DNA from: Larkinella terrae
GTDB taxonomy: Bacteria; Bacteroidota; Bacteroidia; Cytophagales; Spirosomataceae
Assembly (NCBI RefSeq): GCF_009668025.1
Contig: NZ_WJXZ01000007.1
Span: 229,152-293,151 of the forward strand
DNA length: 64,000 nucleotides
Reading direction: 5' to 3'
Both the position numbers and the translations under genes were made by a program. Below, piece after piece: positions 1-64,000 of this stretch (position 1 is its first letter; each line of letters opens with the position of its first letter). The notes beneath the pieces were generated by a model that worked only from the letters and a program-made list of their open reading frames with translations, had not been told where the DNA came from and searched no databases.

Positions 1-1
1 G

Positions 2-736
2 GTTTATTCGTCGCTGGTCGACGCGCCAAAACCGACGGCTGTGAGCAGTGCCGAAAAGTTGTACGCGACCAATTGCGGAGCCTGCCACGGCGTTGATCGT
101 CGGGGTGATCACAGCGGGGCGTATCCGTCGTTGCTGGGGATTGCCGACCGGATGAAACCGGAAGCGATTCTTCAACTGCTACAAAAAGGCCGGGGAATGA
201 TGCCCGCTTTTTCGTACCTGTCGACGGCCGAACGGGCGGCCATTGTCGATTTTATTTCCGGCAGGAAAACCGGTCAGGATGCGGTGGCAACAACGAAAAC
301 CCTCACCTGGGTGCCGTACACCCACACGGGCTATAACCGCTGGTATGACCGAAACGGTTATCCGGTTAGTCGACCGCCCTGGGGAACGATGACGGCTATT
401 GACCTGAATACCGGCGAGCATCGCTGGCAGATTCCGCTGGGTGAGTTTCCGGCACTGACCAAACAGGGCCTGCCACCGACCGGAACCGACAATTACGGTG
501 GTCCCGTTGTCACGGCCAGCGGTTTGCTTTTTATTGCCGCAACGCCCGACGAGAAATTCCGCATTTTTGACCGGCAAACCGGCAAACTTTTGTGGGAAGC
601 GCAGCTTCCGGCGGCTGGCTATGCTACTCCCGCAACGTATTCGGTGCATGGCAAACAATATGTGGTTATTGCCTGTGGCGGAGGGAAACTGAAAACCCGT
701 TCCGGCGACCGCTACGTGGCCTTTGCCCTCAAATGA
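2..736 (+). CDS. PQQ-dependent dehydrogenase, C-terminal part (5' end outside window)
   Basis: The frame is open from base 2, so the gene begins before the window and only about 244 codons are seen. A c-type cytochrome segment with the haem motif CGACHG lies near the start. It is followed by beta-propeller blades typical of quinoprotein glucose/quinate-type dehydrogenases (WGTMTAIDLNTGEHRWQ, FDRQTGKLLWEAQLP) and the usual ending with GGGKLKTRSGDRYVAFAL. Such enzymes oxidise sugars or alcohols in the periplasm using PQQ and pass electrons to cytochrome; here the cytochrome is inserted in the same chain. The substrate cannot be told from this part. A GTG at 41 is internal and not the real start. 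Confidence 0.85.
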   Translation, partial: VYSSLVDAPKPTAVSSAEKLYATNCGACHGVDRRGDHSGAYPSLLGIADRMKPEAILQLLQKGRGMMPAFSYLSTAERAAIVDFISGRKTGQDAVATTKTLTWVPYTHTGYNRWYDRNGYPVSRPPWGTMTAIDLNTGEHRWQIPLGEFPALTKQGLPPTGTDNYGGPVVTASGLLFIAATPDEKFRIFDRQTGKLLWEAQLPAAGYATPATYSVHGKQYVVIACGGGKLKTRSGDRYVAFALK

Positions 737-760
737 CCGCCAACAAGGCCCGGCCGGGGG

Positions 761-791
761 TTTGTAAAACCGGTTTACCTGTGTAAATTGC
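761..791 (+). promoter_or_regulatory. Candidate promoter of gcvH
   Basis: TTTG at 761-764, a 19-base spacer, then TAAATTGC at 784-791 approximates the Bacteroidota layout TTTG-N19-TAnnTTTG. The gcvH start codon follows at 814. Assigned by eye only. Confidence 0.35.
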
Positions 792-813
792 AACGCTAAA
801 CGAAACGTTACGT

Positions 814-1194
814 ATGAATTTTCCCGGAGAACTAAAGTATACGCAAGATCACGAGTGGATTCGCATGGATGGTGACACCGCCATTGTTGGTATTACGGAT
901 TTTGCCCAGAGTGAATTAGGTGACATCGTTTTTGTGGACATCTCGAGCGTTGGACAGAGTTTGGCGAAAGGCGAGGTGTTTGGGTCGATTGAAGCCGTTA
1001 AAACCGTGTCGGATCTCTTTTTGCCAATCGCCGGTGAAGTGGTTGAAATTAATCCGGAAGTCGAAAAATCGCCCGAACTGGTCAACGATGATCCGTATGG
1101 CCGGGGTTGGATCATTCGTTTGAAACTGACCGAGGGTGCGGAACTCGATGACTTGTTATCCGCCGAAGCCTATAAAGATTTAGTAGGTGCTTAA
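814..1194 (+). CDS. gcvH: Glycine cleavage system H protein
   Basis: 126 residues, the usual length. GcvH carries the lipoyl arm that shuttles the aminomethyl group between the P, T and L proteins of the glycine cleavage system in the cytoplasm. The lipoylation site is visible as [11 protein letters not shown] with Lys63, and the family pattern GDIVFVD precedes it. The typical ending with the NDDPYGRGW segment is present. It stands alone: gcvT and gcvP are not adjacent. A terminator follows 19 bases after the stop. Confidence 0.97.
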
Positions 1195-1212
1195 CCCACC
1201 GATTTGATCAGG

Positions 1213-1237
1213 AAGCTCCATCCGGGGCTTTTTTTTT
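1213..1237 (+). terminator. Intrinsic terminator after gcvH
   Basis: Stem AAGCTCC (1213-1219) pairs with GGGGCTT (1224-1230), with one G-T pair and a four-base loop. A run of T follows to 1237. It separates gcvH from the next gene at 1247. Confidence 0.75.
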
Positions 1238-1246
1238 GCATTTCCC

Positions 1247-2533
1247 ATGAAAGTACTTATTCGTGCCGCCCGAATCGTAGACGCCCAGTCGCCCCTGAAT
1301 GGAGAGGTTCGTGACGTATTAATTGAAAATGGGTTGATCCGCCAGATCGGTGAGTCAATAGACGCCGACGATTCCATGCAGCTCATTGAACGGGAAGGAT
1401 TGTGCGTCTCGCCCGGTTGGGTCGATATGCGGGTTTCGGCGAAAGATCCCGGTTACGAACAGAAAGAGGATTTGAGTACGGTTTGCCAGGCCGCCAGACT
1501 GGGCGGTTTTACCGATATTGCCATTTTGCCCAACACCAAACCGGTACTTGATTCAAAAGATACGCTGGGCTACATCCGGCAGGCCACGCAGGGGCAGCCG
1601 GTCACGGTTCACCCCATTGCCGCGATTACCAAACGAACGGAAGGGCAGGATTTTACGGACATGATCGATCTGCATCATGCCGGAGCGGTGGCTTTTTCGG
1701 ATGGCGAAGTACCGCTGACACATCCCGATCTGCTGCTGAAAACCCTGCAGTACCTCCGGCCGTTCAACGGTTTGCTGATGAACCGGCCGGAAGAGCAGAA
1801 CCTGACGCATTTCGGGCAGATGAACGAGGGGCTTTCCAGCACCTTGCTGGGCCTGAAAGGTATGCCCGCGATGGCCGAGGAAATTGTCATCGAACGCGAT
1901 TTGCGCCTGCTGGAATACACGTACCCACCCACGGCCGAACAGTCTAATGAAACGTTTTTACACTTTTCGACGATTTCAACCGCTCGTTCCGTTGAACTGA
2001 TCCGGCAGGCGAAGGCGCAGGGCTTGCCCGTCAGCTGTGATATTGCCGCTCACCAACTCGCTTTTACCGATTCGGCTTTGATGGGTTTCGATACCAATTT
2101 GAAGGTCAATCCGCCGTTTCGGTTGCCCGCCGATGTCGAAGCACTGAAGCAGGGGTTAGCCGACGGCACCATCGACGCCATTGTTTCGGACCACAATCCG
2201 CAGGACGATGAGAGCAAAAACATCGAATTCGACCACGCCGAGTTTGGCATTATTGGACTGGAAACCGCCTTTGCGCTGGTCAGAACCCATTTCCCGGAAT
2301 TGCCGCTGGAACAATTGATTGAGAAGTGGACCCAACGCCCGCGCGAAATCCTGCGCCTGCCCGCGCTGACCATCGACGAAAACCAGCCAGCGACGCTGAC
2401 GCTGTTCGATCCGGATGCCGAATGGACGTATGAACGAACCGCTTCCCGGTCAAAAAACTCGCCGTTTTTTGGCAAAACCTTACGGGGAAAAGCGTTATGG
2501 ACTATAAACAAGGGCTTTGTTGAACACTTATAA
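1247..2533 (+). CDS. Dihydroorotase-like protein lacking metal ligands
   Basis: 428 residues with the amidohydrolase fold of class I dihydroorotases: GWVDMR, DPGYEQKEDL, AARLGGFTDIAILPNTKP, SDHNPQDDESK and FGIIGLETAFAL all align with the family. The active-site pattern D-x-H-x-H near residue 60 reads DMRVS (Arg62, Ser64). The later histidines also differ: LHFSTIST where the family has HxxHxST, and AAHQL where it has PHH. Active dihydroorotase needs these to bind zinc, so this copy is probably not catalytic and resembles the PyrC' partners that support aspartate transcarbamoylase in some bacteria. Six bases separate it from the DUF4199 gene, suggesting one transcript. An unknown activity on another substrate is also possible. 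Confidence 0.85.
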   Translation: MKVLIRAARIVDAQSPLNGEVRDVLIENGLIRQIGESIDADDSMQLIEREGLCVSPGWVDMRVSAKDPGYEQKEDLSTVCQAARLGGFTDIAILPNTKPVLDSKDTLGYIRQATQGQPVTVHPIAAITKRTEGQDFTDMIDLHHAGAVAFSDGEVPLTHPDLLLKTLQYLRPFNGLLMNRPEEQNLTHFGQMNEGLSSTLLGLKGMPAMAEEIVIERDLRLLEYTYPPTAEQSNETFLHFSTISTARSVELIRQAKAQGLPVSCDIAAHQLAFTDSALMGFDTNLKVNPPFRLPADVEALKQGLADGTIDAIVSDHNPQDDESKNIEFDHAEFGIIGLETAFALVRTHFPELPLEQLIEKWTQRPREILRLPALTIDENQPATLTLFDPDAEWTYERTASRSKNSPFFGKTLRGKALWTINKGFVEHL

Positions 2534-2539
2534 AACGCA

Positions 2540-3133
2540 GTGAAACAACTCATTTCATTTTTTAACCATCCGTTGTTAAAGCTCCCGGTTTTTTTTGGGT
2601 TGCTGGCGGGAGGCTTGTGTTTCATTTATTTCCTGGTGCTTTATTCCCTGAATATCATGCCGTTGGGAAATAAAAAAGTACTGGATTTCGGATTTCAGAT
2701 CATCATGATGGTGGCGGCAGTCTGGTATTATCGGAAAAATATCGGCCACGGTTTTTTACACCTCTGGGAAGCGTTGACGATTTGTTACGTGGTGAATACG
2801 GTGGGTGCCCTGCTGACAGCCTGGCTGATTTACCTGTTCCTGAAATACGTCGATCCCACGGTTTTTACGCAGTATCTTGACGAAATGCGGCAATTAATCG
2901 TCTCAACCAAAGGGCGGCTGGTCGAATCGCTGGGGCAGAAGGAATACCTGAGCGTGCTCAAAGGCGTCGATCGGATTACGCTGGAAACCCTGGTTGGCGA
3001 CGAAATCAGCAAGAAAACCGTTCTGGCTATTTTGCCGGTGCTGGTTATTTCCTTACTTTTTCGGAAGCAGGATTACAGTCTGTACAATCCCGCACCCGAC
3101 GCACCAAACCGTTCAAAATCGCCTAAGTCCTAA
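2540..3133 (+). CDS. DUF4199-type membrane protein
   Basis: 197 residues beginning with GTG six bases after the previous stop. About four hydrophobic segments are seen (around residues 14-34, 47-62, 75-97 and 164-178), with a soluble helical stretch between the third and fourth. This is the layout of the DUF4199 family, inner-membrane proteins of unknown function common in Bacteroidota. The next gene belongs to the same family, so the two look like tandem paralogues in one operon with the dihydroorotase-like gene. The C-terminus ends with a short polar tail. Confidence 0.75.
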   Translation: MKQLISFFNHPLLKLPVFFGLLAGGLCFIYFLVLYSLNIMPLGNKKVLDFGFQIIMMVAAVWYYRKNIGHGFLHLWEALTICYVVNTVGALLTAWLIYLFLKYVDPTVFTQYLDEMRQLIVSTKGRLVESLGQKEYLSVLKGVDRITLETLVGDEISKKTVLAILPVLVISLLFRKQDYSLYNPAPDAPNRSKSPKS

Positions 3134-3153
3134 TTAACTAAACGTGTATTGAC

Positions 3154-3684
3154 ATGGAAGAAAAACCGTCTACCGCCCGCCTTGCGCTAAAATGGGGCCT
3201 GATTTCCGGCGTCATTTTTATGATCTGGACCACCATTATCAATGTCGCCGGTCTGTTTACCAATCAATCCATCCAGTGGGTCAGCCTGATCATCTCGATC
3301 GTAATCATTGTCATGGCCATGCGCGAATACCGCTCGTTGAACAGCGGTTTTATGAGCTTCGGCGAAGGCGTTGGGCTGGGAACCCTGCTGTCGGTCGTCT
3401 CCGGTTTGGTTTCGATCACCTACAACCTGATTTACACGAATTTCATCGATCCGACTATCCGCCAGCAAATGCTGGACAATGCCCGCGAGCAACTGGAAAA
3501 CCGGGGCATGTCGGATAGCGACATCGAGAAAGCGATGGAGATTACCGAGAAAGTCCAGAGTCCCGGATTGCAGTTTGGAATCGGTATTTTGTTTGCGGCT
3601 ATTTTCGGCGTGCTGATTTCCCTGGTCGTTGCCGCTTTCCTCCGCCGAAACCGCCCCCCTTTCTCTGATTTTGAGAATCAATAG
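3154..3684 (+). CDS. DUF4199 domain membrane protein
   Basis: 176 residues. The segments KWGLISGVIFMIWTTI and the later NSGFMSFGEGVGLG followed by YNLIYTNFIDP are characteristic of DUF4199. Four membrane spans are predicted, with an amphipathic stretch (around residues 105-130, DNAREQLENRGMSDSDIEKA) between spans 3 and 4. Function is unknown; the family often lies beside glycosyltransferase or pyrimidine genes in Bacteroidota. It is 20 bases downstream of its paralogue. An inverted repeat follows before the GldF-like gene. Confidence 0.9.
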   Translation: MEEKPSTARLALKWGLISGVIFMIWTTIINVAGLFTNQSIQWVSLIISIVIIVMAMREYRSLNSGFMSFGEGVGLGTLLSVVSGLVSITYNLIYTNFIDPTIRQQMLDNAREQLENRGMSDSDIEKAMEITEKVQSPGLQFGIGILFAAIFGVLISLVVAAFLRRNRPPFSDFENQ

Positions 3685-3691
3685 TGAGAGG

Positions 3692-3780
3692 GAAGAGGTT
3701 AGACAAGAGAGAAGAGACGGGCAATAAAGTAGTTTCTGAATGAGTTATTTAAGTCTTTTATCGCTTGTCTAACGTCTTTC
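3692..3780. repeat. Long intergenic inverted repeat (GTTAGACAA family)
   Basis: Arm 3692-3718 pairs with 3753-3780 at about 23 of 27 positions. The words GTTAGACAAGAGA and their complement are shared with the element at 37055-37136. It fills the spacer between two genes on the same strand, and there is no T-run as in a classical terminator. Confidence 0.75.
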
Positions 3781-3793
3781 AATCGAATTAAAA

Positions 3794-4522
3794 ATGCTGC
3801 CAGTTTTTCGGAAAGAAATCAACGGTTTTTTCAGCTCGCCGGTCGCTTACGTCATCATGATTGTGTTCCTGACGGCGGTGGGGCTGATGTTGTGGGTCTT
3901 TCCCGATACGAGTCTGCTGGATTACGGCTATGCCGACCTGGGCGTTTTTTTTAACCTGACGCCTTACGTGATGCTGTTTCTGATCCCGGCTATCACCATG
4001 CGCTCCATTGCTGAGGAAGTCCGGACCGGAACCATCGAGTGGCTGCTCACCAAACCGCTGACGCGCTGGCAACTGATCCTCGCTAAATTTCTGGCTAACT
4101 GGCTATTGGTGGTACTGTTATTGCTACCCACTCTGCTGTATTATTACTCGGTTTACCAACTGGGGAACCCGCGCGGTAATCTGGATTCAGCCTCGGTTTT
4201 TGGTTCCTACGTGGGGCTGCTGCTGCTGGGGGGCGTCTTTGTGGCAGTCGGATTGTTCGCGTCTTCAATCAATGAAAATCAGGTTGTTGCGTTTGTTGTG
4301 GGCGTGTTTTTGTGTTTTCTTTTATACGTCGGAATCAGTTCGGTTGCCGGACTGGAGTTTTGGGGCACGCTGGCTTATCCGCTGACCTGGATCGCGCTCG
4401 ACGAGCAGTACCAGGCGCTGGGACGCGGCCTGATCGACTCCCGGAATGTGCTTTATTTAGTCAGTGTAATTATCCTATTTTTGTTTTTGACCGAGTGGCG
4501 AATGACGGCCCTCACCCGCTGA
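3794..4522 (+). CDS. gldF: GldF-like ABC-2 permease
   Basis: 242 residues with six membrane spans. It starts MLPVFRKEINGFFSSPVAYV, contains PAITMRSIAEEVRTGTIEWL, and has LLTKPLTRWQLILAKF, the typical pattern of GldF. GldF is the permease of the ABC transporter linked to gliding motility in Bacteroidota. The usual partner gldG (auxiliary component) does not follow; a VanZ-like gene comes next, one base after the stop. Assignment to GldF rather than another ABC-2 permease rests on overall pattern and length. Confidence 0.85.
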   Translation: MLPVFRKEINGFFSSPVAYVIMIVFLTAVGLMLWVFPDTSLLDYGYADLGVFFNLTPYVMLFLIPAITMRSIAEEVRTGTIEWLLTKPLTRWQLILAKFLANWLLVVLLLLPTLLYYYSVYQLGNPRGNLDSASVFGSYVGLLLLGGVFVAVGLFASSINENQVVAFVVGVFLCFLLYVGISSVAGLEFWGTLAYPLTWIALDEQYQALGRGLIDSRNVLYLVSVIILFLFLTEWRMTALTR

Positions 4523-4523
4523 T

Positions 4524-4871
4524 ATGCGACTGGAAGTTCTAATCAAATGGGCCGCTATTGCCTGGACAATCATCATTTTTATCGGCTGCGCCTGGCCCAG
4601 CGATTATCCCTCTCCGGGGCTAACGGTGAATGATAAGCTTCTGCACGTCAGCATCTTCGGCTTGTGGGGCCTTCTGTGGGTGACCATCTACCGGTTTCCG
4701 GTCCGCCTTTTCATCATCGGCGTCGTCTACGGTTTTTTAATCGAAATTTACCAATTGGTCATGCCCATCAACCGGGATTTCGAATGGCTCGACCTCCTGG
4801 CCGACGCCTGCGGTATTCTGCTTGGGCTGGTTGTTGGCATCCTCGTGGTCCGACGGCTGATGAAAGGGTGA
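4524..4871 (+). CDS. VanZ family protein
   Basis: 115 residues with four hydrophobic segments. The family pattern is visible: a first helix ending in PSDYPSPGL, then DKLLHVSIFGLWG, then GFLIEIYQLVMPINRDFEWLDLLAD with the acidic residues conserved in VanZ-like proteins. VanZ gives low-level teicoplanin resistance in enterococci, but the role of family members in Gram-negative bacteria is unknown. It begins one base after the permease stop, so translation is probably coupled. Confidence 0.85.
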   Translation: MRLEVLIKWAAIAWTIIIFIGCAWPSDYPSPGLTVNDKLLHVSIFGLWGLLWVTIYRFPVRLFIIGVVYGFLIEIYQLVMPINRDFEWLDLLADACGILLGLVVGILVVRRLMKG

Positions 4872-4881
4872 TTTGCAAAAA

Positions 4882-4983
4882 AGAATGTTAAATGTAAAAT
4901 GATGAATGCTAAATGTAAAAGTAGTGGCAAAATTCCCAACTCACTTTTACATTTAGCATTCATCATTTTGCATTTAACATTCT
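4882..4983. repeat. Long intergenic inverted repeat (AATGATGAATG family)
   Basis: Arm 4882-4922 and arm 4943-4983 are complementary at 40 of 41 positions around a 20-base loop. Each arm reiterates the words AAATGTAAAA and ATGATGAATG. It occupies the spacer between convergent genes and is closely similar to the element at 49580-49659. Confidence 0.9.
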
Positions 4984-4989
4984 CTTCTT

Positions 4990-6090
4990 CTACGGTTTCA
5001 AAACCGTCAAAACCGGTGCTCCAACCGGGTGTTCGCATTTAAAATCCTGCCCCAGAAGCCGGGCCACGGTTGCCGCCAGCTGGTTCTGGTACAGCACCGG
5101 ACCGCCGGATTGCTCGCCGGTGGGCGGTGTGTCGGGGCCGATAACGGCAAACCACATCTGGTACGAATCCGGCGTTTTCGTGCCGTGTCCTTTCCAGGTT
5201 GATTTCGGCGTGTGACCGCGCCCGTGATCGGTCGTGATCATCAGCGTCGTTTTTCCGGCGTACTGCGGAATTTGCTGAATCGTTTTCCAGAGATCGGCCA
5301 GGAACGCATCGACGGCATGGACCATCCGCAGGTCGTCGGCATAGCGGCCGGCGTGGGCCAGCCCGTCAGTTTCGTCGAACTGCATGAAAAGGACCTTCGG
5401 GTGGTTTTGCAGCAGATAATTCTTCGCCATGTAATAGGTTAGAAAATCGCTGCGAACGGTTTTGTCCCAAACCTGAGGGGGAATGGTGGACATCATGCTG
5501 TTGAGCAGCGAATCCGCAGCGGTTTTAGGCGAAGGCACTGGCTCATTACCCGAGTTGGCGTAAATCCCGGTTTTCTTCTCATTGACAGCCGCTTCGATGA
5601 CGTCCCAGGACGAAAAGGCGGCAATTTTTCCCTTGTACGCAGGCTGGTTGTGCAAAAATTCGAGGACGGTGGTATTCGGATTATCAATTTTGTCGTTCGA
5701 TTTGATGCGATCATCGGCGTAACCGGAAAGGATTTCGTTGTAACCTGGATAACTGAACCAGAACGGATTGGAATTATTAACCTTGCTGTTTTTCAATCGA
5801 TTACCGTAAAGTTGTCCCTGTTTGGAAACCGTGTTCCAGAGAAACGGAAAAGCCAACTGGCGCCGTTGCTGCTGCGTGGCAGCCCAGAAGTTTTTGCGGG
5901 CCGCTGCCGTATCCGGCGAATAAACCGGGTCGAAAAGCAGCGTTGAGTCGGCACCGTTGAAAACTTCCTGCCAGCGAACGCCATCGAGTGTGACCAGAAT
6001 GACGTTTTCGGTTTTCTGGGCGTAAAGAAGTGGCAGACCGCTTAAAAGCAGGAAAACGATTAGAAAATAGGCATGTACGGGTCTGTTCAT
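4990..6090 (-). CDS. Secreted alkaline phosphatase superfamily protein
   Basis: 366 residues from the ATG at 6090. That start gives a clean signal peptide (FLIVFLLLSGLPLLYAQ) and leaves room for the divergent promoter. Family features: ENVILVTLDGVRWQEVFNG with the first metal-binding Asp, FMQFDETDGLAHAGRY, and MITTDHGRGH with the Asp-His pair. A further His lies in WKGHGTKTPD. This fold includes phosphodiesterases, sulfatases and phosphoglycerate mutases; the substrate is not evident. The protein should be periplasmic. It is divergent from the Gfo/Idh/MocA gene. Confidence 0.8.
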   Translation of the reverse strand: MNRPVHAYFLIVFLLLSGLPLLYAQKTENVILVTLDGVRWQEVFNGADSTLLFDPVYSPDTAAARKNFWAATQQQRRQLAFPFLWNTVSKQGQLYGNRLKNSKVNNSNPFWFSYPGYNEILSGYADDRIKSNDKIDNPNTTVLEFLHNQPAYKGKIAAFSSWDVIEAAVNEKKTGIYANSGNEPVPSPKTAADSLLNSMMSTIPPQVWDKTVRSDFLTYYMAKNYLLQNHPKVLFMQFDETDGLAHAGRYADDLRMVHAVDAFLADLWKTIQQIPQYAGKTTLMITTDHGRGHTPKSTWKGHGTKTPDSYQMWFAVIGPDTPPTGEQSGGPVLYQNQLAATVARLLGQDFKCEHPVGAPVLTVLKP

Positions 6091-6190
6091 ACAAGTCGGA
6101 AGAAGGTGGAGAGGAGGCATGATAGAGACGTAAAATAACGAAAAGCCGCCAGATTCTTCCGTGGAAAACCTGTTAATTTTTCGTGAATAC

Positions 6191-6216
6191 TTGAAAAATG
6201 ACAAGGCTTATTTTTG
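6191..6216 (+). promoter_or_regulatory. Candidate promoter of the Gfo/Idh/MocA gene
   Basis: A perfect -7 element TATTTTTG at 6209-6216 is preceded by TTG at 6191-6193. The 15-base spacer is shorter than usual for Bacteroidota promoters. The start codon lies at 6251. Confidence 0.45.
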
Positions 6217-6250
6217 TACCTTGAAATCCAATTTTCGACCCTATAACCGT

Positions 6251-7531
6251 ATGAATCATCCGCTTAACCGCCGGGAATTCCTGAAACAGAGCAGCGCTGG
6301 CGCGCTTGGTCTGGCGTTCTTTCCAACCCTCCGGAAGGTGGCTCCCAGCGACCGGCTGCGCATCGCCCACATTGGCCTGGGTGGCATGGGCAACAACCAC
6401 ATGGGCTGGTTTGCCAAACTGCCCGAAGTCGAAATTGTCGCCTTGTGCGACCTGGATCAGGACCATTTGAACAGCAGCCTGAAACGGTTGTCGGAGTTGA
6501 ATCCGGGAACGAAGGCGCAGGGATACGGAGACTTTCGGCACATTCTCGACCGGAAAGACATTGACGCCATTACCGTGGCCACGCCCGACCACTGGCACGC
6601 TCAGATTGCCATTCTGGCTTTTCAGGCCGACAAGGATGTGTATGGCGAAAAACCGCTGTCGTTCGATGTTCGCGAAGGGCAGAAGATGTTGAAAAATCTG
6701 AACCGGCATAAGCGGGTTTTTCAACTCGGAACGCAGATTCACGCCGGAGATAATTACCACCGCGTGGTTGAACTGATTCGGGGTGGCGCCATTGGAAAGG
6801 TTCATACCGTTCGCCTGTGGAAAACCGGTTTGCCACCTGATCTGGGTCCGGCCAATTACCAGACGCCACCGTCGACGCTCAACTGGGATATGTGGCTCGG
6901 TCCGGCTCCGCAGTCGCTTTATACGCCCCAGCGGTGCCATTTTACCTACCGGTATTTTCTGGATTATTCGGGTGGGGTTTTTCAGGATTTCTGGTGCCAC
7001 ATCGCCGACGTGGTCTGGTGGTCGATTCAGCCGAAAAACCTGAAAAGCGTCAGCGCAACCGGGGAAGCGCCGGACGGAATCGCCGACGCCCCCAAGTCGA
7101 TCAACATAGATTATGAGTTCGAAAATCTGAAGCTCTACTGGACTTCCGAACCGCCCAACGTGCCGGGAGCCGCTAAGAAAGGCATTGGGGCCTATTTCGA
7201 AGGCGACAAAGGTACGTTACTCTGCGATTACGGTTCCCGCGAAATCACCGTCAACGGAGTGATTATGACGGACATTCCGGAGATCCCCAAGACCATACAA
7301 CGCTCTCCCGGCCATCAGCAAAATTTTGTCGATGCCGTGAAATCCCGGTCGCAGCCCGAGTCCAATCTGGAATACGCCCGCCAGATGACGATGCCCATGC
7401 ATTTGGGACTCATTTCATACCGCCTGGGCAAAAAGTTGGAATGGAATGCCAGAAAGGAAAAATTTGTCCACGACCGGGAGGCCAACGCGTATTTATCGCG
7501 GGAATACCGGCGGCAATGGGATTTAATCTAG
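6251..7531 (+). CDS. Gfo/Idh/MocA family oxidoreductase with Tat signal
   Basis: 426 residues from the ATG at 6251. The N-terminus is a twin-arginine-type export signal (NRREFLKQSSAGALGLAFFP). A Rossmann nucleotide site follows (IAHIGLGGMGNNH), then VATPDHWHAQIA and GEKPLSFDVREGQKM, which supplies the catalytic Lys of the EKP motif. The C-terminal beta-sheet domain is the usual GFO_IDH_MocA_C. Exported members are thought to act on sugars or cyclitols in the periplasm with tightly bound NAD(P). The substrate is unknown. The gene is alone on this strand. Confidence 0.9.
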   Translation: MNHPLNRREFLKQSSAGALGLAFFPTLRKVAPSDRLRIAHIGLGGMGNNHMGWFAKLPEVEIVALCDLDQDHLNSSLKRLSELNPGTKAQGYGDFRHILDRKDIDAITVATPDHWHAQIAILAFQADKDVYGEKPLSFDVREGQKMLKNLNRHKRVFQLGTQIHAGDNYHRVVELIRGGAIGKVHTVRLWKTGLPPDLGPANYQTPPSTLNWDMWLGPAPQSLYTPQRCHFTYRYFLDYSGGVFQDFWCHIADVVWWSIQPKNLKSVSATGEAPDGIADAPKSINIDYEFENLKLYWTSEPPNVPGAAKKGIGAYFEGDKGTLLCDYGSREITVNGVIMTDIPEIPKTIQRSPGHQQNFVDAVKSRSQPESNLEYARQMTMPMHLGLISYRLGKKLEWNARKEKFVHDREANAYLSREYRRQWDLI

Positions 7532-7546
7532 CGGTTTTCAACCCGT

Positions 7547-8863
7547 TTAGGTGTCCGAAGTTACATACAATTTCAGCCGGATTCGGTCGGTGGCATTTTG
7601 CCGGTTGCCGAGCATAGCCCGTTGGAGCATGGTTTTCATCGTGCTTTGCCCCACCGGCACCCGCAGCAGCATCGGCCGGTTGACCGCCTGGCCCTTTATG
7701 ACCTGGTTGATGTAATGCGTGATGTTAAATACATACGCGTCTTCAAGTTCAATGGCATTGGGCAAAAATGTGTACGCGGCTACGGCGGAGGTGGCACCGG
7801 TGCTCGTGCCGGGAACGGCTTCCGTCGTTTCGTTCTGGTTATTGGTAAAGTAAAGACCAAGGTTGGACGGGGGCGGAGCGTTGTCGCGCACATCCTTTCG
7901 GACCGGTTCGATGATCAGTTCGGCCAGGTTTAACCCAATGAAGTTTTCCGGTTTGATAAATTCGGTCAGCGAAGGTATTTCGATCCGCGTGCTCAGAAAA
8001 GCGCCCGGAACAACAAACGAGGCATTCTGCGTGGAGCGGCTGGAAACGGCATCGGATTGAACTTTGAGTGCCTGGAGGGGCGTGCCGGTTCGGTTGTTGG
8101 TTAGCTGGGTAAATTGAGACGCCTGAAACGGAAAAAGCAGATTGTAATTCGTCTGGCTGATATCGTTCCCCCGGTAATACAGCCGGATTCCCGACAGCGA
8201 TGAGGTTAGATTCAACCCCAGAAAAACGTTATTGGTGGACGAACTCAGAAACGCCATTCCTTTCCAGAAATCGGACATGGTTTCGGCGCTGTTGATTTCC
8301 TTGCTGATCAGCTTATCGTAGAACGTCTTGGCCAGCGTTTCCGGAATCCGAAGACGAATCTGCCGAATTTCTTCCTTGAACTGAGGCACCACCGTCGTCT
8401 GGAGCAGCGGACTGGTGTTGTAGGCAACGGCCTGCGTGTTGTAATGAACCGGCCCAATTTCGAGCGGTTTCTGCAATTGGTGCACCTGAAGCGTGAACGG
8501 ACTCAGGGTGTCGCCCACCGAATAGGCATGAACCAATTCCAGCACCAGCGAATCGAACCGAATGCCTTTCTGGTCGGGTAAATCGTTGGAAACGTAAGAC
8601 AGAGAAGCAAAGCCACGGGCCGACATGAGACCGGTTTGGGAATCGTTCCAGCGACCAACCAGAACGCTGCTGTCGGAGGAGGTGATAAAGGAATCCGGAA
8701 CCATAATGGTCGACAGATTGACCGTTACGGTGTCGATGTATTGAAGCTGCATCTCGTCGGGCTTGACCACATTCTGGCCGACGTCCAGGTCACCCGACAT
8801 GCAGGCCGAGCAGATAATCCCGACTAAAATCGGTAGCGCAAAAAAGCGCGGTAATGTTCGCAT
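7547..8863 (-). CDS. DUF4270 lipoprotein
   Basis: 438 residues. A lipoprotein signal ends in SAC with Cys21. The mature part starts DLDVGQNVV and continues in the pattern of the DUF4270 family, outer-membrane-linked lipoproteins of Bacteroidota of unknown function. In Cytophagales this family commonly sits beside a Kelch protein and a small DUF4907 protein, as here. It is the last gene of a minus-strand run of envelope genes. A 12-bp inverted repeat precedes it. Confidence 0.85.
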   Translation of the reverse strand: MRTLPRFFALPILVGIICSACMSGDLDVGQNVVKPDEMQLQYIDTVTVNLSTIMVPDSFITSSDSSVLVGRWNDSQTGLMSARGFASLSYVSNDLPDQKGIRFDSLVLELVHAYSVGDTLSPFTLQVHQLQKPLEIGPVHYNTQAVAYNTSPLLQTTVVPQFKEEIRQIRLRIPETLAKTFYDKLISKEINSAETMSDFWKGMAFLSSSTNNVFLGLNLTSSLSGIRLYYRGNDISQTNYNLLFPFQASQFTQLTNNRTGTPLQALKVQSDAVSSRSTQNASFVVPGAFLSTRIEIPSLTEFIKPENFIGLNLAELIIEPVRKDVRDNAPPPSNLGLYFTNNQNETTEAVPGTSTGATSAVAAYTFLPNAIELEDAYVFNITHYINQVIKGQAVNRPMLLRVPVGQSTMKTMLQRAMLGNRQNATDRIRLKLYVTSDT

Positions 8864-8901
8864 AGAATAGTTATCTGAAAAAGGAAATCAAGTCGAGTTG
8901 A

Positions 8902-8933
8902 TATTCGGTATACGGTTTTCAGTATACCGAATA
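8902..8933. repeat. Short intergenic inverted repeat
   Basis: TATTCGGTATAC at 8902-8913 is exactly complementary to 8922-8933, with an eight-base loop. Further copies of the CGGTAT word follow up to about 8938. It lies between two genes of the same strand and could be an operator or a small member of the intergenic hairpin set. Confidence 0.7.
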
Positions 8934-8944
8934 CCGTAAACCTG

Positions 8945-9268
8945 TTACTGCACCGAAACACCTAACTGGCTCAGTTCTGCCGGATTGAGCGTGGGAGGGA
9001 ACTGACCCTGACGGAGTTTTGAAACGACGCGCTCGCCCACTTTCCGGGCCAGGACCTCCGTAGGAAAACCGTGTTGCCCCGGTTGACCCGGTACAGTTGG
9101 CTGATTGATCACGGTTTTGCCGTTGTGAACGATCTGGTAGCCCCAGCCGCTTCCGGTGGACATGGTCTGAAGTTCATAATCCGGTTTTCGGAAAAACAGG
9201 CTGTAAACCGTAATCAGAACCAGCCCGGCCAGCAAGGTGGCTATTGGTCGCAACCGATTGTTTTTCAT
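8945..9268 (-). CDS. DUF4907-like small membrane-anchored protein
   Basis: 107 residues from the ATG at 9268. That start was chosen because the longer frame would overlap the Kelch gene, and because MKNNRLRPIATLLAGLVLI makes a proper signal anchor. The rest is a small domain with GSGWGYQIVHNGKTVINQP and GFPTEVLARKVGERVVSKL, as in DUF4907 proteins found beside DUF4270 and Kelch genes. It begins four bases after the Kelch stop, so they are likely one transcript. Function unknown. Confidence 0.75.
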   Translation of the reverse strand: MKNNRLRPIATLLAGLVLITVYSLFFRKPDYELQTMSTGSGWGYQIVHNGKTVINQPTVPGQPGQHGFPTEVLARKVGERVVSKLRQGQFPPTLNPAELSQLGVSVQ

Positions 9269-9272
9269 CGAT

Positions 9273-10328
9273 TTAGTTGGTGCTGGTGTCCTGAACAAGC
9301 GTTGGGTCGTATTCCCACAAATCGTCGAAACGGCCGGAGCCGCTGCTTCCAGTGGTGATGTATCCTTTTCCGTTGATCGCGAAACCAAAGGCATATTGGC
9401 GGGAAGATCCTTCAAATGTTCCCTGCTCATACCAGTCGTCGGTGGCCGAATCGTAGACCCAGACGGCGTTGCTGCCATCACCGACGGTCACGTAGCCTTT
9501 CGTGCCAATGGCGAATCCGACCGCGTAACTACGCTGCACCAGCTCATCGCTTTCAAAATCGCCCTTTTCGATCCAGGTATCATTGGCGGCATCATACGCC
9601 CACCAGTCTTTTTCGGCCGATCCGTTGTTGTTACCGGTACCGACATACGCCAGACCGTCGATCACGAACGAGATCGCGCCAAGGCGTTTCGCTCCGCCGT
9701 AGCTGGCGATTTTTTCCCAGGTGCCTTTGGCCGGGTCATACGACCAGAAGTCTTTCAGGTAATTGCCGTCGAAACCGGTGCCCACGTAGCCTTTGTTGCC
9801 CACCGAAAAGGCCACGGCATTGCGCCGGGCGGTACCGCCGAAATCAGCAATTCGTTTCCACGCATTGGCCGCTGGATCAAACTCCCAGAAGTCTTTCAAC
9901 CGTTCGCTGTTGACATTCAGGCCCGTACCGATGTAACCTTTCGTTCCGGCCGAAAAACCGACGGCGGTATTGCGGGCTTCCCCGCCAAAATCGGCCAGTT
10001 GAGTCCAGGTATTTTTAGCGGGGTTGTACGACCAGAAATCTTTCAGCCGATCGTTGTCGGCATTGGTTCCCGTGCCCATGTAGGCAACGTTATTGAGAAC
10101 AAACCCGGCCACGGCGTTCCGGGCCACACCTTCAAAATCGGACCGGCGGTTCCAGTCGCCCAGCACATCGACGGTATCTTCGTTTTTGCAACTACTCAGG
10201 AAACTGCCCCAAAAGCCCCAGATCATGGCGTAAAAAACAATGGTGAGCGTTGCTGAACGACGGTTTTGAATGAATTTGATCGCAGTTGAGAACGGTGTGC
10301 GTGGCCCGTGCTTGAATGTAATTTTCAT
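9273..10328 (-). CDS. Kelch-repeat beta-propeller lipoprotein
   Basis: 351 residues from the ATG at 10328. The hydrophobic stretch ends in LSSC (Cys47), a lipoprotein site, though the charged part before it is unusually long. Six Kelch-like blades follow, each with a GYVGTG-type turn and an FWSYDPAKGTW-type strand. This makes a galactose-oxidase-like propeller without the oxidase's catalytic residues. It likely binds a ligand at the cell surface or in the periplasm. It belongs to the run with the DUF4907-like and DUF4270 genes. Confidence 0.85.
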   Translation of the reverse strand: MKITFKHGPRTPFSTAIKFIQNRRSATLTIVFYAMIWGFWGSFLSSCKNEDTVDVLGDWNRRSDFEGVARNAVAGFVLNNVAYMGTGTNADNDRLKDFWSYNPAKNTWTQLADFGGEARNTAVGFSAGTKGYIGTGLNVNSERLKDFWEFDPAANAWKRIADFGGTARRNAVAFSVGNKGYVGTGFDGNYLKDFWSYDPAKGTWEKIASYGGAKRLGAISFVIDGLAYVGTGNNNGSAEKDWWAYDAANDTWIEKGDFESDELVQRSYAVGFAIGTKGYVTVGDGSNAVWVYDSATDDWYEQGTFEGSSRQYAFGFAINGKGYITTGSSGSGRFDDLWEYDPTLVQDTSTN

Positions 10329-10430
10329 AGAAAAAAAGGGGAAAGTGAGTAAATGGAAAAGCCGTTGCCGGATTGGCAACGGAGTAGGGAACTGGGTGTT
10401 AAAAGGTTTAGTCTGGTATCAATCATGAAC

Positions 10431-11402
10431 TTAAAGCTGGTTATTTCGTCGTTTTTCACTGGCCGAACCGGCGCGGTTTCCCCGCAGATTAAAAATGCCC
10501 GGCATGGTTCGCAGGTCATACCGCAGGGCGTAGACGTATCGCAGCGATAGGCCTACGCTCCAGCCGCTGCCGTTGCTCTGAAGAACAGCCGATTGCGACT
10601 CTCCACGGTTGACACTATACATTAGGTTGGTTGAGATTGAGTTACTAAGTCCCCACTGTTTGCGGGTAAAAAAACTGAGTTCGGCGCGTCCGCCGAGCTT
10701 GACAATGTATTCCACCGATGCCTCGGCGATACTGCTGAGGGATGAGCTCAGGCGGGTTTCGCCGAAGATCTGAATGGTGTCGAGCCGACTCCGGCTGGTG
10801 CGACCGAAACCGCCCCCGCCCCCGCTGTAATTATATCCTTCGACCAGAAAGCTGCTGACCTGCCGCCCGTTGTTCGGAATGGCCCAGATTCCGGCACCGA
10901 GCCATAATCCGGATCGTCCGGCCACCCGGTTTCCAAATCGCATGAGTCGTTTGCCCCGCAGCACCATCCCGTTCTTATTATTCTCAAAGCGGAGGTCTAG
11001 CGCATTGGAGCCGCTGCCGACGACCAGGGTGTTGTGGATGGAGGAGCGCGCGTACCCGCCTTCCACGGCCCAGCGTTCGTTGCTCACCCAGCCCACCACG
11101 GCGCTCCAGCCGGATTGCGTGGTGGCTTTGGTACTGATAAGTCCGTTGAAGGTCTGGTCGAGCTGACTCTTATCCATTCGGAAAAAACCGTCGGCACCGA
11201 CGTACCAGCGTTCACGGATATAAGCTTCTCCATAGCGGGCCACGAGTTGCTTCATTTCGGTTCGGCGGGTTTTGGCCGTTCGTTCGACCGGGTTGTAGGC
11301 ATCGATGGGGTCCACCGACGGACGATAGTAGTCGCTGATTCCCTGGGCCAGGGCCGGGCAGACGATAACGGAAAGCCAGAACGTAGTGAGAGCGGTTTTC
11401 AT
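10431..11402 (-). CDS. Outer-membrane beta-barrel-like protein
   Basis: 323 residues with a signal peptide ending PALAQ. After a charged linker (around residues 35-60) come alternating amphipathic strands: RWYVGADGFF, WSAVVGWVSNERWAVEGGYAR, SGLWLGAGIWAI and WSVGLSLRYVYALRYD. This is the look of a small outer-membrane barrel. No named family was recognised. It lies 28 bases downstream of the S41 protease gene and may be in the same operon. A Gly-rich loop (GGGGGFG) is likely surface-exposed. Confidence 0.65.
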   Translation of the reverse strand: MKTALTTFWLSVIVCPALAQGISDYYRPSVDPIDAYNPVERTAKTRRTEMKQLVARYGEAYIRERWYVGADGFFRMDKSQLDQTFNGLISTKATTQSGWSAVVGWVSNERWAVEGGYARSSIHNTLVVGSGSNALDLRFENNKNGMVLRGKRLMRFGNRVAGRSGLWLGAGIWAIPNNGRQVSSFLVEGYNYSGGGGGFGRTSRSRLDTIQIFGETRLSSSLSSIAEASVEYIVKLGGRAELSFFTRKQWGLSNSISTNLMYSVNRGESQSAVLQSNGSGWSVGLSLRYVYALRYDLRTMPGIFNLRGNRAGSASEKRRNNQL

Positions 11403-11429
11403 GGGAGATGGCCTGCTTAGAAGTGTTGC

Positions 11430-12881
11430 TTATAGCTTAAAGGTTTTAAAGTTCGACATGCTTTTAATCATCCGTCCTCCTCCGGCTTTCCGCTGGAAAG
11501 ACGAACCGAGGCTGGTCAGGTGGTTTTCGACAGCGGCCCGCCGGGCGGTGCGGCTTCCGGTAATCTGAAACAGTGCTTCGTTCAACAGCGCTTCGTTTAC
11601 GTCGCCGAGCGGGAGCAGGTTAATCGGTTCCTGAACTTCCACGTTGGGCGTAAAACCGGTCGAATAGTCGGACTGGCCCAGGCTATTGAAAGATTTGAAG
11701 ACGATCGGTTGCATGCCCCATTTTATTTTTCCGGAATCATCAACAATGGTGATAGACCCCACATTTTTGCCGTAGGTTGTAGTGCCAATCGTGGTTACAG
11801 TCATATAAGGGCGGAGGCCATTGATAATCAGCTCGCTGGCCGAAGCGGTTCCTTCCGTTGTCAGGACAAACACCCGCTGGAGGTTGCCGCCAATGTTCTG
11901 TGATTTGTTGACGAACCGTTGCAGGAAAAATTCATCGCCGTATTCCTGTTTGAGATAGGGCGTCAGGCTTGAGTTCCATTCTTCCCGGAAATAAACCTTA
12001 GTCTGGTCGACATTCTTGCCGATCAGACTCGCCAGATTTGCCGATGAAGACGTATAACCGCCCGGATTGTAGCGCAGATCGAGAACCAGTTCGTTGACGC
12101 CTTTGGCTTTGAAGTTGCTGAAAATGGCATCAATCTGGTCATCGTATTCAGAGCCGTTGCTGTTGTTGGGAGCGGGAACAAATTGATTATATACCAGATA
12201 ACCAACGGTTTTTCCACTCACTGAATACACCGAATCCATAAAAACCGGGTTGGCCTGGAAGGTTGTGGCCGTTACCGAAATCGACTTGTCGGTATCCACC
12301 AGCGCACTATTCTGAACTTCGGCCAGACCAAACGAGTAGGATGTACCGCCCGAATAGAGCAGCGAGTTATAGTTGCTGGTGGTAATCGTTTGTCCGTTTA
12401 CTTTGCTGATGATGTCGCCCCGTTTGAAACCGGCAGCCGCGGCCGGTGAGTTGGGCAACACGTACAAAACCTGCGCAATGACATTGGTAGAACCCTGCGA
12501 ACGCAGGTACAAGGTAAATTCCATCCCCGTTGTTGTGGATTCTCCGCTCAGCGAAGCCGACAGCTCATCGGCATTTTCCTCGATCCACGAAAACCGGTCG
12601 CCGTCGGGGCGCTGGGTGGCGTCGAACGAATAAAGCAGCGAGTCAAAGAAATCGGAGGGAGCCAGCGTTAAATCGGGGCTGGCGGGAATTTTGTCATTCC
12701 AGTAATAATACTCCCGCATGTTTTCCAGAATCCAGTTGTCAACGGTTTGGTTGTCAGACGTGGTATTACTGGTCGTTGTCGGTGTAACCAGATCGGTTTG
12801 CTTGTTGCAGGACGACAGTAGCCAAACAGACAGCAACGACATTCCCCACCACGCCGATTTGATGCGCAATTTATTTTTCAT
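11430..12881 (-). CDS. S41 family C-terminal processing peptidase, lipoprotein
   Basis: 483 residues. The signal ends LLSSC (Cys25), followed by a Thr/Ser-rich linker. A PDZ domain is seen around residues 130-180 (AGFKRGDIISKVNG). The protease domain has LVLDLRYNPGGYTSS, then TEGTASASELIINGL, which carries the nucleophilic Ser, and TYGKNVGS with the general-base Lys. These are the Ser-Lys dyad features of CtpA/Tsp proteases. It should act in the periplasm on C-termini of envelope proteins; lipid anchoring is common in Bacteroidota. Target unknown. Confidence 0.92.
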   Translation of the reverse strand: MKNKLRIKSAWWGMSLLSVWLLSSCNKQTDLVTPTTTSNTTSDNQTVDNWILENMREYYYWNDKIPASPDLTLAPSDFFDSLLYSFDATQRPDGDRFSWIEENADELSASLSGESTTTGMEFTLYLRSQGSTNVIAQVLYVLPNSPAAAAGFKRGDIISKVNGQTITTSNYNSLLYSGGTSYSFGLAEVQNSALVDTDKSISVTATTFQANPVFMDSVYSVSGKTVGYLVYNQFVPAPNNSNGSEYDDQIDAIFSNFKAKGVNELVLDLRYNPGGYTSSSANLASLIGKNVDQTKVYFREEWNSSLTPYLKQEYGDEFFLQRFVNKSQNIGGNLQRVFVLTTEGTASASELIINGLRPYMTVTTIGTTTYGKNVGSITIVDDSGKIKWGMQPIVFKSFNSLGQSDYSTGFTPNVEVQEPINLLPLGDVNEALLNEALFQITGSRTARRAAVENHLTSLGSSFQRKAGGGRMIKSMSNFKTFKL

Positions 12882-12998
12882 AGATACTTCAGGTTGTATT
12901 CAGAATTCAGTCCTCACATTCACTGTCCCACGTTCACCTGTTTCCCCCGGCAGCGATGCCATCTCACCGCTTGACCGGGGAAAAGAAAGGTGAGTACC

Positions 12999-13826
12999 TT
13001 ATTTTCTCGGCTTCAACACCTGTTTGAAGGTGCCATCAGCCGCAAAAAGTAGCGCAACCGGTTTTCCATCGCTGGTTTTCACCATCACCACCAATTGTCC
13101 TTCCGGTGTTTTGGCAGCATCCTTAATGGTCGAACCCGTATAATTGTCCGAAACATATTTGGTAACTGCCGCTGGCAAATCCGCAACGGCAACGGAAGCC
13201 AGTTTGCCGCGAAGCGGTTTGGAAACTTCCTTGTTGAAAGTGCCGTCGGTATTGAACAGCAGGGTTTTAGCTTGATCGCTGACCACAATCATGACCAAAT
13301 AGCCACGGGTGCTGTCTTTGGCAGCGGTTTTGATTTCCGCTCCGGCATAGTTCGAACTGATGTAGCTGGTGATCGTGGCCGGAAGATCGGTAACCGCAAC
13401 CTGCTCCAGGCTTCCTTTCTTACCCGGTCCGCCTTTTCCGTGCGGGCCACCTTTGCCACCCGGACCGCCTTTCAGCTCCAGTTCTTCGTTGAAGGTACCG
13501 TCTGCATTGAACAACAGCGCTTTAGCTTCGCCGTTTTGCGTGATGGCAACCAGGTAATTTCCGGCATCGTCTTTCGCGGCATAGTCGGTTGTCGCTCCGG
13601 CATAATGGGAAGAAATGTAACTGCTAACGGCCGCCGGAAGCTCGGTAACGGCAATTTTGGTTACTTTCTTTTTGCAGAAAAACCCGGCACTATCGGAAGC
13701 CAGACGGGCCGAACTGATCGATAAAGTGGACGAATCGGAATCCGGATTTACCGACTGTTGACTCTGGTTACATCCGTACAAACACGCGCCAATAACAGTC
13801 AATGCGACTAAAAGGGATTTTTTCAT
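12999..13826 (-). CDS. Lipoprotein with three PepSY-like repeats and a Gly-rich linker
   Basis: 275 residues; the signal ends LYGC (Cys19). Three related units of about 65-70 residues each begin with V(A/T)xLPAxxxxY(I/V)S and end with LLFxxDGTF. This is the pattern of PepSY-like (BLIP-like) periplasmic domains. Between units 1 and 2 is a collagen-like stretch GGPGGKGGPHGKGGPGKKG. PepSY-like proteins of this sort are abundant in Bacteroidota and their role is not established; inhibition of peptidases has been proposed for PepSY domains. The adjacent S41 protease is therefore suggestive. Confidence 0.8.
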   Translation of the reverse strand: MKKSLLVALTVIGACLYGCNQSQQSVNPDSDSSTLSISSARLASDSAGFFCKKKVTKIAVTELPAAVSSYISSHYAGATTDYAAKDDAGNYLVAITQNGEAKALLFNADGTFNEELELKGGPGGKGGPHGKGGPGKKGSLEQVAVTDLPATITSYISSNYAGAEIKTAAKDSTRGYLVMIVVSDQAKTLLFNTDGTFNKEVSKPLRGKLASVAVADLPAAVTKYVSDNYTGSTIKDAAKTPEGQLVVMVKTSDGKPVALLFAADGTFKQVLKPRK

Positions 13827-13872
13827 GGTTTTGAAGTTATTTATAATTGGTTGGTAAAGAGTTGGTGGGCAA

Positions 13873-14538
13873 TCAGGTGTCCAGTTTCAAATGACCGGTC
13901 GAGATGCTGGGTTCAGTTCGGAAAAAGTCGTAGAGCCGACGGCCGATGAGTTCGTGACTGATAGCATTCAGGCGTTCTCGGTCGCCGGTAATAAAAAATT
14001 CTTCCCGCGAATCGATCAGCGCCTGTACGTCAAACACCCGGAAACCCCGGTGGTTGCCTTCGCTTTTCAGGATCGCGCTGCCTTTCCGGCGCAGCCAGCC
14101 GCTGACTGGTTCACGATGGGGGAAAGGCGTCATCAGGATAACCCGGCCCCGGTGAAACCGAAGGGTTTCCAGAATCACCGACAGATGTCCGTAAATTTCG
14201 CGCAGCGGTTTGATATTGCTCAGGCACGATTGAAGACGTAACTTCCAGGCGTTCAGGTGTTCCAGTAGCAAATCTCCGGCGCTGGGCCGAAGTACCATGC
14301 GGGCGTCGCGCAAATGGCGATTCGCAATCTGCAGGATAATGAGGTCGTACCGGCGGAGCGGCACTCGCTGCAACACGTCCGCTATTGTGCAGAGCGCCAT
14401 CGGCGCATGATAAGTCACGACCACTTCCAGCCCCCCGCGTTCGAGTTGCTGGACAAACTGATCGATGTAGCTTTGTCGGGAATTTAGGCCCGAGTCGTAA
14501 TGGAGACTATCCGCAATGACCAACAAGTGCATTTTCAT
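13873..14538 (-). CDS. SGNH-hydrolase-like protein
   Basis: 221 residues without a signal peptide. The start HLLVIADSLHYDSG resembles block I of SGNH hydrolases (usually GDS). RRYDLIILQIANRHL fits the block III region and GRVILMTPFPHRE the strand before block V. The Asp-x-x-His of block V is not clear: the C-terminal part reads TGDRERLNAISHELIGRRLYDFF, where His may serve. It is probably a cytoplasmic esterase-like protein or a non-catalytic relative. It is the first gene of the minus-strand run and lies upstream of the PepSY-like gene. Confidence 0.5.
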   Translation of the reverse strand: MKMHLLVIADSLHYDSGLNSRQSYIDQFVQQLERGGLEVVVTYHAPMALCTIADVLQRVPLRRYDLIILQIANRHLRDARMVLRPSAGDLLLEHLNAWKLRLQSCLSNIKPLREIYGHLSVILETLRFHRGRVILMTPFPHREPVSGWLRRKGSAILKSEGNHRGFRVFDVQALIDSREEFFITGDRERLNAISHELIGRRLYDFFRTEPSISTGHLKLDT

Positions 14539-14784
14539 TGCTTTTTTAATTTCAGGTTCAACGTCGGAGCGGGTCAGTCTAACCTTGAAGCCTCCCGGTT
14601 TTCCAACGATACAATTGCCATTACGCCGGAGAATCTGGCACTGTTGCAGCGGTATTCGAAAAAAAATGCAGAAATTGAGGTAATCGAAAAAAAAGAAAAA
14701 AAGTAGCTGGAGGCTGCAACAGTCGCCCGAATATTGACGTATTGGGAATGTATGCGTGAATTATTTACTTAAATCGTTACGGCC

Positions 14785-15390
14785 TTGTTCTTCCGAAAGC
14801 GCCCCTCCTTCGCGGAAAACGATATCGATAGTGTGATTGAAGCCTGCCGCAGCAATGATGCGCAGGCTCAGCGTGTTTTGTTTAAAAAGTTTTATAGCTA
14901 TTCCAAAAGTATTTGCATGCGGTATTCGGCCAATACGGAAGAAGCAGAAGAAGTGTTGAATGAAAGTTTTCTGAAGGTTTTTCAACGGCTTCATCAATAT
15001 GACGCTTCCCATCCGTTCAAAGCCTGGCTGCGGTCGATTCTGATCAATACCGCCATTAGTTATTACCGCAAATACCACAAATTAGACACAACGGCCCTGG
15101 AAGCGGGTCAGGATGTGGCGTTTGAAGACGATGTAATCGGCCAGATTTCGGCCGACGAGATTCTGGCGCTGGTCCAGCAACTGCCGCCCGCTTATCGAAC
15201 TGTGTTCTCGATGCATGTAGTAGATGGCTACAGCCTTCGGGAAATTGCCGAGGTGTTGCAAAGCAACGAAGCCACGATCCGTTCGCATTTTCTGCGGTCG
15301 CGGCAACGTCTTCAGCAGGCCATCAAGTCTGCCTACCCACACCTGTTTCCATCCGATCCTGCGATTCCTATTCGTTACTATGAAAACTGA
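14785..15390 (+). CDS. ECF-type RNA polymerase sigma factor
   Basis: 201 residues. The start is uncertain: TTG at 14785 is used because an in-frame TAA at 14770 closes the frame upstream and no ATG is available. Region 2 is seen around residues 20-90 (ICMRYSANTEEAEEVLNESF, HPFKAWLRSILINTAI). Region 4 is around residues 125-185 (LPPAYRTVFSMHVVDGYSLR, then a helix-turn-helix with EIAEVLQSNEATIRSHFLRS). It overlaps the next gene by 11 bases (ATG at 15380, stop at 15390). That gene is probably its regulator or effector. Confidence 0.92.
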   Translation: MFFRKRPSFAENDIDSVIEACRSNDAQAQRVLFKKFYSYSKSICMRYSANTEEAEEVLNESFLKVFQRLHQYDASHPFKAWLRSILINTAISYYRKYHKLDTTALEAGQDVAFEDDVIGQISADEILALVQQLPPAYRTVFSMHVVDGYSLREIAEVLQSNEATIRSHFLRSRQRLQQAIKSAYPHLFPSDPAIPIRYYEN

Positions 15391-16942
15391 TAAATTTGAG
15401 GAAAATATACGACAAAAGCTGGAGGGGATAGACCCTCCGTTCCAGGAGTCCGATTGGTTGCATCTCCGGTCATTTCTGCGTCGCAACGGCGTGCCGTCTA
15501 TTGGCGGTGGAGCGGTGCAATGGCTGGTGCCCATGATGAGTGCTGCCACGGTTGCCGGGCTGGTGGTTCTGACGGTTTGGCAATACCGCACCAACCAGAA
15601 ACTGGAACAAACCGTACGGACACTGAAGGATTCAGTGACGATTCTCCAACAGGTTCCGGTGGATACGCCGGTGGCGGTTGCCCCAAAAACCGATACGGTT
15701 TACATCGTTCGCGAGGTTCCGGCGCCCCGTTTAACGCCCATCGGTCCTCGATATCGGCCAGACGAGCGCGCATTGGCTGAAAATTCGGAAACCGATGAGT
15801 CCGAAACGAATGCGGGCAGAAACAGTTCAACTGATGAACCGTCGCAAACGCAACGATCGGAGGGAGGTCTGCCGCAGGGCAGCGGTTTGCCGGAACGGTC
15901 CGGAACGAAGGAGCGGTTTTCGGAATCGAAAAACCGCTTTAATGAATCGGATGATCCGAATCGGTTGAATACTGGCCGTAAATCTTCCGACCAAAACAAT
16001 TTCCGATCGTCAAATTCTTCTAATTCAACCGGTGAACACTGGAATCAACGGGATGAGATGCGGTACTCCGGTCGGCAAAAACCGTCCGGATTTGAAATCA
16101 CCCGGCCTTTGTCGGCGAATGGAAATGGTGCCTCGGGTCAGGTGAACTCATCCGGCAATTCCGGTTCGGTTTCGCCATTGGCCGAATCTGTTTCGATTTC
16201 CTGGGAGCTCGTGCCGCATCGGCCTTTGGAAATAGATTCGAGTTATTATACTGAAAAATTTGATCGTCGACTTCGCCGGATGCGGGCGTCCACTCCGCGT
16301 CTGGCCGCTTCGTCCCTCCTGAAACCGGAGGTTGAAAAACCGAACCAGCCGTTCGTGCACGTTCGGGCCGGGGCAAGCGCTCAGATTGGCGGGCGCCAGA
16401 GCGGTTTTGGATTTGCTACTGAAATCCTGATGGGTGAACATTTAACCATCGGGCTGGGCCTGAATAGTTTGAAAGTTACGGGCGAGAAATTTGTGAATGA
16501 GATCCAGTATGCCTTCAATCGCAGGAGCGATTTCCGGCGGGATTATCCGGGAAAAGTGCCACCTGAAATCCGCACCCAGATTCTGGATATTAATCGTGGA
16601 GGATCGACTTTGCAATTACCCATCACGTTTGGATACCGGATTCCGCTCGGCAATTCTATTGCCTTAACCCCCGCAGTTGGAGCGAGTTTCAGTTTGGAAG
16701 CGAAGGACAACATAACCTATATGCATCAGGTAGGGCCGTTTGATTTTATAGAGAAAAAGTTTTCTGAAAAGTGCTCACCGAATGTATATAACAACTGGCT
16801 CGTGAATGTTTCGATTGAGAAGCAGTGGGGCCATTGGATCATTCAAGGCAGTCCTTATTTGTCAAATCCATTGATGTCGACGCAGTTTAGCCTCAACCAT
16901 ACGTCCGCCGGGGTAAGAGCGCGTTTGTTGTATCAATTTTGA
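15380..16942 (+). CDS. Sigma-linked membrane protein with barrel-like C-terminus
   Basis: 520 residues from the ATG at 15380, overlapping the sigma gene. The N-terminal ~45 residues are cytoplasmic in character (FEENIRQKLEGIDPPFQESD), as in anti-sigma factors. One membrane span follows (around residues 50-70, MMSAATVAGLVVLTVW), then a low-complexity Ser/Asn/Arg-rich stretch of about 200 residues. The C-terminal ~190 residues look like beta-strands of an outer-membrane barrel (FVHVRAGASAQIGG, LTIGLGLNSLKV, LQLPITFGYRIPL) and end in RARLLYQF with a terminal aromatic. No named family recognised. A protein joining an inner-membrane anchor to a barrel-like domain could bridge the envelope. Confidence 0.65.
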   Translation: MKTDKFEENIRQKLEGIDPPFQESDWLHLRSFLRRNGVPSIGGGAVQWLVPMMSAATVAGLVVLTVWQYRTNQKLEQTVRTLKDSVTILQQVPVDTPVAVAPKTDTVYIVREVPAPRLTPIGPRYRPDERALAENSETDESETNAGRNSSTDEPSQTQRSEGGLPQGSGLPERSGTKERFSESKNRFNESDDPNRLNTGRKSSDQNNFRSSNSSNSTGEHWNQRDEMRYSGRQKPSGFEITRPLSANGNGASGQVNSSGNSGSVSPLAESVSISWELVPHRPLEIDSSYYTEKFDRRLRRMRASTPRLAASSLLKPEVEKPNQPFVHVRAGASAQIGGRQSGFGFATEILMGEHLTIGLGLNSLKVTGEKFVNEIQYAFNRRSDFRRDYPGKVPPEIRTQILDINRGGSTLQLPITFGYRIPLGNSIALTPAVGASFSLEAKDNITYMHQVGPFDFIEKKFSEKCSPNVYNNWLVNVSIEKQWGHWIIQGSPYLSNPLMSTQFSLNHTSAGVRARLLYQF

Positions 16943-16980
16943 TAATTTGGAAGATCAGAAACGGATTATCGGAGCGCCTT

Positions 16981-17017
16981 TAGCTTAAGTTAACCCTAAT
17001 AGGGTTAACTTAAGCTA
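16981..17017. terminator. Bidirectional hairpin between convergent genes
   Basis: A perfect 17-bp stem, 16981-16997 with 17001-17017, around a three-base loop AAT. A short T-run follows on the plus strand. It lies 39 bases after the upstream stop and 13 bases before the end of the minus-strand gene, as expected of a shared terminator. Confidence 0.75.
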
Positions 17018-17029
17018 TTTTGGCTTGAT

Positions 17030-18631
17030 TTAAATTCGGTCTTTACGGACATAAACTGATACACCTGATTCTTTGCTGACCAATTTGTAGTTAGAAGCTA
17101 CATAGTTTCTTAATACAGGAATATTTTGGTGTACAACCATTTTTGGGTTGATAAAAAAACTATTTGCTTCTACTTCATCAATAAAAACCACTGGCTTATT
17201 TCTCTTCATATCATCAACATATTGTTGGCGATAATAATCAACGAGTTTTAGATCCCGTATAGCACCTAAAGAATTTGTATTCATACACCGAATGGAATGA
17301 TTCTCTCGAGTACCCTGTCTCAATCCGGTAAGGACATGATAATTTAAATTCCAGCCCCACACAACAATGCAATCAGTAGGCTTTGCATATTGGTTAATTA
17401 AATTAATTACCTTGTCTTCATATAATGGTGTATGGCTTGCGGAGAAGGATTGATTTTTGCTGGAATATTTAAGATAATTTGTTATTGCTAATCCAGTAAA
17501 AAAAATAAGCGCTACTATACTGAATATTATTTCAGAATATTTTTTTAAATTCTCTGATTTTACTAATTGATTTATGAAAAAAGCATTCAATAAAGTAATT
17601 GGGAAGAAAGTGTAATACAAATAATGCTCAAAAATATATCCAGTCCTAGCAATTACAAAAAAAGATATAATAAGATTTATAATTAAAAACCAAAGTACTT
17701 TATTATCTAATAAATTGGTTTTATTCCTTATTGTAGTGAAAACTGAAGATACCCAGATTGAAATACTGAATGTAAAGAAGAATAAAAAATCATACGATGA
17801 TTTAAAAATTAATTTTATAAAGAGCATAAGGCTATTTCCAGGATTATTATGAACTAAATTTGTTTTTACATACATTATATAAAAGTCATAAATGAGTTTG
17901 TTTTGGAATAAATAGTAAAGTAATAACCCACCTACTAAACCTGATCCAATTCCAATTGAAACAATTCCTATTAGTTTATCAAATTTGTTTATTTTAGAGC
18001 CAGTTAAGTTAAAAATAGCAAAAGTTATATATAAAAATGCTAAAGGTGCTCCCTGCAATTTAGCCAATGGCACCAGGCAGCAAATGACTCCCAAAGCACC
18101 ATACATCAATGGCGAAGACTGTTTCTTATAATATACTTTAGCAAGAATAAAAACACCAGTTGTAAGTAACATAACAGAAGGTAATTCGCTATTGAAATGG
18201 TTAAAGTCTCTATGATTAGTAAAGAAAAAAAAACTATAAATAATGAATAAGCTTGGAAATGAGACATTAAACGGAAGAAAGATTCGTAACGTGAAATAGG
18301 TTATTGCTAGTGAAGTTATAGTGAGTGTGACTGAAAACAAATGCAGCGTCGAATAATTGAATGGAAATCCTATATACTCTAATAATAATAGAAGGTAACT
18401 ATTGATAGGTCCACTCGTAGTACCATCCACAGACCTCCAAAAAACGGGATCAAACTCTAATGTAATAGCCTGAGTTAACATTTGGCTTTCATCGGGATTT
18501 ATTTCACCATTATGTAAAATGAAAGGTAACTTTTGTATAATAAAAAAGGTAAATAAAGAGAAAAATAATATAAATTCATTTGCGGATAAATTGGTAATTG
18601 TTAATTTAATTGGCATAGAATTGGTTTTCAT
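17030..18631 (-). CDS. GT-C type membrane glycosyltransferase-like protein
   Basis: 533 residues with about ten or more membrane spans. Early in the sequence NGEINPDESQMLTQA supplies the acidic residues of the first periplasmic loop, as in GT-C enzymes of the ArnT/PMT type. The C-terminal part is soluble (from about residue 400), with DCIVVWGWNLNYHVLTG. Such enzymes transfer sugars from polyprenyl-phosphate carriers to proteins, lipids or glycans on the outer face of the inner membrane. The coding sequence is far richer in A+T than the flanking genes. It follows the giant surface-protein gene on the same strand and may glycosylate it. Confidence 0.75.
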   Translation of the reverse strand: MKTNSMPIKLTITNLSANEFILFFSLFTFFIIQKLPFILHNGEINPDESQMLTQAITLEFDPVFWRSVDGTTSGPINSYLLLLLEYIGFPFNYSTLHLFSVTLTITSLAITYFTLRIFLPFNVSFPSLFIIYSFFFFTNHRDFNHFNSELPSVMLLTTGVFILAKVYYKKQSSPLMYGALGVICCLVPLAKLQGAPLAFLYITFAIFNLTGSKINKFDKLIGIVSIGIGSGLVGGLLLYYLFQNKLIYDFYIMYVKTNLVHNNPGNSLMLFIKLIFKSSYDFLFFFTFSISIWVSSVFTTIRNKTNLLDNKVLWFLIINLIISFFVIARTGYIFEHYLYYTFFPITLLNAFFINQLVKSENLKKYSEIIFSIVALIFFTGLAITNYLKYSSKNQSFSASHTPLYEDKVINLINQYAKPTDCIVVWGWNLNYHVLTGLRQGTRENHSIRCMNTNSLGAIRDLKLVDYYRQQYVDDMKRNKPVVFIDEVEANSFFINPKMVVHQNIPVLRNYVASNYKLVSKESGVSVYVRKDRI

Positions 18632-18675
18632 AAATTGTTTTTTAGTTTAAAATATGATTTTTAACTAAACAACAT

Positions 18676-18765
18676 AATATTAAAATTTATTTCTTACTGT
18701 TAAATTGGCGAAACTAATATTATTCAATAATGCCAATTCAACAGTAAGAAATAAATTTTAATATT
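18676..18765. repeat. Long inverted repeat between GT-C and giant gene
   Basis: Arms 18676-18709 and 18732-18765 are complementary at 33 of 34 positions with a 22-base loop. It lies just downstream of the giant gene on the same strand. Transcribed, it would form a very stable AU-rich hairpin without a following U-run. Confidence 0.9.
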
Positions 18766-18784
18766 AGGAGTATTATCCTGTACT

Positions 18785-21700
18785 TCAGTTTATTAGTACT
18801 ACATGTAATGCATTTCCTTTAAGTACTATGTCAATTGATGTTCCATCATTTAAGTTTACATTTAGCGTTTGCACCGAATTGGGCTGACAATAAGGGTCAA
18901 ATGCCCAAACTGCTTTTTTATTACCATTACTTAAAATCATTGCCATTGGTTTATAAGCCGCGGCATGTTGAAGTATGGCTGATCCATCAGATGGAGCGGT
19001 TCGTAGCGAACCACTTAAGGAATAGCTTGCATACTCCCAGTTAGGTACTGTTGTTCCAAGCCAATCCATAACTTTTTGTGCTTTAATACGTCCTTGATAA
19101 GTTGCGTCAAAACCAACTAATGGAGTTAATGGAACTTCTCCCTCGCCTGATGCCCCATATGGGAAATTGCTAGGACTTCCAGGATTTGGTAACCATGTAA
19201 TTGGACGAGCTTCGCTGTAACTAATCCTGTTTCGATCATTCCCGGCTAGTGGCTGATTATGAAAGTATACTAACCCTTTGCCACGAGTCATTATATCAAA
19301 TGCAAAAACTTCCGCAGCGATTAGACTACAAACACTTTGAGATTTTTGGAGGGCTCGTCCTGCTGGATTTGTTGTTTCATGCTCCCATTCATACGAGTTC
19401 TGCCCACTGGATGCGTCGCCAGGCATGCCACTGTTTTTGGATGCATCTTCTCTTAACGCCCAAAAATATCCAATAGGCTTGTTAGAAGGGTCTTGCTTTA
19501 GAATGATGTCTATTTCGTGAAGTTTGACATAGATTGCGTCGACATCATTTACATTAGTTGGATAAAAATTTACTAATTGTTCAACTCCAATGCTGCTCAA
19601 ACTTTTACCCCCATGATCGGAATAAAAGGGATCCAGATTCCCAGATACTCCAGTTCTAGCTTGTTGTTGACTTTGATAAGGACGTATATAATTGTTGTAA
19701 TTTAAGGGGTTGCGGACACCGCCTTCAGAAGGTTGAAAATTATTAGAGAAGGCCCTGTATCGGAAAGAATTGGCATGATAATTACCAAAAGTATGGCTGG
19801 TAGGGTTTCTTTGTTTAAACCGTTCGTGATAGCCCAAATATCCATCGCTATACCCTAAAACATAATTTTCATCTTCTCCTACTTGATCAATTAACCACCC
19901 AAAATTATCAAGTCCAGCATAATCTTGGGCAGCTACACCTTGCTCGTATGAAGGATTCCCATTAGAATAATTCTTAATTGGTGCTGTTGATCTTTGGAGG
20001 CCGTCGTAGAAATTTTTTGCATTTGGCATGACCAAGCGTTCATTAAAAGGTACATCTTGACCATTAATAGATGTTCGATGAATTAGATTCCAACCGTGGG
20101 AACGATACTCAGATAAATTTGCAGTGCCATCTAAAGGGTCTCCGCCGAAAACCTTTCCAGTAGGTAAGTCTAAAGGAGGGGTGCTTTTTAAAGCTTCAGA
20201 ATTCCAATTATTGGATCTAATAAACCAGGTTTCGTATAGAGGTAATAGTTTACCTTTGCCACCATTTATTATTTGATCACCTATTGGTGTTCCTGCGTCG
20301 TACGTGTCTATTATTTGCTGATGCCAACTATTAATCCATTTGGGATCCTCACTGTTCTGTTTCCATAAGTCTTCAACACGTTGGTAGCCAGAGCTCACTG
20401 TAGCTTTAGTAATAAGTTTGTCTACAACATACTTTGCATTAACTGGCAACTGATAGTTAATTAATGAATTACCTATGAAGACATCGTTAATGAAGTAAAA
20501 AGTGTTATACCCGCTTACGTTATAATTTGATACATCATTTATACCAACCATGGCGTTCTGTGCACCGGATTGTGTGACATCAAACTGATCGCGACGTGTC
20601 CCAGCTCTACCCATGGACTGGTAAGTACCGGAAGATGTACAACCATTGATCGTTACATTAACTTGGGCCGCCTTATTCGAACAGCCTGCTTTGAAAGCTG
20701 TAACGGTGTATGTAGAGATACCATCAGCACTAGCAACTGTTGTATTAACTGATTGCGTGTTCTGACCACTGCTCCAACTGTAGTTAACGCCATTACAATC
20801 ATTCCCCGTACAAGGAGCGTTGAGCGTAATCCCACTGCTACAGGCCGCCGTTGTTGGCCCGGTTGCATTTATCTGGAAGTCACAGGACCCTGTTGTTGTA
20901 CCACTGCGAAATAGCACACTGGCTGGAATCTCTTGTTTAGCTATAGAGGGACCCTGCCAGAACGTTTTTAGCACGGCGCCCGCTACACCCTGGCTATATA
21001 GCACCTGAATCGCATGGTAGCCTGCTTTCAGACAAATGCTGCCACTTGGTTCCTGACCTACAGGAGCGGTATCGTGGCAGCCACTATGAACAACGACTTG
21101 TTGTCCTCCGATGAAGAGCCGGGACTCGTCGTCACTGCTTAAGTAAAAAGTATACTGGCCATCGACCGGCACTTGGATGTATCCTGTAAACTCCAGACCA
21201 AAATTATCATCACGAAGTTTTGGCGTTAGGTTAAAACCGTTGACCACACCTGAACTTACAACCGGTTGGCCGCCAAGTCCGTTGGCTGTACACCAGTCAT
21301 TATTAGCGATAGATTGGAAGTAACGATAAGTGAGTCCGGCAGTCAGATTGGTGGGAGAGTCGGCGTTGCGTAAAGTTGTACAAGAGCCAGTCGTGGGAGG
21401 GAGGCCACACCCACTAACAGTAACCGTGGTCTGGGCCGTTTGGGCCGCACAACCGGTTTTAGTAGCGGTAACGGTGTAAGTCATAGGGCCATTGCTACCG
21501 GCCGAGGTGGTGCTGATCGACTGACCGTTTTGACCACTGCTCCAACTGTAGTTAACGCCATTACAATCATTCCCCGTACAAGGAGCGTTGAGCGTAATCC
21601 CACTGCTACAGGCCGCCGTTGTTGGCCCGGTTGCATTTATCTGGAAGTCACAGGACCCTGTTGTTGTACCACTGCGAAATAGCACACTGGCTGGAATCTC

Positions 21701-24634
21701 TTGTTTAGCTATAGAGGGACCCTGCCAGAACGTTTTTAGCACGGCGCCCGCTACACCCTGGCTATATAGCACCTGAATCGCATGGTAGCCTGCTTTCAGA
21801 CAAATGCTGCCACTTGGTTCCTGACCTACAGGAGCGGTATCGTGGCAGCCACTATGAACAACGACTTGTTGTCCTCCGATGAAGAGCCGGGACTCGTCGT
21901 CACTGCTTAAGTAAAAAGTGTACTGACCATCGGCTGGTACTTGAATGTATCCTGTAAACTCCAGACCAAAATTATCGTCTCGGAGTTTTGGTGTCAGGCT
22001 AAAACCATTCACCGAGCCAGAACTAACCACTGGTTGGCTACTAAGTCCAGTGGATGTGCACCAATCGTTATTTGCAATAGATTGGAAGTAACGGTAAGTG
22101 AGCCCAGCAGTCAGATTGGTGGGGGAGTCGGCTGTTCGTAAAGTTGTGCAGGAGCCAGTCGTGGGAGGGAGGCCACACCCGCTGACAGTAACCGTGGTCT
22201 GGGCCGTTTGGGCCGCACAACCGGTTTTGGATGCAGTAACTGTGTAAGTCATAGGGCCATTGCTACCGGCCGAGGTGGTTCTGATCGACTGACCATTTTG
22301 ACCAGTGCTCCAACTGTAGCTAATGCCATTACAATCATTTCCCGTACAAAGAGCGTTGAGCGTAATTCCACTGCTACAGGCCGCCGTGGTTGGCCCGGTT
22401 GCATTTACCTGAAAATCACAGGACCCTGTTGTTGTACCACTGCGAAATAGCACACTGGCTGGAATCTCTTGTTTAGCTATGGAGGGACCCTGCCAGAACG
22501 TTTTTAGCACGGCGCCACCTACACCTTGACTGTATAGCACCTGAATCGCATGGTAACCTGCTTTCAGACAAATGCTACCACTTGGTTCCTGACCTACAGG
22601 AGCGGTATCGTGGCAGCCACTATGAATAACGACTTGTTGTCCTCCGATGAAGAGCCGAGACTCGTCGTCACTGCTTAAGTAAAAAGTGTACTGACCATCG
22701 GCTGGTACTTGAATGTATCCTGTAAACTCCAGACCAAAATTATCATCACGAAGTTTTGGCGTTAGGTTAAAACCGTTGACCACACCTGAACTTATAACCG
22801 GTTGGCCACCAAGTCCGTTGGCAGTACACCAGTCATTGTTAGCGATAGATTGGAAGTAACGATAAGTGAGCCCGGCAGTCAGATTGGCGGGAGAGTCGGC
22901 TGTCCGTAAAGTTGTGCAGACTCCATTTGTTGGTGGATTAACGGAGCAGCCAACCGATTCGAACTTAAAGACACGGTAATCTTCTACCGATTCGTTAGGA
23001 TTGCCCCACAATTGAAGCTGTGGATCATTGGCAAAATTACGCAGATCCCAGGTGAGAAGACCATTTGCTGAGCTAAGCCGGAAACCACCATTATTATCGC
23101 TCAATATTGTCCATTTCTGCAGATCTGAGCCTGTATATGTCCCAATTCGGATCAATTCGCCCTGATTGGCGGCATTGACCTGCATACTTTTATTCGAGCC
23201 ATCCTGAACTGTGAACCGATATTGATTCGAACCTTTGCTCTCGGCTTTCCAAATCTGGTTTGACAAGTTGTTAGCTGCCCTTTGTTCGACTACATCTCCA
23301 GAGAGCGCTTGCATCAATTGGCCGGATTTTTTGGAGCGGATGATGTAACAACCAGTAAGAGTTTCTCCCCCGCACCCACTAACAGTAACCGTAGTCTGAG
23401 CCGTTTTTATTGAACAACCGGTTTTGGTAGCAGTAACCGTGTAAGTCATAGGCCCATTGTTGCTGGCCGAGGTGGTGCTGACCGTCTGGCCGTTTTGACC
23501 ACTGCTCCAACTGTAGCTCACCCCACTACAATCATTGCCTGTACAGCCTGCAGTGAGTGTAATCGGTGCTCCACAGCCCGGATTGGCATTGCTACTGCTA
23601 GCGGTGATGGCATAATCACAAGCAGGCGTGGAGGGGGTGTTGGTTAAACAGATTGAGTTAAAACAGATGTACCCTCCGGCTGAGCCTGAACTTAACCCAA
23701 TTGTATGCGTACCTGCACTCAGCGTAATTGTTCCAACAGTCTGATTCTGGTAGGTATTGACTTGAGGGAAGCTGACCGTTTGCGCGACTCCATCAATCCG
23801 CACAATTCCGGCAACGGTTTTCTCGGGTGAACGATAGCTGATTACCATCGAATAAGTACCTGACTGAGTTACCGATATGGTTTGATTACGAATCTCCTGG
23901 TTATTTCCTGAACATGTTTCTGAGAAAGGTGTACAAGCAACATCCGAAGCAGCTAATCTTAGTTCTTTCGAAGAACCGCTGTTAGCGTATGCTTCGACGG
24001 AATTCCGGCAGATAACCTGAAGTTTCCCCTTTTCAACGAATTTACTGCCAGCATCCGCGTTTCGGTGACTTCTAAGCAGGCGGAATGAATTGTCCTTGGG
24101 AACCGAAATGAATTTCCCCTTCAGCGTATAGGTGGCTGTCTTCTGATAAGAGGAAAGTTCCGCACCAATCAGATCGACGTAATCACCACCTGTCTGAACA
24201 AAACCTTCTGGTACGATCACCTTCAGACTGAAGGCGTTAGAACCCGGAAAAACAGTGATCAAGGCCGGGTGCAAAGTATAGTACTGAGCAGTAATCGATA
24301 ATTCTACTTCTTCGCCTAAGTTAACCTCCTTTTTGTTCGAATAGAATATAAATCGGACAGGATCATTGTCAACATAGTTCTGGTTTTGTTTACTATAATT
24401 AGTAGAACGTAAACTTAAAAGAGGTTGGTCAACGGGCCTGATATCTCGCTTTTTCTTTTCTTTTTTTAGGCGTTTTGCTGAAGGATTTTTCATTTCCTTA
24501 GATAAGTTAGCCGGAGAAATTTCCTTCTTAACATTGTTACCAAATCGAAAAGATTGTAAACTAAGTGTCCCAATCAGGGTGAGTATCAGTAAAAATAGAT
24601 GTTTTGCTGATGCAAAGTAAATACTTTTTCTCAT
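18785..24634 (-). CDS. Giant secreted multidomain surface protein (PA14 repeats)
   Basis: 1949 residues. A signal-like segment is at about 13-28. The order of parts is: a beta-rich region to about 225; a CBM6-like sugar-binding domain, about 230-335 (YSMVISYRSPEKTVAGIVRI); an Ig/PKD-like module, about 340-420; a ricin-type beta-trefoil, about 425-560 (GCYIIRSKKSGQLMQ); then three units of PA14 plus Ig-like module, about 573-1330; and a C-terminal region of about 615 residues with no family I recognise. PA14 and ricin folds bind carbohydrate, suggesting a surface adhesin or a polysaccharide-acting enzyme. No clear type IX sorting domain is seen at the C-terminus (KGNALHVVLIN). The LuxR gene lies 113 bases upstream on the same strand. 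Confidence 0.85.
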   Translation of the reverse strand: MRKSIYFASAKHLFLLILTLIGTLSLQSFRFGNNVKKEISPANLSKEMKNPSAKRLKKEKKKRDIRPVDQPLLSLRSTNYSKQNQNYVDNDPVRFIFYSNKKEVNLGEEVELSITAQYYTLHPALITVFPGSNAFSLKVIVPEGFVQTGGDYVDLIGAELSSYQKTATYTLKGKFISVPKDNSFRLLRSHRNADAGSKFVEKGKLQVICRNSVEAYANSGSSKELRLAASDVACTPFSETCSGNNQEIRNQTISVTQSGTYSMVISYRSPEKTVAGIVRIDGVAQTVSFPQVNTYQNQTVGTITLSAGTHTIGLSSGSAGGYICFNSICLTNTPSTPACDYAITASSSNANPGCGAPITLTAGCTGNDCSGVSYSWSSGQNGQTVSTTSASNNGPMTYTVTATKTGCSIKTAQTTVTVSGCGGETLTGCYIIRSKKSGQLMQALSGDVVEQRAANNLSNQIWKAESKGSNQYRFTVQDGSNKSMQVNAANQGELIRIGTYTGSDLQKWTILSDNNGGFRLSSANGLLTWDLRNFANDPQLQLWGNPNESVEDYRVFKFESVGCSVNPPTNGVCTTLRTADSPANLTAGLTYRYFQSIANNDWCTANGLGGQPVISSGVVNGFNLTPKLRDDNFGLEFTGYIQVPADGQYTFYLSSDDESRLFIGGQQVVIHSGCHDTAPVGQEPSGSICLKAGYHAIQVLYSQGVGGAVLKTFWQGPSIAKQEIPASVLFRSGTTTGSCDFQVNATGPTTAACSSGITLNALCTGNDCNGISYSWSTGQNGQSIRTTSAGSNGPMTYTVTASKTGCAAQTAQTTVTVSGCGLPPTTGSCTTLRTADSPTNLTAGLTYRYFQSIANNDWCTSTGLSSQPVVSSGSVNGFSLTPKLRDDNFGLEFTGYIQVPADGQYTFYLSSDDESRLFIGGQQVVVHSGCHDTAPVGQEPSGSICLKAGYHAIQVLYSQGVAGAVLKTFWQGPSIAKQEIPASVLFRSGTTTGSCDFQINATGPTTAACSSGITLNAPCTGNDCNGVNYSWSSGQNGQSISTTSAGSNGPMTYTVTATKTGCAAQTAQTTVTVSGCGLPPTTGSCTTLRNADSPTNLTAGLTYRYFQSIANNDWCTANGLGGQPVVSSGVVNGFNLTPKLRDDNFGLEFTGYIQVPVDGQYTFYLSSDDESRLFIGGQQVVVHSGCHDTAPVGQEPSGSICLKAGYHAIQVLYSQGVAGAVLKTFWQGPSIAKQEIPASVLFRSGTTTGSCDFQINATGPTTAACSSGITLNAPCTGNDCNGVNYSWSSGQNTQSVNTTVASADGISTYTVTAFKAGCSNKAAQVNVTINGCTSSGTYQSMGRAGTRRDQFDVTQSGAQNAMVGINDVSNYNVSGYNTFYFINDVFIGNSLINYQLPVNAKYVVDKLITKATVSSGYQRVEDLWKQNSEDPKWINSWHQQIIDTYDAGTPIGDQIINGGKGKLLPLYETWFIRSNNWNSEALKSTPPLDLPTGKVFGGDPLDGTANLSEYRSHGWNLIHRTSINGQDVPFNERLVMPNAKNFYDGLQRSTAPIKNYSNGNPSYEQGVAAQDYAGLDNFGWLIDQVGEDENYVLGYSDGYLGYHERFKQRNPTSHTFGNYHANSFRYRAFSNNFQPSEGGVRNPLNYNNYIRPYQSQQQARTGVSGNLDPFYSDHGGKSLSSIGVEQLVNFYPTNVNDVDAIYVKLHEIDIILKQDPSNKPIGYFWALREDASKNSGMPGDASSGQNSYEWEHETTNPAGRALQKSQSVCSLIAAEVFAFDIMTRGKGLVYFHNQPLAGNDRNRISYSEARPITWLPNPGSPSNFPYGASGEGEVPLTPLVGFDATYQGRIKAQKVMDWLGTTVPNWEYASYSLSGSLRTAPSDGSAILQHAAAYKPMAMILSNGNKKAVWAFDPYCQPNSVQTLNVNLNDGTSIDIVLKGNALHVVLIN
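20640..22925 (-). repeat. Three tandem 768-bp repeats coding PA14+Ig units
   Basis: The units repeat with a period of exactly 768 bases (256 codons). Bases 20763-21151 and 21531-21919 are identical over 389 positions as read by eye. The third unit (from about 22299) differs at scattered positions. Each unit codes a PA14 domain (TYRYFQSIANNDWC to SIAKQEIPASVLFR) followed by an Ig-like module with a GNDCNG turn. Confidence 0.9.
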
Positions 24635-24649
24635 GATTGCAAAGGGTGG

Positions 24650-24675
24650 ATTTTATGATAAAAACATCATAAAAT
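24650..24675. promoter_or_regulatory. Inverted repeat upstream of the giant gene
   Basis: ATTTTATGAT at 24650-24659 is exactly complementary to 24666-24675 with a six-base spacer. It starts 16 bases upstream of the giant gene's ATG. It could be an operator for the neighbouring LuxR-type regulator or a 5' UTR hairpin. Confidence 0.5.
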
Positions 24676-24747
24676 TCTCAAGAATAAACCCTTGGTACAT
24701 GAGGGATGATACTCATCTATTATAAGGAATATCTACTAATTTTGTTT

Positions 24748-25377
24748 CTATAATTGTTGTTTTGTTGATAATATGTCTACTTTATTTTTAAAAATAAATC
24801 GTATTAAAGAGCCTGGACCACCACTTACATTTAGTTTTGATGAGATATTTGTTTTGTGATTTCCCACGGTTTTAGTACTAATGAATAACTGACTAGCAAT
24901 TTCAGCCGTTGATTTTCCCTCTGCAAGTTGCCAAACAACTTCCTTTTCGCGCTCAGTTAACTCGTTCCAGCCTGGTATTACCTGCACAGATATAGCCATT
25001 GGCAGCGAAGGTAGAAATCGTTGTCCTAAGGAAATGGATTTTAAACAGGAAGGTAATTCGTGAAAACCGCATACTAAATCGGGTTTTAAGCGATGTATAT
25101 ATAGTTCAAAATATTTATTATTTATTACGCTATTGTCAACTAATATTGCTAATCGGAAACGTGGGTCTACTTCTCTCAATTCACTGATTATTTCGTAATA
25201 ATCCAATGATTTATCATAAATGTCAAAAAGTATCCAATCTTTATACGCTGAGTTTAGTAAACTTTTAACTTGTTTTATGTCAAATAGTAGTTGTATATTT
25301 AAAGAAACTGATTTGGCTATTTCAGTCATATATATTGCGACAAAACGACTTGAGGTAATTCCAATAACAGTGCTCAT
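24748..25377 (-). CDS. LuxR-type (NarL/FixJ-like) regulator with degenerate receiver
   Basis: 209 residues. The C-terminal ~65 residues are a GerE/LuxR helix-turn-helix (NELTEREKEVVWQLAEGKST, ASQLFISTKTVGNHKTNISS). The N-terminal ~125 residues follow the strand-helix rhythm of a receiver domain, but the acidic pair after strand 1 is absent (VIGITSSRFVA). Asp is still present at the usual phospho-site position (DWILFDIYD). It may respond to something other than phosphorylation. The gene is AT-rich like its downstream neighbours and probably controls the giant surface-protein gene 113 bases away. Confidence 0.85.
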   Translation of the reverse strand: MSTVIGITSSRFVAIYMTEIAKSVSLNIQLLFDIKQVKSLLNSAYKDWILFDIYDKSLDYYEIISELREVDPRFRLAILVDNSVINNKYFELYIHRLKPDLVCGFHELPSCLKSISLGQRFLPSLPMAISVQVIPGWNELTEREKEVVWQLAEGKSTAEIASQLFISTKTVGNHKTNISSKLNVSGGPGSLIRFIFKNKVDILSTKQQL

Positions 25378-25690
25378 TTGGATGTGTGGTTAATAGTAAA
25401 CCATAAATCTAAAATAGTATTCATTTAAAAAAAATATAGAATTATTTTCAAATAGATATTCTAAGCTAATTATTGTGCTTATTGCTTTAATGGTCTTCTA
25501 AGTATTTGATACGTAGAAGTTTAAATATTATAAATGAAATGTTAATTTTTGATAAAGATTATAAACGAGGTGACGTAAATTAAATTCTCAGGCTGGGAAT
25601 ATTTGAGGAGCTGGAAATTCGATAAACAACGCCTTTTATCGAACAGAATCTGGAAAGACTCGTTTAATAGGGTAACTAAACTACCTTTCT
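25378..25690. other. AT-rich divergent intergenic region
   Basis: 313 bases between the divergent LuxR and DoxX genes. The part next to LuxR is strongly AT-rich and must hold its promoter. From about 25570 the composition returns to that of the flanks, so the edge of the AT-rich island falls here. No gene or strong repeat seen. Confidence 0.6.
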
Positions 25691-26110
25691 ATGAAACCAC
25701 TGTTAGGAACCAAGGCTAGTCCGGCGACGGTACATTTCGCTCTTTTGTTGCTGCGGATTGGTGCATCGGCTTTGATGCTGACGCATGGCTGGCCCAAATT
25801 CACTAAATTGATTACGGGAAATTTTACATTCGGCGATCCTATCGGGATCGGCAGTGCGCCTTCATTAATCCTTGCTACACTGGCCGAATTTGGATGTTCC
25901 GTTCTTATCCTCCTTGGTTTTCAGACTCGTTTGGCAGCTATTGTGCTTATGGTCAATATGTTGGTTGTTGTCTTTTTTGCCCACGGCAGCGATCCGTTTG
26001 GCAAAAAGGAAATGCCTCTGCTGTTTTTTCTAATCTATCTTACCATCTATTTTGTGGGTCCTGGCAAACATTCGATGGATGGCCGGGAAAATAAGACCTG
26101 GCCCGGTTAA
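25691..26110 (+). CDS. DoxX family membrane protein
   Basis: 139 residues with four membrane spans. Family features are FALLLLRIGASALMLTHGWP near the N-terminus, LAEFGCSVLILLGFQTRLAA in the middle, and KEMPLLFFLIYLTIYFVGPG near the end. DoxX relatives are small inner-membrane proteins; one is the subunit of thiosulfate:quinone oxidoreductase in archaea, but the role of bacterial members is mostly unknown. The gene stands alone and is followed by a hairpin terminator. Confidence 0.92.
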   Translation: MKPLLGTKASPATVHFALLLLRIGASALMLTHGWPKFTKLITGNFTFGDPIGIGSAPSLILATLAEFGCSVLILLGFQTRLAAIVLMVNMLVVVFFAHGSDPFGKKEMPLLFFLIYLTIYFVGPGKHSMDGRENKTWPG

Positions 26111-26226
26111 CGAGATAAAACCCTTATCTGTTTGAGGTCAGGATGGAAGGTTTGCGCTATAAAGGTACAATCGACAACAATTCGCGTGACGGATCAGGGT
26201 ACGGAAATTCAAGCATTATAAATCGA

Positions 26227-26254
26227 AAAAACCGGACTCGAAGGCCCGGTTTTT
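26227..26254. terminator. Terminator between doxX-like and esterase genes
   Basis: AAAAACCGG (26227-26235) pairs with CCGGTTTTT (26246-26254) around a 10-base loop. A-rich and T-rich flanks let it work on both strands for the convergent genes. Confidence 0.8.
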
Positions 26255-26304
26255 CAATTTTTTGCGCAAGGTCTCAGGAGCGACTCCTAACACCATTTTA
26301 GGAA

Positions 26305-27598
<1,294 letters not shown>

Positions 27599-27641
27599 TA
27601 TAGTTACAGTTATATTAAATAATTGGTGATGTGTAAACTAG

Positions 27642-27679
27642 TCTCCAACCGCTGTCAGGGTCTCCAACCGCTGACAGGG
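27642..27679. repeat. Two tandem 19-bp copies of the CCGCTGTCAGGG word
   Basis: TCTCCAACCGCTGTCAGGG at 27642-27660 is followed directly by a copy with one change at 27661-27679. The word is a variant of the arms of the 27506-27598 element. Confidence 0.9.
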
Positions 27680-27714
27680 CCGGTGTTGACAGAGTAATAA
27701 AAATAAATACTGAA

Positions 27715-27731
27715 TATGTATTAAATACATA
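27715..27731. promoter_or_regulatory. Candidate operator of the Nudix-type regulator
   Basis: A perfect palindrome TATGTATT-A-AATACATA ends 25 bases before the start codon. Its place suggests autoregulation by the downstream regulator, whose relatives bind palindromes of similar size. Confidence 0.5.
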
Positions 27732-27756
27732 AAGCTTATTTTTTTATTTTTTCTCC

Positions 27757-28521
27757 ATGGATTATAAAGAACAACTGATAGCCTTTTTCAAGGACGTCGA
27801 TGCGCGGTGCATTCTGGGCCTCTCGATTGACTGTGTGATTTTTGGTTTCTATGATAATCAATTGAAAGTCTTACTGTTACGATGGAAGCAGAGCGATGAG
27901 TGGGGGCTGCCGGGTGGCTTTATCTATAAAAAGGAATCGGTGGATGTAGCGGCCCAGCGAATTCTGGAAGAACGAACCGGTATTAAAGAGCTTTTTCTGC
28001 AGCAATTCCACACCTTTGGCGAAGAGGTTCGGTACAACCGGGCCGAAATCAGTCGGAAACTGAACTGGCCGGATAATTCAACCCGTTTATGGCCCGACCG
28101 AACGGTTTCCATCGGTTACTTTGCCCTGGTCGACTTCATGAAAGTAACACCCACTGCCGACTTTTTGACGGATGAATACCGCTGGCTGGACGTTGAAAAA
28201 CTACCTCCGTTGCTATTTGACCATAATCACATCATTGAAGTTGCGCTCAAAACGCTACGTGTTCAGTTGAGTTGGCAACCTGTCGGTTACAATTTGTTAC
28301 CGGAAAAATTCACCATGCCGGAGTTACAACGATTGTACGAAACCATCCTGAACCGCCCGCTCGATCCCCGCAATTTTTCCAAGAAAATGCGGGCCTTGGG
28401 CATTATCGAACGGCTGGAAGAACAACGAAAAGGAGGGGCCTTCAAGTCGCCTTATCTGTTTCGGTTCGATAAAGAAAAGTATAAAAAAGCCCTCCAAGAG
28501 GGCCATTTATCGTTCAGTTAG
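27757..28521 (+). CDS. Nudix-domain transcriptional regulator (NrtR/AraR-like)
   Basis: 254 residues. The N-terminal Nudix domain has the box GGFIYKKESVDVAAQRILEE followed by RTGI. The REUXEE core reads R-I-L-E-E, so the first catalytic Glu is replaced by Ile. The C-terminal ~90 residues form a winged-helix domain (MPELQRLYETILNRPLDPRN, FSKKMRALGIIERLEE). Proteins of this layout are DNA-binding repressors that use the Nudix fold to sense ADP-ribose or sugars rather than to hydrolyse nucleotides. Its place opposite a polysaccharide esterase suggests control of sugar use. Confidence 0.88.
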   Translation: MDYKEQLIAFFKDVDARCILGLSIDCVIFGFYDNQLKVLLLRWKQSDEWGLPGGFIYKKESVDVAAQRILEERTGIKELFLQQFHTFGEEVRYNRAEISRKLNWPDNSTRLWPDRTVSIGYFALVDFMKVTPTADFLTDEYRWLDVEKLPPLLFDHNHIIEVALKTLRVQLSWQPVGYNLLPEKFTMPELQRLYETILNRPLDPRNFSKKMRALGIIERLEEQRKGGAFKSPYLFRFDKEKYKKALQEGHLSFS

Positions 28522-28523
28522 AA

Positions 28524-28560
28524 TCAGGAGTCGGATTTTTGGGAATTTCCCGACTCCTGA
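28524..28560. terminator. Bidirectional terminator-like hairpin
   Basis: TCAGGAGTCGG (28524-28534) pairs perfectly with 28550-28560. The loop contains T5. It fills the spacer between the convergent regulator and isomerase genes. Confidence 0.75.
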
Positions 28561-28569
28561 AACCGCTGT

Positions 28570-29547
28570 TTACGCCACTACTTTTGCCAGATTTTGGTAG
28601 CTGGTCGAAACGTTTTCGATGCCGGGGGCACCGTCCTGCTCCACAAAATAGTATTTGAGTCCGGCGGTTTTGGCCGCCTTGAAAATCCGCTTGAAATCGA
28701 CGACACCATTGCCCACTTCCGTGATGGTTTTCAGATCGTCTTTTATATCCTTGATGTGCCAGAGTGGAAACCGCCCCGGCATTTCTTTAAACAAGGCAAC
28801 GGGGTCTTTTCCGGCTTTTGTGGCCCAGGCCAGATCCAATTCCATCTTGACAAGTTCCTTATCCGTCTGAGAAAGAATGAGTTCGTAAGGCGTTTTGCCA
28901 CCATCAACCGGATCAAACTCCGTCGCATGGTTGTGATACGCAAACGCGATACCGGCTTTTTTACAGGCTTCACCGGTTTTCTGAAATACCTCGATCGATT
29001 TGTTGATCTCGTCCAGCGTCGCAACGGGCGTGCTGGCGCAAACGAGGTAACTTAAGCCACCTTCAGCCGCGTCATCGACCAGTTGCTGGTAGTTGTCCCG
29101 CAAGTTTGGGCGTTTGGCCATAGCCGCCATCAGCGCCTGGCGGTCGGCGTTGGGTGGCGGACCGCCAGCGGGGGGAGTAGCTCCGGCCGGAGCGCCACCA
29201 ACACTGGGCGGAGTTCGCGGCCGGAAAGGAGCACCACCGGCGTGGTGTGCCCGCCATTTCATGCCCAGATCATCGATGAGCGCCTTGAATTCTTTGGGTT
29301 TGAAACCGTAATAGCCTTCTTTCAAACCGCCCGCCGTTTCGATTTCTTTGTAACCAATGGCGGCTACTTTTTGCAACGTACCTTTCGGATCTTCCGCCAT
29401 TAATTTGGTGATGGTATACAACTGCAAACCAATGGGGGCCGGAGCCAGAAAACCGGTCAGGGAGTTGGCCCGGGCATAAGCCGGTAAAATCAGGCTGCTG
29501 AGCGCCAGCGCACCGGAATTTTTGAGAAATTCTCTTCGGGAAGACAT
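28570..29547 (-). CDS. Exported sugar phosphate isomerase/epimerase family TIM barrel
   Basis: 325 residues. The N-terminus SSRREFLKNSGALALSSLIL is a Tat-type signal. The TIM-barrel pattern of AP-endonuclease-2-like isomerases is seen: IGLQLYTI, AAIGYKEIETAGG, AFAYHNHATEF, VKMELDLAWATKAG, PLWHIKDI, and FVEQDGAPG near the end. These include the metal-binding His/Glu/Asp residues. An unusual Pro/Gly/Ala-rich insert lies at about residues 110-145. The substrate is probably a sugar or cyclitol. It ends one transcript with the sugar dehydrogenase fusion just upstream (19-base gap). Confidence 0.88.
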   Translation of the reverse strand: MSSRREFLKNSGALALSSLILPAYARANSLTGFLAPAPIGLQLYTITKLMAEDPKGTLQKVAAIGYKEIETAGGLKEGYYGFKPKEFKALIDDLGMKWRAHHAGGAPFRPRTPPSVGGAPAGATPPAGGPPPNADRQALMAAMAKRPNLRDNYQQLVDDAAEGGLSYLVCASTPVATLDEINKSIEVFQKTGEACKKAGIAFAYHNHATEFDPVDGGKTPYELILSQTDKELVKMELDLAWATKAGKDPVALFKEMPGRFPLWHIKDIKDDLKTITEVGNGVVDFKRIFKAAKTAGLKYYFVEQDGAPGIENVSTSYQNLAKVVA

Positions 29548-29566
29548 CGTCGTAACGGGTTTAAAA

Positions 29567-32440
29567 CTACTTCATCGTCGGAATAAACTTAATGCTGGAG
29601 AGCGACAACAGCGGTTCGATGGCTTTGGCCTGGTCGTTTTTGAAAACCAGATACACATCGTGCTTTCCGCTGGTTTCTTTCAGATCGACTTTCAGCGGAA
29701 CCGGACCGCGCGGTGTATACGAAGGCGTAGCGGTTTTTGGCTGGGCTGCCGTTCCGGTTCCGGCGGCCGGGGTGGCCCCACCGGCGGTTTGGATCGAAGT
29801 AGCGGTAGGAGCAGCGTTGGCGGCCCGGGGCTGCGCTACTTCGACGGGAATCTGACCAATCAGCTCGCCTGTAGGCGAATCCAGGTGAACTTCGACGGTT
29901 CCGCCGACACTGCCTTCGCGCTTTTGTGCCGATGCAACCAGTTCGAGTTGTTTGATGTCGGTCAAATCCAGCTTCTTATAGCCGATATACCCGTTCGAAA
30001 ACGCCATCAGGCTAACACCACTTCCCATGCCGCGCGCCTTGATGTCGACGCCTTTGGTGATTTCTGCATCGGCCGGACTTACTTCCGGGTTGCGCAAAAC
30101 GATCTGGCTTTCTGCCGTTTGCGAAGGGATGGTTTTGACCGGCGAATCGGTGTAAGCCGCCCGCACCAAAACCGCTCCCTTGCCGTTGTCGCCTTCCGGG
30201 ATTTTGACCATATATTCGCCCTGAACCGGCAGCGTACTCAACGTTTTTTCGGTACTGTTCAGAATGTATTTGACGATCGCAGCCGCATCGCCCGCCGACA
30301 TCGCCGGGTGAGCGGGCATCGCAACCTCGCCCCAGACACCGCCACCGCCGTTGATGACTTTCTTCACCAGTGGGTTGAATGCCTCGGGTTTACCTTTATA
30401 CCGGTTGGCAATGTCGTTAAAAGACGGGCCTACGGATTTGGACGCGACCTGGTGGCAAACTTTACAATCGCTCTGACCAATCAAAGTCTGCGCTACGGCG
30501 AATTGCGTGGAAGCATCGACACTGCGCTGACTCTGAACGACTTCTGCGTAATCGAAACCTTGGGAGGTGTAGTCGATACTGATGGCGACCCGCGACGGTT
30601 TGATCTGGCCCGAGGCCGCATTCGATTTGGCGAGGCTACCGTCTTCTTTGTCCGTTACCTGCACCGCGTACTGGATCGGTTTGTCGGGAAAGAAAAAGGA
30701 CTGGTTACCGGCCAGATTGATTGCAACAACCGGTGGTTCATTGCCCGCGATGATTTTGACCGACTGGCTATTGCTGGCGCCTTTCGGATCGCTCACGGTC
30801 AGCGTGGCCGTATACAACCCGGCTTTGTCGAACGAAACCGTTGGATTGGCCGTCGTAAACACGCGGGCCGCACCACCCGGAGCTGCCACTCTCCAATGGT
30901 ATTTCAGCGCGTCACCATCCAAATCCTTACTGCCTTCCGACGATAAGGTGGCCTGGAAGGGAACCGTGCCGCCTTTTTTGCTGGCCGTCGCCTGAACGAG
31001 CGGTTTGCGGTTTCCACCGTTGTATTCCAGCCGGACCAGCCTTGAGTTGTCACTCTTGCGGAACCAGTTGCTGCCGTATTCCAACGTATACAAATCACCG
31101 TCCGGACCGAATTTCATATCAATGGGTTCAACGGGGCGGTAATTGGGCAAAACCCGCTCCATGGATTTGTAATCGCCGTTTTCATCCATCGTGATGGCCA
31201 TAATCCAGCCGCGCGAGAAGTCGGTCGCAATCCATTTACCTTCGTAATACGCTGGCCAGGGCCGCTTCGGATCTTTGAAATCGGAGCGGTGGTAAATCGG
31301 GCCACCCGTTGCGCTGCGCGAACCACTACCCACCAGCGGAAACTTTTCGGAAACGCCGTAAGGATAATAAATGAACGAGGGCGCGACTGACGGCAATTCC
31401 GTCAAACCGGTGTTATTCGGCGAATTATTAATGATTTTTTTTGGATCTTTTTTGTCGAGCGGTTTATTGGTCGCGTAATCAAAAACCGGGAACGCCTGAT
31501 CGTTGCCGACAAACCACGGCCATCCGAAGTTCCCCGGTTTGCGGGCCTGATTCAATTCGTCGTAACCGCGCGGTCCAATCTCCGTATCTTCGTTGGCATC
31601 GGGACCCACTTCGCCCCAATACACATAACCGGTTTTGCTGTCGATCGAAATCCGCCAGGGGTTGCGGTGGCCCATCGAATAGATTTCCGGACGGGTTTTA
31701 GCGGTTCCTTTAGCGAACAGGTTGCCGTCGGGAATGGTGTAGGAACCGTCTGGTTCGGGGTGGATTCGGAGAATTTTACCGCGTAAATCGTTCGTATTTC
31801 CGGCATGTCCCTGATCGTCCCAACTGGCGCGACCCGGCCGTTCGTCGGTTTGGGCAGCCTGCTGGTTTCCGGTATTGTTTCCGACGGTCAGATATAGATT
31901 CCCGGCTTTGTCCCAGGTCATTCCGCCACCGGTATGGCAGCAAACTTCGCGTTGGGTGGTTACTTCGATCACCACTTTTTCGGAACCTTTCACGAGCTGA
32001 TCATTGACGAGATCCCAACGAGTCAAAATGTGCTTCTTCTCGGTCGGGTGTGCATAATACAGATACACCCAGTGGTTTTTATCGAAATTGGGGTCGAGCG
32101 AAAGTCCCATCAAACCCTCTTCGGCTTCGCGCGAAACACCTTCGGCACTGGTGTATTTGGTGTTGACGGGAATCGTGGCAATCAGGCTGACGGTTTTGCT
32201 GGCTGGATCGTATTTCTTGAACGCTCCTTTCCGTTCGATAATGTAGGCCGTTCCGTCTTTCAGGACTTCAAACACCATCGGTTCGTCGAGGTTGTCGGCA
32301 ATAACGACCGGCGTAAACCGGCTTTCGTCCGGTTTCTGATCTTTCGGATTGTCTTGTAAGGTAAACGAAGCCAGCCCGACGAGCAGGGTCGCATTGATCA
32401 GGAAGGAGATAGGTTTAGCAATTCGTGTTTTGTATTTCAT
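29567..32440 (-). CDS. Sugar dehydrogenase-PKD-cytochrome c fusion protein
   Basis: 957 residues from the ATG at 32440. A signal segment is at the N-terminus. Residues ~40-475 form a PQQ-dependent soluble glucose/sorbosone dehydrogenase propeller (EVCCHTGGGMTWDKAGNLYL, HRNPWRISIDSKTG). A PKD domain follows at about 480-570, then a c-type cytochrome with haem motif CKVCH at about 656. The C-terminal ~200 residues look like a CBM6-type carbohydrate-binding domain followed by a linker and a strand-rich end. The fusion would couple sugar oxidation to electron transfer in one periplasmic protein. It is probably co-transcribed with the downstream isomerase. Confidence 0.88.
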   Translation of the reverse strand: MKYKTRIAKPISFLINATLLVGLASFTLQDNPKDQKPDESRFTPVVIADNLDEPMVFEVLKDGTAYIIERKGAFKKYDPASKTVSLIATIPVNTKYTSAEGVSREAEEGLMGLSLDPNFDKNHWVYLYYAHPTEKKHILTRWDLVNDQLVKGSEKVVIEVTTQREVCCHTGGGMTWDKAGNLYLTVGNNTGNQQAAQTDERPGRASWDDQGHAGNTNDLRGKILRIHPEPDGSYTIPDGNLFAKGTAKTRPEIYSMGHRNPWRISIDSKTGYVYWGEVGPDANEDTEIGPRGYDELNQARKPGNFGWPWFVGNDQAFPVFDYATNKPLDKKDPKKIINNSPNNTGLTELPSVAPSFIYYPYGVSEKFPLVGSGSRSATGGPIYHRSDFKDPKRPWPAYYEGKWIATDFSRGWIMAITMDENGDYKSMERVLPNYRPVEPIDMKFGPDGDLYTLEYGSNWFRKSDNSRLVRLEYNGGNRKPLVQATASKKGGTVPFQATLSSEGSKDLDGDALKYHWRVAAPGGAARVFTTANPTVSFDKAGLYTATLTVSDPKGASNSQSVKIIAGNEPPVVAINLAGNQSFFFPDKPIQYAVQVTDKEDGSLAKSNAASGQIKPSRVAISIDYTSQGFDYAEVVQSQRSVDASTQFAVAQTLIGQSDCKVCHQVASKSVGPSFNDIANRYKGKPEAFNPLVKKVINGGGGVWGEVAMPAHPAMSAGDAAAIVKYILNSTEKTLSTLPVQGEYMVKIPEGDNGKGAVLVRAAYTDSPVKTIPSQTAESQIVLRNPEVSPADAEITKGVDIKARGMGSGVSLMAFSNGYIGYKKLDLTDIKQLELVASAQKREGSVGGTVEVHLDSPTGELIGQIPVEVAQPRAANAAPTATSIQTAGGATPAAGTGTAAQPKTATPSYTPRGPVPLKVDLKETSGKHDVYLVFKNDQAKAIEPLLSLSSIKFIPTMK

Positions 32441-32491
32441 CACAGATGGTTGAGCTTACGGGAGATTTGTTGCGTTCCGATTTACAGAAAA

Positions 32492-32581
32492 AGTCATTCG
32501 CTGGCCAAAGGAGAGTTCTTTTTTCATTAATACATAAAACCGATCAATGAAAACAGATTCCTCTTTTGATAACGAATGACT
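32492..32581. repeat. Imperfect intergenic inverted repeat
   Basis: AGTCATTCG at 32492-32500 pairs exactly with 32573-32581. Weaker complementarity continues inwards (CTTTTTTCATT with AATGAAAACAG). It occupies the spacer between two minus-strand genes. Confidence 0.5.
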
Positions 32582-32617
32582 TACTGGTAGGGCAGAAAAG
32601 GTAATAAAAGCCCGAAA

Positions 32618-33271
32618 TTACATCGGTTTCGACTTCTTACCGACCATTTTCAGGTCAAGCGTGAACGTATCTTCAATAATCCGGTCTGCCGCCGTACCGA
32701 TGATGGCCGCCCGGTATTTAATATCGTAATCCAACCGGTTAACGGTCAGTTTCGCAGTAGCCTCCACATCATCGCCCGATTGTTTAACAACCGCCGGGAA
32801 CGTGATGGGTTTCGTGGTTCCTTTGATCATCAGATCACCGGTAACGTTGTAGTTGGGTTCACCGGTTTTGGCGCCGGAAATCGCTTCGACTTTAGTGATT
32901 TTGAACGTAGAGGTCGGGTTTTTCTCAACGCCAAAAAAATCGTCACTTTTGAGGTGGTTCACCACACGCTCGCTGTTTTTGTTTTCGCTGAGCGTGGTCA
33001 TGTCGGCCGTAAAATTTCCCGCCGTCAGTTTCTTGCCATCAAAAACAAACTCACCTTTCGCCAGCTTAATGTTTCCGGTGTGTTCACCACCCACTTTCTT
33101 CGAGTTCCACACAATCGTACTTTGTTCAGGATCAACGGCGTACGTAACCGGTTTTGCCACTGTTTTAGCCGCACGTTTATCGGGGCCGTGCGTACCGGCG
33201 ATGGTCATTAATGGGGCTGCGGTTAACAGAACGACCGCGAGAAAACCGGCAACAACTTGGTTTGTTTTCAT
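32618..33271 (-). CDS. YceI family periplasmic protein
   Basis: 217 residues with a signal peptide (FLAVVLLTAAPLMTIAG). The mature domain has the YceI lipocalin-like pattern: YAVDPEQSTIVWNSKKVGGE, HTGNIKLAKGEFVF, then NFTADMTTLSENKNSERVVN, HLKSDDFFGVEKNPTSTFKI and a final LTVNRLDYDIKY. YceI proteins bind polyisoprenoid lipids in a barrel; their physiological role is not settled. A short hydrophilic stretch (about residues 25-40) separates the signal from the barrel. Confidence 0.95.
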   Translation of the reverse strand: MKTNQVVAGFLAVVLLTAAPLMTIAGTHGPDKRAAKTVAKPVTYAVDPEQSTIVWNSKKVGGEHTGNIKLAKGEFVFDGKKLTAGNFTADMTTLSENKNSERVVNHLKSDDFFGVEKNPTSTFKITKVEAISGAKTGEPNYNVTGDLMIKGTTKPITFPAVVKQSGDDVEATAKLTVNRLDYDIKYRAAIIGTAADRIIEDTFTLDLKMVGKKSKPM

Positions 33272-33409
33272 GATAGAGAAGGATGGTTGGTTAAAATAAA
33301 AGGATTGTGCAGGACTGGCCCGAAGCCAAAACGTCGGACGGATGAGAATAGTATTCCAGGTTTCATCCGCCCGACAGATCAGCGCATCCAGGTCAGGAAC
33401 AGTCAGGTA

Positions 33410-36112
33410 TTATTTTTGACGTGGACGGCCGCCACCGGCTCCTCCACCCGCTGGTTGAGATTGTTGTTGCTGCTGGCCACCGCCGTTATCATCCCCACCG
33501 CCTTTCTGGTCGTCGTTGTTGATGGATTTTTTCCGGCGGAGGCTGAATCCTGAGCCATCGAGACTCATTTTACCCAGGCGGTACGAGAAGTTGACGCGAA
33601 CACCGGCGTTATACATGCTGTTCACGCTGCTCTGGGTCAGGATGGGCGACTTGGACTCGGAACGCACCTTGAACGGGTGGTTGAAGAAGTTTTCCGCGCC
33701 AATACCGATGCTGCCCCGCTTGTTGTTGAAGTCTTTCTTGACGCCGAGGTTATAGAAGGCGAAGCTGCCCTGATACCCTTGCAGGTTGATCTGGCGTCCG
33801 CGACCGCCACCGAAGCCCTGAAGACCCCAGCCGTTTTTCAGCGTCACACTGGTGAACAACCGGCCGCCAATGACCCAACCCGAGTTGGATGCGCCGTAAA
33901 CCGCGCTGGCGTTGTTGTTGGTCAGGTAGGTGTGATACAGGTCGATACCACCGCCCATTTGCCAGATCGAGAACAGCGTCACGTTTGTAAAGAGGTTTAC
34001 CCCATACGCCTGTTCTTTCCCGATGTTCTGGAAACTACTGCTAATCACCTGCTGGTAAACCGGATTCACAACCGAGCCCGTGTTACGGGTCACGGTATCG
34101 CGAACACTCGTAATGGAGTTGTTGGTTACACGGGCAAACAATGTGGCATTCAGGTAGAATTTCTTAACCTGGCCGCTCAGGCCCAACTCAAAGTTATCGG
34201 TCAACTCCGGTTTCAGGAAGGGGTTACCCTGGCTGATGTTGAGCGGATTGGAAACGTTGACGTTCGGGTTCAGGAACTGGATGCCCGGGCGTTGAATCCG
34301 GCGGTTATATCCCAGCTTCACGATCTTGCCGCCTTTGATGCTTTTCGAAACGTTGACGCTCGGAACAAAAACGCCGTAGTTCGGAATCGTACTCAGGTCG
34401 CTGCCTTGCTCAGTCTGGTTGAAATGTGCGTTGATGAAGGTATATTCGTAACGACCACCGGCTTTCAGCGTCCATTTCGTTTTGGATGCGTAGGTGTAAG
34501 CCACATAACCGGCCGTGATGTTCTGGTCATAATTCAGCGTGTTAGCCTGTTGATTCGGGCTGTTCTGATAATTTTCGTTATCACCAACGGCGATAAAATA
34601 TTTGTAATCGCTGTTCACGTTCCGGAAAATTCCTTTTCCCCCAAACTCCAGCAATTGGTTTTTCTTGATGGGCGTCTGGTAATCGATCTGCAGCGTCGAT
34701 TCCTGGTTGGAGCTCAGGTTGTCGTTGCGCTGACGACCGGTAATCGTGTGCATGTCGGTGCCGTTCAGCAATTCCGCCACAAAGTTGTTGGTGTTGTTGT
34801 TGCGGCTGTAGAGACCCAGAACGCTCAGTTCCTGATTCGGCTTGTAGGTTTTCGTGTAACTGACGTTTGCATCAACGGTTCCGGACGTGTTTTTCGTCGC
34901 GACATTCCGGCCCGACATACTCGCCAGCAAATTCAGATACGACAGCGTTTGCAGGTTGTCCTGGAAGTTGGTCATGTTCCGCAAACCGTACCGCACCGTA
35001 GCCGTCAGCGACGTGTTCTTGTCGATATCATAATCCCAGCCGAGCTGGTAATTGCCAAACATGCCGCGCTGACGCGTATCTGCCGACTGGATGGTGGTGG
35101 TGGTTCCTACCTGTCCAACAGTGCTCTGCGTACTGTTGAAGGCCCCTTTGATGTTGTACATCGCCCGGCCAAAACCGCCCAGGTTGAAGCCCATCTTCCC
35201 CTGACGATAGCTGGCGTTCAGGTTCAGGTTCGAACTCCGGTTACCGGTTCCCATATCCACATTCATGGTGGCACCCTGCAACGTATTTTTCTTGGTTACG
35301 ATATTAATGATACCGGCCGAACCTTCCGCATCGTACTTGGCAGACGGGCTGGTAATCACCTCCACCGACTTGATCATGTCGGCTGGAATCTGCTTCAGGG
35401 CATCGGCCACGCTGGTTGCCACGATGGTCGACGGTTTGTTGTTGATCAACACCCGAACGTTACTGCTTCCGCGCAGGCTGACGTTTCCGTCGAGGTCGAC
35501 GCTCAGCATCGGCACTTTCCGCATGATGTCGGTCGCATCACCCCCTTTGGACGTAATGTCTTTTTCCGCGTTGTAAACCAGACGGTCCACTTTTTCTTCG
35601 ATCAAAGCCGCCTGACCCGTAACGGTCACCTCACCCAGCGTGCGAACGTCCTGGGATAATTTGACGACACCCACGTTGATATCCGAACCCTTTACAATAT
35701 TGATGGGAGCGGAGGTTTTATTTGAGTAGCCGAGAAACGAGTACTGGAGCTTGTACGTGCCCGGAGCAAGTTTGGATAACGTAAATTTTCCCTTGCCATC
35801 GGCCGTCGTACCGTCGATGGGCTTATTGGTTTTCGTATCTATTAGAGCGATGGTTGCATATTCAACGGGCTGGCTTGAGGTGGAGTCCATCAGGAGGCCG
35901 CTGATTTTCCCGTTACCGCGGGGCCGATCGTCGTCGGCGGTGCCGGGAATAAATGTTTTTTCTTTCTGGTCATTACCACGCTGCCCACCCATGCCCGGGC
36001 CGCGCATCCCACCGCCAAAACCGCCACCACCTCCGCCCGGAAATTGAGCGAGCGTCTGAAAGGATATCAGGCTGAATGCTACTAAAAATAAAGAGAGGGA
36101 AATTTTTTTCAT
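33410..36112 (-). CDS. TonB-receptor-like outer-membrane beta-barrel protein
   Basis: 900 residues from the ATG at 36112. A signal peptide (SLFLVAFSLISFQTLAQ) is followed by a Gly-rich stretch. A carboxypeptidase-regulatory-like domain is at about 70-155 (KISGLLMDSTSSQPVEYATI). A plug-like domain follows at about 170-265 (MRKVPMLSVDLDGNVSLRGS), then a large barrel to about 870. The C-terminus is Gly/Gln-rich (GGGQQQQQSQPAGGG). It belongs to the outer-membrane barrel family of TonB-dependent-like receptors in Bacteroidota. No SusD partner is adjacent. The ligand is unknown; the low-complexity ends are unusual. Confidence 0.88.
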   Translation of the reverse strand: MKKISLSLFLVAFSLISFQTLAQFPGGGGGGFGGGMRGPGMGGQRGNDQKEKTFIPGTADDDRPRGNGKISGLLMDSTSSQPVEYATIALIDTKTNKPIDGTTADGKGKFTLSKLAPGTYKLQYSFLGYSNKTSAPINIVKGSDINVGVVKLSQDVRTLGEVTVTGQAALIEEKVDRLVYNAEKDITSKGGDATDIMRKVPMLSVDLDGNVSLRGSSNVRVLINNKPSTIVATSVADALKQIPADMIKSVEVITSPSAKYDAEGSAGIINIVTKKNTLQGATMNVDMGTGNRSSNLNLNASYRQGKMGFNLGGFGRAMYNIKGAFNSTQSTVGQVGTTTTIQSADTRQRGMFGNYQLGWDYDIDKNTSLTATVRYGLRNMTNFQDNLQTLSYLNLLASMSGRNVATKNTSGTVDANVSYTKTYKPNQELSVLGLYSRNNNTNNFVAELLNGTDMHTITGRQRNDNLSSNQESTLQIDYQTPIKKNQLLEFGGKGIFRNVNSDYKYFIAVGDNENYQNSPNQQANTLNYDQNITAGYVAYTYASKTKWTLKAGGRYEYTFINAHFNQTEQGSDLSTIPNYGVFVPSVNVSKSIKGGKIVKLGYNRRIQRPGIQFLNPNVNVSNPLNISQGNPFLKPELTDNFELGLSGQVKKFYLNATLFARVTNNSITSVRDTVTRNTGSVVNPVYQQVISSSFQNIGKEQAYGVNLFTNVTLFSIWQMGGGIDLYHTYLTNNNASAVYGASNSGWVIGGRLFTSVTLKNGWGLQGFGGGRGRQINLQGYQGSFAFYNLGVKKDFNNKRGSIGIGAENFFNHPFKVRSESKSPILTQSSVNSMYNAGVRVNFSYRLGKMSLDGSGFSLRRKKSINNDDQKGGGDDNGGGQQQQQSQPAGGGAGGGRPRQK

Positions 36113-36256
36113 GATTTCGTGCTCAGAATGCATTGAAGTTACAAAACAACAATCTCAGTTGTATTCTGGAAAATGTAATAGACTAAAGGCTGGGGAACAT
36201 CGCCGGATGGCGTCTTTTCACCGATGAATCCAAACGGAACTTTTCAGTTTCCTGGT

Positions 36257-36286
36257 GAGCCCACTGGCCGGTTAGACAGTGGGCTC
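36257..36286. terminator. 10-bp hairpin downstream of the small secreted protein
   Basis: GAGCCCACTG (36257-36266) pairs perfectly with 36277-36286. It lies just after the stop of the minus-strand gene ending at 36295. No T-run follows, so termination is only suggested. Confidence 0.5.
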
Positions 36287-36294
36287 GCTGGATA

Positions 36295-36684
36295 TTACTC
36301 AATGGAAATGGTCCGGTTTGTTACCGGCGTGGGTACGTTGGTTGAGATATTGATCTCCTGAGTTTTCGTATTGGCACCATCGGTAACGATAATTTTGTAG
36401 ACTCCATCGCTCAGGGCACTGATGTCGAAGCGGGTGCGGAATGCTTTTTCGTGTTTGTTAAGCCATTGGCTTGCCTGCGTAATACCGGCTTCGTTGACGA
36501 GACGGATGGTCAGGTTAGCACCTTCCAGGTTCTGAACGATCACGTCAAGTTTCATATGGGCGGGAAAAGCAATGACCGATGTTTCAAACGGAACTTTGTC
36601 GTCCGTCGGGTTCGTGGTGGTACCGGCGAAGCTGGCAGTCGATGCGCAAAAAGCGATAAGAAGAGAAGCGATTACGGTTTTCAT
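36295..36684 (-). CDS. Small secreted beta-sandwich protein
   Basis: 129 residues from the ATG at 36684. The signal peptide is VIASLLIAFCASTASFAG. The mature part (KLDVIVQNLEGANLTIRLVN, FDISALSDGVYKIIVTDGAN) has the strand pattern of the C-terminal sorting-domain fold seen in Bacteroidota, here as a stand-alone protein rather than attached to a cargo. Function unknown. A long spacer precedes it. Confidence 0.65.
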   Translation of the reverse strand: MKTVIASLLIAFCASTASFAGTTTNPTDDKVPFETSVIAFPAHMKLDVIVQNLEGANLTIRLVNEAGITQASQWLNKHEKAFRTRFDISALSDGVYKIIVTDGANTKTQEINISTNVPTPVTNRTISIE

Positions 36685-37054
36685 TGGTATGATGTTTTTT
36701 GTGGGAAATATGGAGCGCTTGTCGGGGAGCAACCGGCTGGCAGCTGACCAACGACACAAAGCAACACCAGAGAAAATTGCCCGCAAAACGCGATATACCA
36801 GTGAGTTAGAGACGTCGATTAATGGGTTGATCTGACCGATTAATGGATGAAAACCGCCGGTTTATGTTTAAAATACAAATTGAAAGGTACTAATAGGTGA
36901 AAATTGGCTATTGGTCGGGACAAGAGGGCAATTTGTCGATTCTCAAATGCGGTTTTGAAATTTGTACCGTATGATTGTAAATCGATTGACGACAATCATA
37001 GTTCGACGGCAATTCATACAATACTTTAGTCGAACCTGTATATAGGAGACAGTT

Positions 37055-37136
37055 AGACAAAAGAAAAAAGATGATAGATTATCTTATTAATTTTTAACCG
37101 GTTAATCGCTTATCTATTCTCTTTCTTCTTTTGTCT
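37055..37136. repeat. Long intergenic inverted repeat (GTTAGACAA family)
   Basis: Arm 37055-37080 pairs with 37111-37136 at about 22 of 26 positions. Its GTTAGACAAAAGAA word is related to the element at 3692-3780, 33 kb away. Confidence 0.75.
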
Positions 37137-37171
37137 GAATATAGATATTATTTAATAGAGATGGTAGTTGG

Positions 37172-37204
37172 ACAACCTGGTTTCATTTGATGCCAGGTTG
37201 TTTT
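37172..37204 (+). promoter_or_regulatory. Terminator-like hairpin in the leader of the sensor kinase
   Basis: ACAACCTGG (37172-37180) pairs perfectly with 37193-37201 and is followed by TTT. It ends 57 bases before the kinase ATG, so it may end transcription from upstream or act as an attenuator. Confidence 0.5.
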
Positions 37205-37260
37205 GTCATTCTGGAAGAAATTATTCATCTTGTGAGTATCGCCTGAAATCCTATCATCCC

Positions 37261-38331
37261 ATGAATTTTCTCACGTTACGCCGTAATGTTCCGGTTTTGA
37301 TTCACGTATTGGCCTGGGGATTACTCGGTTTTGCCCTCCTGGTTTATCAACCGCTGAACTGGGATGTTACCTTGCCCAGGCTTTTCTGGGTAAAGCAGGG
37401 GATTTATTTCGCCTTGCTGGTTGGGGCCTATTATTTCAATACCCTCGTTCTGGCGCCCCGGTTACTCTTCCGCGACCAAACCGGTCTTTACATAGCCTCG
37501 CTGGTTGGAACAGCCGCGATGGTGTTGATTCTGCTTTTTAACATCGATACCTGGTTTGATCTGCCCGAAAAGATGTTCCGCGCGTTTCACCCGGAGGGCG
37601 GTATTCGCAAACCCCGGAATATCTGGGGCTGGAGCCAGTCGGTTCTGGTGACGACGTTTCTGATGCTGGGAATCGGTACCAGCATTGCCTCCGTTCAGAA
37701 GTGGCAGGAAGACGCCCGGCTGCGGCTCGACCTGGAACAGGCCCGGGTTAGCTCCGAACTGTCGTTCCTGAAAGCCCAGATCAATCCGCATTTTTTCTTT
37801 AATACCCTCAATAATATTTACGCCCTGACGCTCATCGACGGCGAAGCGTCGCGGGAAGCGCTGCACCGGCTGTCGCGGATGATGCGGTACGTTCTGTACG
37901 AAACCGGTAACAACACGACCATGCTGAGCAAGGAAATTGACTTTGTGCAGGACTACATCCAGCTCATGCAACTCCGGCTGACGGACAAGGTGACTGTGAC
38001 GCTCGAACAGCCCAAACCGCTGCGGGATGTGCCGGTAGCGCCGATGTTGTTGCTGCCGTTTGTCGAGAATGCTTTTAAACACGGCGTCAGTGCGATGCTG
38101 CCCAGCCGGATCGTGATTAGCATTCACCAGGAAGGTTCACAGTTGGAAATGGAAGTGAGAAATACGATATTTCCCGAAAAAAATCAGTCACTCGAAGTGG
38201 GCAGCGGTATCGGCCTGACCAATACGCGTCGGCGGCTCGATCTGCTTTATCCCGAACGCTACCAACTTTCCGTGAAGGAAGATGCCCCCGCCAACGAGTA
38301 CCTGGTTCATCTGAACCTGCAACTCTCATGA
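37261..38331 (+). CDS. LytS-type sensor histidine kinase
   Basis: 356 residues from the ATG at 37261. Four membrane spans occupy about residues 10-150. The His_kinase domain has KAQINPHFFFNTLNNIYAL with the phosphorylated His177. An HATPase domain follows (LLPFVENAFKHGVSAM; GSGIGLTNTRRRLDLLYP). This is the family that pairs with LytTR regulators and phosphorylates them in the cytoplasm. The stop overlaps the next gene's start by four bases (ATGA), so the two are translated together. The signal sensed is unknown. Confidence 0.95.
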   Translation: MNFLTLRRNVPVLIHVLAWGLLGFALLVYQPLNWDVTLPRLFWVKQGIYFALLVGAYYFNTLVLAPRLLFRDQTGLYIASLVGTAAMVLILLFNIDTWFDLPEKMFRAFHPEGGIRKPRNIWGWSQSVLVTTFLMLGIGTSIASVQKWQEDARLRLDLEQARVSSELSFLKAQINPHFFFNTLNNIYALTLIDGEASREALHRLSRMMRYVLYETGNNTTMLSKEIDFVQDYIQLMQLRLTDKVTVTLEQPKPLRDVPVAPMLLLPFVENAFKHGVSAMLPSRIVISIHQEGSQLEMEVRNTIFPEKNQSLEVGSGIGLTNTRRRLDLLYPERYQLSVKEDAPANEYLVHLNLQLS

Positions 38332-39086
38332 CATTAAACTGCATTGCGGTTGACGACGAACCGCTGGCCCTCGGGCTGGTGTGTGCCTTCATCGACAAAA
38401 CTCCATTTCTGACGCTGACGGGGCGTTACAGCAGTGCTGTAGAAGCGTTACAGGGGCTTCACGATCACCCGGTCGATCTGTTGTTTCTGGATATTCAGAT
38501 GCCCGATCTGACGGGAATGGAACTGGCCCGCGTGCTGGAACGCAACCAGACAAGCGGCCATGCTCCCCGAATTATTTTCACGACGGCTTTTAACCACTTT
38601 GCGCTAGAAGGCTACAAGGTCGATGCGCTGGATTACCTGCTCAAACCGTTCAATTACGAAGAATTTCTGCGGGCTGCCAACAAGGCGCGGGCCTATTTTG
38701 AGCTGATTCACCGGCCCACAGTCGTGTTACCTTCCGCTCCCGAACCGGAGGAAGAATATTTGTTTCTGAAAGTGGAATACCAGTTGGTACGCATTGCGTT
38801 CAACGATATTCTCTACATCGAAGGCCTGAAGGACTACGTAAAAGTGCATTTGCGGAAGGAGCGTCCCGATACCGCACCCAAGCCCATTCTGTCGCTGACC
38901 AGCTTAAAAGCGCTGGAAGACAAGCTGCCGTCCCGGCGGTTTATGCGGGTACACCGGTCGTTTATCGTCGCTTTGGACAAAATCGAAGCCGTAACCCGCA
39001 ATACCATCCAGATCGGAGCCGCCACCATCCCCGTCAGCGATCAGCACAAGGATGCGTTCAATCAATTCCTGAGCCGCTGGTCGTAG
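38328..39086 (+). CDS. LytTR-family response regulator
   Basis: 252 residues. The receiver domain has the acidic pair in CIAVDDEPLALG and the phospho-acceptor Asp55 in LLFLDIQMPDLTG, with Lys in LDYLLKPFNYEE. The C-terminal LytTR DNA-binding domain covers about 150-250 (LFLKVEYQLVRIAFNDILYI, RRFMRVHRSFIVALDKI). It is coupled to the kinase by an ATGA overlap. Its 3' end overlaps the convergent uxaB gene by 29 bases. Confidence 0.96.
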   Translation: MTLNCIAVDDEPLALGLVCAFIDKTPFLTLTGRYSSAVEALQGLHDHPVDLLFLDIQMPDLTGMELARVLERNQTSGHAPRIIFTTAFNHFALEGYKVDALDYLLKPFNYEEFLRAANKARAYFELIHRPTVVLPSAPEPEEEYLFLKVEYQLVRIAFNDILYIEGLKDYVKVHLRKERPDTAPKPILSLTSLKALEDKLPSRRFMRVHRSFIVALDKIEAVTRNTIQIGAATIPVSDQHKDAFNQFLSRWS

Positions 39087-40602
39087 ATTCGGCCGTAACC
39101 AGTTGCCGTTCAATCGTAGCTTCCACACCCAGCGTCAGCAGGTTGTTGAGGTGATCGGCTACGGCATCGGCAAAACCGGTCAACGATTCCAGATCCGTTT
39201 CCCACAGCGCCGAATCGGCACAGAGTGTCTGCACAAAATTCCGCACCGAAGCCGCATCGTGGACATCGACTTTCAGCCACATGTTGTAGAAATATTCGGC
39301 GTAATCGTCGCGGATGGGGTAGGTAATGATGCCACCGGTCGGAGTGGTGGCTTCGCCCAGGTAAACGCCTTTTTCAAACCGGACGGCTTTCATAAACCGG
39401 AGGTAAGCCGCAAAACCGAGCGCCATGCGCTGCGGAATCTGCTGCTGCTGTTCCACAAACCGCTGAATGGTCGGCAGGTTCCGGGCGCGCATTTTCGAGG
39501 TTTCGTGCAGCGTAATGCTCAGCAGCAAATGTTCGATATACGGATTGCGAAACCGGTCGAGCACGTCGGCGGCAAATTCCCGAACCGCGTCCGGATTCTC
39601 TTCCGGAATCATCCATTCGGGCAAGGTCGGCACAATTTCATGGGTAATCACTTCCTCCACAAAACGACTCATCAGCGGGTGGTTCATCATCTCGTTGACG
39701 GTTTCCAGACCGAGCAGGTAAGCCAGCGGAACGCTGATGGTATGGCCGCCGTTCAGGACGCGGAGTTTGCGCTCCCGGTAAAAATTGATATCCTCGTCGA
39801 TGATCACATTCGGATCGGCTTTGGCAAACGTCAGGACGCTTTTGACCCGGTCGTCGCCCTCGATGGCCCAGAGCCGGTACGGTTCTGCCATAATCAGCAG
39901 CTTGTCTTCGTAACCCAGTTCCTGCTGCGTCTGCTGATGGGTTTCGGCATCCGGTTTTCCCGGTACAATGCGATCGACCAGCGAGTTACAGAAACGGACG
40001 TGGTATTTCAGCCACTTCATAAACAGCTTGCCCAACTCGTTATGTTTGGCCAGTTTTTCAACGATGTCGCGCAGTTTCAGCCCGTTGTCCGAAATCAATT
40101 CCGTCGGGATAACCACCAGCCCTTTGCTGCGGCCCCCACCGAAGCTCTTGAATCGTTCGTAGAGAAACGCCGTTAACTTGCCCGGGTAGGACTGGGGCGG
40201 ATTCTGAAAAATACTCTCCGCGACGTACTGAATCCCGACTTCGGTCGTGTTGGAAATGATGACCTGCAACGACGGTTTTTTGGCAATATCGAGAATCGCT
40301 TTCCAGTCTTCCTTCGCCGAAAGCACGCGGCTGATGGCCGAAACCACCGTGTGTTTATCGACTGTCTGACCCTTTTGAAAACCGCGCGTGACTACCGTAT
40401 ACAAACCATCCTGTTCCGCAAACTCATCCGTTGTCCCGCCGGTCGATTTAACGACGACAATACTACCGTTGAAAATACCCTGCTGGTTGGCTTTATTGAT
40501 GAGATAATCGGGTAAACCACGCAGCAAAACGCCCGTGCCAAATTGCAGTACGCGTTCGGGGTGGATGGTTGCCGGATGGTTCGAACGATTCAGTGATGTC
40601 AT
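39058..40602 (-). CDS. uxaB: Tagaturonate reductase (altronate oxidoreductase)
   Basis: 514 residues of the mannitol dehydrogenase family. The N-terminal Rossmann part has RVLQFGTGVLLRGLPDYLI and SIVVVKSTGG. The C-terminal part contains the conserved Lys and surrounding segment RKLRVLNGGHTISVPLAYLL. UxaB reduces tagaturonate to altronate with NADH in galacturonate breakdown. The family includes fructuronate reductase, and the presence of uxuA but not uxaA nearby leaves the substrate open. It has a candidate promoter of its own at 40659-40689. Confidence 0.9.
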   Translation of the reverse strand: MTSLNRSNHPATIHPERVLQFGTGVLLRGLPDYLINKANQQGIFNGSIVVVKSTGGTTDEFAEQDGLYTVVTRGFQKGQTVDKHTVVSAISRVLSAKEDWKAILDIAKKPSLQVIISNTTEVGIQYVAESIFQNPPQSYPGKLTAFLYERFKSFGGGRSKGLVVIPTELISDNGLKLRDIVEKLAKHNELGKLFMKWLKYHVRFCNSLVDRIVPGKPDAETHQQTQQELGYEDKLLIMAEPYRLWAIEGDDRVKSVLTFAKADPNVIIDEDINFYRERKLRVLNGGHTISVPLAYLLGLETVNEMMNHPLMSRFVEEVITHEIVPTLPEWMIPEENPDAVREFAADVLDRFRNPYIEHLLLSITLHETSKMRARNLPTIQRFVEQQQQIPQRMALGFAAYLRFMKAVRFEKGVYLGEATTPTGGIITYPIRDDYAEYFYNMWLKVDVHDAASVRNFVQTLCADSALWETDLESLTGFADAVADHLNNLLTLGVEATIERQLVTAESTTSGSGID

Positions 40603-40658
40603 GATACTGGATAGCTTTCTCGGTTGTCTCGACGGAAATCAACTCGTTTTGTAATGTG

Positions 40659-40689
40659 TAAAAGTAAAGTTTAAACGCATTGGGCGCAA
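40659..40689 (-). promoter_or_regulatory. Candidate promoter of uxaB
   Basis: On the minus strand TTG (40687-40689), a 20-base spacer, then TACTTTTA (40666-40659) fits TTTG-N-TAnnTTTG with one change in the -7 part. The start codon is at 40602. Confidence 0.45.
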
Positions 40690-40706
40690 CCTGAACTGGA
40701 ATTATG

Positions 40707-40766
40707 AATGATGGATAATGGACGATGAATTTTGCTTCCACTTTTCATCGTCCATCATCCATCATT
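40707..40766. repeat. Intergenic inverted repeat reaching into eda
   Basis: Arms 40707-40728 and 40745-40766 match at 21 of 22 positions (word GATGGATAATGG). A second stem, CCATCATTG (40759-40767) with CAATGATGG (40782-40790), extends the structure into the last codons of eda, around a GCGAGCGCAGCGAG core. Confidence 0.85.
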
Positions 40767-41433
40767 GCGAGCGCAGCGAGTCAATGATGGCGATCACTTC
40801 CCGGGCTTTGGTTTCGATCTGATCGTATTGGCGGTTTTTCAGGACATCTTTCGGGAACAACTGGGAACCGATGCCGACGGCGGTAACCCCCGCCCCGAAC
40901 CAGGTGCTCAGGCTGGCCTGCGTGGGTTCGACCCCTCCAGTGACCATGATACTCGTCCAGGGCATCGGGCCTTTGACAGCCTTGACAAAACCGGGTCCTA
41001 GCGTGTCGCCCGGAAAGGCTTTCACTACTTCAACCCCAAATTCCTCGGCCGCCGAAATCTCGGTGAGTGTTGCGCAGCCGGGCATGTAGGCTACTTTCCG
41101 ACGGTTACAGATGCGGGCGATGGATTCGTGAAACGATGGCCCCACGATGAAGTTCGCTCCCGACTGAATATACAGTGCGGCAGTTGCGGCTTCGACAAGC
41201 GTTCCGGCTCCCAGCACCAGATCCGGGTAATCGCGGGCGGTAATTTTGGCTAATTCCGAGAACAGTTCATGGGCAAAATCGCCCCGGTTGGTGAATTCAA
41301 ACGCCCGGATACCGGCCCGGTAACAGGCTCCCAGCACCTCACGGCACACCTCGGCGTCGGCGTGGTAAAAAACCGGTACCACCGGCACCCGCCGAATGGT
41401 CTGGTAAACATCTAATCTTGAAAAACGAGACAC
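40762..41433 (-). CDS. eda: KDPG/KHG aldolase
   Basis: 223 residues, starting with GTG at 41433 since no ATG is suitably placed. Family features are RRVPVVPVFYHAD near the start, RAFEFTNRGDF, LVLGAGTLVEAATA, and SGANFIVGPSFHESIARICN. The Schiff-base Lys lies in EVVKAFPGDTLGPGFVKAVK. It splits 2-keto-3-deoxy-6-phosphogluconate into pyruvate and glyceraldehyde 3-phosphate, the last step of hexuronate breakdown. Its last five codons and stop lie inside an inverted-repeat element. It is transcribed with or after kdgK. Confidence 0.93.
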   Translation of the reverse strand: MSRFSRLDVYQTIRRVPVVPVFYHADAEVCREVLGACYRAGIRAFEFTNRGDFAHELFSELAKITARDYPDLVLGAGTLVEAATAALYIQSGANFIVGPSFHESIARICNRRKVAYMPGCATLTEISAAEEFGVEVVKAFPGDTLGPGFVKAVKGPMPWTSIMVTGGVEPTQASLSTWFGAGVTAVGIGSQLFPKDVLKNRQYDQIETKAREVIAIIDSLRSQ

Positions 41434-41451
41434 GGTTTTTTGGAGATGATG

Positions 41452-41661
41452 AACAATGAATAATGAACAATGAATTTCAACAGGTTACCCCATTCATTGA
41501 GACTGTTTAAACTTTCCACTTTGTCATCCCGGGGAACGAGGGATCTTCGGGTGATAGGATCGAGTAGTATTCATTCGAAGATCCCTCGTTCCCCGGGATG
41601 ACAAAATGCAGTCATTTTGATTCAATTATGAAAAGTTTAAACCGGTTCATTATTCATTGTT
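41452..41661. repeat. Nested composite inverted repeat between eda and kdgK
   Basis: Three concentric stems. The outer is 41452-41468 with 41645-41661 (17 of 17). The middle is GTTTAAACTTT 41505-41515 with 41632-41642 (11 of 11). The inner is 41520-41548 with 41577-41605 (29 of 29; word CCCGGGGAACGAGGGATC). The outer arms use the AATGAATAATGAAC word and the inner arms an unrelated GC-rich word. Together they occupy nearly the whole 241-base spacer. Confidence 0.92.
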
Positions 41662-41674
41662 AATTGGTTAAAAA

Positions 41675-42670
41675 CTATCTTCTCAATCGGCCGGACTTGT
41701 CGCCACCGACTACGGCTTCAACTTCCGGAACGGTAACTAAGTTCGCATCACCTTCAACGGTATGCTTCAGGGCCGTTGCGGCTGCCCCGAATTCAACGGC
41801 GTATTGCGGATCGTTTTTGACGGATAACCCGTAAATCAATCCGGCGAGGTAAGCATCTCCTCCACCAATCCGGTCAACGATGTGCGTAATGTCGTATACA
41901 TCCGACGAATACGTTTTTGCTCCGTCGAACAGCTTGGCAACCAGCCGGTTGTGCGATGCGCTGATGGATTGCCGTTCGGTGTCGGTGAAATACCGGTTTC
42001 GTGGAAACAGCGCCTGCATGCCCCGGCAGGCGTCTTCGAACGAGTCGGCTTTGACGCCGTAGAGTTCCTCAAAGTTTTCCTGATTGCCCAGCACCAGGTC
42101 GCAGCCTGCGGTGAGAGCGGGCAGAATATCCTGCGGTTTTTTACCGTATTTCCAGAGATTACTCCGAAAATAAATATCGCCCGAAACCGTCACTCCCAGG
42201 CGATTGGCGGTCTGAATGGCTTCCTGTAAACAATCGGCAGCCTGTTGCGACAAGGCTGGCGTAATGCCCGACCAGTGAAACCAGTCGGCGCCGGTCAGGA
42301 TGGCTTCCCAGTCGAAATCGCCGGGCTGAATCAGCGAAAAGGCCGAATCGTAGCGGTCGTAAATAATCTGGCTGGCACGGCTGACGGCTCCGGTTTCCAG
42401 AAAATACAAACCGAGCCTTCCGCTGCCAAAGGTGATGTGGTCCGTATCGACGCCGTGGTAGCGCAGGGTAGCGGCTGCCGCCCGGCCCAGCGCGTGGTCG
42501 GGAAACCGGGTTACGTGCGTTGTTTTACACCCGAAATAAGCCAGTGAAACGGCCACATTGGCTTCCGTTCCGCCATAGACGACATTCAGCGAATGCGCCT
42601 GATTAAATTTTGCAAAACCGGGCGGAGCCAGTCGCATCATGACCTCGCCGAAAGTGACAATTTTTTTCAA
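41675..42670 (-). CDS. kdgK: 2-keto-3-deoxygluconate kinase (PfkB family)
   Basis: 331 residues. The start is TTG at 42670: the codon just before it is TAA, and MKKIVTFGEVMMRLAPPGF matches the family's N-terminus. PfkB features are VYGGTEANVAVSLAYFG and the C-terminal RIGGGDAYLAGLIYGLS, which holds the catalytic Asp. YFLETG and AIL-type substrate loops fit KDG kinases. It makes KDPG for the adjacent aldolase. An inverted repeat sits directly upstream. Confidence 0.88.
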   Translation of the reverse strand: MKKIVTFGEVMMRLAPPGFAKFNQAHSLNVVYGGTEANVAVSLAYFGCKTTHVTRFPDHALGRAAAATLRYHGVDTDHITFGSGRLGLYFLETGAVSRASQIIYDRYDSAFSLIQPGDFDWEAILTGADWFHWSGITPALSQQAADCLQEAIQTANRLGVTVSGDIYFRSNLWKYGKKPQDILPALTAGCDLVLGNQENFEELYGVKADSFEDACRGMQALFPRNRYFTDTERQSISASHNRLVAKLFDGAKTYSSDVYDITHIVDRIGGGDAYLAGLIYGLSVKNDPQYAVEFGAAATALKHTVEGDANLVTVPEVEAVVGGDKSGRLRR

Positions 42671-42703
42671 TTAACTAAATGGTTAATACGGTTTACTGGT
42701 TAA

Positions 42704-42825
42704 AAATGGAAAGATGGTTAAAAATGGTTGGATGGCTGTTTATGGTTAAAATGGTTAGCTGGTTGTGATGGTTAAATCATTGAATCCTTCTAACCATCCA
42801 ACCATTTTTAACCATCTATCCATTT
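42704..42825. repeat. Long intergenic inverted repeat (ATGGTTA family)
   Basis: Arms 42704-42735 and 42794-42825 match at 31 of 32 positions. The arms and loop reiterate ATGGTTAAAAATGGTTGG-like words. It fills the spacer between the MFS gene's stop and kdgK's TTG start. Confidence 0.92.
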
Positions 42826-42828
42826 AAT

Positions 42829-44169
42829 CTAAACGCCGATGCTTTCCAACTCCTTTTTAGTCACCGGTTGCATCGTGGGCGACAGCAGGTGAATAATCAC
42901 CAGCGCAATCAGGTACGTCGAACTCGCGATGATAAACAAGGGCAAATAACCCAGGTTGACCCGGATATTTCCCGCTACGGCCGCCAGCAAAATACCGCCC
43001 ATTGCGCCAAACATGCCGCCGATACCGGTCACGGAAGCCACGGCACTTTTGGGGAACAGGTCGGAAGCAAACGTATAAATGTTGGCCGACCAGCCCTGGT
43101 GGGCCGCCGTCGCTAATGAAATCAAGGCAATAGCTACGTAAATACTACTGGTTTGGGCGGCAAAAAATATTGGAACGACGCAAACCGCACAGATCAGCAT
43201 CGTGGTTTTTCGCGCCCGGTTTGCCGACCAGCCCATGTGGATAAACTTGGACGACAGCCAGCCGAACAGCACGCTGCCGCCGTCGGAAACGATGTAAATG
43301 ACCAGAAAGGGAAGTCCGACGTTTTTCAGGTCCAGTCGCTGGTCGAGGGATTCACTGCTGTTGAAAAAATCGGGGAGCCAACTGAGGTAAAACCACCAGA
43401 TGGGGTCGCACATAAACTTCCCGACGATGAAGGCCCAGGTTTGCCGAAAGCCCAGCAAACGCCACCAGGATAGTTTTTCTTCCGGAATTTCCTCTTCGTG
43501 ATCCTGTAAAATGTAGGCAAGTTCGGCTTTGCTGACGCGCGGATGTTCTTCGGGTCGGCGGTAGATCCGGAGCCAGGCCAGCAGCACCAGAAAACCCAGC
43601 AAGCCCGTGGCCACAAACGAAAGCCGCCAGCCAAACTGGAGCGTAAGCCACGGAATCAGAGCTGCCGTGGCAATGATGCCGACGTTGGTTCCGGCGTTGA
43701 ACAGGCCCGTAGCAAACGAGCGTTCCTTTTTGGGAAACCACTCGGCGACGGATTTAATAGCCGACGGAAAATTACCGGCTTCGCCAATACCCAGCATGAA
43801 CCGGACCAGGTTGAGGCCCTGCAGCGAGCTAATGAACGCGTTTAGAACGCCCGCAATGCTCCAGATAATGATGGAAAGGGAAAAACCACGCTTCGTGCCA
43901 ACCCGGTCGATGAGCCAGCCAATCAGCAGAAAACCAAGGGCGTAGGCAATTTTGAAAACCGTATCGACGTAGCTGTACAGCACCTTGAACTGATCCAGAT
44001 CGCTCTCGGTCAGGGCTTCGCCGACCGGTTTTCCCATCATCTCCCGCCGAAAGGTTTCGTCGATCATCGTGAACGAAAGCACTTGCCGGTCGATGTAATT
44101 GATGGTGGTCGCGAAAAACAAAAGCAGCACAATGCGCCAGCGATAGTTTCCGGATGGGTCGGGCTTCAT
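42829..44169 (-). CDS. MFS hexuronate transporter
   Basis: 446 residues with twelve membrane spans. It begins with YRWRIVLLLFFATTINYIDR, the hallmark of the anion:cation symporter group that includes ExuT. FMLGIGEAGNFPSAIKSVAE and WFPKKERSFATGLFNAG are the usual loop signatures. Its place beside uxaB, eda and kdgK points to uptake of glucuronate/galacturonate with protons across the inner membrane. A palindrome at 44240-44253 lies in its promoter region. Confidence 0.92.
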   Translation of the reverse strand: MKPDPSGNYRWRIVLLLFFATTINYIDRQVLSFTMIDETFRREMMGKPVGEALTESDLDQFKVLYSYVDTVFKIAYALGFLLIGWLIDRVGTKRGFSLSIIIWSIAGVLNAFISSLQGLNLVRFMLGIGEAGNFPSAIKSVAEWFPKKERSFATGLFNAGTNVGIIATAALIPWLTLQFGWRLSFVATGLLGFLVLLAWLRIYRRPEEHPRVSKAELAYILQDHEEEIPEEKLSWWRLLGFRQTWAFIVGKFMCDPIWWFYLSWLPDFFNSSESLDQRLDLKNVGLPFLVIYIVSDGGSVLFGWLSSKFIHMGWSANRARKTTMLICAVCVVPIFFAAQTSSIYVAIALISLATAAHQGWSANIYTFASDLFPKSAVASVTGIGGMFGAMGGILLAAVAGNIRVNLGYLPLFIIASSTYLIALVIIHLLSPTMQPVTKKELESIGV

Positions 44170-44239
44170 GAAACGAGGTTTGCAATCTTTAAAAAGACAA
44201 AATTCTGCGAAGTATAGTAAAATTACAACAGGATGCTAT

Positions 44240-44253
44240 TTTACCCGGGTAAA
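44240..44253. promoter_or_regulatory. Candidate operator in the divergent hexuronate promoter region
   Basis: Perfect 14-base palindrome TTTACCCGGGTAAA between the divergent MFS (start 44169) and acyl-CoA synthetase (start 44349) genes. A -7-like TAATTTTA for the MFS gene is read on the minus strand at 44225-44218, so the palindrome sits near its -33 region. Confidence 0.5.
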
Positions 44254-44324
44254 GTTAATTTTTCGGCCCGGTTCCCAATCATTCCACCTGAACGTGAGTA
44301 ATTCTTTCCGGTCACCGGCTTACG

Positions 44325-44332
44325 TATGTTTG
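44325..44332 (+). promoter_or_regulatory. Candidate -7 element of the acyl-CoA synthetase gene
   Basis: TATGTTTG matches TAnnTTTG exactly and lies 16 bases before the start codon. A clear -33 TTG at the usual distance is not seen. Confidence 0.4.
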
Positions 44333-44348
44333 AAAATCATATATAGCT

Positions 44349-46058
44349 ATGGGTCAAGACATAACAGCGTACGTCGAACGCGTTAGAAGCCTTATTTTTA
44401 ACGAAAAATTCGATCTTCTTCCGGATCTTGAACTTGAAAAACCGGCGTATTTCAATTGGGTCACCGACGTTTTTGAAGACCTGAACGTCGCCCGGTTTCC
44501 GGACAAACCGGCCCTGATCTGGACCAATGGCGACCGTTCGGAAACCCATACGTATAGCGAACTGAGTGAAGAATGTAACCAGTTGCTGAACCTGCTGCGG
44601 GCCAGCGAAGTGCAGCAGGGCGACGTCATCATGGCGCAGCTCGCCAGTCTTCCGGCTATCTGGACGTCCATTCTGGCGGTGATCAAAGGCGGTTTTAAAC
44701 TGATTCCGCTGGCCACCGTGCTGGGAGTGAACGACCTCGTCTACCGGTTTGGCAAGCTGCGACCGAAAGTGGTTTTGGCCGACCCGGACAACGCGGAGAA
44801 AATCGACGCGGCCGAAAAACTGGCCACTATTCACATCGGCCTGAAGATTCTGACCGACGGCCAACGCGACGGCTGGATCGCTTATGATGAAGTGCAGAAC
44901 TACCCAAAAACCGCCGAAGCCGCACCGACCCGGGCCGATGACCCCCTGTTTCTATTCTTCACCTCCGGGACCACCGGAATGCCGAAAGTGGTGAATCACA
45001 CGCATTTCACGTACCCAATCGGGCACCTGACGACCGCTTCGTGGATTGGTTTGAAGCCGAATGACATTCATTACAACATTGCGCAACCGGGCTGGGCCAA
45101 GTTTGCCTGGAGCAGTTTTTTTGCCCCCTGGAATATGGGTGCGACAATTTTTTCGTACAGCCAGCCCGGGCGGTTTGATGCCCGATTGCAATTGCAGCAG
45201 CTTGAAAAACATAAGGTTACGACCTTTTGCTGTCCGCCAACCGTTCTGCGAATGCTGATTCAGGAAGACCTGACGCCATTCCGGCTGAGCCTGCGGGAAT
45301 GCGTGGCGGCTGGCGAGCCTTTAAATCCCGAAATCATTGAGGTCTGGCGAAAAGGAACCGGCATAACGATTCGCGACGGTTTCGGCCAGACCGAAAGTTC
45401 CTGCCTCATCGCCAACTTGCCGAACGCGGTGATCAAGCCCGGCAGCATGGGAAAACCGCTCTTTTTGTATGAGGTGGTTATCGCCGACGATGAAGGAAAC
45501 GAACAGTCGCTTTACGAGGAAGGGACGATCTGCGTGAAAATGGATACCGGAACGCCAAACGGGATTTTTGCCGGATATTTCAATGAGCCGGAAAAAATGA
45601 AAGCGGTTTTTCGGGAAGGGCTGTACTTTACGGGTGACAAGGCGTACCAAGACCAGGATGGTTACATCTGGTTCGTCGGCCGGGACGATGACGTGATCAA
45701 ATCGTCGGATTATCGCATTGGTCCGTTTGAGGTGGAAAGCGCCCTGTTGGAACACGAGGCAGTGGTGGAATCGGCCGTTGTGGGAAGTCCGCATCCGGTG
45801 AAAGGATTCGAAATTAAAGCTTTTGTGGTGCTGACGCCGGACTCTGAACCTTCGGCTGCTCTGGCCGAAGAGCTTTTTGTATTCAGTCGGGCGCATCTTT
45901 CACCGTTTAAAATGCCCCGCATCATCGAATTTGTCAACGAATTGCCGAAAACGATCAGCGGCAAAATCCGTCGGGTTGAACTGCGCGCGCAGGAGGCACG
46001 CAATAAACTGGATGGGCTGGTGATTGGGAACGAATTTAGTTATACGAAGAAATCGTAA
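44349..46058 (+). CDS. AMP-forming acyl-CoA synthetase
   Basis: 569 residues of the ANL superfamily. The P-loop LFLFFTSGTTGMPKVV, the DGFGQTESS motif, the YFTGDKAYQDQDGYIWFVGR hinge with its Asp, and the C-terminal catalytic Lys in LPKTISGKIRRVEL are all present. Such enzymes activate a carboxylic acid to the acyl-AMP and then the CoA thioester. The closest pattern is that of medium-chain acyl-CoA synthetases. Its place in a hexuronate cluster is odd; nothing in the sequence shows a uronate-related substrate. Confidence 0.9.
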   Translation: MGQDITAYVERVRSLIFNEKFDLLPDLELEKPAYFNWVTDVFEDLNVARFPDKPALIWTNGDRSETHTYSELSEECNQLLNLLRASEVQQGDVIMAQLASLPAIWTSILAVIKGGFKLIPLATVLGVNDLVYRFGKLRPKVVLADPDNAEKIDAAEKLATIHIGLKILTDGQRDGWIAYDEVQNYPKTAEAAPTRADDPLFLFFTSGTTGMPKVVNHTHFTYPIGHLTTASWIGLKPNDIHYNIAQPGWAKFAWSSFFAPWNMGATIFSYSQPGRFDARLQLQQLEKHKVTTFCCPPTVLRMLIQEDLTPFRLSLRECVAAGEPLNPEIIEVWRKGTGITIRDGFGQTESSCLIANLPNAVIKPGSMGKPLFLYEVVIADDEGNEQSLYEEGTICVKMDTGTPNGIFAGYFNEPEKMKAVFREGLYFTGDKAYQDQDGYIWFVGRDDDVIKSSDYRIGPFEVESALLEHEAVVESAVVGSPHPVKGFEIKAFVVLTPDSEPSAALAEELFVFSRAHLSPFKMPRIIEFVNELPKTISGKIRRVELRAQEARNKLDGLVIGNEFSYTKKS

Positions 46059-46172
46059 CTTAAAATCCGGAAAAACCGCTTCTGCTGTAAAATTAGCTGG
46101 CAGAACCTGCATCTGGAAATGAGTAGAGCCAACCGGTTTGGGTACTTTTCCGTCAAAATTACGAACTGAAAA

Positions 46173-47375
46173 ATGGCATTAGAACAAACCTGGCGCTGGT
46201 TCGGTCCCGCCGATCCCGTTAGTCTCGCCGATATCAAGCAAGCCGGCGCAACGGGAATTGTAACCGCGTTACACCATATTCCGAACGGACAGGTCTGGTC
46301 CGTCGATGAAATCAACGCCCGAAAATCGCTCATTGAAGCCGCTCCGGGCGAACACCGGTTGACGTGGTCGGTAGTGGAAAGTATTCCGGTACATGACGCC
46401 ATTAAAACCCGCTCCGACGGTTTTCAGCAATACATCGAGAATTACAAGGAGTCGATTGTGAACCTGGGTCGCTGCGGCATCGATACGGTTTGTTACAATT
46501 TCATGCCGGTGCTGGACTGGACCCGCACCGATCTGGATTACCTGATGCCTGATGGCTCGACGGCTTTGCGGTTTGATGCCACGGAGTTTGCGGCTTTTGA
46601 ATTGTTCATTCTGAAACGTCCCGGCGCCGAAGCGCATTATTCGCCAGAACAGATTCAGAATGCCCGCAGCCGGTTTGAAGCGATGGACGAAACCGCTGCC
46701 CTACGTTTACAGCGGAACATCATCGCGGGTTTGCCGGGCTCGGAAGAAAGCTATACCGTCGAGCAGTTTCAGGCGACACTGGATACGTATAAGCACATCG
46801 GCGATAAGGAGTTACGCGAAAATCTGTACGCGTTTCTGCAGGAAATCGCCCCCGTGGCGCAGGATGCGGGCGTTCGGTTGTCGATTCACCCCGATGATCC
46901 GCCGTTTCCGATTCTGGGCCTGCCGCGCGTGGTCAGTACGGAAGCCGATGCCAGGCTGGTGCTGGATGCCATTGATATTCCGGCAAACGGGCTGTGTTTC
47001 TGCACCGGTTCGTACGGCGTTCGGCCCGACAACGATCTGGCGGGCATGGTCGATCGGCTGGGTTCCCGCATTCATTTCATTCATTTGCGGGCAACCAAAC
47101 GCGATGAGGAAGGTAATTTCTACGAAGCCAATCACCTCGACGGCGATGTGGATATGTTTGCCGTCGTCAGCGCATTGCTGGGCGAACAGCGTCGCCGGGA
47201 AGAGGAGGGAATCGAGAATTTCCGGATGCCTTTCCGTCCCGATCACGGCCACAAAATGCTCGATGATCTGAATTCCGGTAAACGAACGAACCCGGGTTAC
47301 ACGGCCATCGGACGTTTGCGCGGGCTGGCCGAGCTGCGCGGATTGATGCTGGGAATTGAGCGGTCGAGTCTTTGA
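46173..47375 (+). CDS. uxuA: Mannonate dehydratase
   Basis: 400 residues. UxuA removes water from D-mannonate to give 2-keto-3-deoxygluconate. Recognisable segments: [20 protein letters not shown] at the start, [52 protein letters not shown] with metal-binding His, [13 protein letters not shown], and [13 protein letters not shown] near the end. It supplies the substrate of kdgK in the divergent operon. The matching fructuronate reductase uxuB is not in the window unless the uxaB-like gene does that job. Confidence 0.97.
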
Positions 47376-47398
47376 TTTTTGTATATTGCTGTAAAATC

Positions 47399-47474
47399 GT
47401 TTATGGTTTAAAGTTTAAGGTTTAAAGTCTGGTCCTGGTTTTAACCTTAAACTTTAAAACCTTTAACCATAAAC
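47399..47474. repeat. Intergenic inverted repeat (TTTAAAGTTTAAGG family)
   Basis: Outer arms GTTTATGGTT 47399-47408 with 47465-47474, and inner arms 47407-47422 with 47443-47458 (16 of 16), give a hairpin with an asymmetric bulge. The word GTTTAAGGTTTAAAG is reiterated. It ends six bases before the Uma2 ATG. Confidence 0.88.
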
Positions 47475-47480
47475 TGACGT

Positions 47481-48119
47481 ATGGCGGAAGTTCAGGAAAA
47501 ACAGAATACAAAACGCAATCCGGCGCAGCGCGAGGCCCGGATCGCGAGGGCTCGTTTGCTCGAATCGCTCGTCTATGAGATGTGGGACGGCAAACCGGTT
47601 TATTACGCCGGCTACAAGGATGTCTTGAGCGGTATTAAATCGGCAGAAAGCGTAATGAGTTCGCGTTTGTTACGAGGAATATTGATCGCCAAATTGGTCG
47701 CCCGGTTAATCAATGGGTTGAATGAGGAAGAGTTTACGGTGGTCACCAATGAATTAGGTGTTCAGTTTAAAAAGAATGACTGGAGAGCCTGCGATATTGC
47801 CGTTTTTTCGAATTCGCAGCTGGAAGGTCAGGATCTGTCCAAATATGCCTGGGTTCCGCCGAAGATTGCGATTGAAGTAGACACCAAAGCTGACTTCAGC
47901 CGCTTTCATTCTGATTTTAATTATTACCAGGAAAAAACCACCCAATTGCTCAATTTTGGCGTCGAAAAAGTGATCTGGATTTTTACCGAATCAAGAAAAA
48001 TATGGATTGCGGAACCCCAGAAAGACTGGCTTTTGAAGAACTGGGACCAGCCCATCGACGTGCTTCCGGGCTGTTCGTTTGTACTCGATGCGTTGTTGAC
48101 GGGTAAAAAGTCGGCGTAA
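47481..48119 (+). CDS. Uma2-family (DUF820) putative nuclease
   Basis: 212 residues. A charged N-terminus is followed by the PD-(D/E)XK-like core of Uma2 proteins: WRACDIAVFSNSQLEGQDLS with the catalytic Asp, and PPKIAIEVDTKADFS with Glu and Lys. FGVEKVIWIFTESRKIWIAE continues the fold. Members are widespread in cyanobacteria and Bacteroidota and often come in many copies; their function is unknown. It lies between uxuA and uxaC, right after an inverted-repeat element, which suggests late insertion into the operon. Confidence 0.88.
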   Translation: MAEVQEKQNTKRNPAQREARIARARLLESLVYEMWDGKPVYYAGYKDVLSGIKSAESVMSSRLLRGILIAKLVARLINGLNEEEFTVVTNELGVQFKKNDWRACDIAVFSNSQLEGQDLSKYAWVPPKIAIEVDTKADFSRFHSDFNYYQEKTTQLLNFGVEKVIWIFTESRKIWIAEPQKDWLLKNWDQPIDVLPGCSFVLDALLTGKKSA

Positions 48120-48154
48120 CCGGCTTTACTTCCTGAACGAACTCCATTACGATC

Positions 48155-49567
48155 ATGCTGGTTGATCAACCGATTAAATCCTTTTTAGACGAAGATTTTC
48201 TTCTCCAAACCGATACCGCCCGGCGGCTTTACCACGATTACGCCAAGTCGATGCCAATCATCGACTACCACTGTCACCTGCCGCCCGATCAGATTGCTGC
48301 CGATAAAACGTTTGAGAACCTGACGCAGATCTGGCTCTACGGCGATCACTACAAATGGCGGGCGATGCGGACCAACGGTGTATCGGAAAAATACTGCACC
48401 GGCGACGCGTCGGATTACGAGAAATTTCAGAAGTGGGCCGAAACCGTGCCGTATACAATGCGTAACCCACTTTACCACTGGACGCACATGGAGTTGAAAA
48501 ACCCCTTTGGCGTCGAAACGGTGCTGAATGCCACGTCGGCCCGGCAGATTTACGATACCTGCACCGAGCAACTGCCCGGCATGTCGACCCGCGCTTTGCT
48601 GCGTCATTTCAACGTCAGGACAGTTTGCACCACCGACGATCCGACGGATTCGCTGGAGCATCACCGGAAAATTGCCGAAGACGGTTTTGAAATCAAAGTG
48701 CTGCCAACGTTCCGCCCCGACAAGGCGATGGCAATCGACGACGTACCGGTTTTTCAGTCGTATGTGAAACGGGTCGGCGAGGTTTGTAACCAGGACATTC
48801 GGTCGCTTGACGTTTTCATCGAATGCCTGAAACAGCGGCACGATTACTTTGCCCAGGCCGGTTGCCGGTTGTCGGATCACGGCCTGGAACTCATTTACGC
48901 CGAACCGTATACCGAATCAGAAGTTCGTTCGACGTTTGAAAAACTGCTTTCCAATGCGGTTTTGAGCGAAACCGAGCGACTGCAATTCAAGTCGTATATG
49001 CTCGACCGGTTTGCGGAATGGGATTGGGAAAAAGGCTGGACGCAGCAGTTTCACCTCGGCGCGCTACGGAATAACAACAAACGGGCCCTGCGAACCCTCG
49101 GCCCCGATACGGGCTGGGACAGCATCGGCGATTTCCGGCAGGCAGGTCCGCTGGCGCGGTTCTTGGGCGGTCTGGACGACCGGGATCAGTTGGCCAAAAC
49201 CATCCTGTACAACCTGAATCCGAGCGACAACGAAATCATGGCGACCATGATTGGTAATTTCAACGATGGATCGACGCCGGGCAAGATTCAGTTTGGCTCG
49301 GGCTGGTGGTTTCTGGATCAGAAAGACGGCATGGAGCGGCAGATCAACGCCCTGTCGAACATGGGCTTACTGAGCCGGTTTGTTGGGATGCTGACCGATT
49401 CGCGCAGCTTCCTGTCGTATCCGCGTCACGAATACTTCCGCCGGATTCTCTGCAATATCTTCGGGAACGACGTCGAAAATGGCGAATTACCCAACGACAT
49501 CGAGTGGATCGGCAAACTTGTGCAGAACATCTGTTACAACAACGCCGAAGGATACTTTGGGTTTTAA
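48155..49567 (+). CDS. uxaC: Glucuronate (uronate) isomerase
   Basis: 470 residues. UxaC converts D-glucuronate to D-fructuronate and D-galacturonate to D-tagaturonate, the first step of the pathway. Family segments: MPIIDYHCHLPPDQIAADK with the metal-binding HxH, YGDHYKWRAMRTNGV, TTDDPTDSLEHH, and QFHLGALRNNNKRALRTLGP. DSRSFLSYPRHEYFRRILCN follows near the end. It is 35 bases after the Uma2 gene. An AATGATGAATG-family inverted repeat follows the stop. Confidence 0.97.
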   Translation: MLVDQPIKSFLDEDFLLQTDTARRLYHDYAKSMPIIDYHCHLPPDQIAADKTFENLTQIWLYGDHYKWRAMRTNGVSEKYCTGDASDYEKFQKWAETVPYTMRNPLYHWTHMELKNPFGVETVLNATSARQIYDTCTEQLPGMSTRALLRHFNVRTVCTTDDPTDSLEHHRKIAEDGFEIKVLPTFRPDKAMAIDDVPVFQSYVKRVGEVCNQDIRSLDVFIECLKQRHDYFAQAGCRLSDHGLELIYAEPYTESEVRSTFEKLLSNAVLSETERLQFKSYMLDRFAEWDWEKGWTQQFHLGALRNNNKRALRTLGPDTGWDSIGDFRQAGPLARFLGGLDDRDQLAKTILYNLNPSDNEIMATMIGNFNDGSTPGKIQFGSGWWFLDQKDGMERQINALSNMGLLSRFVGMLTDSRSFLSYPRHEYFRRILCNIFGNDVENGELPNDIEWIGKLVQNICYNNAEGYFGF

Positions 49568-49579
49568 GGAAGAAATTTT

Positions 49580-49659
49580 AAATGAAAAATGATGAATGTC
49601 GAATGTAAAAGTGGCTCTGCCTCATTACTTTATCATTCAATATTCATCATTTTTCATTT
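49580..49659. repeat. Long intergenic inverted repeat (AATGATGAATG family)
   Basis: Arms 49580-49612 and 49627-49659 match at 29 of 33 positions. The words AAAAATGATGAATG and GAATGTAAAAGT are nearly those of the element at 4882-4983. It lies between convergent genes. Confidence 0.88.
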
Positions 49660-49698
49660 TTGATTTTAAAGTGCTTCAACGAGTACCGTAAAAACAAA

Positions 49699-49721
49699 AA
49701 AGCCGCACGATCTGCGGCTTT
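49699..49721 (-). terminator. Intrinsic terminator of the DUF4920 gene
   Basis: AAAGCCGCA (49699-49707) pairs with TGCGGCTTT (49713-49721). On the minus strand a T-rich run (TTTTTTGTTTTT) follows. A classical rho-independent site. Confidence 0.9.
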
Positions 49722-49775
49722 CAGGATACAGTATTTATCAAAACTGACGGCGGTTTTTGCCTGATTGTCAGCTTT

Positions 49776-50231
49776 TTATTTTTTGACAATTACTCCGTCA
49801 GCCGTAAACGTAAGGGCTTTTTCGGGTTCCGTGATTTTGGCGATTTCTTCCTTGCTTTTTCCGGCATCTTCGGCATAATGACGAAGTTCAGCTACAGAAG
49901 TTGTTTTGGTTTCGGCGGTTCCTTCAAAAACGACATTTTTGCCGGCAATGTCTTTCGGGACAAAGAAACCGTAGTCGCGGAACCGCACCAGCATGGTTTG
50001 GTTATCGGCGGTTTTAACCCGCATCCAGCAGCCTTTCACCTGGCAAACCGACTCGACGGTGCCTTCGACTTTGGTCGCTAATTCTTTTTTATCGCCCATT
50101 TTAGCCGCCAGTGCCGAAGATGGCGTGGCGTTGTCGGCCGTAATTTTCTTGCCGTGGTAGCTCACATTATCCTGCGCGACGGCGCTGAGGGAAATTCCGA
50201 GGGCAAAGGTCAGGATCGCTAACATTTTCAT
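49776..50231 (-). CDS. DUF4920 secreted protein
   Basis: 151 residues with a signal peptide (LAILTFALGISLSAVAQ). The mature domain has VEGTVESVCQVKGCWMRVKT and FRDYGFFVPKDIAGKNVVFE, which define DUF4920, an OB-fold-like periplasmic domain. The conserved Cys-x5-Cys-Trp-Met may bind a metal. Function unknown. It has a good -7 element upstream and a clear terminator, so it is transcribed alone. Confidence 0.9.
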   Translation of the reverse strand: MKMLAILTFALGISLSAVAQDNVSYHGKKITADNATPSSALAAKMGDKKELATKVEGTVESVCQVKGCWMRVKTADNQTMLVRFRDYGFFVPKDIAGKNVVFEGTAETKTTSVAELRHYAEDAGKSKEEIAKITEPEKALTFTADGVIVKK

Positions 50232-50265
50232 AGTCTGTCTGCTGCGGTTTTGAAGTGATGCAGGA

Positions 50266-50273
50266 CAAAAATA
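50266..50273 (-). promoter_or_regulatory. -7 element of the DUF4920 gene
   Basis: On the minus strand TATTTTTG matches TAnnTTTG exactly, 34 bases before the start codon. No good -33 TTG at the normal spacing was seen. Confidence 0.5.
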
Positions 50274-50336
50274 ACAAAAAAGGCGATGGAAAGATAGCCT
50301 ACAATAGGTAGAAGGTCCGACGGTTTTGAATAGTGG

Positions 50337-51449
50337 TTAGAAAGGAAGTACTAACTGCTGACCGGATGATTCATCGGAGGCTTCCAGATTGGACAGCGAA
50401 ACGCCCAATAACCGGACGCCTTTGGGGACAGGAAAGAGGGCAGTCAGCAAGTCGGTGCCGATTCGGTCCAGAAATGACTTCTGGGAAATAGGGCCAAACG
50501 TGGTCCGGCTGCGTGTAATCTGCTCAAAATCGGCGAATTTTACTTTCAGCGTGACCGTGCGGCCCACCACCTGCATGCGTTCGCACAACCGCCAGACTGA
50601 ATCGAGTTCCGGTTGCAAACCGGCCAGTAACTCTGCCTCGGTAGACAGGTCGTGGTCGAAGGTGTTTTCCGAACCAATCGATTTCCGCAGCCGGTCGGGC
50701 ATAACCGGACGCTCGTCGATGGCCCGGGCGATGGTGTAGTAATAGCTTCCGACTTTGCCAAAATGCTTTTTCAGAAATGCCTCCGATTGTTGCCGCAGAT
50801 CTAAACCGGTAAAAATGCCGAGCTGATTTAGTTTGGCGGCTGTCACCCGACCAATGCCGTGAAATTGCCCGACGGTCAGGGTTTCCACGAAGGCCAGCCC
50901 CTGCGAGGGTTTGATGACGTACAAGCCGTTCGGTTTCCGGAAATCGGAGGCCAGTTTGGCCAGGAATTTATTGTAAGAAACGCCCGCGGAAGCCGTCAGT
51001 TGGGTTTTCTCGTGAATTTTGGCGCGGATTTCTTCGGCAATCTGCGTCGCTGATGCAATATTTTTCAGATTATCAGTAACATCCAGATACGCTTCATCCA
51101 GAGACAGCGGTTCGATTAGTGGGGTGTATTCGGCAAAAATGGTCCGTATCTCGTTGGAAACGTATTTATAGACGTCGAAACGGGGTTTGACAAAAATCAG
51201 ATCGGGGCATTTGCGGATGGCAACCGTGGACGCCATTGCCGAGCGAACTCCAAATTTGCGGGCCTCGTAACTGGCCGCAGCCACTACGCCCCGCTGGCTC
51301 GACCCTCCTACAGCGATCGGTTTGTTGCGCAACGCGGAATTATCCCGTTGTTCAACAGAGGCATAAAACGCATCCATGTCGATGTGGATGATTTTTCGGC
51401 TCGCTGGCTGGTCCACTGAACGTTTCTTGCTGCTGGAATTGAAGACCAA
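50337..51449 (-). CDS. dinB: DNA polymerase IV (Y family)
   Basis: 370 residues, usual length. The palm motifs IIHIDMDAFYASVEQRD and PLSLDEAYLDVTDN carry the catalytic acidic residues. TASAGVSYNKFLAKLASDFR and GIGRVTAAKLNQLGIFTGLD are the helix-hairpin-helix thumb. The little-finger domain follows. The C-terminus ends EASDESSGQQLVLPF, a clamp-binding motif (QLVLPF). It carries out translesion synthesis. The start at TTG 51449 is a guess: the frame stays open upstream and no ATG precedes the first motif. Confidence 0.95.
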   Translation of the reverse strand: MVFNSSSKKRSVDQPASRKIIHIDMDAFYASVEQRDNSALRNKPIAVGGSSQRGVVAAASYEARKFGVRSAMASTVAIRKCPDLIFVKPRFDVYKYVSNEIRTIFAEYTPLIEPLSLDEAYLDVTDNLKNIASATQIAEEIRAKIHEKTQLTASAGVSYNKFLAKLASDFRKPNGLYVIKPSQGLAFVETLTVGQFHGIGRVTAAKLNQLGIFTGLDLRQQSEAFLKKHFGKVGSYYYTIARAIDERPVMPDRLRKSIGSENTFDHDLSTEAELLAGLQPELDSVWRLCERMQVVGRTVTLKVKFADFEQITRSRTTFGPISQKSFLDRIGTDLLTALFPVPKGVRLLGVSLSNLEASDESSGQQLVLPF

Positions 51450-51525
51450 TTTACGCTTTTTTTGATCGATAACGGCACGGACAAGCGATTAACCGGCGAA
51501 TCAATTCTTTTTCTTTCGCCCAAAA

Positions 51526-51556
51526 TTTGAGTTGACCACACTCTCGTGTAGATTTA
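51526..51556 (+). promoter_or_regulatory. Candidate promoter of pssA
   Basis: TTTG (51526-51529), a 19-base spacer, and TAGATTTA (51549-51556) fit the Bacteroidota consensus with one change. The start of transcription would lie near 51562. Confidence 0.5.
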
Positions 51557-51652
51557 CACCGTTGTTTGCGGTTTTTAGGAAATGGAGTTCCGCCGTGTTT
51601 CACTTAGTTTTTCAAATCAATCAATAAGCTACTTCGTCATCTGCCCAATGCC

Positions 51653-52303
51653 ATGACCTGCGGCAACCTGCTGTGCGGGTGCGTCGGGTTGGTCATGACT
51701 TTACGCGGTGAGCCCGAAACGGCAGCCTGGCTGATTGTTCTGGCCGGAATCCTCGATTTTGGCGACGGTTTTGTGGCCCGGCTGGTGCACGTTTCCGGCC
51801 CGTTTGGGAAAGAGCTGGACTCGCTGGCCGATGTTGTGACGTTCGGGGTTCTGCCCGCTACGCTGATTTTTCAGGAGCTTTGGTCTCAGGGACTTGGCAA
51901 CTGGTCGTATCTGGCGTATCTGATTGCGGTTTTATCGGCCCTGCGACTGGCTAATTTCAACATCGACACCCGTCAGTCTGACCAGTTTATTGGTCTCCCG
52001 GTTCCGGCCAATACGATTTTTATTGCGGCATTTCCGCTCATGAGTCACTACCAGCCGCAGTTTTCTTTTCTGTGGCACAACCCCATTACGCTGTTTTTTC
52101 TGATCGGTTTTTCGTTCATGCTGGTAGCCGAATTGCCATTACTGGCGTTCAAATTCAAATCATTCGGCTGGCGCGAAAACCGCATAAAATTCATTTTTCT
52201 GATACTATCGGCGTTTCTGTTGTTATTTTTGCAATTCGCAGCCGTACCGCTCATTATCGTATTGTACATTTTGATCTCATTTTTTGCTAAAAAGAAGGAG
52301 TGA
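51653..52303 (+). CDS. pssA: CDP-diacylglycerol-serine O-phosphatidyltransferase
   Basis: 216 residues from ATG 51653, an integral membrane CDP-alcohol phosphotransferase making phosphatidylserine, precursor of phosphatidylethanolamine. The family motif is DFGDGFVARLVHVSGPFGKE, continuing into LDSLADVVTFG (DGxxAR...GxxxDxxxD). The start is doubtful: the same frame is open upstream from 51608 and codes KLLRHLPNAM just before TCGNLLCG, which is normal for the family's N-terminus, yet no standard start codon except CTG lies there. An ATG at 51582 is in a different frame. See the finding on this start. Confidence 0.9.
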   Translation: MTCGNLLCGCVGLVMTLRGEPETAAWLIVLAGILDFGDGFVARLVHVSGPFGKELDSLADVVTFGVLPATLIFQELWSQGLGNWSYLAYLIAVLSALRLANFNIDTRQSDQFIGLPVPANTIFIAAFPLMSHYQPQFSFLWHNPITLFFLIGFSFMLVAELPLLAFKFKSFGWRENRIKFIFLILSAFLLLFLQFAAVPLIIVLYILISFFAKKKE

Positions 52304-52374
52304 GGGAAGAAAGAGGCAACGAAGTTCTCCGGAATTTCCTGTCTGCTTTCGGTCTTCTATCCGGACCTCCAATC

Positions 52375-52632
52375 ATGAAATACATCGCTGAAATTGACAT
52401 AATGCCCCAAAAGGAAATCCTTGATCCGCAGGGAAAAGCCGTAAAATTAGGATTACACAACCTCCACATCGATTCGGTGGGCGACGTCCGGATTGGTAAA
52501 CACATCCGGCTGGAGGTCGAAGCGGAATCGGAAGAAACGGCGAAAGCGACCGTCGATACCGCCTGCCGCCAACTGCTGGCGAACCTGATTATGGAAGAAT
52601 ATACGTTCTCGATCGCCGAAATTACTGCCTAA
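52375..52632 (+). CDS. purS: Phosphoribosylformylglycinamidine synthase subunit PurS
   Basis: 85 residues from the ATG at 52375, the normal length. KYIAEIDIMPQKEILDPQGK and VKLGLHNLHIDSVGDVRIGK are the PurS signature; the ending LLANLIMEEYTFSI is also typical. PurS helps channel ammonia from PurQ to PurL in purine synthesis. Neither partner is nearby. The gene is 71 bases after pssA and three bases before fabH. Confidence 0.95.
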   Translation: MKYIAEIDIMPQKEILDPQGKAVKLGLHNLHIDSVGDVRIGKHIRLEVEAESEETAKATVDTACRQLLANLIMEEYTFSIAEITA

Positions 52633-52635
52633 GGA

Positions 52636-53637
52636 ATGGCCTATTCCAAAATCACCGGTCTGGGATTTTACGTCCCCGAAAACGTCGTTACGAATCAGGA
52701 TCTGATCCAGTACATGGACACGTCGGACGAATGGATTCGGGAACGCACCGGTATTCAGCAACGGCGGTATTTTACCTACGGAAAAGACACCAACGCCAGC
52801 ATGGCGACGGCGGCTTCCCGCATGGCGATTGATCGCGCCGGTTTGCAAACGGATGATATTGAGCTGATTGTCTTTGCAACCATTACGCCGGATTACTTTT
52901 TTCCCGGTTCCGGTTTTCTGATGCAGCGCGAACTCGGACTGGAAGGAATCGGGGTCATCGACATTCGCAACCAGTGTTCGGGTTTTGTCTACGCCTTGTC
53001 GATCGCCGACCAATTCATCAAAACTGGTATGTACAAAACCGTTCTGGTAGTGGGTTCGGAAATTCAGTCAACCTGGATCAACAAAAGTACGGCTGGCCGG
53101 GGTGTTGCCGTTATTTTCGGCGATGGCGCGGGGGCGGCTGTTTTGCAGGCCACCAAAGATTCCGAACACCGCATTTTGACCACGCACCTGCACGCCGACG
53201 GTCGCTACGCAGAAGATTTGTATGTGAAAGATCCGGGGAGCAGTCGACCGTCGCGCTCGGCTACGAAAGAAATGGTCGACGAGGGCGGTTTTGATGTTGT
53301 CATGAACGGTAATGCGGTTTTTAAACACGCAACCGTGCGCTTTGCGGAGGTGATCAACGAAGCACTGAAAGCCAACGGCTACAATGCCGACGATATCTCG
53401 TTGCTGGTGCCGCATCAGGCCAATATTCGCATTTCGGATTACGTTCGGCAGCAGTTGAAATTGCCGCCGGAGAAAGTGATCAACAATATTGAGCGGTTTG
53501 GTAACACCACCGCAGCGTCCATTCCCATTGCCCTCACCGAAGCCTGGGAGCAGGGCCGTATCCAGTCCGGCGATCTGATTTGTTTAGCCGCTTTCGGCAG
53601 CGGTTTTACCTGGGCGTCCGCTTTGATAAAGTGGTGA
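52636..53637 (+). CDS. fabH: Beta-ketoacyl-ACP synthase III
   Basis: 333 residues. FabH starts fatty acid synthesis by condensing an acyl-CoA with malonyl-ACP. The catalytic triad can be placed: Cys114 in IRNQCSGFVYAL, His260 in LVPHQANIRIS and Asn290 in ERFGNTTAASIPIAL. TSDEWIRERTGIQQRRYF near the start is typical. It is three bases after purS, so probably in one transcript with pssA and purS. Some members take other starter units. Confidence 0.95.
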   Translation: MAYSKITGLGFYVPENVVTNQDLIQYMDTSDEWIRERTGIQQRRYFTYGKDTNASMATAASRMAIDRAGLQTDDIELIVFATITPDYFFPGSGFLMQRELGLEGIGVIDIRNQCSGFVYALSIADQFIKTGMYKTVLVVGSEIQSTWINKSTAGRGVAVIFGDGAGAAVLQATKDSEHRILTTHLHADGRYAEDLYVKDPGSSRPSRSATKEMVDEGGFDVVMNGNAVFKHATVRFAEVINEALKANGYNADDISLLVPHQANIRISDYVRQQLKLPPEKVINNIERFGNTTAASIPIALTEAWEQGRIQSGDLICLAAFGSGFTWASALIKW

Positions 53638-53641
53638 AAGT

Positions 53642-53787
53642 TGACCATTGACAATTGACCATCGACCATTTTCAATGGTCAGTCGTCTATTGTCATCAAT
53701 TCTGCCCTTGACAGCTCCCATCGACCATTTTCAATCGTCAGTTGTCGATGGTCAATGGTCATCCGTCTATTGTCATCAATACTGCCC
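53642..53787. repeat. TTGACCATTGAC-type inverted and direct repeats overlapping a gene end
   Basis: The words TGACCATTGAC and CATCGACCATTTTCAA recur in both orientations; for example CCATCGAC 53718-53725 pairs with 53744-53751. A 35-base segment at 53673-53707 is repeated 80 bases on at 53753-53787 with about three changes. The second copy includes the last codons and stop of the CoA-binding gene. Confidence 0.85.
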
Positions 53788-54138
53788 GATGGCCAGCATG
53801 ACAAGCGTACAGGCTTCAACTGGCTCGATTCCCTGTTGTTCCAGGTCTTTCTCAAAATCCGGATTTTCCGTGCCGGGGTTGAAAATAACCCGCCGGGGCT
53901 TCAACTCTTTGATATAATCGTACAGGCCCGTCTGATTTTTGGGTGAGACGTAAAGCGTAACGGTATCAATATCAGTTAATTCGGGCCGACCGGTCCGAAT
54001 GGGATTGTTTCGAATCGTTCCTGATCGTAAGCCCAATAACTCGACTTCGTGTCCCTGTTGCACCAGTCGATTGGCTGCTTTATTGGCATAGCGCTCCGGA
54101 TTTTCCGAAGCCCCCACCACCAGAGTTTTTGTTTTCAT
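53776..54138 (-). CDS. CoA-binding domain protein
   Basis: 120 residues, a single Rossmann-like CoA-binding domain of the YccU type. LVVGASENPERYANKAANRL is the nucleotide loop; GHEVELLGLRSGTIRNNPI, IDTVTLYVSPKNQTGLYDYI and RVIFNPGTENPDFEKDLEQQ follow in the usual order. The biological role of such stand-alone domains is unknown. Its final codons lie within the repeat element described for 53642-53787. Confidence 0.9.
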   Translation of the reverse strand: MKTKTLVVGASENPERYANKAANRLVQQGHEVELLGLRSGTIRNNPIRTGRPELTDIDTVTLYVSPKNQTGLYDYIKELKPRRVIFNPGTENPDFEKDLEQQGIEPVEACTLVMLAIGQY

Positions 54139-54529
54139 TTTTTTAATCTACTTTCTTTTAAAACTATCTGACAACCAGTTTAGTTTCTAGAGAAAATCCA
54201 GCTTATCTTCGACCTCAACACATAATAATGAGTCTGCTTAAAACTAAAGTGGGTTTAATTTCGTATGTATTGCGCCGGAGTCCAATTCCTGACTCTTTCT
54301 CCACACCTTTTATTTGATTTGGACCTTCACTAAATTAAGTAATCGTTTAACAAATACTTGATTTTCTTGAACAAAGTACAAAAGGAAAATGGTTGTGTGT
54401 TTTTTGTAATATGTTGATTTTGAGGTATTTATAATATTTTAAGTGAAATTTAATAAACACTTAATAAATTATTTTGTTAATTAGATATTAAACAACCTGC
54501 CACCACTAGACTAGCTACTTAGCCTAAGC
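54139..54529. other. 391-base AT-rich divergent intergenic region
   Basis: It lies between the CoA-binding gene and the HNH gene. The part from about 54330 is strongly AT-rich with several T- and A-runs, unlike the flanking DNA. No gene, clear promoter match or long inverted repeat was seen. Confidence 0.6.
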
Positions 54530-55117
54530 ATGACTGACAAGAGGACCAGTAACTACTGGAATGAAAAATGGGTCCCGATCAACTTTGATGGTGTTGAGAA
54601 CCCGCCCCGCTACGAAGTATCAAACTATGGTCGCCTGAAGAGTTTTCAAAATGATACGAAGGATGGTACGCTGATTAATGGTTCGATCATTCAGGGCTAT
54701 CGTTCGCTCAACATTCGGACTGGTGGTAAAACAATCAATCGTTATTTTCATAAGTTGATTGCCGAACATTTTCTGACCCGCGACAATCCGGATCAGACCT
54801 ACGTCATTCATATCGATCACGATAAGAAAAACAATCATTTTCAGAACCTGAAGTGGGTAACGAAAGAGGAAATGATTGAGCATAATCGCTCCAGTCCCAA
54901 CATTCTGAATCGGGAAATTCCCCGCCGAACCCGGAACTACAAATTGACCGAGTCGAAGGTCAAGATGATCAAGAAGTTGCTGAAAAATGAGAAAAACCGC
55001 CTGAAAATGATTGCGAAACAATTTGGCATAACCCATACGCAGCTCAATCGGATTCGTTCGGGTGAAAACTGGAAGCACGTAACAATTGACGATGACGTGC
55101 CGAATGAAAAACAATAA
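54530..55117 (+). CDS. NUMOD4/HNH endonuclease-like protein
   Basis: 195 residues. The N-terminal NUMOD4 motif is seen as PRYEVSNYGRLKSF. The HNH nuclease core has INRYFHKLIAEHFL and VIHIDHDKKNNHFQNLKWVT, the HNH_3 pattern with Asp, Asn-Asn and Asn-Leu. The C-terminal ~60 residues contain a helix-turn-helix (RLKMIAKQFGITHTQLNRIR). This is the layout of homing endonucleases, but the gene is free-standing and not in an intron or intein. It may be a domesticated or phage-type protein. Confidence 0.88.
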   Translation: MTDKRTSNYWNEKWVPINFDGVENPPRYEVSNYGRLKSFQNDTKDGTLINGSIIQGYRSLNIRTGGKTINRYFHKLIAEHFLTRDNPDQTYVIHIDHDKKNNHFQNLKWVTKEEMIEHNRSSPNILNREIPRRTRNYKLTESKVKMIKKLLKNEKNRLKMIAKQFGITHTQLNRIRSGENWKHVTIDDDVPNEKQ

Positions 55118-55156
55118 AGGCAACTTGACTGACTAAAACCGGGCAAGTCCGGAAGC

Positions 55157-58100
55157 TTAATTTAACCCGATATTTTCGCCTTTTAAGCCGCTGCCGGTAC
55201 CGATTGGTGGAATGTGTGGCAGGGTAATAAAAAAGGTACTGCCTTCGCCCGTTGCGGTTTCAAACCAGATACTGCCACCGGCGTGTTCAATTCCCCGTTT
55301 GGCAATCGCAAGACCCAGGCCGGAGCCTCCTTCCTTCGTACTGAAATTTGGCAGGAATATTTTACTGCGAATTGCTTCGGGAACCCCAGCGCCATTGTCG
55401 CTGATCTCAATATTGATGTGTTCGTCCGTCACTGCCAGCCGCAGTTGAATAACCGGTTTCCGGTCAGACGATACAGATTGAACGCTATTGATAATCAGGT
55501 TGGTAAGAATTCGGCCGATTAATTGCCGGTCGCCCATCACCATAACCGGATACGGTGAAATATCCCGTACAAGCGTAATTTTACCGTCGTCGGCATAAAG
55601 ATCGGCGGCTTTATTGATCACCGACGTAATTTCAAACAACTCATTTTTAGGCAGTGGCATTTTAGCAAAATCGGAGAACGAGGTTGCAATGTCACTTAGG
55701 TTATCAATCTGATCAAGCAGCGTTTCCAGCGTCCGCTGTAGCACCCGGCGGGCGGTCGGATTGTCAGACTGCAGCGTCCGTTGCAAATGTTGCAATGTCA
55801 GCTTCATGGGCGTCAGCGGATTCTTGATTTCGTGGGCCACCTGCTTGGCCATTTCCCGCCAGGCCGACTGTTTTTCACTTTGCGACAAAGCCTGCTTTTT
55901 CTCCTCCAGTTTCACCAGCATCCGGTTGTATTCACCGATCAGCAGACCAATTTCATCGTCCGATTTCCAGTCCAGCGGCTCATTGAAGCGATCGAGGTTG
56001 GTTTTGCGGATTTTTTGCGTGATGATTTTCAGGGGCTTCGTCAGGACGTTGGAAGCCCAGTAAGAAACGAACAGAAAGATCAGGAATAAACCGGTAAACA
56101 CACTCAAGGCCGTAGTGACGATATCGATCATCTGGTGTTCCAGCTCGGGTTCCGAGCTAAAATGGGATACACCGATAATCCCCAGAAGCCGTCCGTCGTA
56201 CGATTTTATACTCGCATAGGCCGTCCGATACTGTTTCGTTCCGAGGGATTCGGTCAGCAAAACCTGGTTTTCTTTGTCTTCGATCAGGTGAATGTACGCG
56301 GCCGGATTGATTCGTTTCGATAAATGACCGCTTTCATACACCAGCGGTTGCGTAGAGCAGCACAGATTTCCCTGATTATCAAACACGCTGATATCAATGT
56401 CATCGTCCTGCGTGATTTTATTCAGCTCCTGTTCAATAACTCCTTCACTGGTTTTCGCATTTAAAAAACCGCTCCAGCTTCCCAGGAAATTAGAGCTGAT
56501 GTTTTTGGCATTGGTTAGATAGGTAGTTTCCTGGTAAGCATCGTAGTTGGAACTGATGACCCCGAAGGTAATGGCAACCACCAGCACCAGCGGCAGAAAG
56601 AAAGCCGCGTTGAGATAAAGCTGGGTTTTGGTTGAATAATTGATATAAAACCGGGAAAAGCCAAATCGGATGGAATAGCCCAGAATCAATACCAAAACGT
56701 ACAGAATCAGGACGAGGTACAGAAAGGAGAAATTAGAGAAAATGTTCCGAATTGGGTAGTCTTTCGACGATACGACCACAATCCGGCCACTTTGATTCTT
56801 GAATCCGACGTGTTTGTAGGCGTTGTGCGATATGCCTTCCTCGTAGAAAACCGGATCACTCAGATATTTCACCGGTAGTTTTCGCTCGTAGTTATATTCC
56901 CGGCTGCTGTACAACAGTTGCTTGCTCGGATTATAAATGGCATAATTATATACCTGCGTCTCCGGGGCCTGAATGAATTTTTTGTCGGTCAGATTGGAAT
57001 ACGGATTTTCATGATCCGTATTGCTCAATTTTAGATCAAGCACAATATGTCCGATCCGTTTGTCGCCCTGTTTAATGTCAAGAAACTGGACGTATTGCTT
57101 GACGAAGTTGTTCCCGGCATTGTTAATAAAATAGATATCCGGATACTGGGTCTGGTAACGTTCCTGACGAAACTGCTGGACATATTTCTGATAACTGGCC
57201 TCCGCCAGTTGCGAATCCGCCGACGGGATCAGCGTGTTGAAAACCAGTACGTGGGTGGTATAGCGCTGAAAATAATCGTCCAGATAGGTGCTCTTGATCC
57301 GCTGCTGGATTCGTTCGTTCACTAATATTGTATCGCTGGTCAACGCCCGCAGAATGTCGGCATCCTGCGTAATGGAAGTTTTGGTCTTGTTGAGCAGAAA
57401 TTCGCCAAACGCATCGTTTTCAACCAGCAACTGCTCACCAAATTCGCTTTTATTGGTTCGGTCTTTTTTAAGTCCCTGATTGTAAACTACATAGGTGGAC
57501 AAAGCTGCGCAGATCAGAGCCGTAAAAAACAGATAAAGGGTCGTTTTGTAACGGAATGAATATAGCGCTCTTGGAAAGCGGCTGATATACAAAACCATGA
57601 AGTACAAGCCCTGAAGCCCAATAATCCAGGGCATTGGTAATGAACTTTGCCACAGAATAAATACCGAGACCAGGGTGCCAATCGAAAACCACAGCAATCC
57701 CCGCCAATAGGATAGATTCAGGCGGATGAACAGGCTCGAAAAGACGTGTTGCAGCAGGAAGAAAACCGTCGAAATGGCGATGTAAACCAGCAAACAGGCT
57801 AGTTTTAAACTGGTAAAGGACAGACTCAGGGTAATGTCGAGTGTAAATTCAGACTTTCCGTAAATCGTACTCAGTTCATGGTAACAACCGTAAAATACTC
57901 CGTAACTCAGAATGACGGTTGCAACTGAAATAATAGCTTTCAGCCCATCCGACTTACGAAGCAGCCAGTAATACGATCGGGTCCGGTAAAACGTATTGGC
58001 TAAATACAAGGCCAGAATGACCATGACGATGCAATTCAGCAATTGATCGCCGAGGGAGGGAGCCACTACAGACGAGCCAAAATACCGGGGATTGAACAGG

Positions 58101-58942
58101 GCGGTTTCATAAAATAGAAACGGTACGCCAAAATAAAGCATCACCGATCGTAAAACGACCAGATAAAGGGCAAGAATGATAAAACCGGCCCCGTAGTGGC
58201 GACTTCGTCGTAAATTCAGGGTGCGCCGGATGAGGTAGACGCCCATGAAAAATACCGAGAGGGTGGCCAGAATAACCGTATTGACCGGCGACGTCTGGTT
58301 TTGGTAACTTTCCAGTTCGGGTTGAATGACCGAGAACAGAAACACCGGCGTCTGATCGTACATGCTCTGGTAAAGGCTCCCTTTTTCGGTTGAGATTTCC
58401 TTCGGGTCGAGCGAAAACAGATCGCGATTATAACCGGAGCGCAGGTAACTATTCTCGTTTTGGTACTTGCGAAAGACGTTTACCAGCGAAAATACCTCCA
58501 GCGAGTCGTTCTGCTGCTTGATGAATTGCCGGTTTACCAGATACTGTCCCTGCGGAAATTGAACCAGTTTCGGGTAAATAATGCTTTTCAGGCGTTTATA
58601 GTCGGGGATAAACCGGAAGTCGGACCAGTAAAGAAGCTGCTTGTTCCGGAAAATGTAGTAGGGATATTTGGTTTCGCGGCTTAATTCGGCAAAGGTGTAG
58701 GGCGGTTTTTTCTTCAGCAGTTCTGAGATTGCCTGAACTTCTTCCCCACTAATCGCCAGTTCTGTTTTAATCCGCTGCTGCGTGGTGCGCAGGTATTGTT
58801 CATCGGCCGCACTGATGGCGCCCCTTTCCAGCACTGAATAGAAGAAGACCGACAATCCTAGTGCCAGAATGGATAGAATGAGAAAAATATGCTTGTTGAG
58901 TAGACTCACAACAAAAAAATGATAATTGGGCTTCCGATACAT
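55157..58942 (-). CDS. NtrY-like sensor histidine kinase
   Basis: 1261 residues, far longer than most kinases. The N-terminal part has a membrane span at about 14-32, an extracytoplasmic region, then a block of spans (about 220-490), a second extracytoplasmic region, more spans near 740-800 and a third large periplasmic region before the span at about 935-955. A HAMP-like linker follows, then the kinase core: the H-box AHEIKNPLTPMKLTLQHLQR with His near 1037, and the ATP-binding segments ILTNLIINSVQ, ISDNGAGVPEAIR and GGSGLGLAIAKRGIEHAGG. No response regulator gene is adjacent. The stimulus is unknown. Confidence 0.92.
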   Translation of the reverse strand: MYRKPNYHFFVVSLLNKHIFLILSILALGLSVFFYSVLERGAISAADEQYLRTTQQRIKTELAISGEEVQAISELLKKKPPYTFAELSRETKYPYYIFRNKQLLYWSDFRFIPDYKRLKSIIYPKLVQFPQGQYLVNRQFIKQQNDSLEVFSLVNVFRKYQNENSYLRSGYNRDLFSLDPKEISTEKGSLYQSMYDQTPVFLFSVIQPELESYQNQTSPVNTVILATLSVFFMGVYLIRRTLNLRRSRHYGAGFIILALYLVVLRSVMLYFGVPFLFYETALFNPRYFGSSVVAPSLGDQLLNCIVMVILALYLANTFYRTRSYYWLLRKSDGLKAIISVATVILSYGVFYGCYHELSTIYGKSEFTLDITLSLSFTSLKLACLLVYIAISTVFFLLQHVFSSLFIRLNLSYWRGLLWFSIGTLVSVFILWQSSLPMPWIIGLQGLYFMVLYISRFPRALYSFRYKTTLYLFFTALICAALSTYVVYNQGLKKDRTNKSEFGEQLLVENDAFGEFLLNKTKTSITQDADILRALTSDTILVNERIQQRIKSTYLDDYFQRYTTHVLVFNTLIPSADSQLAEASYQKYVQQFRQERYQTQYPDIYFINNAGNNFVKQYVQFLDIKQGDKRIGHIVLDLKLSNTDHENPYSNLTDKKFIQAPETQVYNYAIYNPSKQLLYSSREYNYERKLPVKYLSDPVFYEEGISHNAYKHVGFKNQSGRIVVVSSKDYPIRNIFSNFSFLYLVLILYVLVLILGYSIRFGFSRFYINYSTKTQLYLNAAFFLPLVLVVAITFGVISSNYDAYQETTYLTNAKNISSNFLGSWSGFLNAKTSEGVIEQELNKITQDDDIDISVFDNQGNLCCSTQPLVYESGHLSKRINPAAYIHLIEDKENQVLLTESLGTKQYRTAYASIKSYDGRLLGIIGVSHFSSEPELEHQMIDIVTTALSVFTGLFLIFLFVSYWASNVLTKPLKIITQKIRKTNLDRFNEPLDWKSDDEIGLLIGEYNRMLVKLEEKKQALSQSEKQSAWREMAKQVAHEIKNPLTPMKLTLQHLQRTLQSDNPTARRVLQRTLETLLDQIDNLSDIATSFSDFAKMPLPKNELFEITSVINKAADLYADDGKITLVRDISPYPVMVMGDRQLIGRILTNLIINSVQSVSSDRKPVIQLRLAVTDEHINIEISDNGAGVPEAIRSKIFLPNFSTKEGGSGLGLAIAKRGIEHAGGSIWFETATGEGSTFFITLPHIPPIGTGSGLKGENIGLN

Positions 58943-58992
58943 AATATAACCCCAAAATCATGCCAAAATTTCTGACATAGTTCCAACGTTGT

Positions 58993-59319
58993 TTAACGTT
59001 GATTTGACACCGTTTGCTCAGGCTTCTGAATGGTAAATCCACGCTCTTCTTCACTGGTCTCAAACCCAACTTCGACACCGAAGACATAGAGCAGATGCTT
59101 TTTGTCAATAATGACCCGAATGGAGTCGATTTCGAACACTTCATCCGACTGGCCGGGCTGGTCGAAACCCAGCAACCACGACGAGCCGCAACCCCCGCCC
59201 CGAATACCAACCCGTAAACCGTAGGTGTCCGGAATTTTATTGGCCCGAAATGTTTCCCGAATCTGTTCACAGGCTTCGGGGGTTAGACGAACCGGATTTT
59301 CGATACTTTCAATAAACAT
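58993..59319 (-). CDS. HesB/IscA-like protein without the C-terminal Cys pair
   Basis: 108 residues. The A-type carrier fold is clear: VRLTPEACEQIRETF at the start, YGLRVGIRGGGCGSSWLLGF with Cys44, and IRVIIDKKHLLYVFGVEVGF. Typical IscA/ErpA/SufA proteins end with a CxC motif that helps hold the iron-sulfur cluster; here the matching stretch reads TSEEERGFTIQKPEQ without Cys. It may bind iron or a cluster differently, or have another role. It is the first gene before the NtrY-like kinase on this strand. Confidence 0.88.
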   Translation of the reverse strand: MFIESIENPVRLTPEACEQIRETFRANKIPDTYGLRVGIRGGGCGSSWLLGFDQPGQSDEVFEIDSIRVIIDKKHLLYVFGVEVGFETSEEERGFTIQKPEQTVSNQR

Positions 59320-59476
59320 ACTGTGTAAAAATTCCTTTTGCTGACTGAAATTTACAAACTTTACCCCAAAATATTGCCAATAGATACCAGTTTTCAGTTT
59401 ATGATTCTGTGAATGGTTGACTACAAATTAATCGGCACGAACAACTGAAAGTCGCTTCCGACACTTGAAATTGCTT

Positions 59477-60001
59477 ATGGACTTTATCCCTGATTTATTA
59501 AAATTACTGATTCCGGCCGGGCTGGTTTTATACGGCATGTATCTAACCGTCAAGCTGATGCTGGAACGCGAAGCTGACAAACAGCGGGTTGATCTGAAAA
59601 ACCGCTATGCCAGCGAAGTAACGCCCCTGCGCTTGCAGGCTTACGAACGCATGGCGTTGTTTCTGGAACGAATCACGCCCGCCAATCTGCTTTTGCGGCT
59701 GAACGGTCAGGCCCCGCTGGCCCTGGATTTTCAGCAACTGCTGCTTCAGGAAATCCGGGAAGAATACAACCACAACGTTTCGCAGCAGATTTACATGAGC
59801 CAGGCGGTTTGGGAATCCGTCCAGAATGCCATGAATGAGGTGGTGCTGCTGATAAACGAAGCTGCCGGTGAAACCGCTCCGGATGCGCCCGCGCTGGATT
59901 TATCTAAAAAGATTTTTGATAAAGTTATCCAGAAAAATGTCCAGCCGACGGCTTCCGGTCTCAAAGCCGTAAAAGACGAAGTACAGGGGATTTTTCTCTA
60001 A
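59477..60001 (+). CDS. Conserved membrane-anchored protein, function unknown
   Basis: 174 residues from the ATG at 59477; a TTG 12 bases earlier is less likely. One N-terminal membrane span (LLKLLIPAGLVLYGMYLTV) is followed by a soluble helical domain: RLQAYERMALFLERITPANL, LLQEIREEYNHNVSQQIYMS. It resembles conserved single-span proteins of Bacteroidota of unknown function (DUF7935-like, from memory). Its stop overlaps the convergent gene's stop by four bases. Confidence 0.7.
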   Translation: MDFIPDLLKLLIPAGLVLYGMYLTVKLMLEREADKQRVDLKNRYASEVTPLRLQAYERMALFLERITPANLLLRLNGQAPLALDFQQLLLQEIREEYNHNVSQQIYMSQAVWESVQNAMNEVVLLINEAAGETAPDAPALDLSKKIFDKVIQKNVQPTASGLKAVKDEVQGIFL

Positions 60002-60885
60002 ACGGGGCCACCCGCCGGTCCGTGGGTACGGGAGCCTAAGATTTCGGAGGATAACACCAAGGCTTCGGCCAGGCGGTTTTGGTTGATATGCAGCGAAATG
60101 CCCTCTTTTTTAATAAGATAGGTAATTTGTTCCGTGGGTAAATTACCGGTTAACGCATCGGAAGCCATCGGACAGCCGCCCAAACCTTGCAAAGCGCCAT
60201 CGATGCGCTGAACGCCCGCCCGCAGAGCCGCCTGTACTTTTTCGGCGACCTGTTCCGGTCGGGAATGCAGGTGGGCACCAAACTCAATCGTCGGAAAAGT
60301 CCGTAGTAAATGCCCGAACAACGTCTCAATTGCTTCGGGAGTGGAAGAGCCGATAGTATCGGAAGGTGCAATGATTGCGATACCGCTACGGACGAGTCGT
60401 TCGGTAAATTGCCCCACGATTTCAGGGCTGTAGGGGTCGCCGTACGGATTGCCGAAACCCATTGACAGATAGACGACCAACTGCTTCTGATGCGTGACGC
60501 AGAGTTGCTGGATGGCTTCCACTTCGGCAAAAGCCTGAGTGATGGTTTTGTTGGTATTGCGCAGTTGAAACGTTTCCGAAACCGATAACGGAAAACCGAG
60601 ATACTGGATTTCCGGGTACAAAACCGCCTGTTCGGCCCCGCGCAGGTTGGCAACAATCGCCAGCAGCTCTGTTCGGGTTTCGGTTAAATCCAGACCCGCC
60701 AGTACCTCCGCCGTGTCGCTCAGCTGCGGAATGGCTTTGGCCGATACGAAACTGCCGAAATCGAGGGTATCAAAACCGACCCGCAGCAAGGCATTCAGGT
60801 AGCGGATCTTATCCTCCGTTGGAATGAAATCGGCCAATCCCTGCATCGCATCGCGCGGGCATTCAATCAATTTAAACGAATTCAT
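59998..60885 (-). CDS. Hydroxymethylglutaryl-CoA lyase-like enzyme
   Basis: 295 residues from the ATG at 60885. HMGL-type TIM barrel: ECPRDAMQGLADFIPTEDKI with the catalytic Arg-Asp, FGSFVSAKAIPQLSDTAEVL, APSDTIGSSTPEAIETLFGH, GAHLHSRPEQVAEK with the metal His pair, and GLGGCPMASDALTGNLPTEQ with the active-site Cys. It splits HMG-CoA to acetyl-CoA and acetoacetate, as in leucine breakdown; related lyases or synthases are possible. No leucine pathway genes are adjacent. Confidence 0.88.
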   Translation of the reverse strand: MNSFKLIECPRDAMQGLADFIPTEDKIRYLNALLRVGFDTLDFGSFVSAKAIPQLSDTAEVLAGLDLTETRTELLAIVANLRGAEQAVLYPEIQYLGFPLSVSETFQLRNTNKTITQAFAEVEAIQQLCVTHQKQLVVYLSMGFGNPYGDPYSPEIVGQFTERLVRSGIAIIAPSDTIGSSTPEAIETLFGHLLRTFPTIEFGAHLHSRPEQVAEKVQAALRAGVQRIDGALQGLGGCPMASDALTGNLPTEQITYLIKKEGISLHINQNRLAEALVLSSEILGSRTHGPAGGPV

Positions 60886-61026
60886 AGGTCCAGATGGCAA
60901 AATGCGTGAAAGTTGTCCGGATTTAAACCGGCAATTGACTTTCAGGGTGTAATTTTGCGGTTTTTACGAAAAAAGCAACCGAACTGCTTTTCTGTTGCCC
61001 GTGTTATTTCATGTACCCTTGTATCC

Positions 61027-61043
61027 ACGGACTGTTAGTCCGT
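61027..61043. repeat. Small perfect hairpin upstream of mutS2
   Basis: ACGGACT (61027-61033) pairs with AGTCCGT (61037-61043) around GTT. It lies 95 bases before the mutS2 start, within a 252-base spacer in which nothing else was recognised. Purpose unknown. Confidence 0.5.
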
Positions 61044-61137
61044 AAGATCTTGGTGTTAAACGGTGTTCTAAACCATCCAGAATCTCACTAACTAGACGGG
61101 ATCGCCCGCCGGTCCGTAACAACAAGAAGAACAACAA

Positions 61138-63561
61138 ATGCTCTATCCTGATTCATTTGAACAAAAATTAGGTTTCGATAAAATCCGCGATTTGCTCCGG
61201 CAGGCTTGTATGAGCCCGTTGGGACAGTCGTATGTTGATAAAATCCGGTTTTCCGATAATTTCCAGCTGATCGACAAAATGCTTCGGCAGGTGGCCGAAT
61301 TTAAAACCATCGTGCAATACGAACCGGAATTTCCGGCGTCGAATTACCTGGACATTCGGCCGCAGCTCGGTAAGATTCGGATCGAGGGCATGATGCTCAC
61401 CGAAGAAGAATTTTTTGACCTGAAGCTCACCCTGCGGACCATTCAATTGTGCCTGCGGTTTTTGGCGGGCAAGGAAAAAGACGTTTACCCGTACCTGACC
61501 GAACTCGCCGATTCCATCACCGTTGACAAGAAACTGACGGATGCCATCGAGCGCGTGATCGACGACCGGGGCCACGTCCGCGATTCGGCCTCGCCGGAAC
61601 TCGCCAACATTCGCCGTCGCATCATCACTGAGCAGGCCGGTTTGCGCAAAAAACTGGACGGCATCATGCGGAATGCCCGCCAGCAGGGCTGGATGCCCGA
61701 CGATATTTCGCTCACGATCCGGAACGGGCGGGTGGTTATTCCGATTTCGGCGGAACACAAACGGCGGCTGAAAGGCTTCATCCACGACGAGTCGGCCACG
61801 GGCCAGACGGTTTTTATCGAACCGGCGGAGGTGTTCGACACCAATAACGAAATCCGCGAACTGGAATACGAGGAACGACGCGAAGTGGCCCGCATTCTGC
61901 GCGAATTGACCGACGTGCTTCGCCCGTATCTGCCTGAATTACAGCGAGCCACGACTTTTCTGGGTCTAATCGACTTCATTCGGGCAAAAGCCCGGTTTGC
62001 GCTGCAGATCGACGCCGGAATGCCGAAGCTGGTCAACCAGCCGCTGGTGGACTGGCTTCAGGCGCGGCACCCGCTGCTGCACCTGTCGTTTCAGAAACAG
62101 GGCAAAAAGGTGGTCCCGCTGAATCTGCTGCTCGATCCGGGTCAGCGAATCCTGATCATCTCGGGGCCGAACGCCGGGGGAAAATCCGTTGCGCTCAAAA
62201 CGATTGGGCTGCTGCAATATATGGTGCAGAGCGGTTTGCTGATTCCGGTTATTGAAGGCTCGACGGCGGGAATTTTTCAGAATCTGTTCATCGACATTGG
62301 GGACGAACAGTCGCTGGAAAACGACCTGAGTACCTACAGTTCGCACCTGACCAGCATGAAGGCGTTTGTGACATTTGCGAATCGCAAAACGCTGTTTCTC
62401 ATCGACGAATTTGGTACGGGAACCGAACCCGGTTTGGGGGGCGCCATTGCCGAGGCCATTCTGGAGGAACTGACCAAATCGGGTGCGTACGGGGTGATCA
62501 ATACGCACTACACTAACCTGAAACTTTTCGCCGATAAAACCACGGGGCTGGTCAACGGGGCGATGCGGTTTGACGGCGAACACCTGGAACCGCTCTATGA
62601 ACTCGAGATTGGTCGGCCGGGCAGTTCGTTTGCGTTCGAGATTGCGTCGAAAATCGGATTGCCGAAAAATGTCATCGACCGGGCGAAGGAAAAACTGGGA
62701 TCGCAGCAGGTCAATCTCGAAAAACTGCTGAAAGAACTGGACATCGAAAAGCGGGTTTTTGCCGAAAGAAACCTGGAAATGGGGATCAATCAGCGCAAAC
62801 TGGCCCAGCAACTGGCCGAAACCACCGCCCTGAAAACCCGACTCGACAACGATCAGAAAAAATTGCTGAACGAAGCCAAGCAGAAGGCCAGGGCCTTGGT
62901 GGCCGAAGCGAACCAGCGGATTGAAAACACCATTCGCGAGATCAAGGAGAACAAGGCCGAGCGTGATATGACCCGGCTGGTGCGGCAGGAACTGGAGCAG
63001 TTTGATAAAAAAGAGCTGCGGCAGGAAACCCTGGTGGAGGATGCAAAACCGGCCAGGGCCAAGGTTGAAACGGAAGAGTTTCTGCCTGAATCCGGGACCA
63101 TCGCGGTAGGTAGTTTTGTGCAGATCAAGGGGCAATCCACGATTGGCGAGGTGCTGGCGATTCGGGGAAAGGACGCCGAAATCCGGATTGGCGATCTGAA
63201 ATCCACCATCAAGCTAAACCGCCTGGAAAAAGTCAGTCGCAAAGTCTACCGCGAAGCCGTGGGCGAAACCGCCCGCCCGAAAATACAGGGCATCGACCTG
63301 AATGAGAAGATGATGAACTTCAGCTTCAACCTTGACATTCGGGGACAAAGGGGCGAAGAAGCAATGGTGGAACTCGATAATTTTATCAATAACGGCCTGA
63401 TGCTCGGCTATCCTGAACTACGGATTGTGCACGGCAAAGGCGACGGCATTCTGCGCACCTTAGTCAGAAACCACTTGCGGACCTTCCCGCAGGTTGTTTC
63501 CATGCAGGACGAACACGCCGACCGGGGTGGGGCCGGAGTAACGGTGGTGAAATTGTCGTAA
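61138..63561 (+). CDS. mutS2: MutS2 family protein
   Basis: 807 residues. Order: N-terminal core/lever domains to about 330, ATPase with Walker A GPNAGGKSVALKTIGLL (about 343), Walker B LFLIDEFGTGTEPGLGGAIA, then TNTHY-type INTHYTNLKLFA. A coiled-coil insertion follows (about 520-640), then an SH3-like/KOW part (GSFVQIKGQSTIGEV). A C-terminal Smr nuclease domain is at about 725-807 (NLDIRGQRGEEAM, RIVHGKGDGILR). MutS2 suppresses recombination or rescues stalled ribosomes depending on species; it does not do mismatch repair. Confidence 0.96.
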   Translation: MLYPDSFEQKLGFDKIRDLLRQACMSPLGQSYVDKIRFSDNFQLIDKMLRQVAEFKTIVQYEPEFPASNYLDIRPQLGKIRIEGMMLTEEEFFDLKLTLRTIQLCLRFLAGKEKDVYPYLTELADSITVDKKLTDAIERVIDDRGHVRDSASPELANIRRRIITEQAGLRKKLDGIMRNARQQGWMPDDISLTIRNGRVVIPISAEHKRRLKGFIHDESATGQTVFIEPAEVFDTNNEIRELEYEERREVARILRELTDVLRPYLPELQRATTFLGLIDFIRAKARFALQIDAGMPKLVNQPLVDWLQARHPLLHLSFQKQGKKVVPLNLLLDPGQRILIISGPNAGGKSVALKTIGLLQYMVQSGLLIPVIEGSTAGIFQNLFIDIGDEQSLENDLSTYSSHLTSMKAFVTFANRKTLFLIDEFGTGTEPGLGGAIAEAILEELTKSGAYGVINTHYTNLKLFADKTTGLVNGAMRFDGEHLEPLYELEIGRPGSSFAFEIASKIGLPKNVIDRAKEKLGSQQVNLEKLLKELDIEKRVFAERNLEMGINQRKLAQQLAETTALKTRLDNDQKKLLNEAKQKARALVAEANQRIENTIREIKENKAERDMTRLVRQELEQFDKKELRQETLVEDAKPARAKVETEEFLPESGTIAVGSFVQIKGQSTIGEVLAIRGKDAEIRIGDLKSTIKLNRLEKVSRKVYREAVGETARPKIQGIDLNEKMMNFSFNLDIRGQRGEEAMVELDNFINNGLMLGYPELRIVHGKGDGILRTLVRNHLRTFPQVVSMQDEHADRGGAGVTVVKLS

Positions 63562-63568
63562 ATTGTTC

Positions 63569-63670
63569 TGAACTTGGATTCCACGGATTAAAGGATTAAC
63601 CAGGATTGTTACCGCTGGTTTTTATCCAATAAGATCCTTTTAATCCTTTAATCCGCGTAATCCAAGTTCA
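63569..63670. repeat. Long inverted repeat (GGATTAAAGGATTAA family) reaching a stop codon
   Basis: Arms 63569-63599 and 63640-63670 match at 29 of 31 positions. The right arm ends on the stop codon of the minus-strand Uma2 gene. It lies between convergent genes. Confidence 0.9.
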
Positions 63671-64000
63671 AAACTCATATATCTCCGCTGCTGTCAACGT
63701 AATCCCCAATTTCGTCAGCTCGATTTTGGCTTCCAGACCATCGTAAATGGTGTATTTCCAAAAGCCAGCCGAGCGTTCGTAGACTTCAATGATGTACTGC
63801 TTCTGCTGAACGAGCAGGTAATAATGTAAGGATGGTATTTTGACGTATTCAAATCGCTTGATTATCGGATCTTTTCGTTCTGAAGAGTCTGAAACCACTT
63901 CGATCAGTAAACTGGGCGAGCGAACGACTGTTTCGGAATCGTCGGCCAGATCGGCGGGCTCGCAGGTGTAGATCACATCCGGGTAGACGTATTTTTCACC
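63668..64000 (-). CDS. Uma2-family putative nuclease, N-terminus outside window
   Basis: 111 codons are seen; the frame is open to the window end, so the gene starts beyond it. VYPDVIYTCEPADL and PSLLIEVVSDSSERKDPIIK give the Asp and Glu of the Uma2 core; the rest, LHYYLLVQQKQYIIEVYERS, is the usual continuation. It is a second member of the family in this window, of a more standard type than the one at 47481. Its stop codon lies inside an inverted-repeat arm. Confidence 0.85.
   Translation of the reverse strand, partial: GEKYVYPDVIYTCEPADLADDSETVVRSPSLLIEVVSDSSERKDPIIKRFEYVKIPSLHYYLLVQQKQYIIEVYERSAGFWKYTIYDGLEAKIELTKLGITLTAAEIYEF

Follow-up and report, generated by a model that had tools for sequence, protein, structure and literature searches.

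Why should at least fifteen spacers of one stretch of Larkinella terrae DNA (the window, 64,000 nucleotides) carry inverted repeats that share a layout and differ in sequence? The preliminary description proposed a single class of element, copied or rewritten in place. Inverted repeats were present at 15 of 15 places, 13 of them ungapped with a score of at least 14; of the other two, the hairpin at 8902 is short and that at 32492 is imperfect, weak and visible only by folding. The sites, none with an assigned strand, are the following.

3693-3778: GAGACAAGAG word-family hairpin with 26-nt arms, lag-7 match 0.63, co-directional spacer.
4879-4986: convergent-spacer hairpin whose 41-44-nt arms consist of AATGATGAATG/AATGTAA heptads.
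8902-8933: short hairpin, 12-bp arms and 8-nt loop, TATACGG/TATTCGG words, co-directional spacer; weak, score 12.
16981-17017: perfect 17-18-bp hairpin with a 1-3-nt loop followed by TTTT, ordinary and terminator-like, convergent spacer.
18675-18766: AT-rich hairpin with 35-nt arms and without clear heptads, co-directional spacer.
27506-27598: CTGTCAGCGG-family hairpin with 33-nt perfect arms, REP-like by eye, divergent spacer.
32490-32582: long imperfect stem, weak, co-directional spacer; RNA fold of -37.7 kcal/mol for 32480-32620.
37055-37136: purine-rich hairpin with 25-nt arms, divergent spacer.
40707-40766: ATGATGG heptad hairpin with 23-nt arms, spacer between MtlD and KDPG-aldolase genes.
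41452-41660: outer AACAATG/AATAATG heptad hairpin with a second hairpin nested in its loop (41517-41608); the scored element is the nested one, with arms 41517-41554 and 41571-41608.
42704-42825: ATGGTTA-word hairpin with 32-nt arms, spacer between KdgK and MFS genes.
47399-47474: GTTTAAA heptad hairpin 3' of uxuA.
49573-49666: AATGATGAATG hairpin with 40-nt arms, convergent spacer between uxaC and a DUF4920 gene.
53642-53761: TGACCAT heptad hairpin with 39-nt arms, convergent spacer between fabH and a CoA-binding gene, flanking gene identities confirmed.
63565-63674: GGATTAAAGG-word hairpin with 35-nt arms, 3' of a mutS2-like gene, member of a dispersed family.

Long hairpins (score of at least 16) were surveyed in 1.004 Mb of this genome (G000), containing 606 spacers. 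They occupied 132 of the 606, compared with 0.0 in dinucleotide-shuffled spacers (five shuffles per spacer), bearing out the suspected excess, and 183 of 187 hairpins scoring at least 13 had an intergenic centre. All three spacer types are represented, as first described, including two divergent cases in the window by the list of open reading frames (27506 and 37055), but divergent spacers are strongly under-represented: hairpins occurred in 34/90 convergent, 89/395 co-directional and 9/121 divergent spacers, as delimited by a simple gene caller that misses genes (e.g. 17030-18631). Of 80 named relatives' loci, 60 together gave corresponding shares of 37/94, 52/511 and 2/152. Stems start a median of 7 bp (convergent) or 7.5 bp (co-directional) from the stop codon, and the upstream stop was the nearer one for 76 of 88 co-directional hairpins. 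U-tract terminators were found beside 0/89 long hairpins in co-directional spacers versus 24/267 hairpin-free spacers (p = 0.001), and beside 2/34 versus 12/43 in convergent spacers (p = 0.017); because this test omits terminators overlapping the long hairpin, part of the effect reflects the hairpin occupying the room. The biased placement, the proximity of stems to stops and the scarcity of U-tract terminators alongside indicate that the hairpins are gene-end elements, and do not support the initial view that such function is insufficient to explain them. A T-run (at least 5 T in 8) directly follows the stem at only 23 of 160 transcript ends, in agreement with the lack of T-runs noted at the outset.

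The impression that arms are built from short reiterated words was confirmed. The words mostly repeat every 7 bp (124 arms; lag 7, z = 14.1; lag 14, z = 10.5; lag 21, z = 8.1), and 48 of 134 hairpins in the 1.004 Mb have arms of 7-bp words. In a wider set, the 5' arms of heptad hairpins are G-rich (G>C in 85/90; purine fraction 0.66) and also A-rich (A>T in 75, A<T in 24), the RNA 3' arm is 42% U, and the arms are only 31% GC. Words do not vary freely between sites: they recur in dispersed families, of which the four largest comprise 30, 17, 16 and 13 of 165 hairpins. For example, AATGATGAATG occurs 63 times in G000 versus 3 for the reversed control, the CTGTCAGCGG family has 6 members, with a third copy near the 27506 hairpin at 27649-27680, and a query from the 63565 site matched 28 places in G000, 65 in G008 and 1-6 in seven other Larkinella, counts that include its own gene and often score palindromic places on both strands. 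Among 12 families with at least three members, the arms are similar and the loops of 10 are no more similar than random (0.18-0.33 versus 0.28), the remaining two giving 0.45 and 0.49. The loop motif GGCTGACGC, identified post hoc, was present in 17/37 GAGTTAA and 9/20 GTTTACGG hairpins, orthologous copies counted, versus 19/1785 random segments. The loops of heptad hairpins do not clearly look like structured relics (mean z of -0.50, controls -0.32), and no mechanism spreading the dispersed families was found.

Spacers of four named relatives were compared with those of the window, and 8 of 20 species-spacer cells lacked a hairpin. At 40707, L. rosea has GAGTTAA words, and L. arboricola and L. 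soli have no hairpin. The 41452 site carries AATGAAC (L. rosea), GATGAAT (L. knui) or GAGTTAA (L. arboricola) hairpins, each without the nested element, and no hairpin in L. soli. At 42704 there is none in L. rosea or L. knui, a weak one in L. arboricola and TTGAATTG words in L. soli. The 47399 site has GGTTTAC words in L. rosea, an unrelated 40-bp perfect hairpin in L. knui, and none in L. arboricola or L. soli. After uxaC, L. rosea has GGAAAGGATTAAAGG words, L. knui and L. arboricola have short GC hairpins and L. soli, by eye, a U-tract terminator. At 37055 the hairpin is absent from the matching place in L. knui, L. arboricola and L. soli. Elsewhere, the 53642 site has GAGTTAA words in G003 and G002 and AGAATAAAGAGGTGAGACAAGAG in G006.

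In a close triad of species (~92% identical; its pairwise comparisons are mutually dependent), whether a spacer has a hairpin is strongly conserved, with 28/9/110, 27/22/125 and 26/13/94 spacers having a hairpin in both, one or neither species. As the preliminary description anticipated, the words found at matching places in syntenic spacers frequently differ between species (10/28, 7/27 and 5/26 of spacers with a hairpin in both, or 22/81). Where words differ, the loops by eye mostly differ as well, which looks like whole replacement, not arm rewriting. The suggested process making inverted copies of short tracts fits two further observations. Stem pairs comprised 758 unchanged, 83 single, 12 compensatory double and 3 broken double changes, an excess drawn from overlapping pairwise comparisons and equally predicted by selection for pairing; and the loop was inverted between orthologous stems at 7 of 20 sites with alignable loops. 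At 75-80% flank identity, most comparisons (379/512) lacked a hairpin and inverted loops were seen in 0 of 4 alignable cases. One spacer has a plain terminator in G002 and the same core with a longer stem in G003 and G006, a difference that may reflect either lengthening or shortening.

The hairpins belong to more than one class, comprising GC-rich REP/REPIN-like families and 7-bp-word families, so the single class originally proposed does not hold. Three genes assigned to the RAYT type (Y1_Tnp) by Pfam match, and thus putative RAYTs, were detected in G000, and GC-rich nested palindromes adjoin all three, on both sides of L203, where they have GTAG ends, and on one side of L204 (CCCACGG family) and L205. 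The GC-rich families CCCCTAAAGGGG, CCCACGGTTTTAACCGTGGG and GCGTGCCnnnGGTACGC are dispersed palindromes paired in opposite orientation. No heptad word family brackets any of the three Y1_Tnp genes, although one imperfect GAGACAAGAG hairpin lies ~1 kb from that of L205, beside another gene; nor was a GTAG tag seen by eye in heptad hairpins. Since word families are dispersed and some listed sites are REP-like by eye, rewriting alone does not explain the hairpins. Both kinds could instead be miniature transposable elements (REPINs or MITEs) favouring gene ends or hairpin loops, word change then meaning that one family has inserted and another has been lost. Their dispersal and lineage-specific expansion would accord with this, as would nesting (the 41517 element within the AACAATG hairpin; GTAG-ended palindromes inside one another), presence/absence cases at three spacers, and GAGTTAA hairpins with related, inverted loops between different gene pairs in L. 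rosea and G006/G002 (alignment score 22.5 inverted, 6.0 direct). The unrelated loops between alike arms in 10 of 12 families and the lack of any Y1_Tnp gene bracketed by a heptad family make this account unlikely.

Alternatively, the hairpins might be plain intrinsic terminators under weak constraint, with incidentally long stems and words that are slippage noise. Bacterial stem-loops generally are stop-adjacent and biased against divergent spacers (PMC1590033), just as here, and bacterial genomes carry an excess of heptamer repeats (PMC4692102). Like Rho-independent terminators, the hairpins form a stem-loop right after the stop codon and common to convergent genes; unlike them, they have a long stem and loop, usually no U-tract (T-run absent at 137/160 ends) and, in the word type, low GC. 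Moreover, the same words recur at many sites, and classic terminators (n = 41) show a purine fraction of 0.51 and G>C in 12 versus G<C in 20, at odds with the G-rich heptad 5' arms; we consider this reading improbable. That the words are binding arrays for a protein or small RNA, with the vocabulary and not the fold under selection, would suit words (and the GGCTGACGC motif, found in hairpins with different words) that are common to sites whose loops mostly are not, and is very improbable, as a word-specific reader would not tolerate swaps at the same gene end.

We return to 3'-end hairpins that are kept in place while being replaced and rewritten in sequence, which we judge the best explanation and a fairly probable one; the initial inference of an element copied or rewritten in place is partly supported. 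From their position, they are probably terminators or mRNA 3' guards. Stem-loops directly 3' of stop codons would be transcribed and would end or protect the upstream mRNA, serving both genes in convergent spacers, and selection would tend to retain a hairpin at its place, not its letters. Hairpins would come from two sources, REP/REPIN-like and tandem 7-bp-word families, and the arms may exchange information at the DNA level, most likely via template switching in replication, which could flip loops, copy changes from arm to arm and lengthen stems, while slippage by 7-nt steps would reshape words. Since the RNA 3' arm of the word type is pyrimidine- and U-rich, we propose that the arm itself may supply the weak RNA-DNA hybrid provided elsewhere by a U-tract. 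Under intrastrand template switching, 5' G and 5' U are expected (PMC8794818), against which the 5' arms are G-rich but A-rich. Further points against this reading are the few T-runs after stems, the loss of conserved hairpin presence at larger distances, the loops that mostly change along with the words, the heptad loops that are not evident structured relics, and the dispersed families, which would need a means of spreading. A more specific proposal, fast gene-end rewriting across the Spirosomataceae through hairpin-primed template switching, copying one arm onto the other and flipping the loop, and 7-nt slippage words, with selection only for a stem with a U- and pyrimidine-rich RNA 3' arm, is advanced tentatively. 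If true, it would describe a terminator without a separate U-tract and nearly free in sequence, so that one gene could finish in unrelated words in closely related species.

Several known systems share parts of this pattern. REP/REPIN elements with RAYT transposases have GTAG and CGTC palindromes (PMC3733652); like the Larkinella hairpins, they are dispersed palindromes of 20-40 bp that lie 3' of genes, both in convergent and in unidirectional spacers and frequently as opposite-oriented pairs, and the nested palindromes beside the Y1_Tnp genes extend the likeness. Heptad hairpins differ from them in being AT-rich, built of 7-bp words and free of a RAYT partner in G000. Monttinen and Loytynoja (2022, PMC8794818) give perfect stems, double changes that compensate each other and inverted loops as footprints of template switching, and the gene-end hairpins show all three; in rRNA genes, that study counts 69 inverted loops, usually 4 nt long, unlike the loops of ~10 to 108 nt at 7 of 20 gene-end sites here. 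In chloroplast spacers of the trnH-psbA type, where the hairpin may affect mRNA stability, a loop with inverted-repeat flanks of at least 18 bp flips within species (PMC2903610). The loop flipping is alike, but those inversions are plastid, and word-replacing arms do not feature in the portion of that description drawn on here. Heptamer repeats in Beggiatoaceae, cyanobacteria, Bacteroidetes and Xanthomonas, with inverted pairs noticed in Xanthomonas and Nostoc (PMC4679880, PMC4692102), likewise have a 7-bp unit, are mostly intergenic and vary among related species. They are mainly direct arrays, which in BOGUAY sit mostly just upstream of starts; the Larkinella arrays, found as hairpins, are paired inverted arrays forming a stem after stop codons, and so are not direct arrays of the TAACTGA/STRR type. 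Direct GAGTTAA arrays are present in other Bacteroidota.

For this group, spacer alignments call for caution, as they can confuse inverted loops with substitutions. The hairpins offer a natural series in which gene-end structures swap words, flip loops and perhaps lengthen stems over ~8% divergence, steps that the sources cited here report for genes of rRNAs and microRNAs and for spacers of chloroplasts. Two questions become testable: how stems stay perfect despite sequence change, and whether a U-rich arm can substitute for a U-tract in termination. Hairpins that keep their place and change their letters would thus provide a readable record of hairpin rebuilding in evolution.

Inverted repeats are present at all fifteen intergenic places where the preliminary description had listed hairpins; thirteen of them reach an ungapped inverted-repeat score of at least 14, and those at 8902 and 32492 are weak. 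According to the window ORF list, five of the sites lie in convergent, eight in co-directional and two in divergent spacers. For comparison with chance, 1.004 Mb of the window's own genome (G000, a 7.85-Mb draft of 22 contigs) was used, namely C6:1-800000 and C20:129152-333151, window (C20:229152-293151) included; genes were called by a simple codon-usage script, and spacers of at least 20 bp were taken (n = 606). A hairpin scoring at least 16 was found in 132 of the 606 spacers and in none of five shuffles per spacer, so that the excess over shuffled spacers holds, and the centre was intergenic in 183 of the 187 hairpins scoring at least 13. Sixteen stretches from other genera (L206-L221, 320 kb) contained 19 hairpins scoring at least 16, with none in eight of the stretches. 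A search of the whole window against Rfam at gathering score gave 0 matches, and titles and abstract openings in the open-licence PMC literature yielded no description of hairpins with 7-bp words at Bacteroidota gene ends. The phenomenon is real, unusual and partly new, put together from known kinds.

A single class of element had been assumed, and this was not supported: two kinds are present, GC-rich REP-like families and families of heptad words, the latter with arms of tandem 7-bp words. The GC-rich families look like REP elements; examples are CCCACGGTTTTAACCGTGGG with AACCGTTTTAACGGTTT, and nested palindromes ending in GTAG. Three genes for RAYT-type transposases (Pfam Y1_Tnp) were detected in G000, at L203 on C18, L204 on C1 and L205 on C6. 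Nested GC-rich palindromes adjoin all three, on both sides at L203 and on one side at L204 and L205, and the set of palindromes differs among the loci. No heptad family brackets a Y1_Tnp gene at L203, L204 or L205; at L205, about 1 kb separates the gene from an imperfect GAGACAAGAG hairpin. A query consisting of mutS2 and the hairpin at 63565 gave 28 matches in G000, 65 in the further Larkinella genome G008 and 1-6 in seven other Larkinella, counts that include the query's own gene and correspond to fewer actual places, palindromic places often being matched on both strands. An AACAATG hairpin of the window carries a second hairpin, TCATCCCGGGGAACGAGGGATCTTCG, nested in its loop at 41517-41608; the related loop of L. 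rosea, TTCAACAGGTT, lacks the nested hairpin.

The 7-bp period of the arms is pronounced, with z values of 14.1, 10.5 and 8.1 at lags 7, 14 and 21 (124 arms, 1.004 Mb of G000). When arms of at least 20 nt from 2.36 Mb of several Larkinella were examined (n = 253), lag 7 was the best in 70, vs 2.9 in shuffled arms, and lag 10 came next, being the best in 15. A fixed rule assigned 100 of 357 hairpins to the heptad class. In this class G exceeds C in the 5' arm of 85 of the 90 hairpins with any difference (p = 7.5e-20, orthologous hairpins of close species being counted separately), and the 5' arm is 66% purine; in G000 alone the bias is 38 vs 1 among 48. The 257 non-heptad hairpins have a slight 5'-arm G bias (132/229). 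Since an inverted repeat is identical on both strands, the asymmetry, G-rich arm first, applies to both convergent transcripts. Heptad stems are 31% GC. In their RNA 3' arm, U makes up 42% and pyrimidines together 66%, a bias lacking in 41 classic terminators from the same genome, whose 5' arm has a purine fraction of 0.51.

Words form dispersed families, with 402 arm-arm links among 165 hairpins and 0 in 3000 shuffled pairs; the biggest families have 30, 17, 16 and 13 members. Twelve families have at least three members. Loop likeness is 0.18-0.33 in ten of them vs 0.28 for random loops, thus not above random, and 0.45 and 0.49 in the other two. A reading in which arms spread without loops is limited, because some loops of GAGTTAA hairpins at different gene pairs are related but inverted. 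The loop motif GGCTGACGC (at most one mismatch), which was chosen after the loops had been viewed, occurs in five word families (17/37, 9/20, 3/23, 3/10 and 2/9), in 0/54 hairpins of five other named word groups, in 1/204 unassigned hairpins and in 19/1785 random segments. GAGTTAA and GTTTACGG hairpins, with unrelated arm words, have the loop motif GCGTCAGCCAAC in common. A relic origin of heptad loops, from older hairpins, found no support, 64 loops giving z = -0.50 vs -0.32 in 150 controls. The non-heptad loops (n = 110) are structured (z = -1.33), as would be expected of nested REPs.

Comparison of close species gives good support to rewriting in place, as put forward in the preliminary description, and syntenic spacers of relatives do often hold different words. 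At the uxuA locus, the closest named relatives belong to four Larkinella species (84-96% protein identity). When five hairpin spacers of this region were compared with L. rosea, L. knui, L. arboricola and L. soli, 12 of the 20 cells held a hairpin scoring at least 11 and eight held none. The KDPG-aldolase/KdgK spacer has AACAATG/AATAATG words in the window and, between matching flanks, AATGAAC, GATGAAT and GAGTTAA words in three relatives, with none in L. soli. Downstream (3') of uxaC, long word hairpins are found in the window and L. rosea, short GC hairpins in L. knui and L. arboricola, and a U-tract terminator, by eye, in L. soli. None of the three relatives covering the place has a hairpin matching that at 37055.

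Three further Larkinella genomes, G003, G006 and G002, share 91.5-92.8% identity in the 60-69 kb of the first 80-kb block that aligned. Hairpin presence (score at least 14) at their orthologous spacers agrees strongly: over three synteny blocks taken together, the three pairwise comparisons gave 28/9/110, 27/22/125 and 26/13/94 spacers with a hairpin in both, one or neither. Where both have one, the words differ in 10/28, 7/27 and 5/26. An earlier count, with a stricter sameness rule, in one block and in both directions, gave 17, 10 and 8 different, 0, 6 and 2 none, 2, 2 and 1 degenerate, and 17, 24 and 24 same. The cleanest case of word change is the fabH/CoA-binding spacer, with confirmed flank genes, where the window has TGACCAT words, G003 and G002 have GAGTTAA and G006 has AGAATAAAGAGGTGAGACAAGAG; the two stop codons are 68 to 138 bp apart, and the hairpins take up most of that length. 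Counts over 80 named loci indicate that close species keep hairpins at a spacer and that at greater distance most are lost or escape detection.

Hairpin words at syntenic spacers by flank identity (80 named loci, 157 hairpins scoring at least 14; ordered pairs, so that one pair can count twice)
About 90%: 13 different, 20 none, 30 same
About 85%: 19 different, 19 none, 20 same
About 80%: 71 different, 230 none, 29 same
About 75%: 21 different, 149 none, 12 same

Gene content in the uxuA region also varies. A weakly Uma2-like gene (window 47481-48119) lies between uxuA and uxaC, likewise in L. rosea, Fibrisoma limi and two Spirosoma, and had no match in the other five of nine loci examined, including L. 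knui, L. arboricola and L. soli. Between an MFS gene and uxuA, the window (44349-46058) and L. rosea both have an AMP-binding enzyme gene, of which no copy was found at this place in L. knui, L. arboricola and L. soli. In the Dyadobacter locus L062, arms of GGAGGAAGGGG words surround a degenerate hairpin core which, by eye, is intact in syntenic L056; this looks like new arms round an old core, as if the stem of an old terminator had grown or been enclosed by an insertion.

Loop orientation was compared for same-word hairpins in two of the three close genomes. Of the 60 pairwise comparisons, a strict rule set aside 18 whose loops were shorter than 8 nt and 16 that could not be aligned, leaving 16 with the same orientation and 10 inverted; counted by site, inversion was found at 7 of 20. 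A looser rule gave 14 inverted pairs, some doubtful by eye, and the strict count is used. The inverted loops, from about 10 to 108 nt long, belong to heptad, REPIN, GCGGAG, GGATTGAACG and plain terminator-like stems; among the sites concerned are 45 and 130 in block 0 and 35 in block 2. In the 80 named loci there was none among only four alignable loops. Stem pairs were unchanged in 758 cases, changed on one side in 83, on both sides with pairing in 12 and without pairing in three, and had a gap in 27; at about 6.6% change per position, our arithmetic predicts about four double changes, few of them pairing. The three comparisons share sequences, so that neither stem-pair nor loop counts are independent. 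One site, 130, combines loop inversion with the change of a T-A pair to G-C, which PMC8794818 ranks as the strongest support that template switching can have.

For loops to flip, the arms would have to meet at the DNA level, and template switching is the simplest known route; a site-specific invertase seems unlikely to act on loops as short as 10-40 nt. Intrastrand template switching favours G plus U in the 5' arm (PMC8794818). The excess of 5' U was not found, A exceeding T in the 5' arm of 75 hairpins and T exceeding A in 24, so intrastrand template switching does not account for everything. What spreads the words looks like mobility in the lineage-specific expansion of 63565-type matches, in presence and absence among syntenic spacers, and in the inverted likeness of loops at different gene pairs; against this, loops are unrelated in most word families and the heptad hairpins have no RAYT partner in G000.

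GAGTTAAGAGTTA was found in 29 of 296 genomes of the phylum, a count uninformative on this word because the reversed-pattern control, itself a heptad repeat, matches at least as many. Of the 30 loci from this search, 13 were viewed at the match position: three are at a hairpin (L225, L228 and L249, the last with the C-rich arm as 5' arm) and four are direct arrays (L222, L227, L232 and L241). GAGTTAA words common to plasmids amounted to one weak match. Similar words also occur in cyanobacteria. Heptamer repeats of that phylum are treated in PMC4679880 and PMC4692102.

Hairpins are concentrated at gene ends. In the 1.004 Mb of G000 they occupy 34/90 convergent, 89/395 co-directional and 9/121 divergent spacers, and in relatives, summed over 60 of the 80 named loci, 37/94, 52/511 and 2/152; two of the hits counted in relatives, at L045 and L076, are runs of N and not true hairpins. 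The median distance from stop codon to stem start is 7 bp in convergent and 7.5 bp in co-directional spacers, and the upstream stop is the nearer one for 76 of 88 co-directional stems. U-tract terminators, excluding those overlapping a long hairpin, were found in 0/89 co-directional spacers with a long hairpin vs 24/267 without, and in 2/34 vs 12/43 convergent spacers; T-rich sequence follows the stem in 23/160. Stem-loops in general prefer gene 3' ends (PMC1590033), from which the Larkinella hairpins differ by their low U-tract rate and their words.

Position and U-tract exclusion speak against the earlier separation of the hairpins from gene-end function and make a gene-end role likely. Pyrimidine-rich RNA forms weak hybrids with DNA; we therefore propose that the U- and pyrimidine-rich RNA 3' arm itself would replace the work of the U-tract. 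As judged from sequence, the gene-end role of these hairpins would be termination or mRNA protection.
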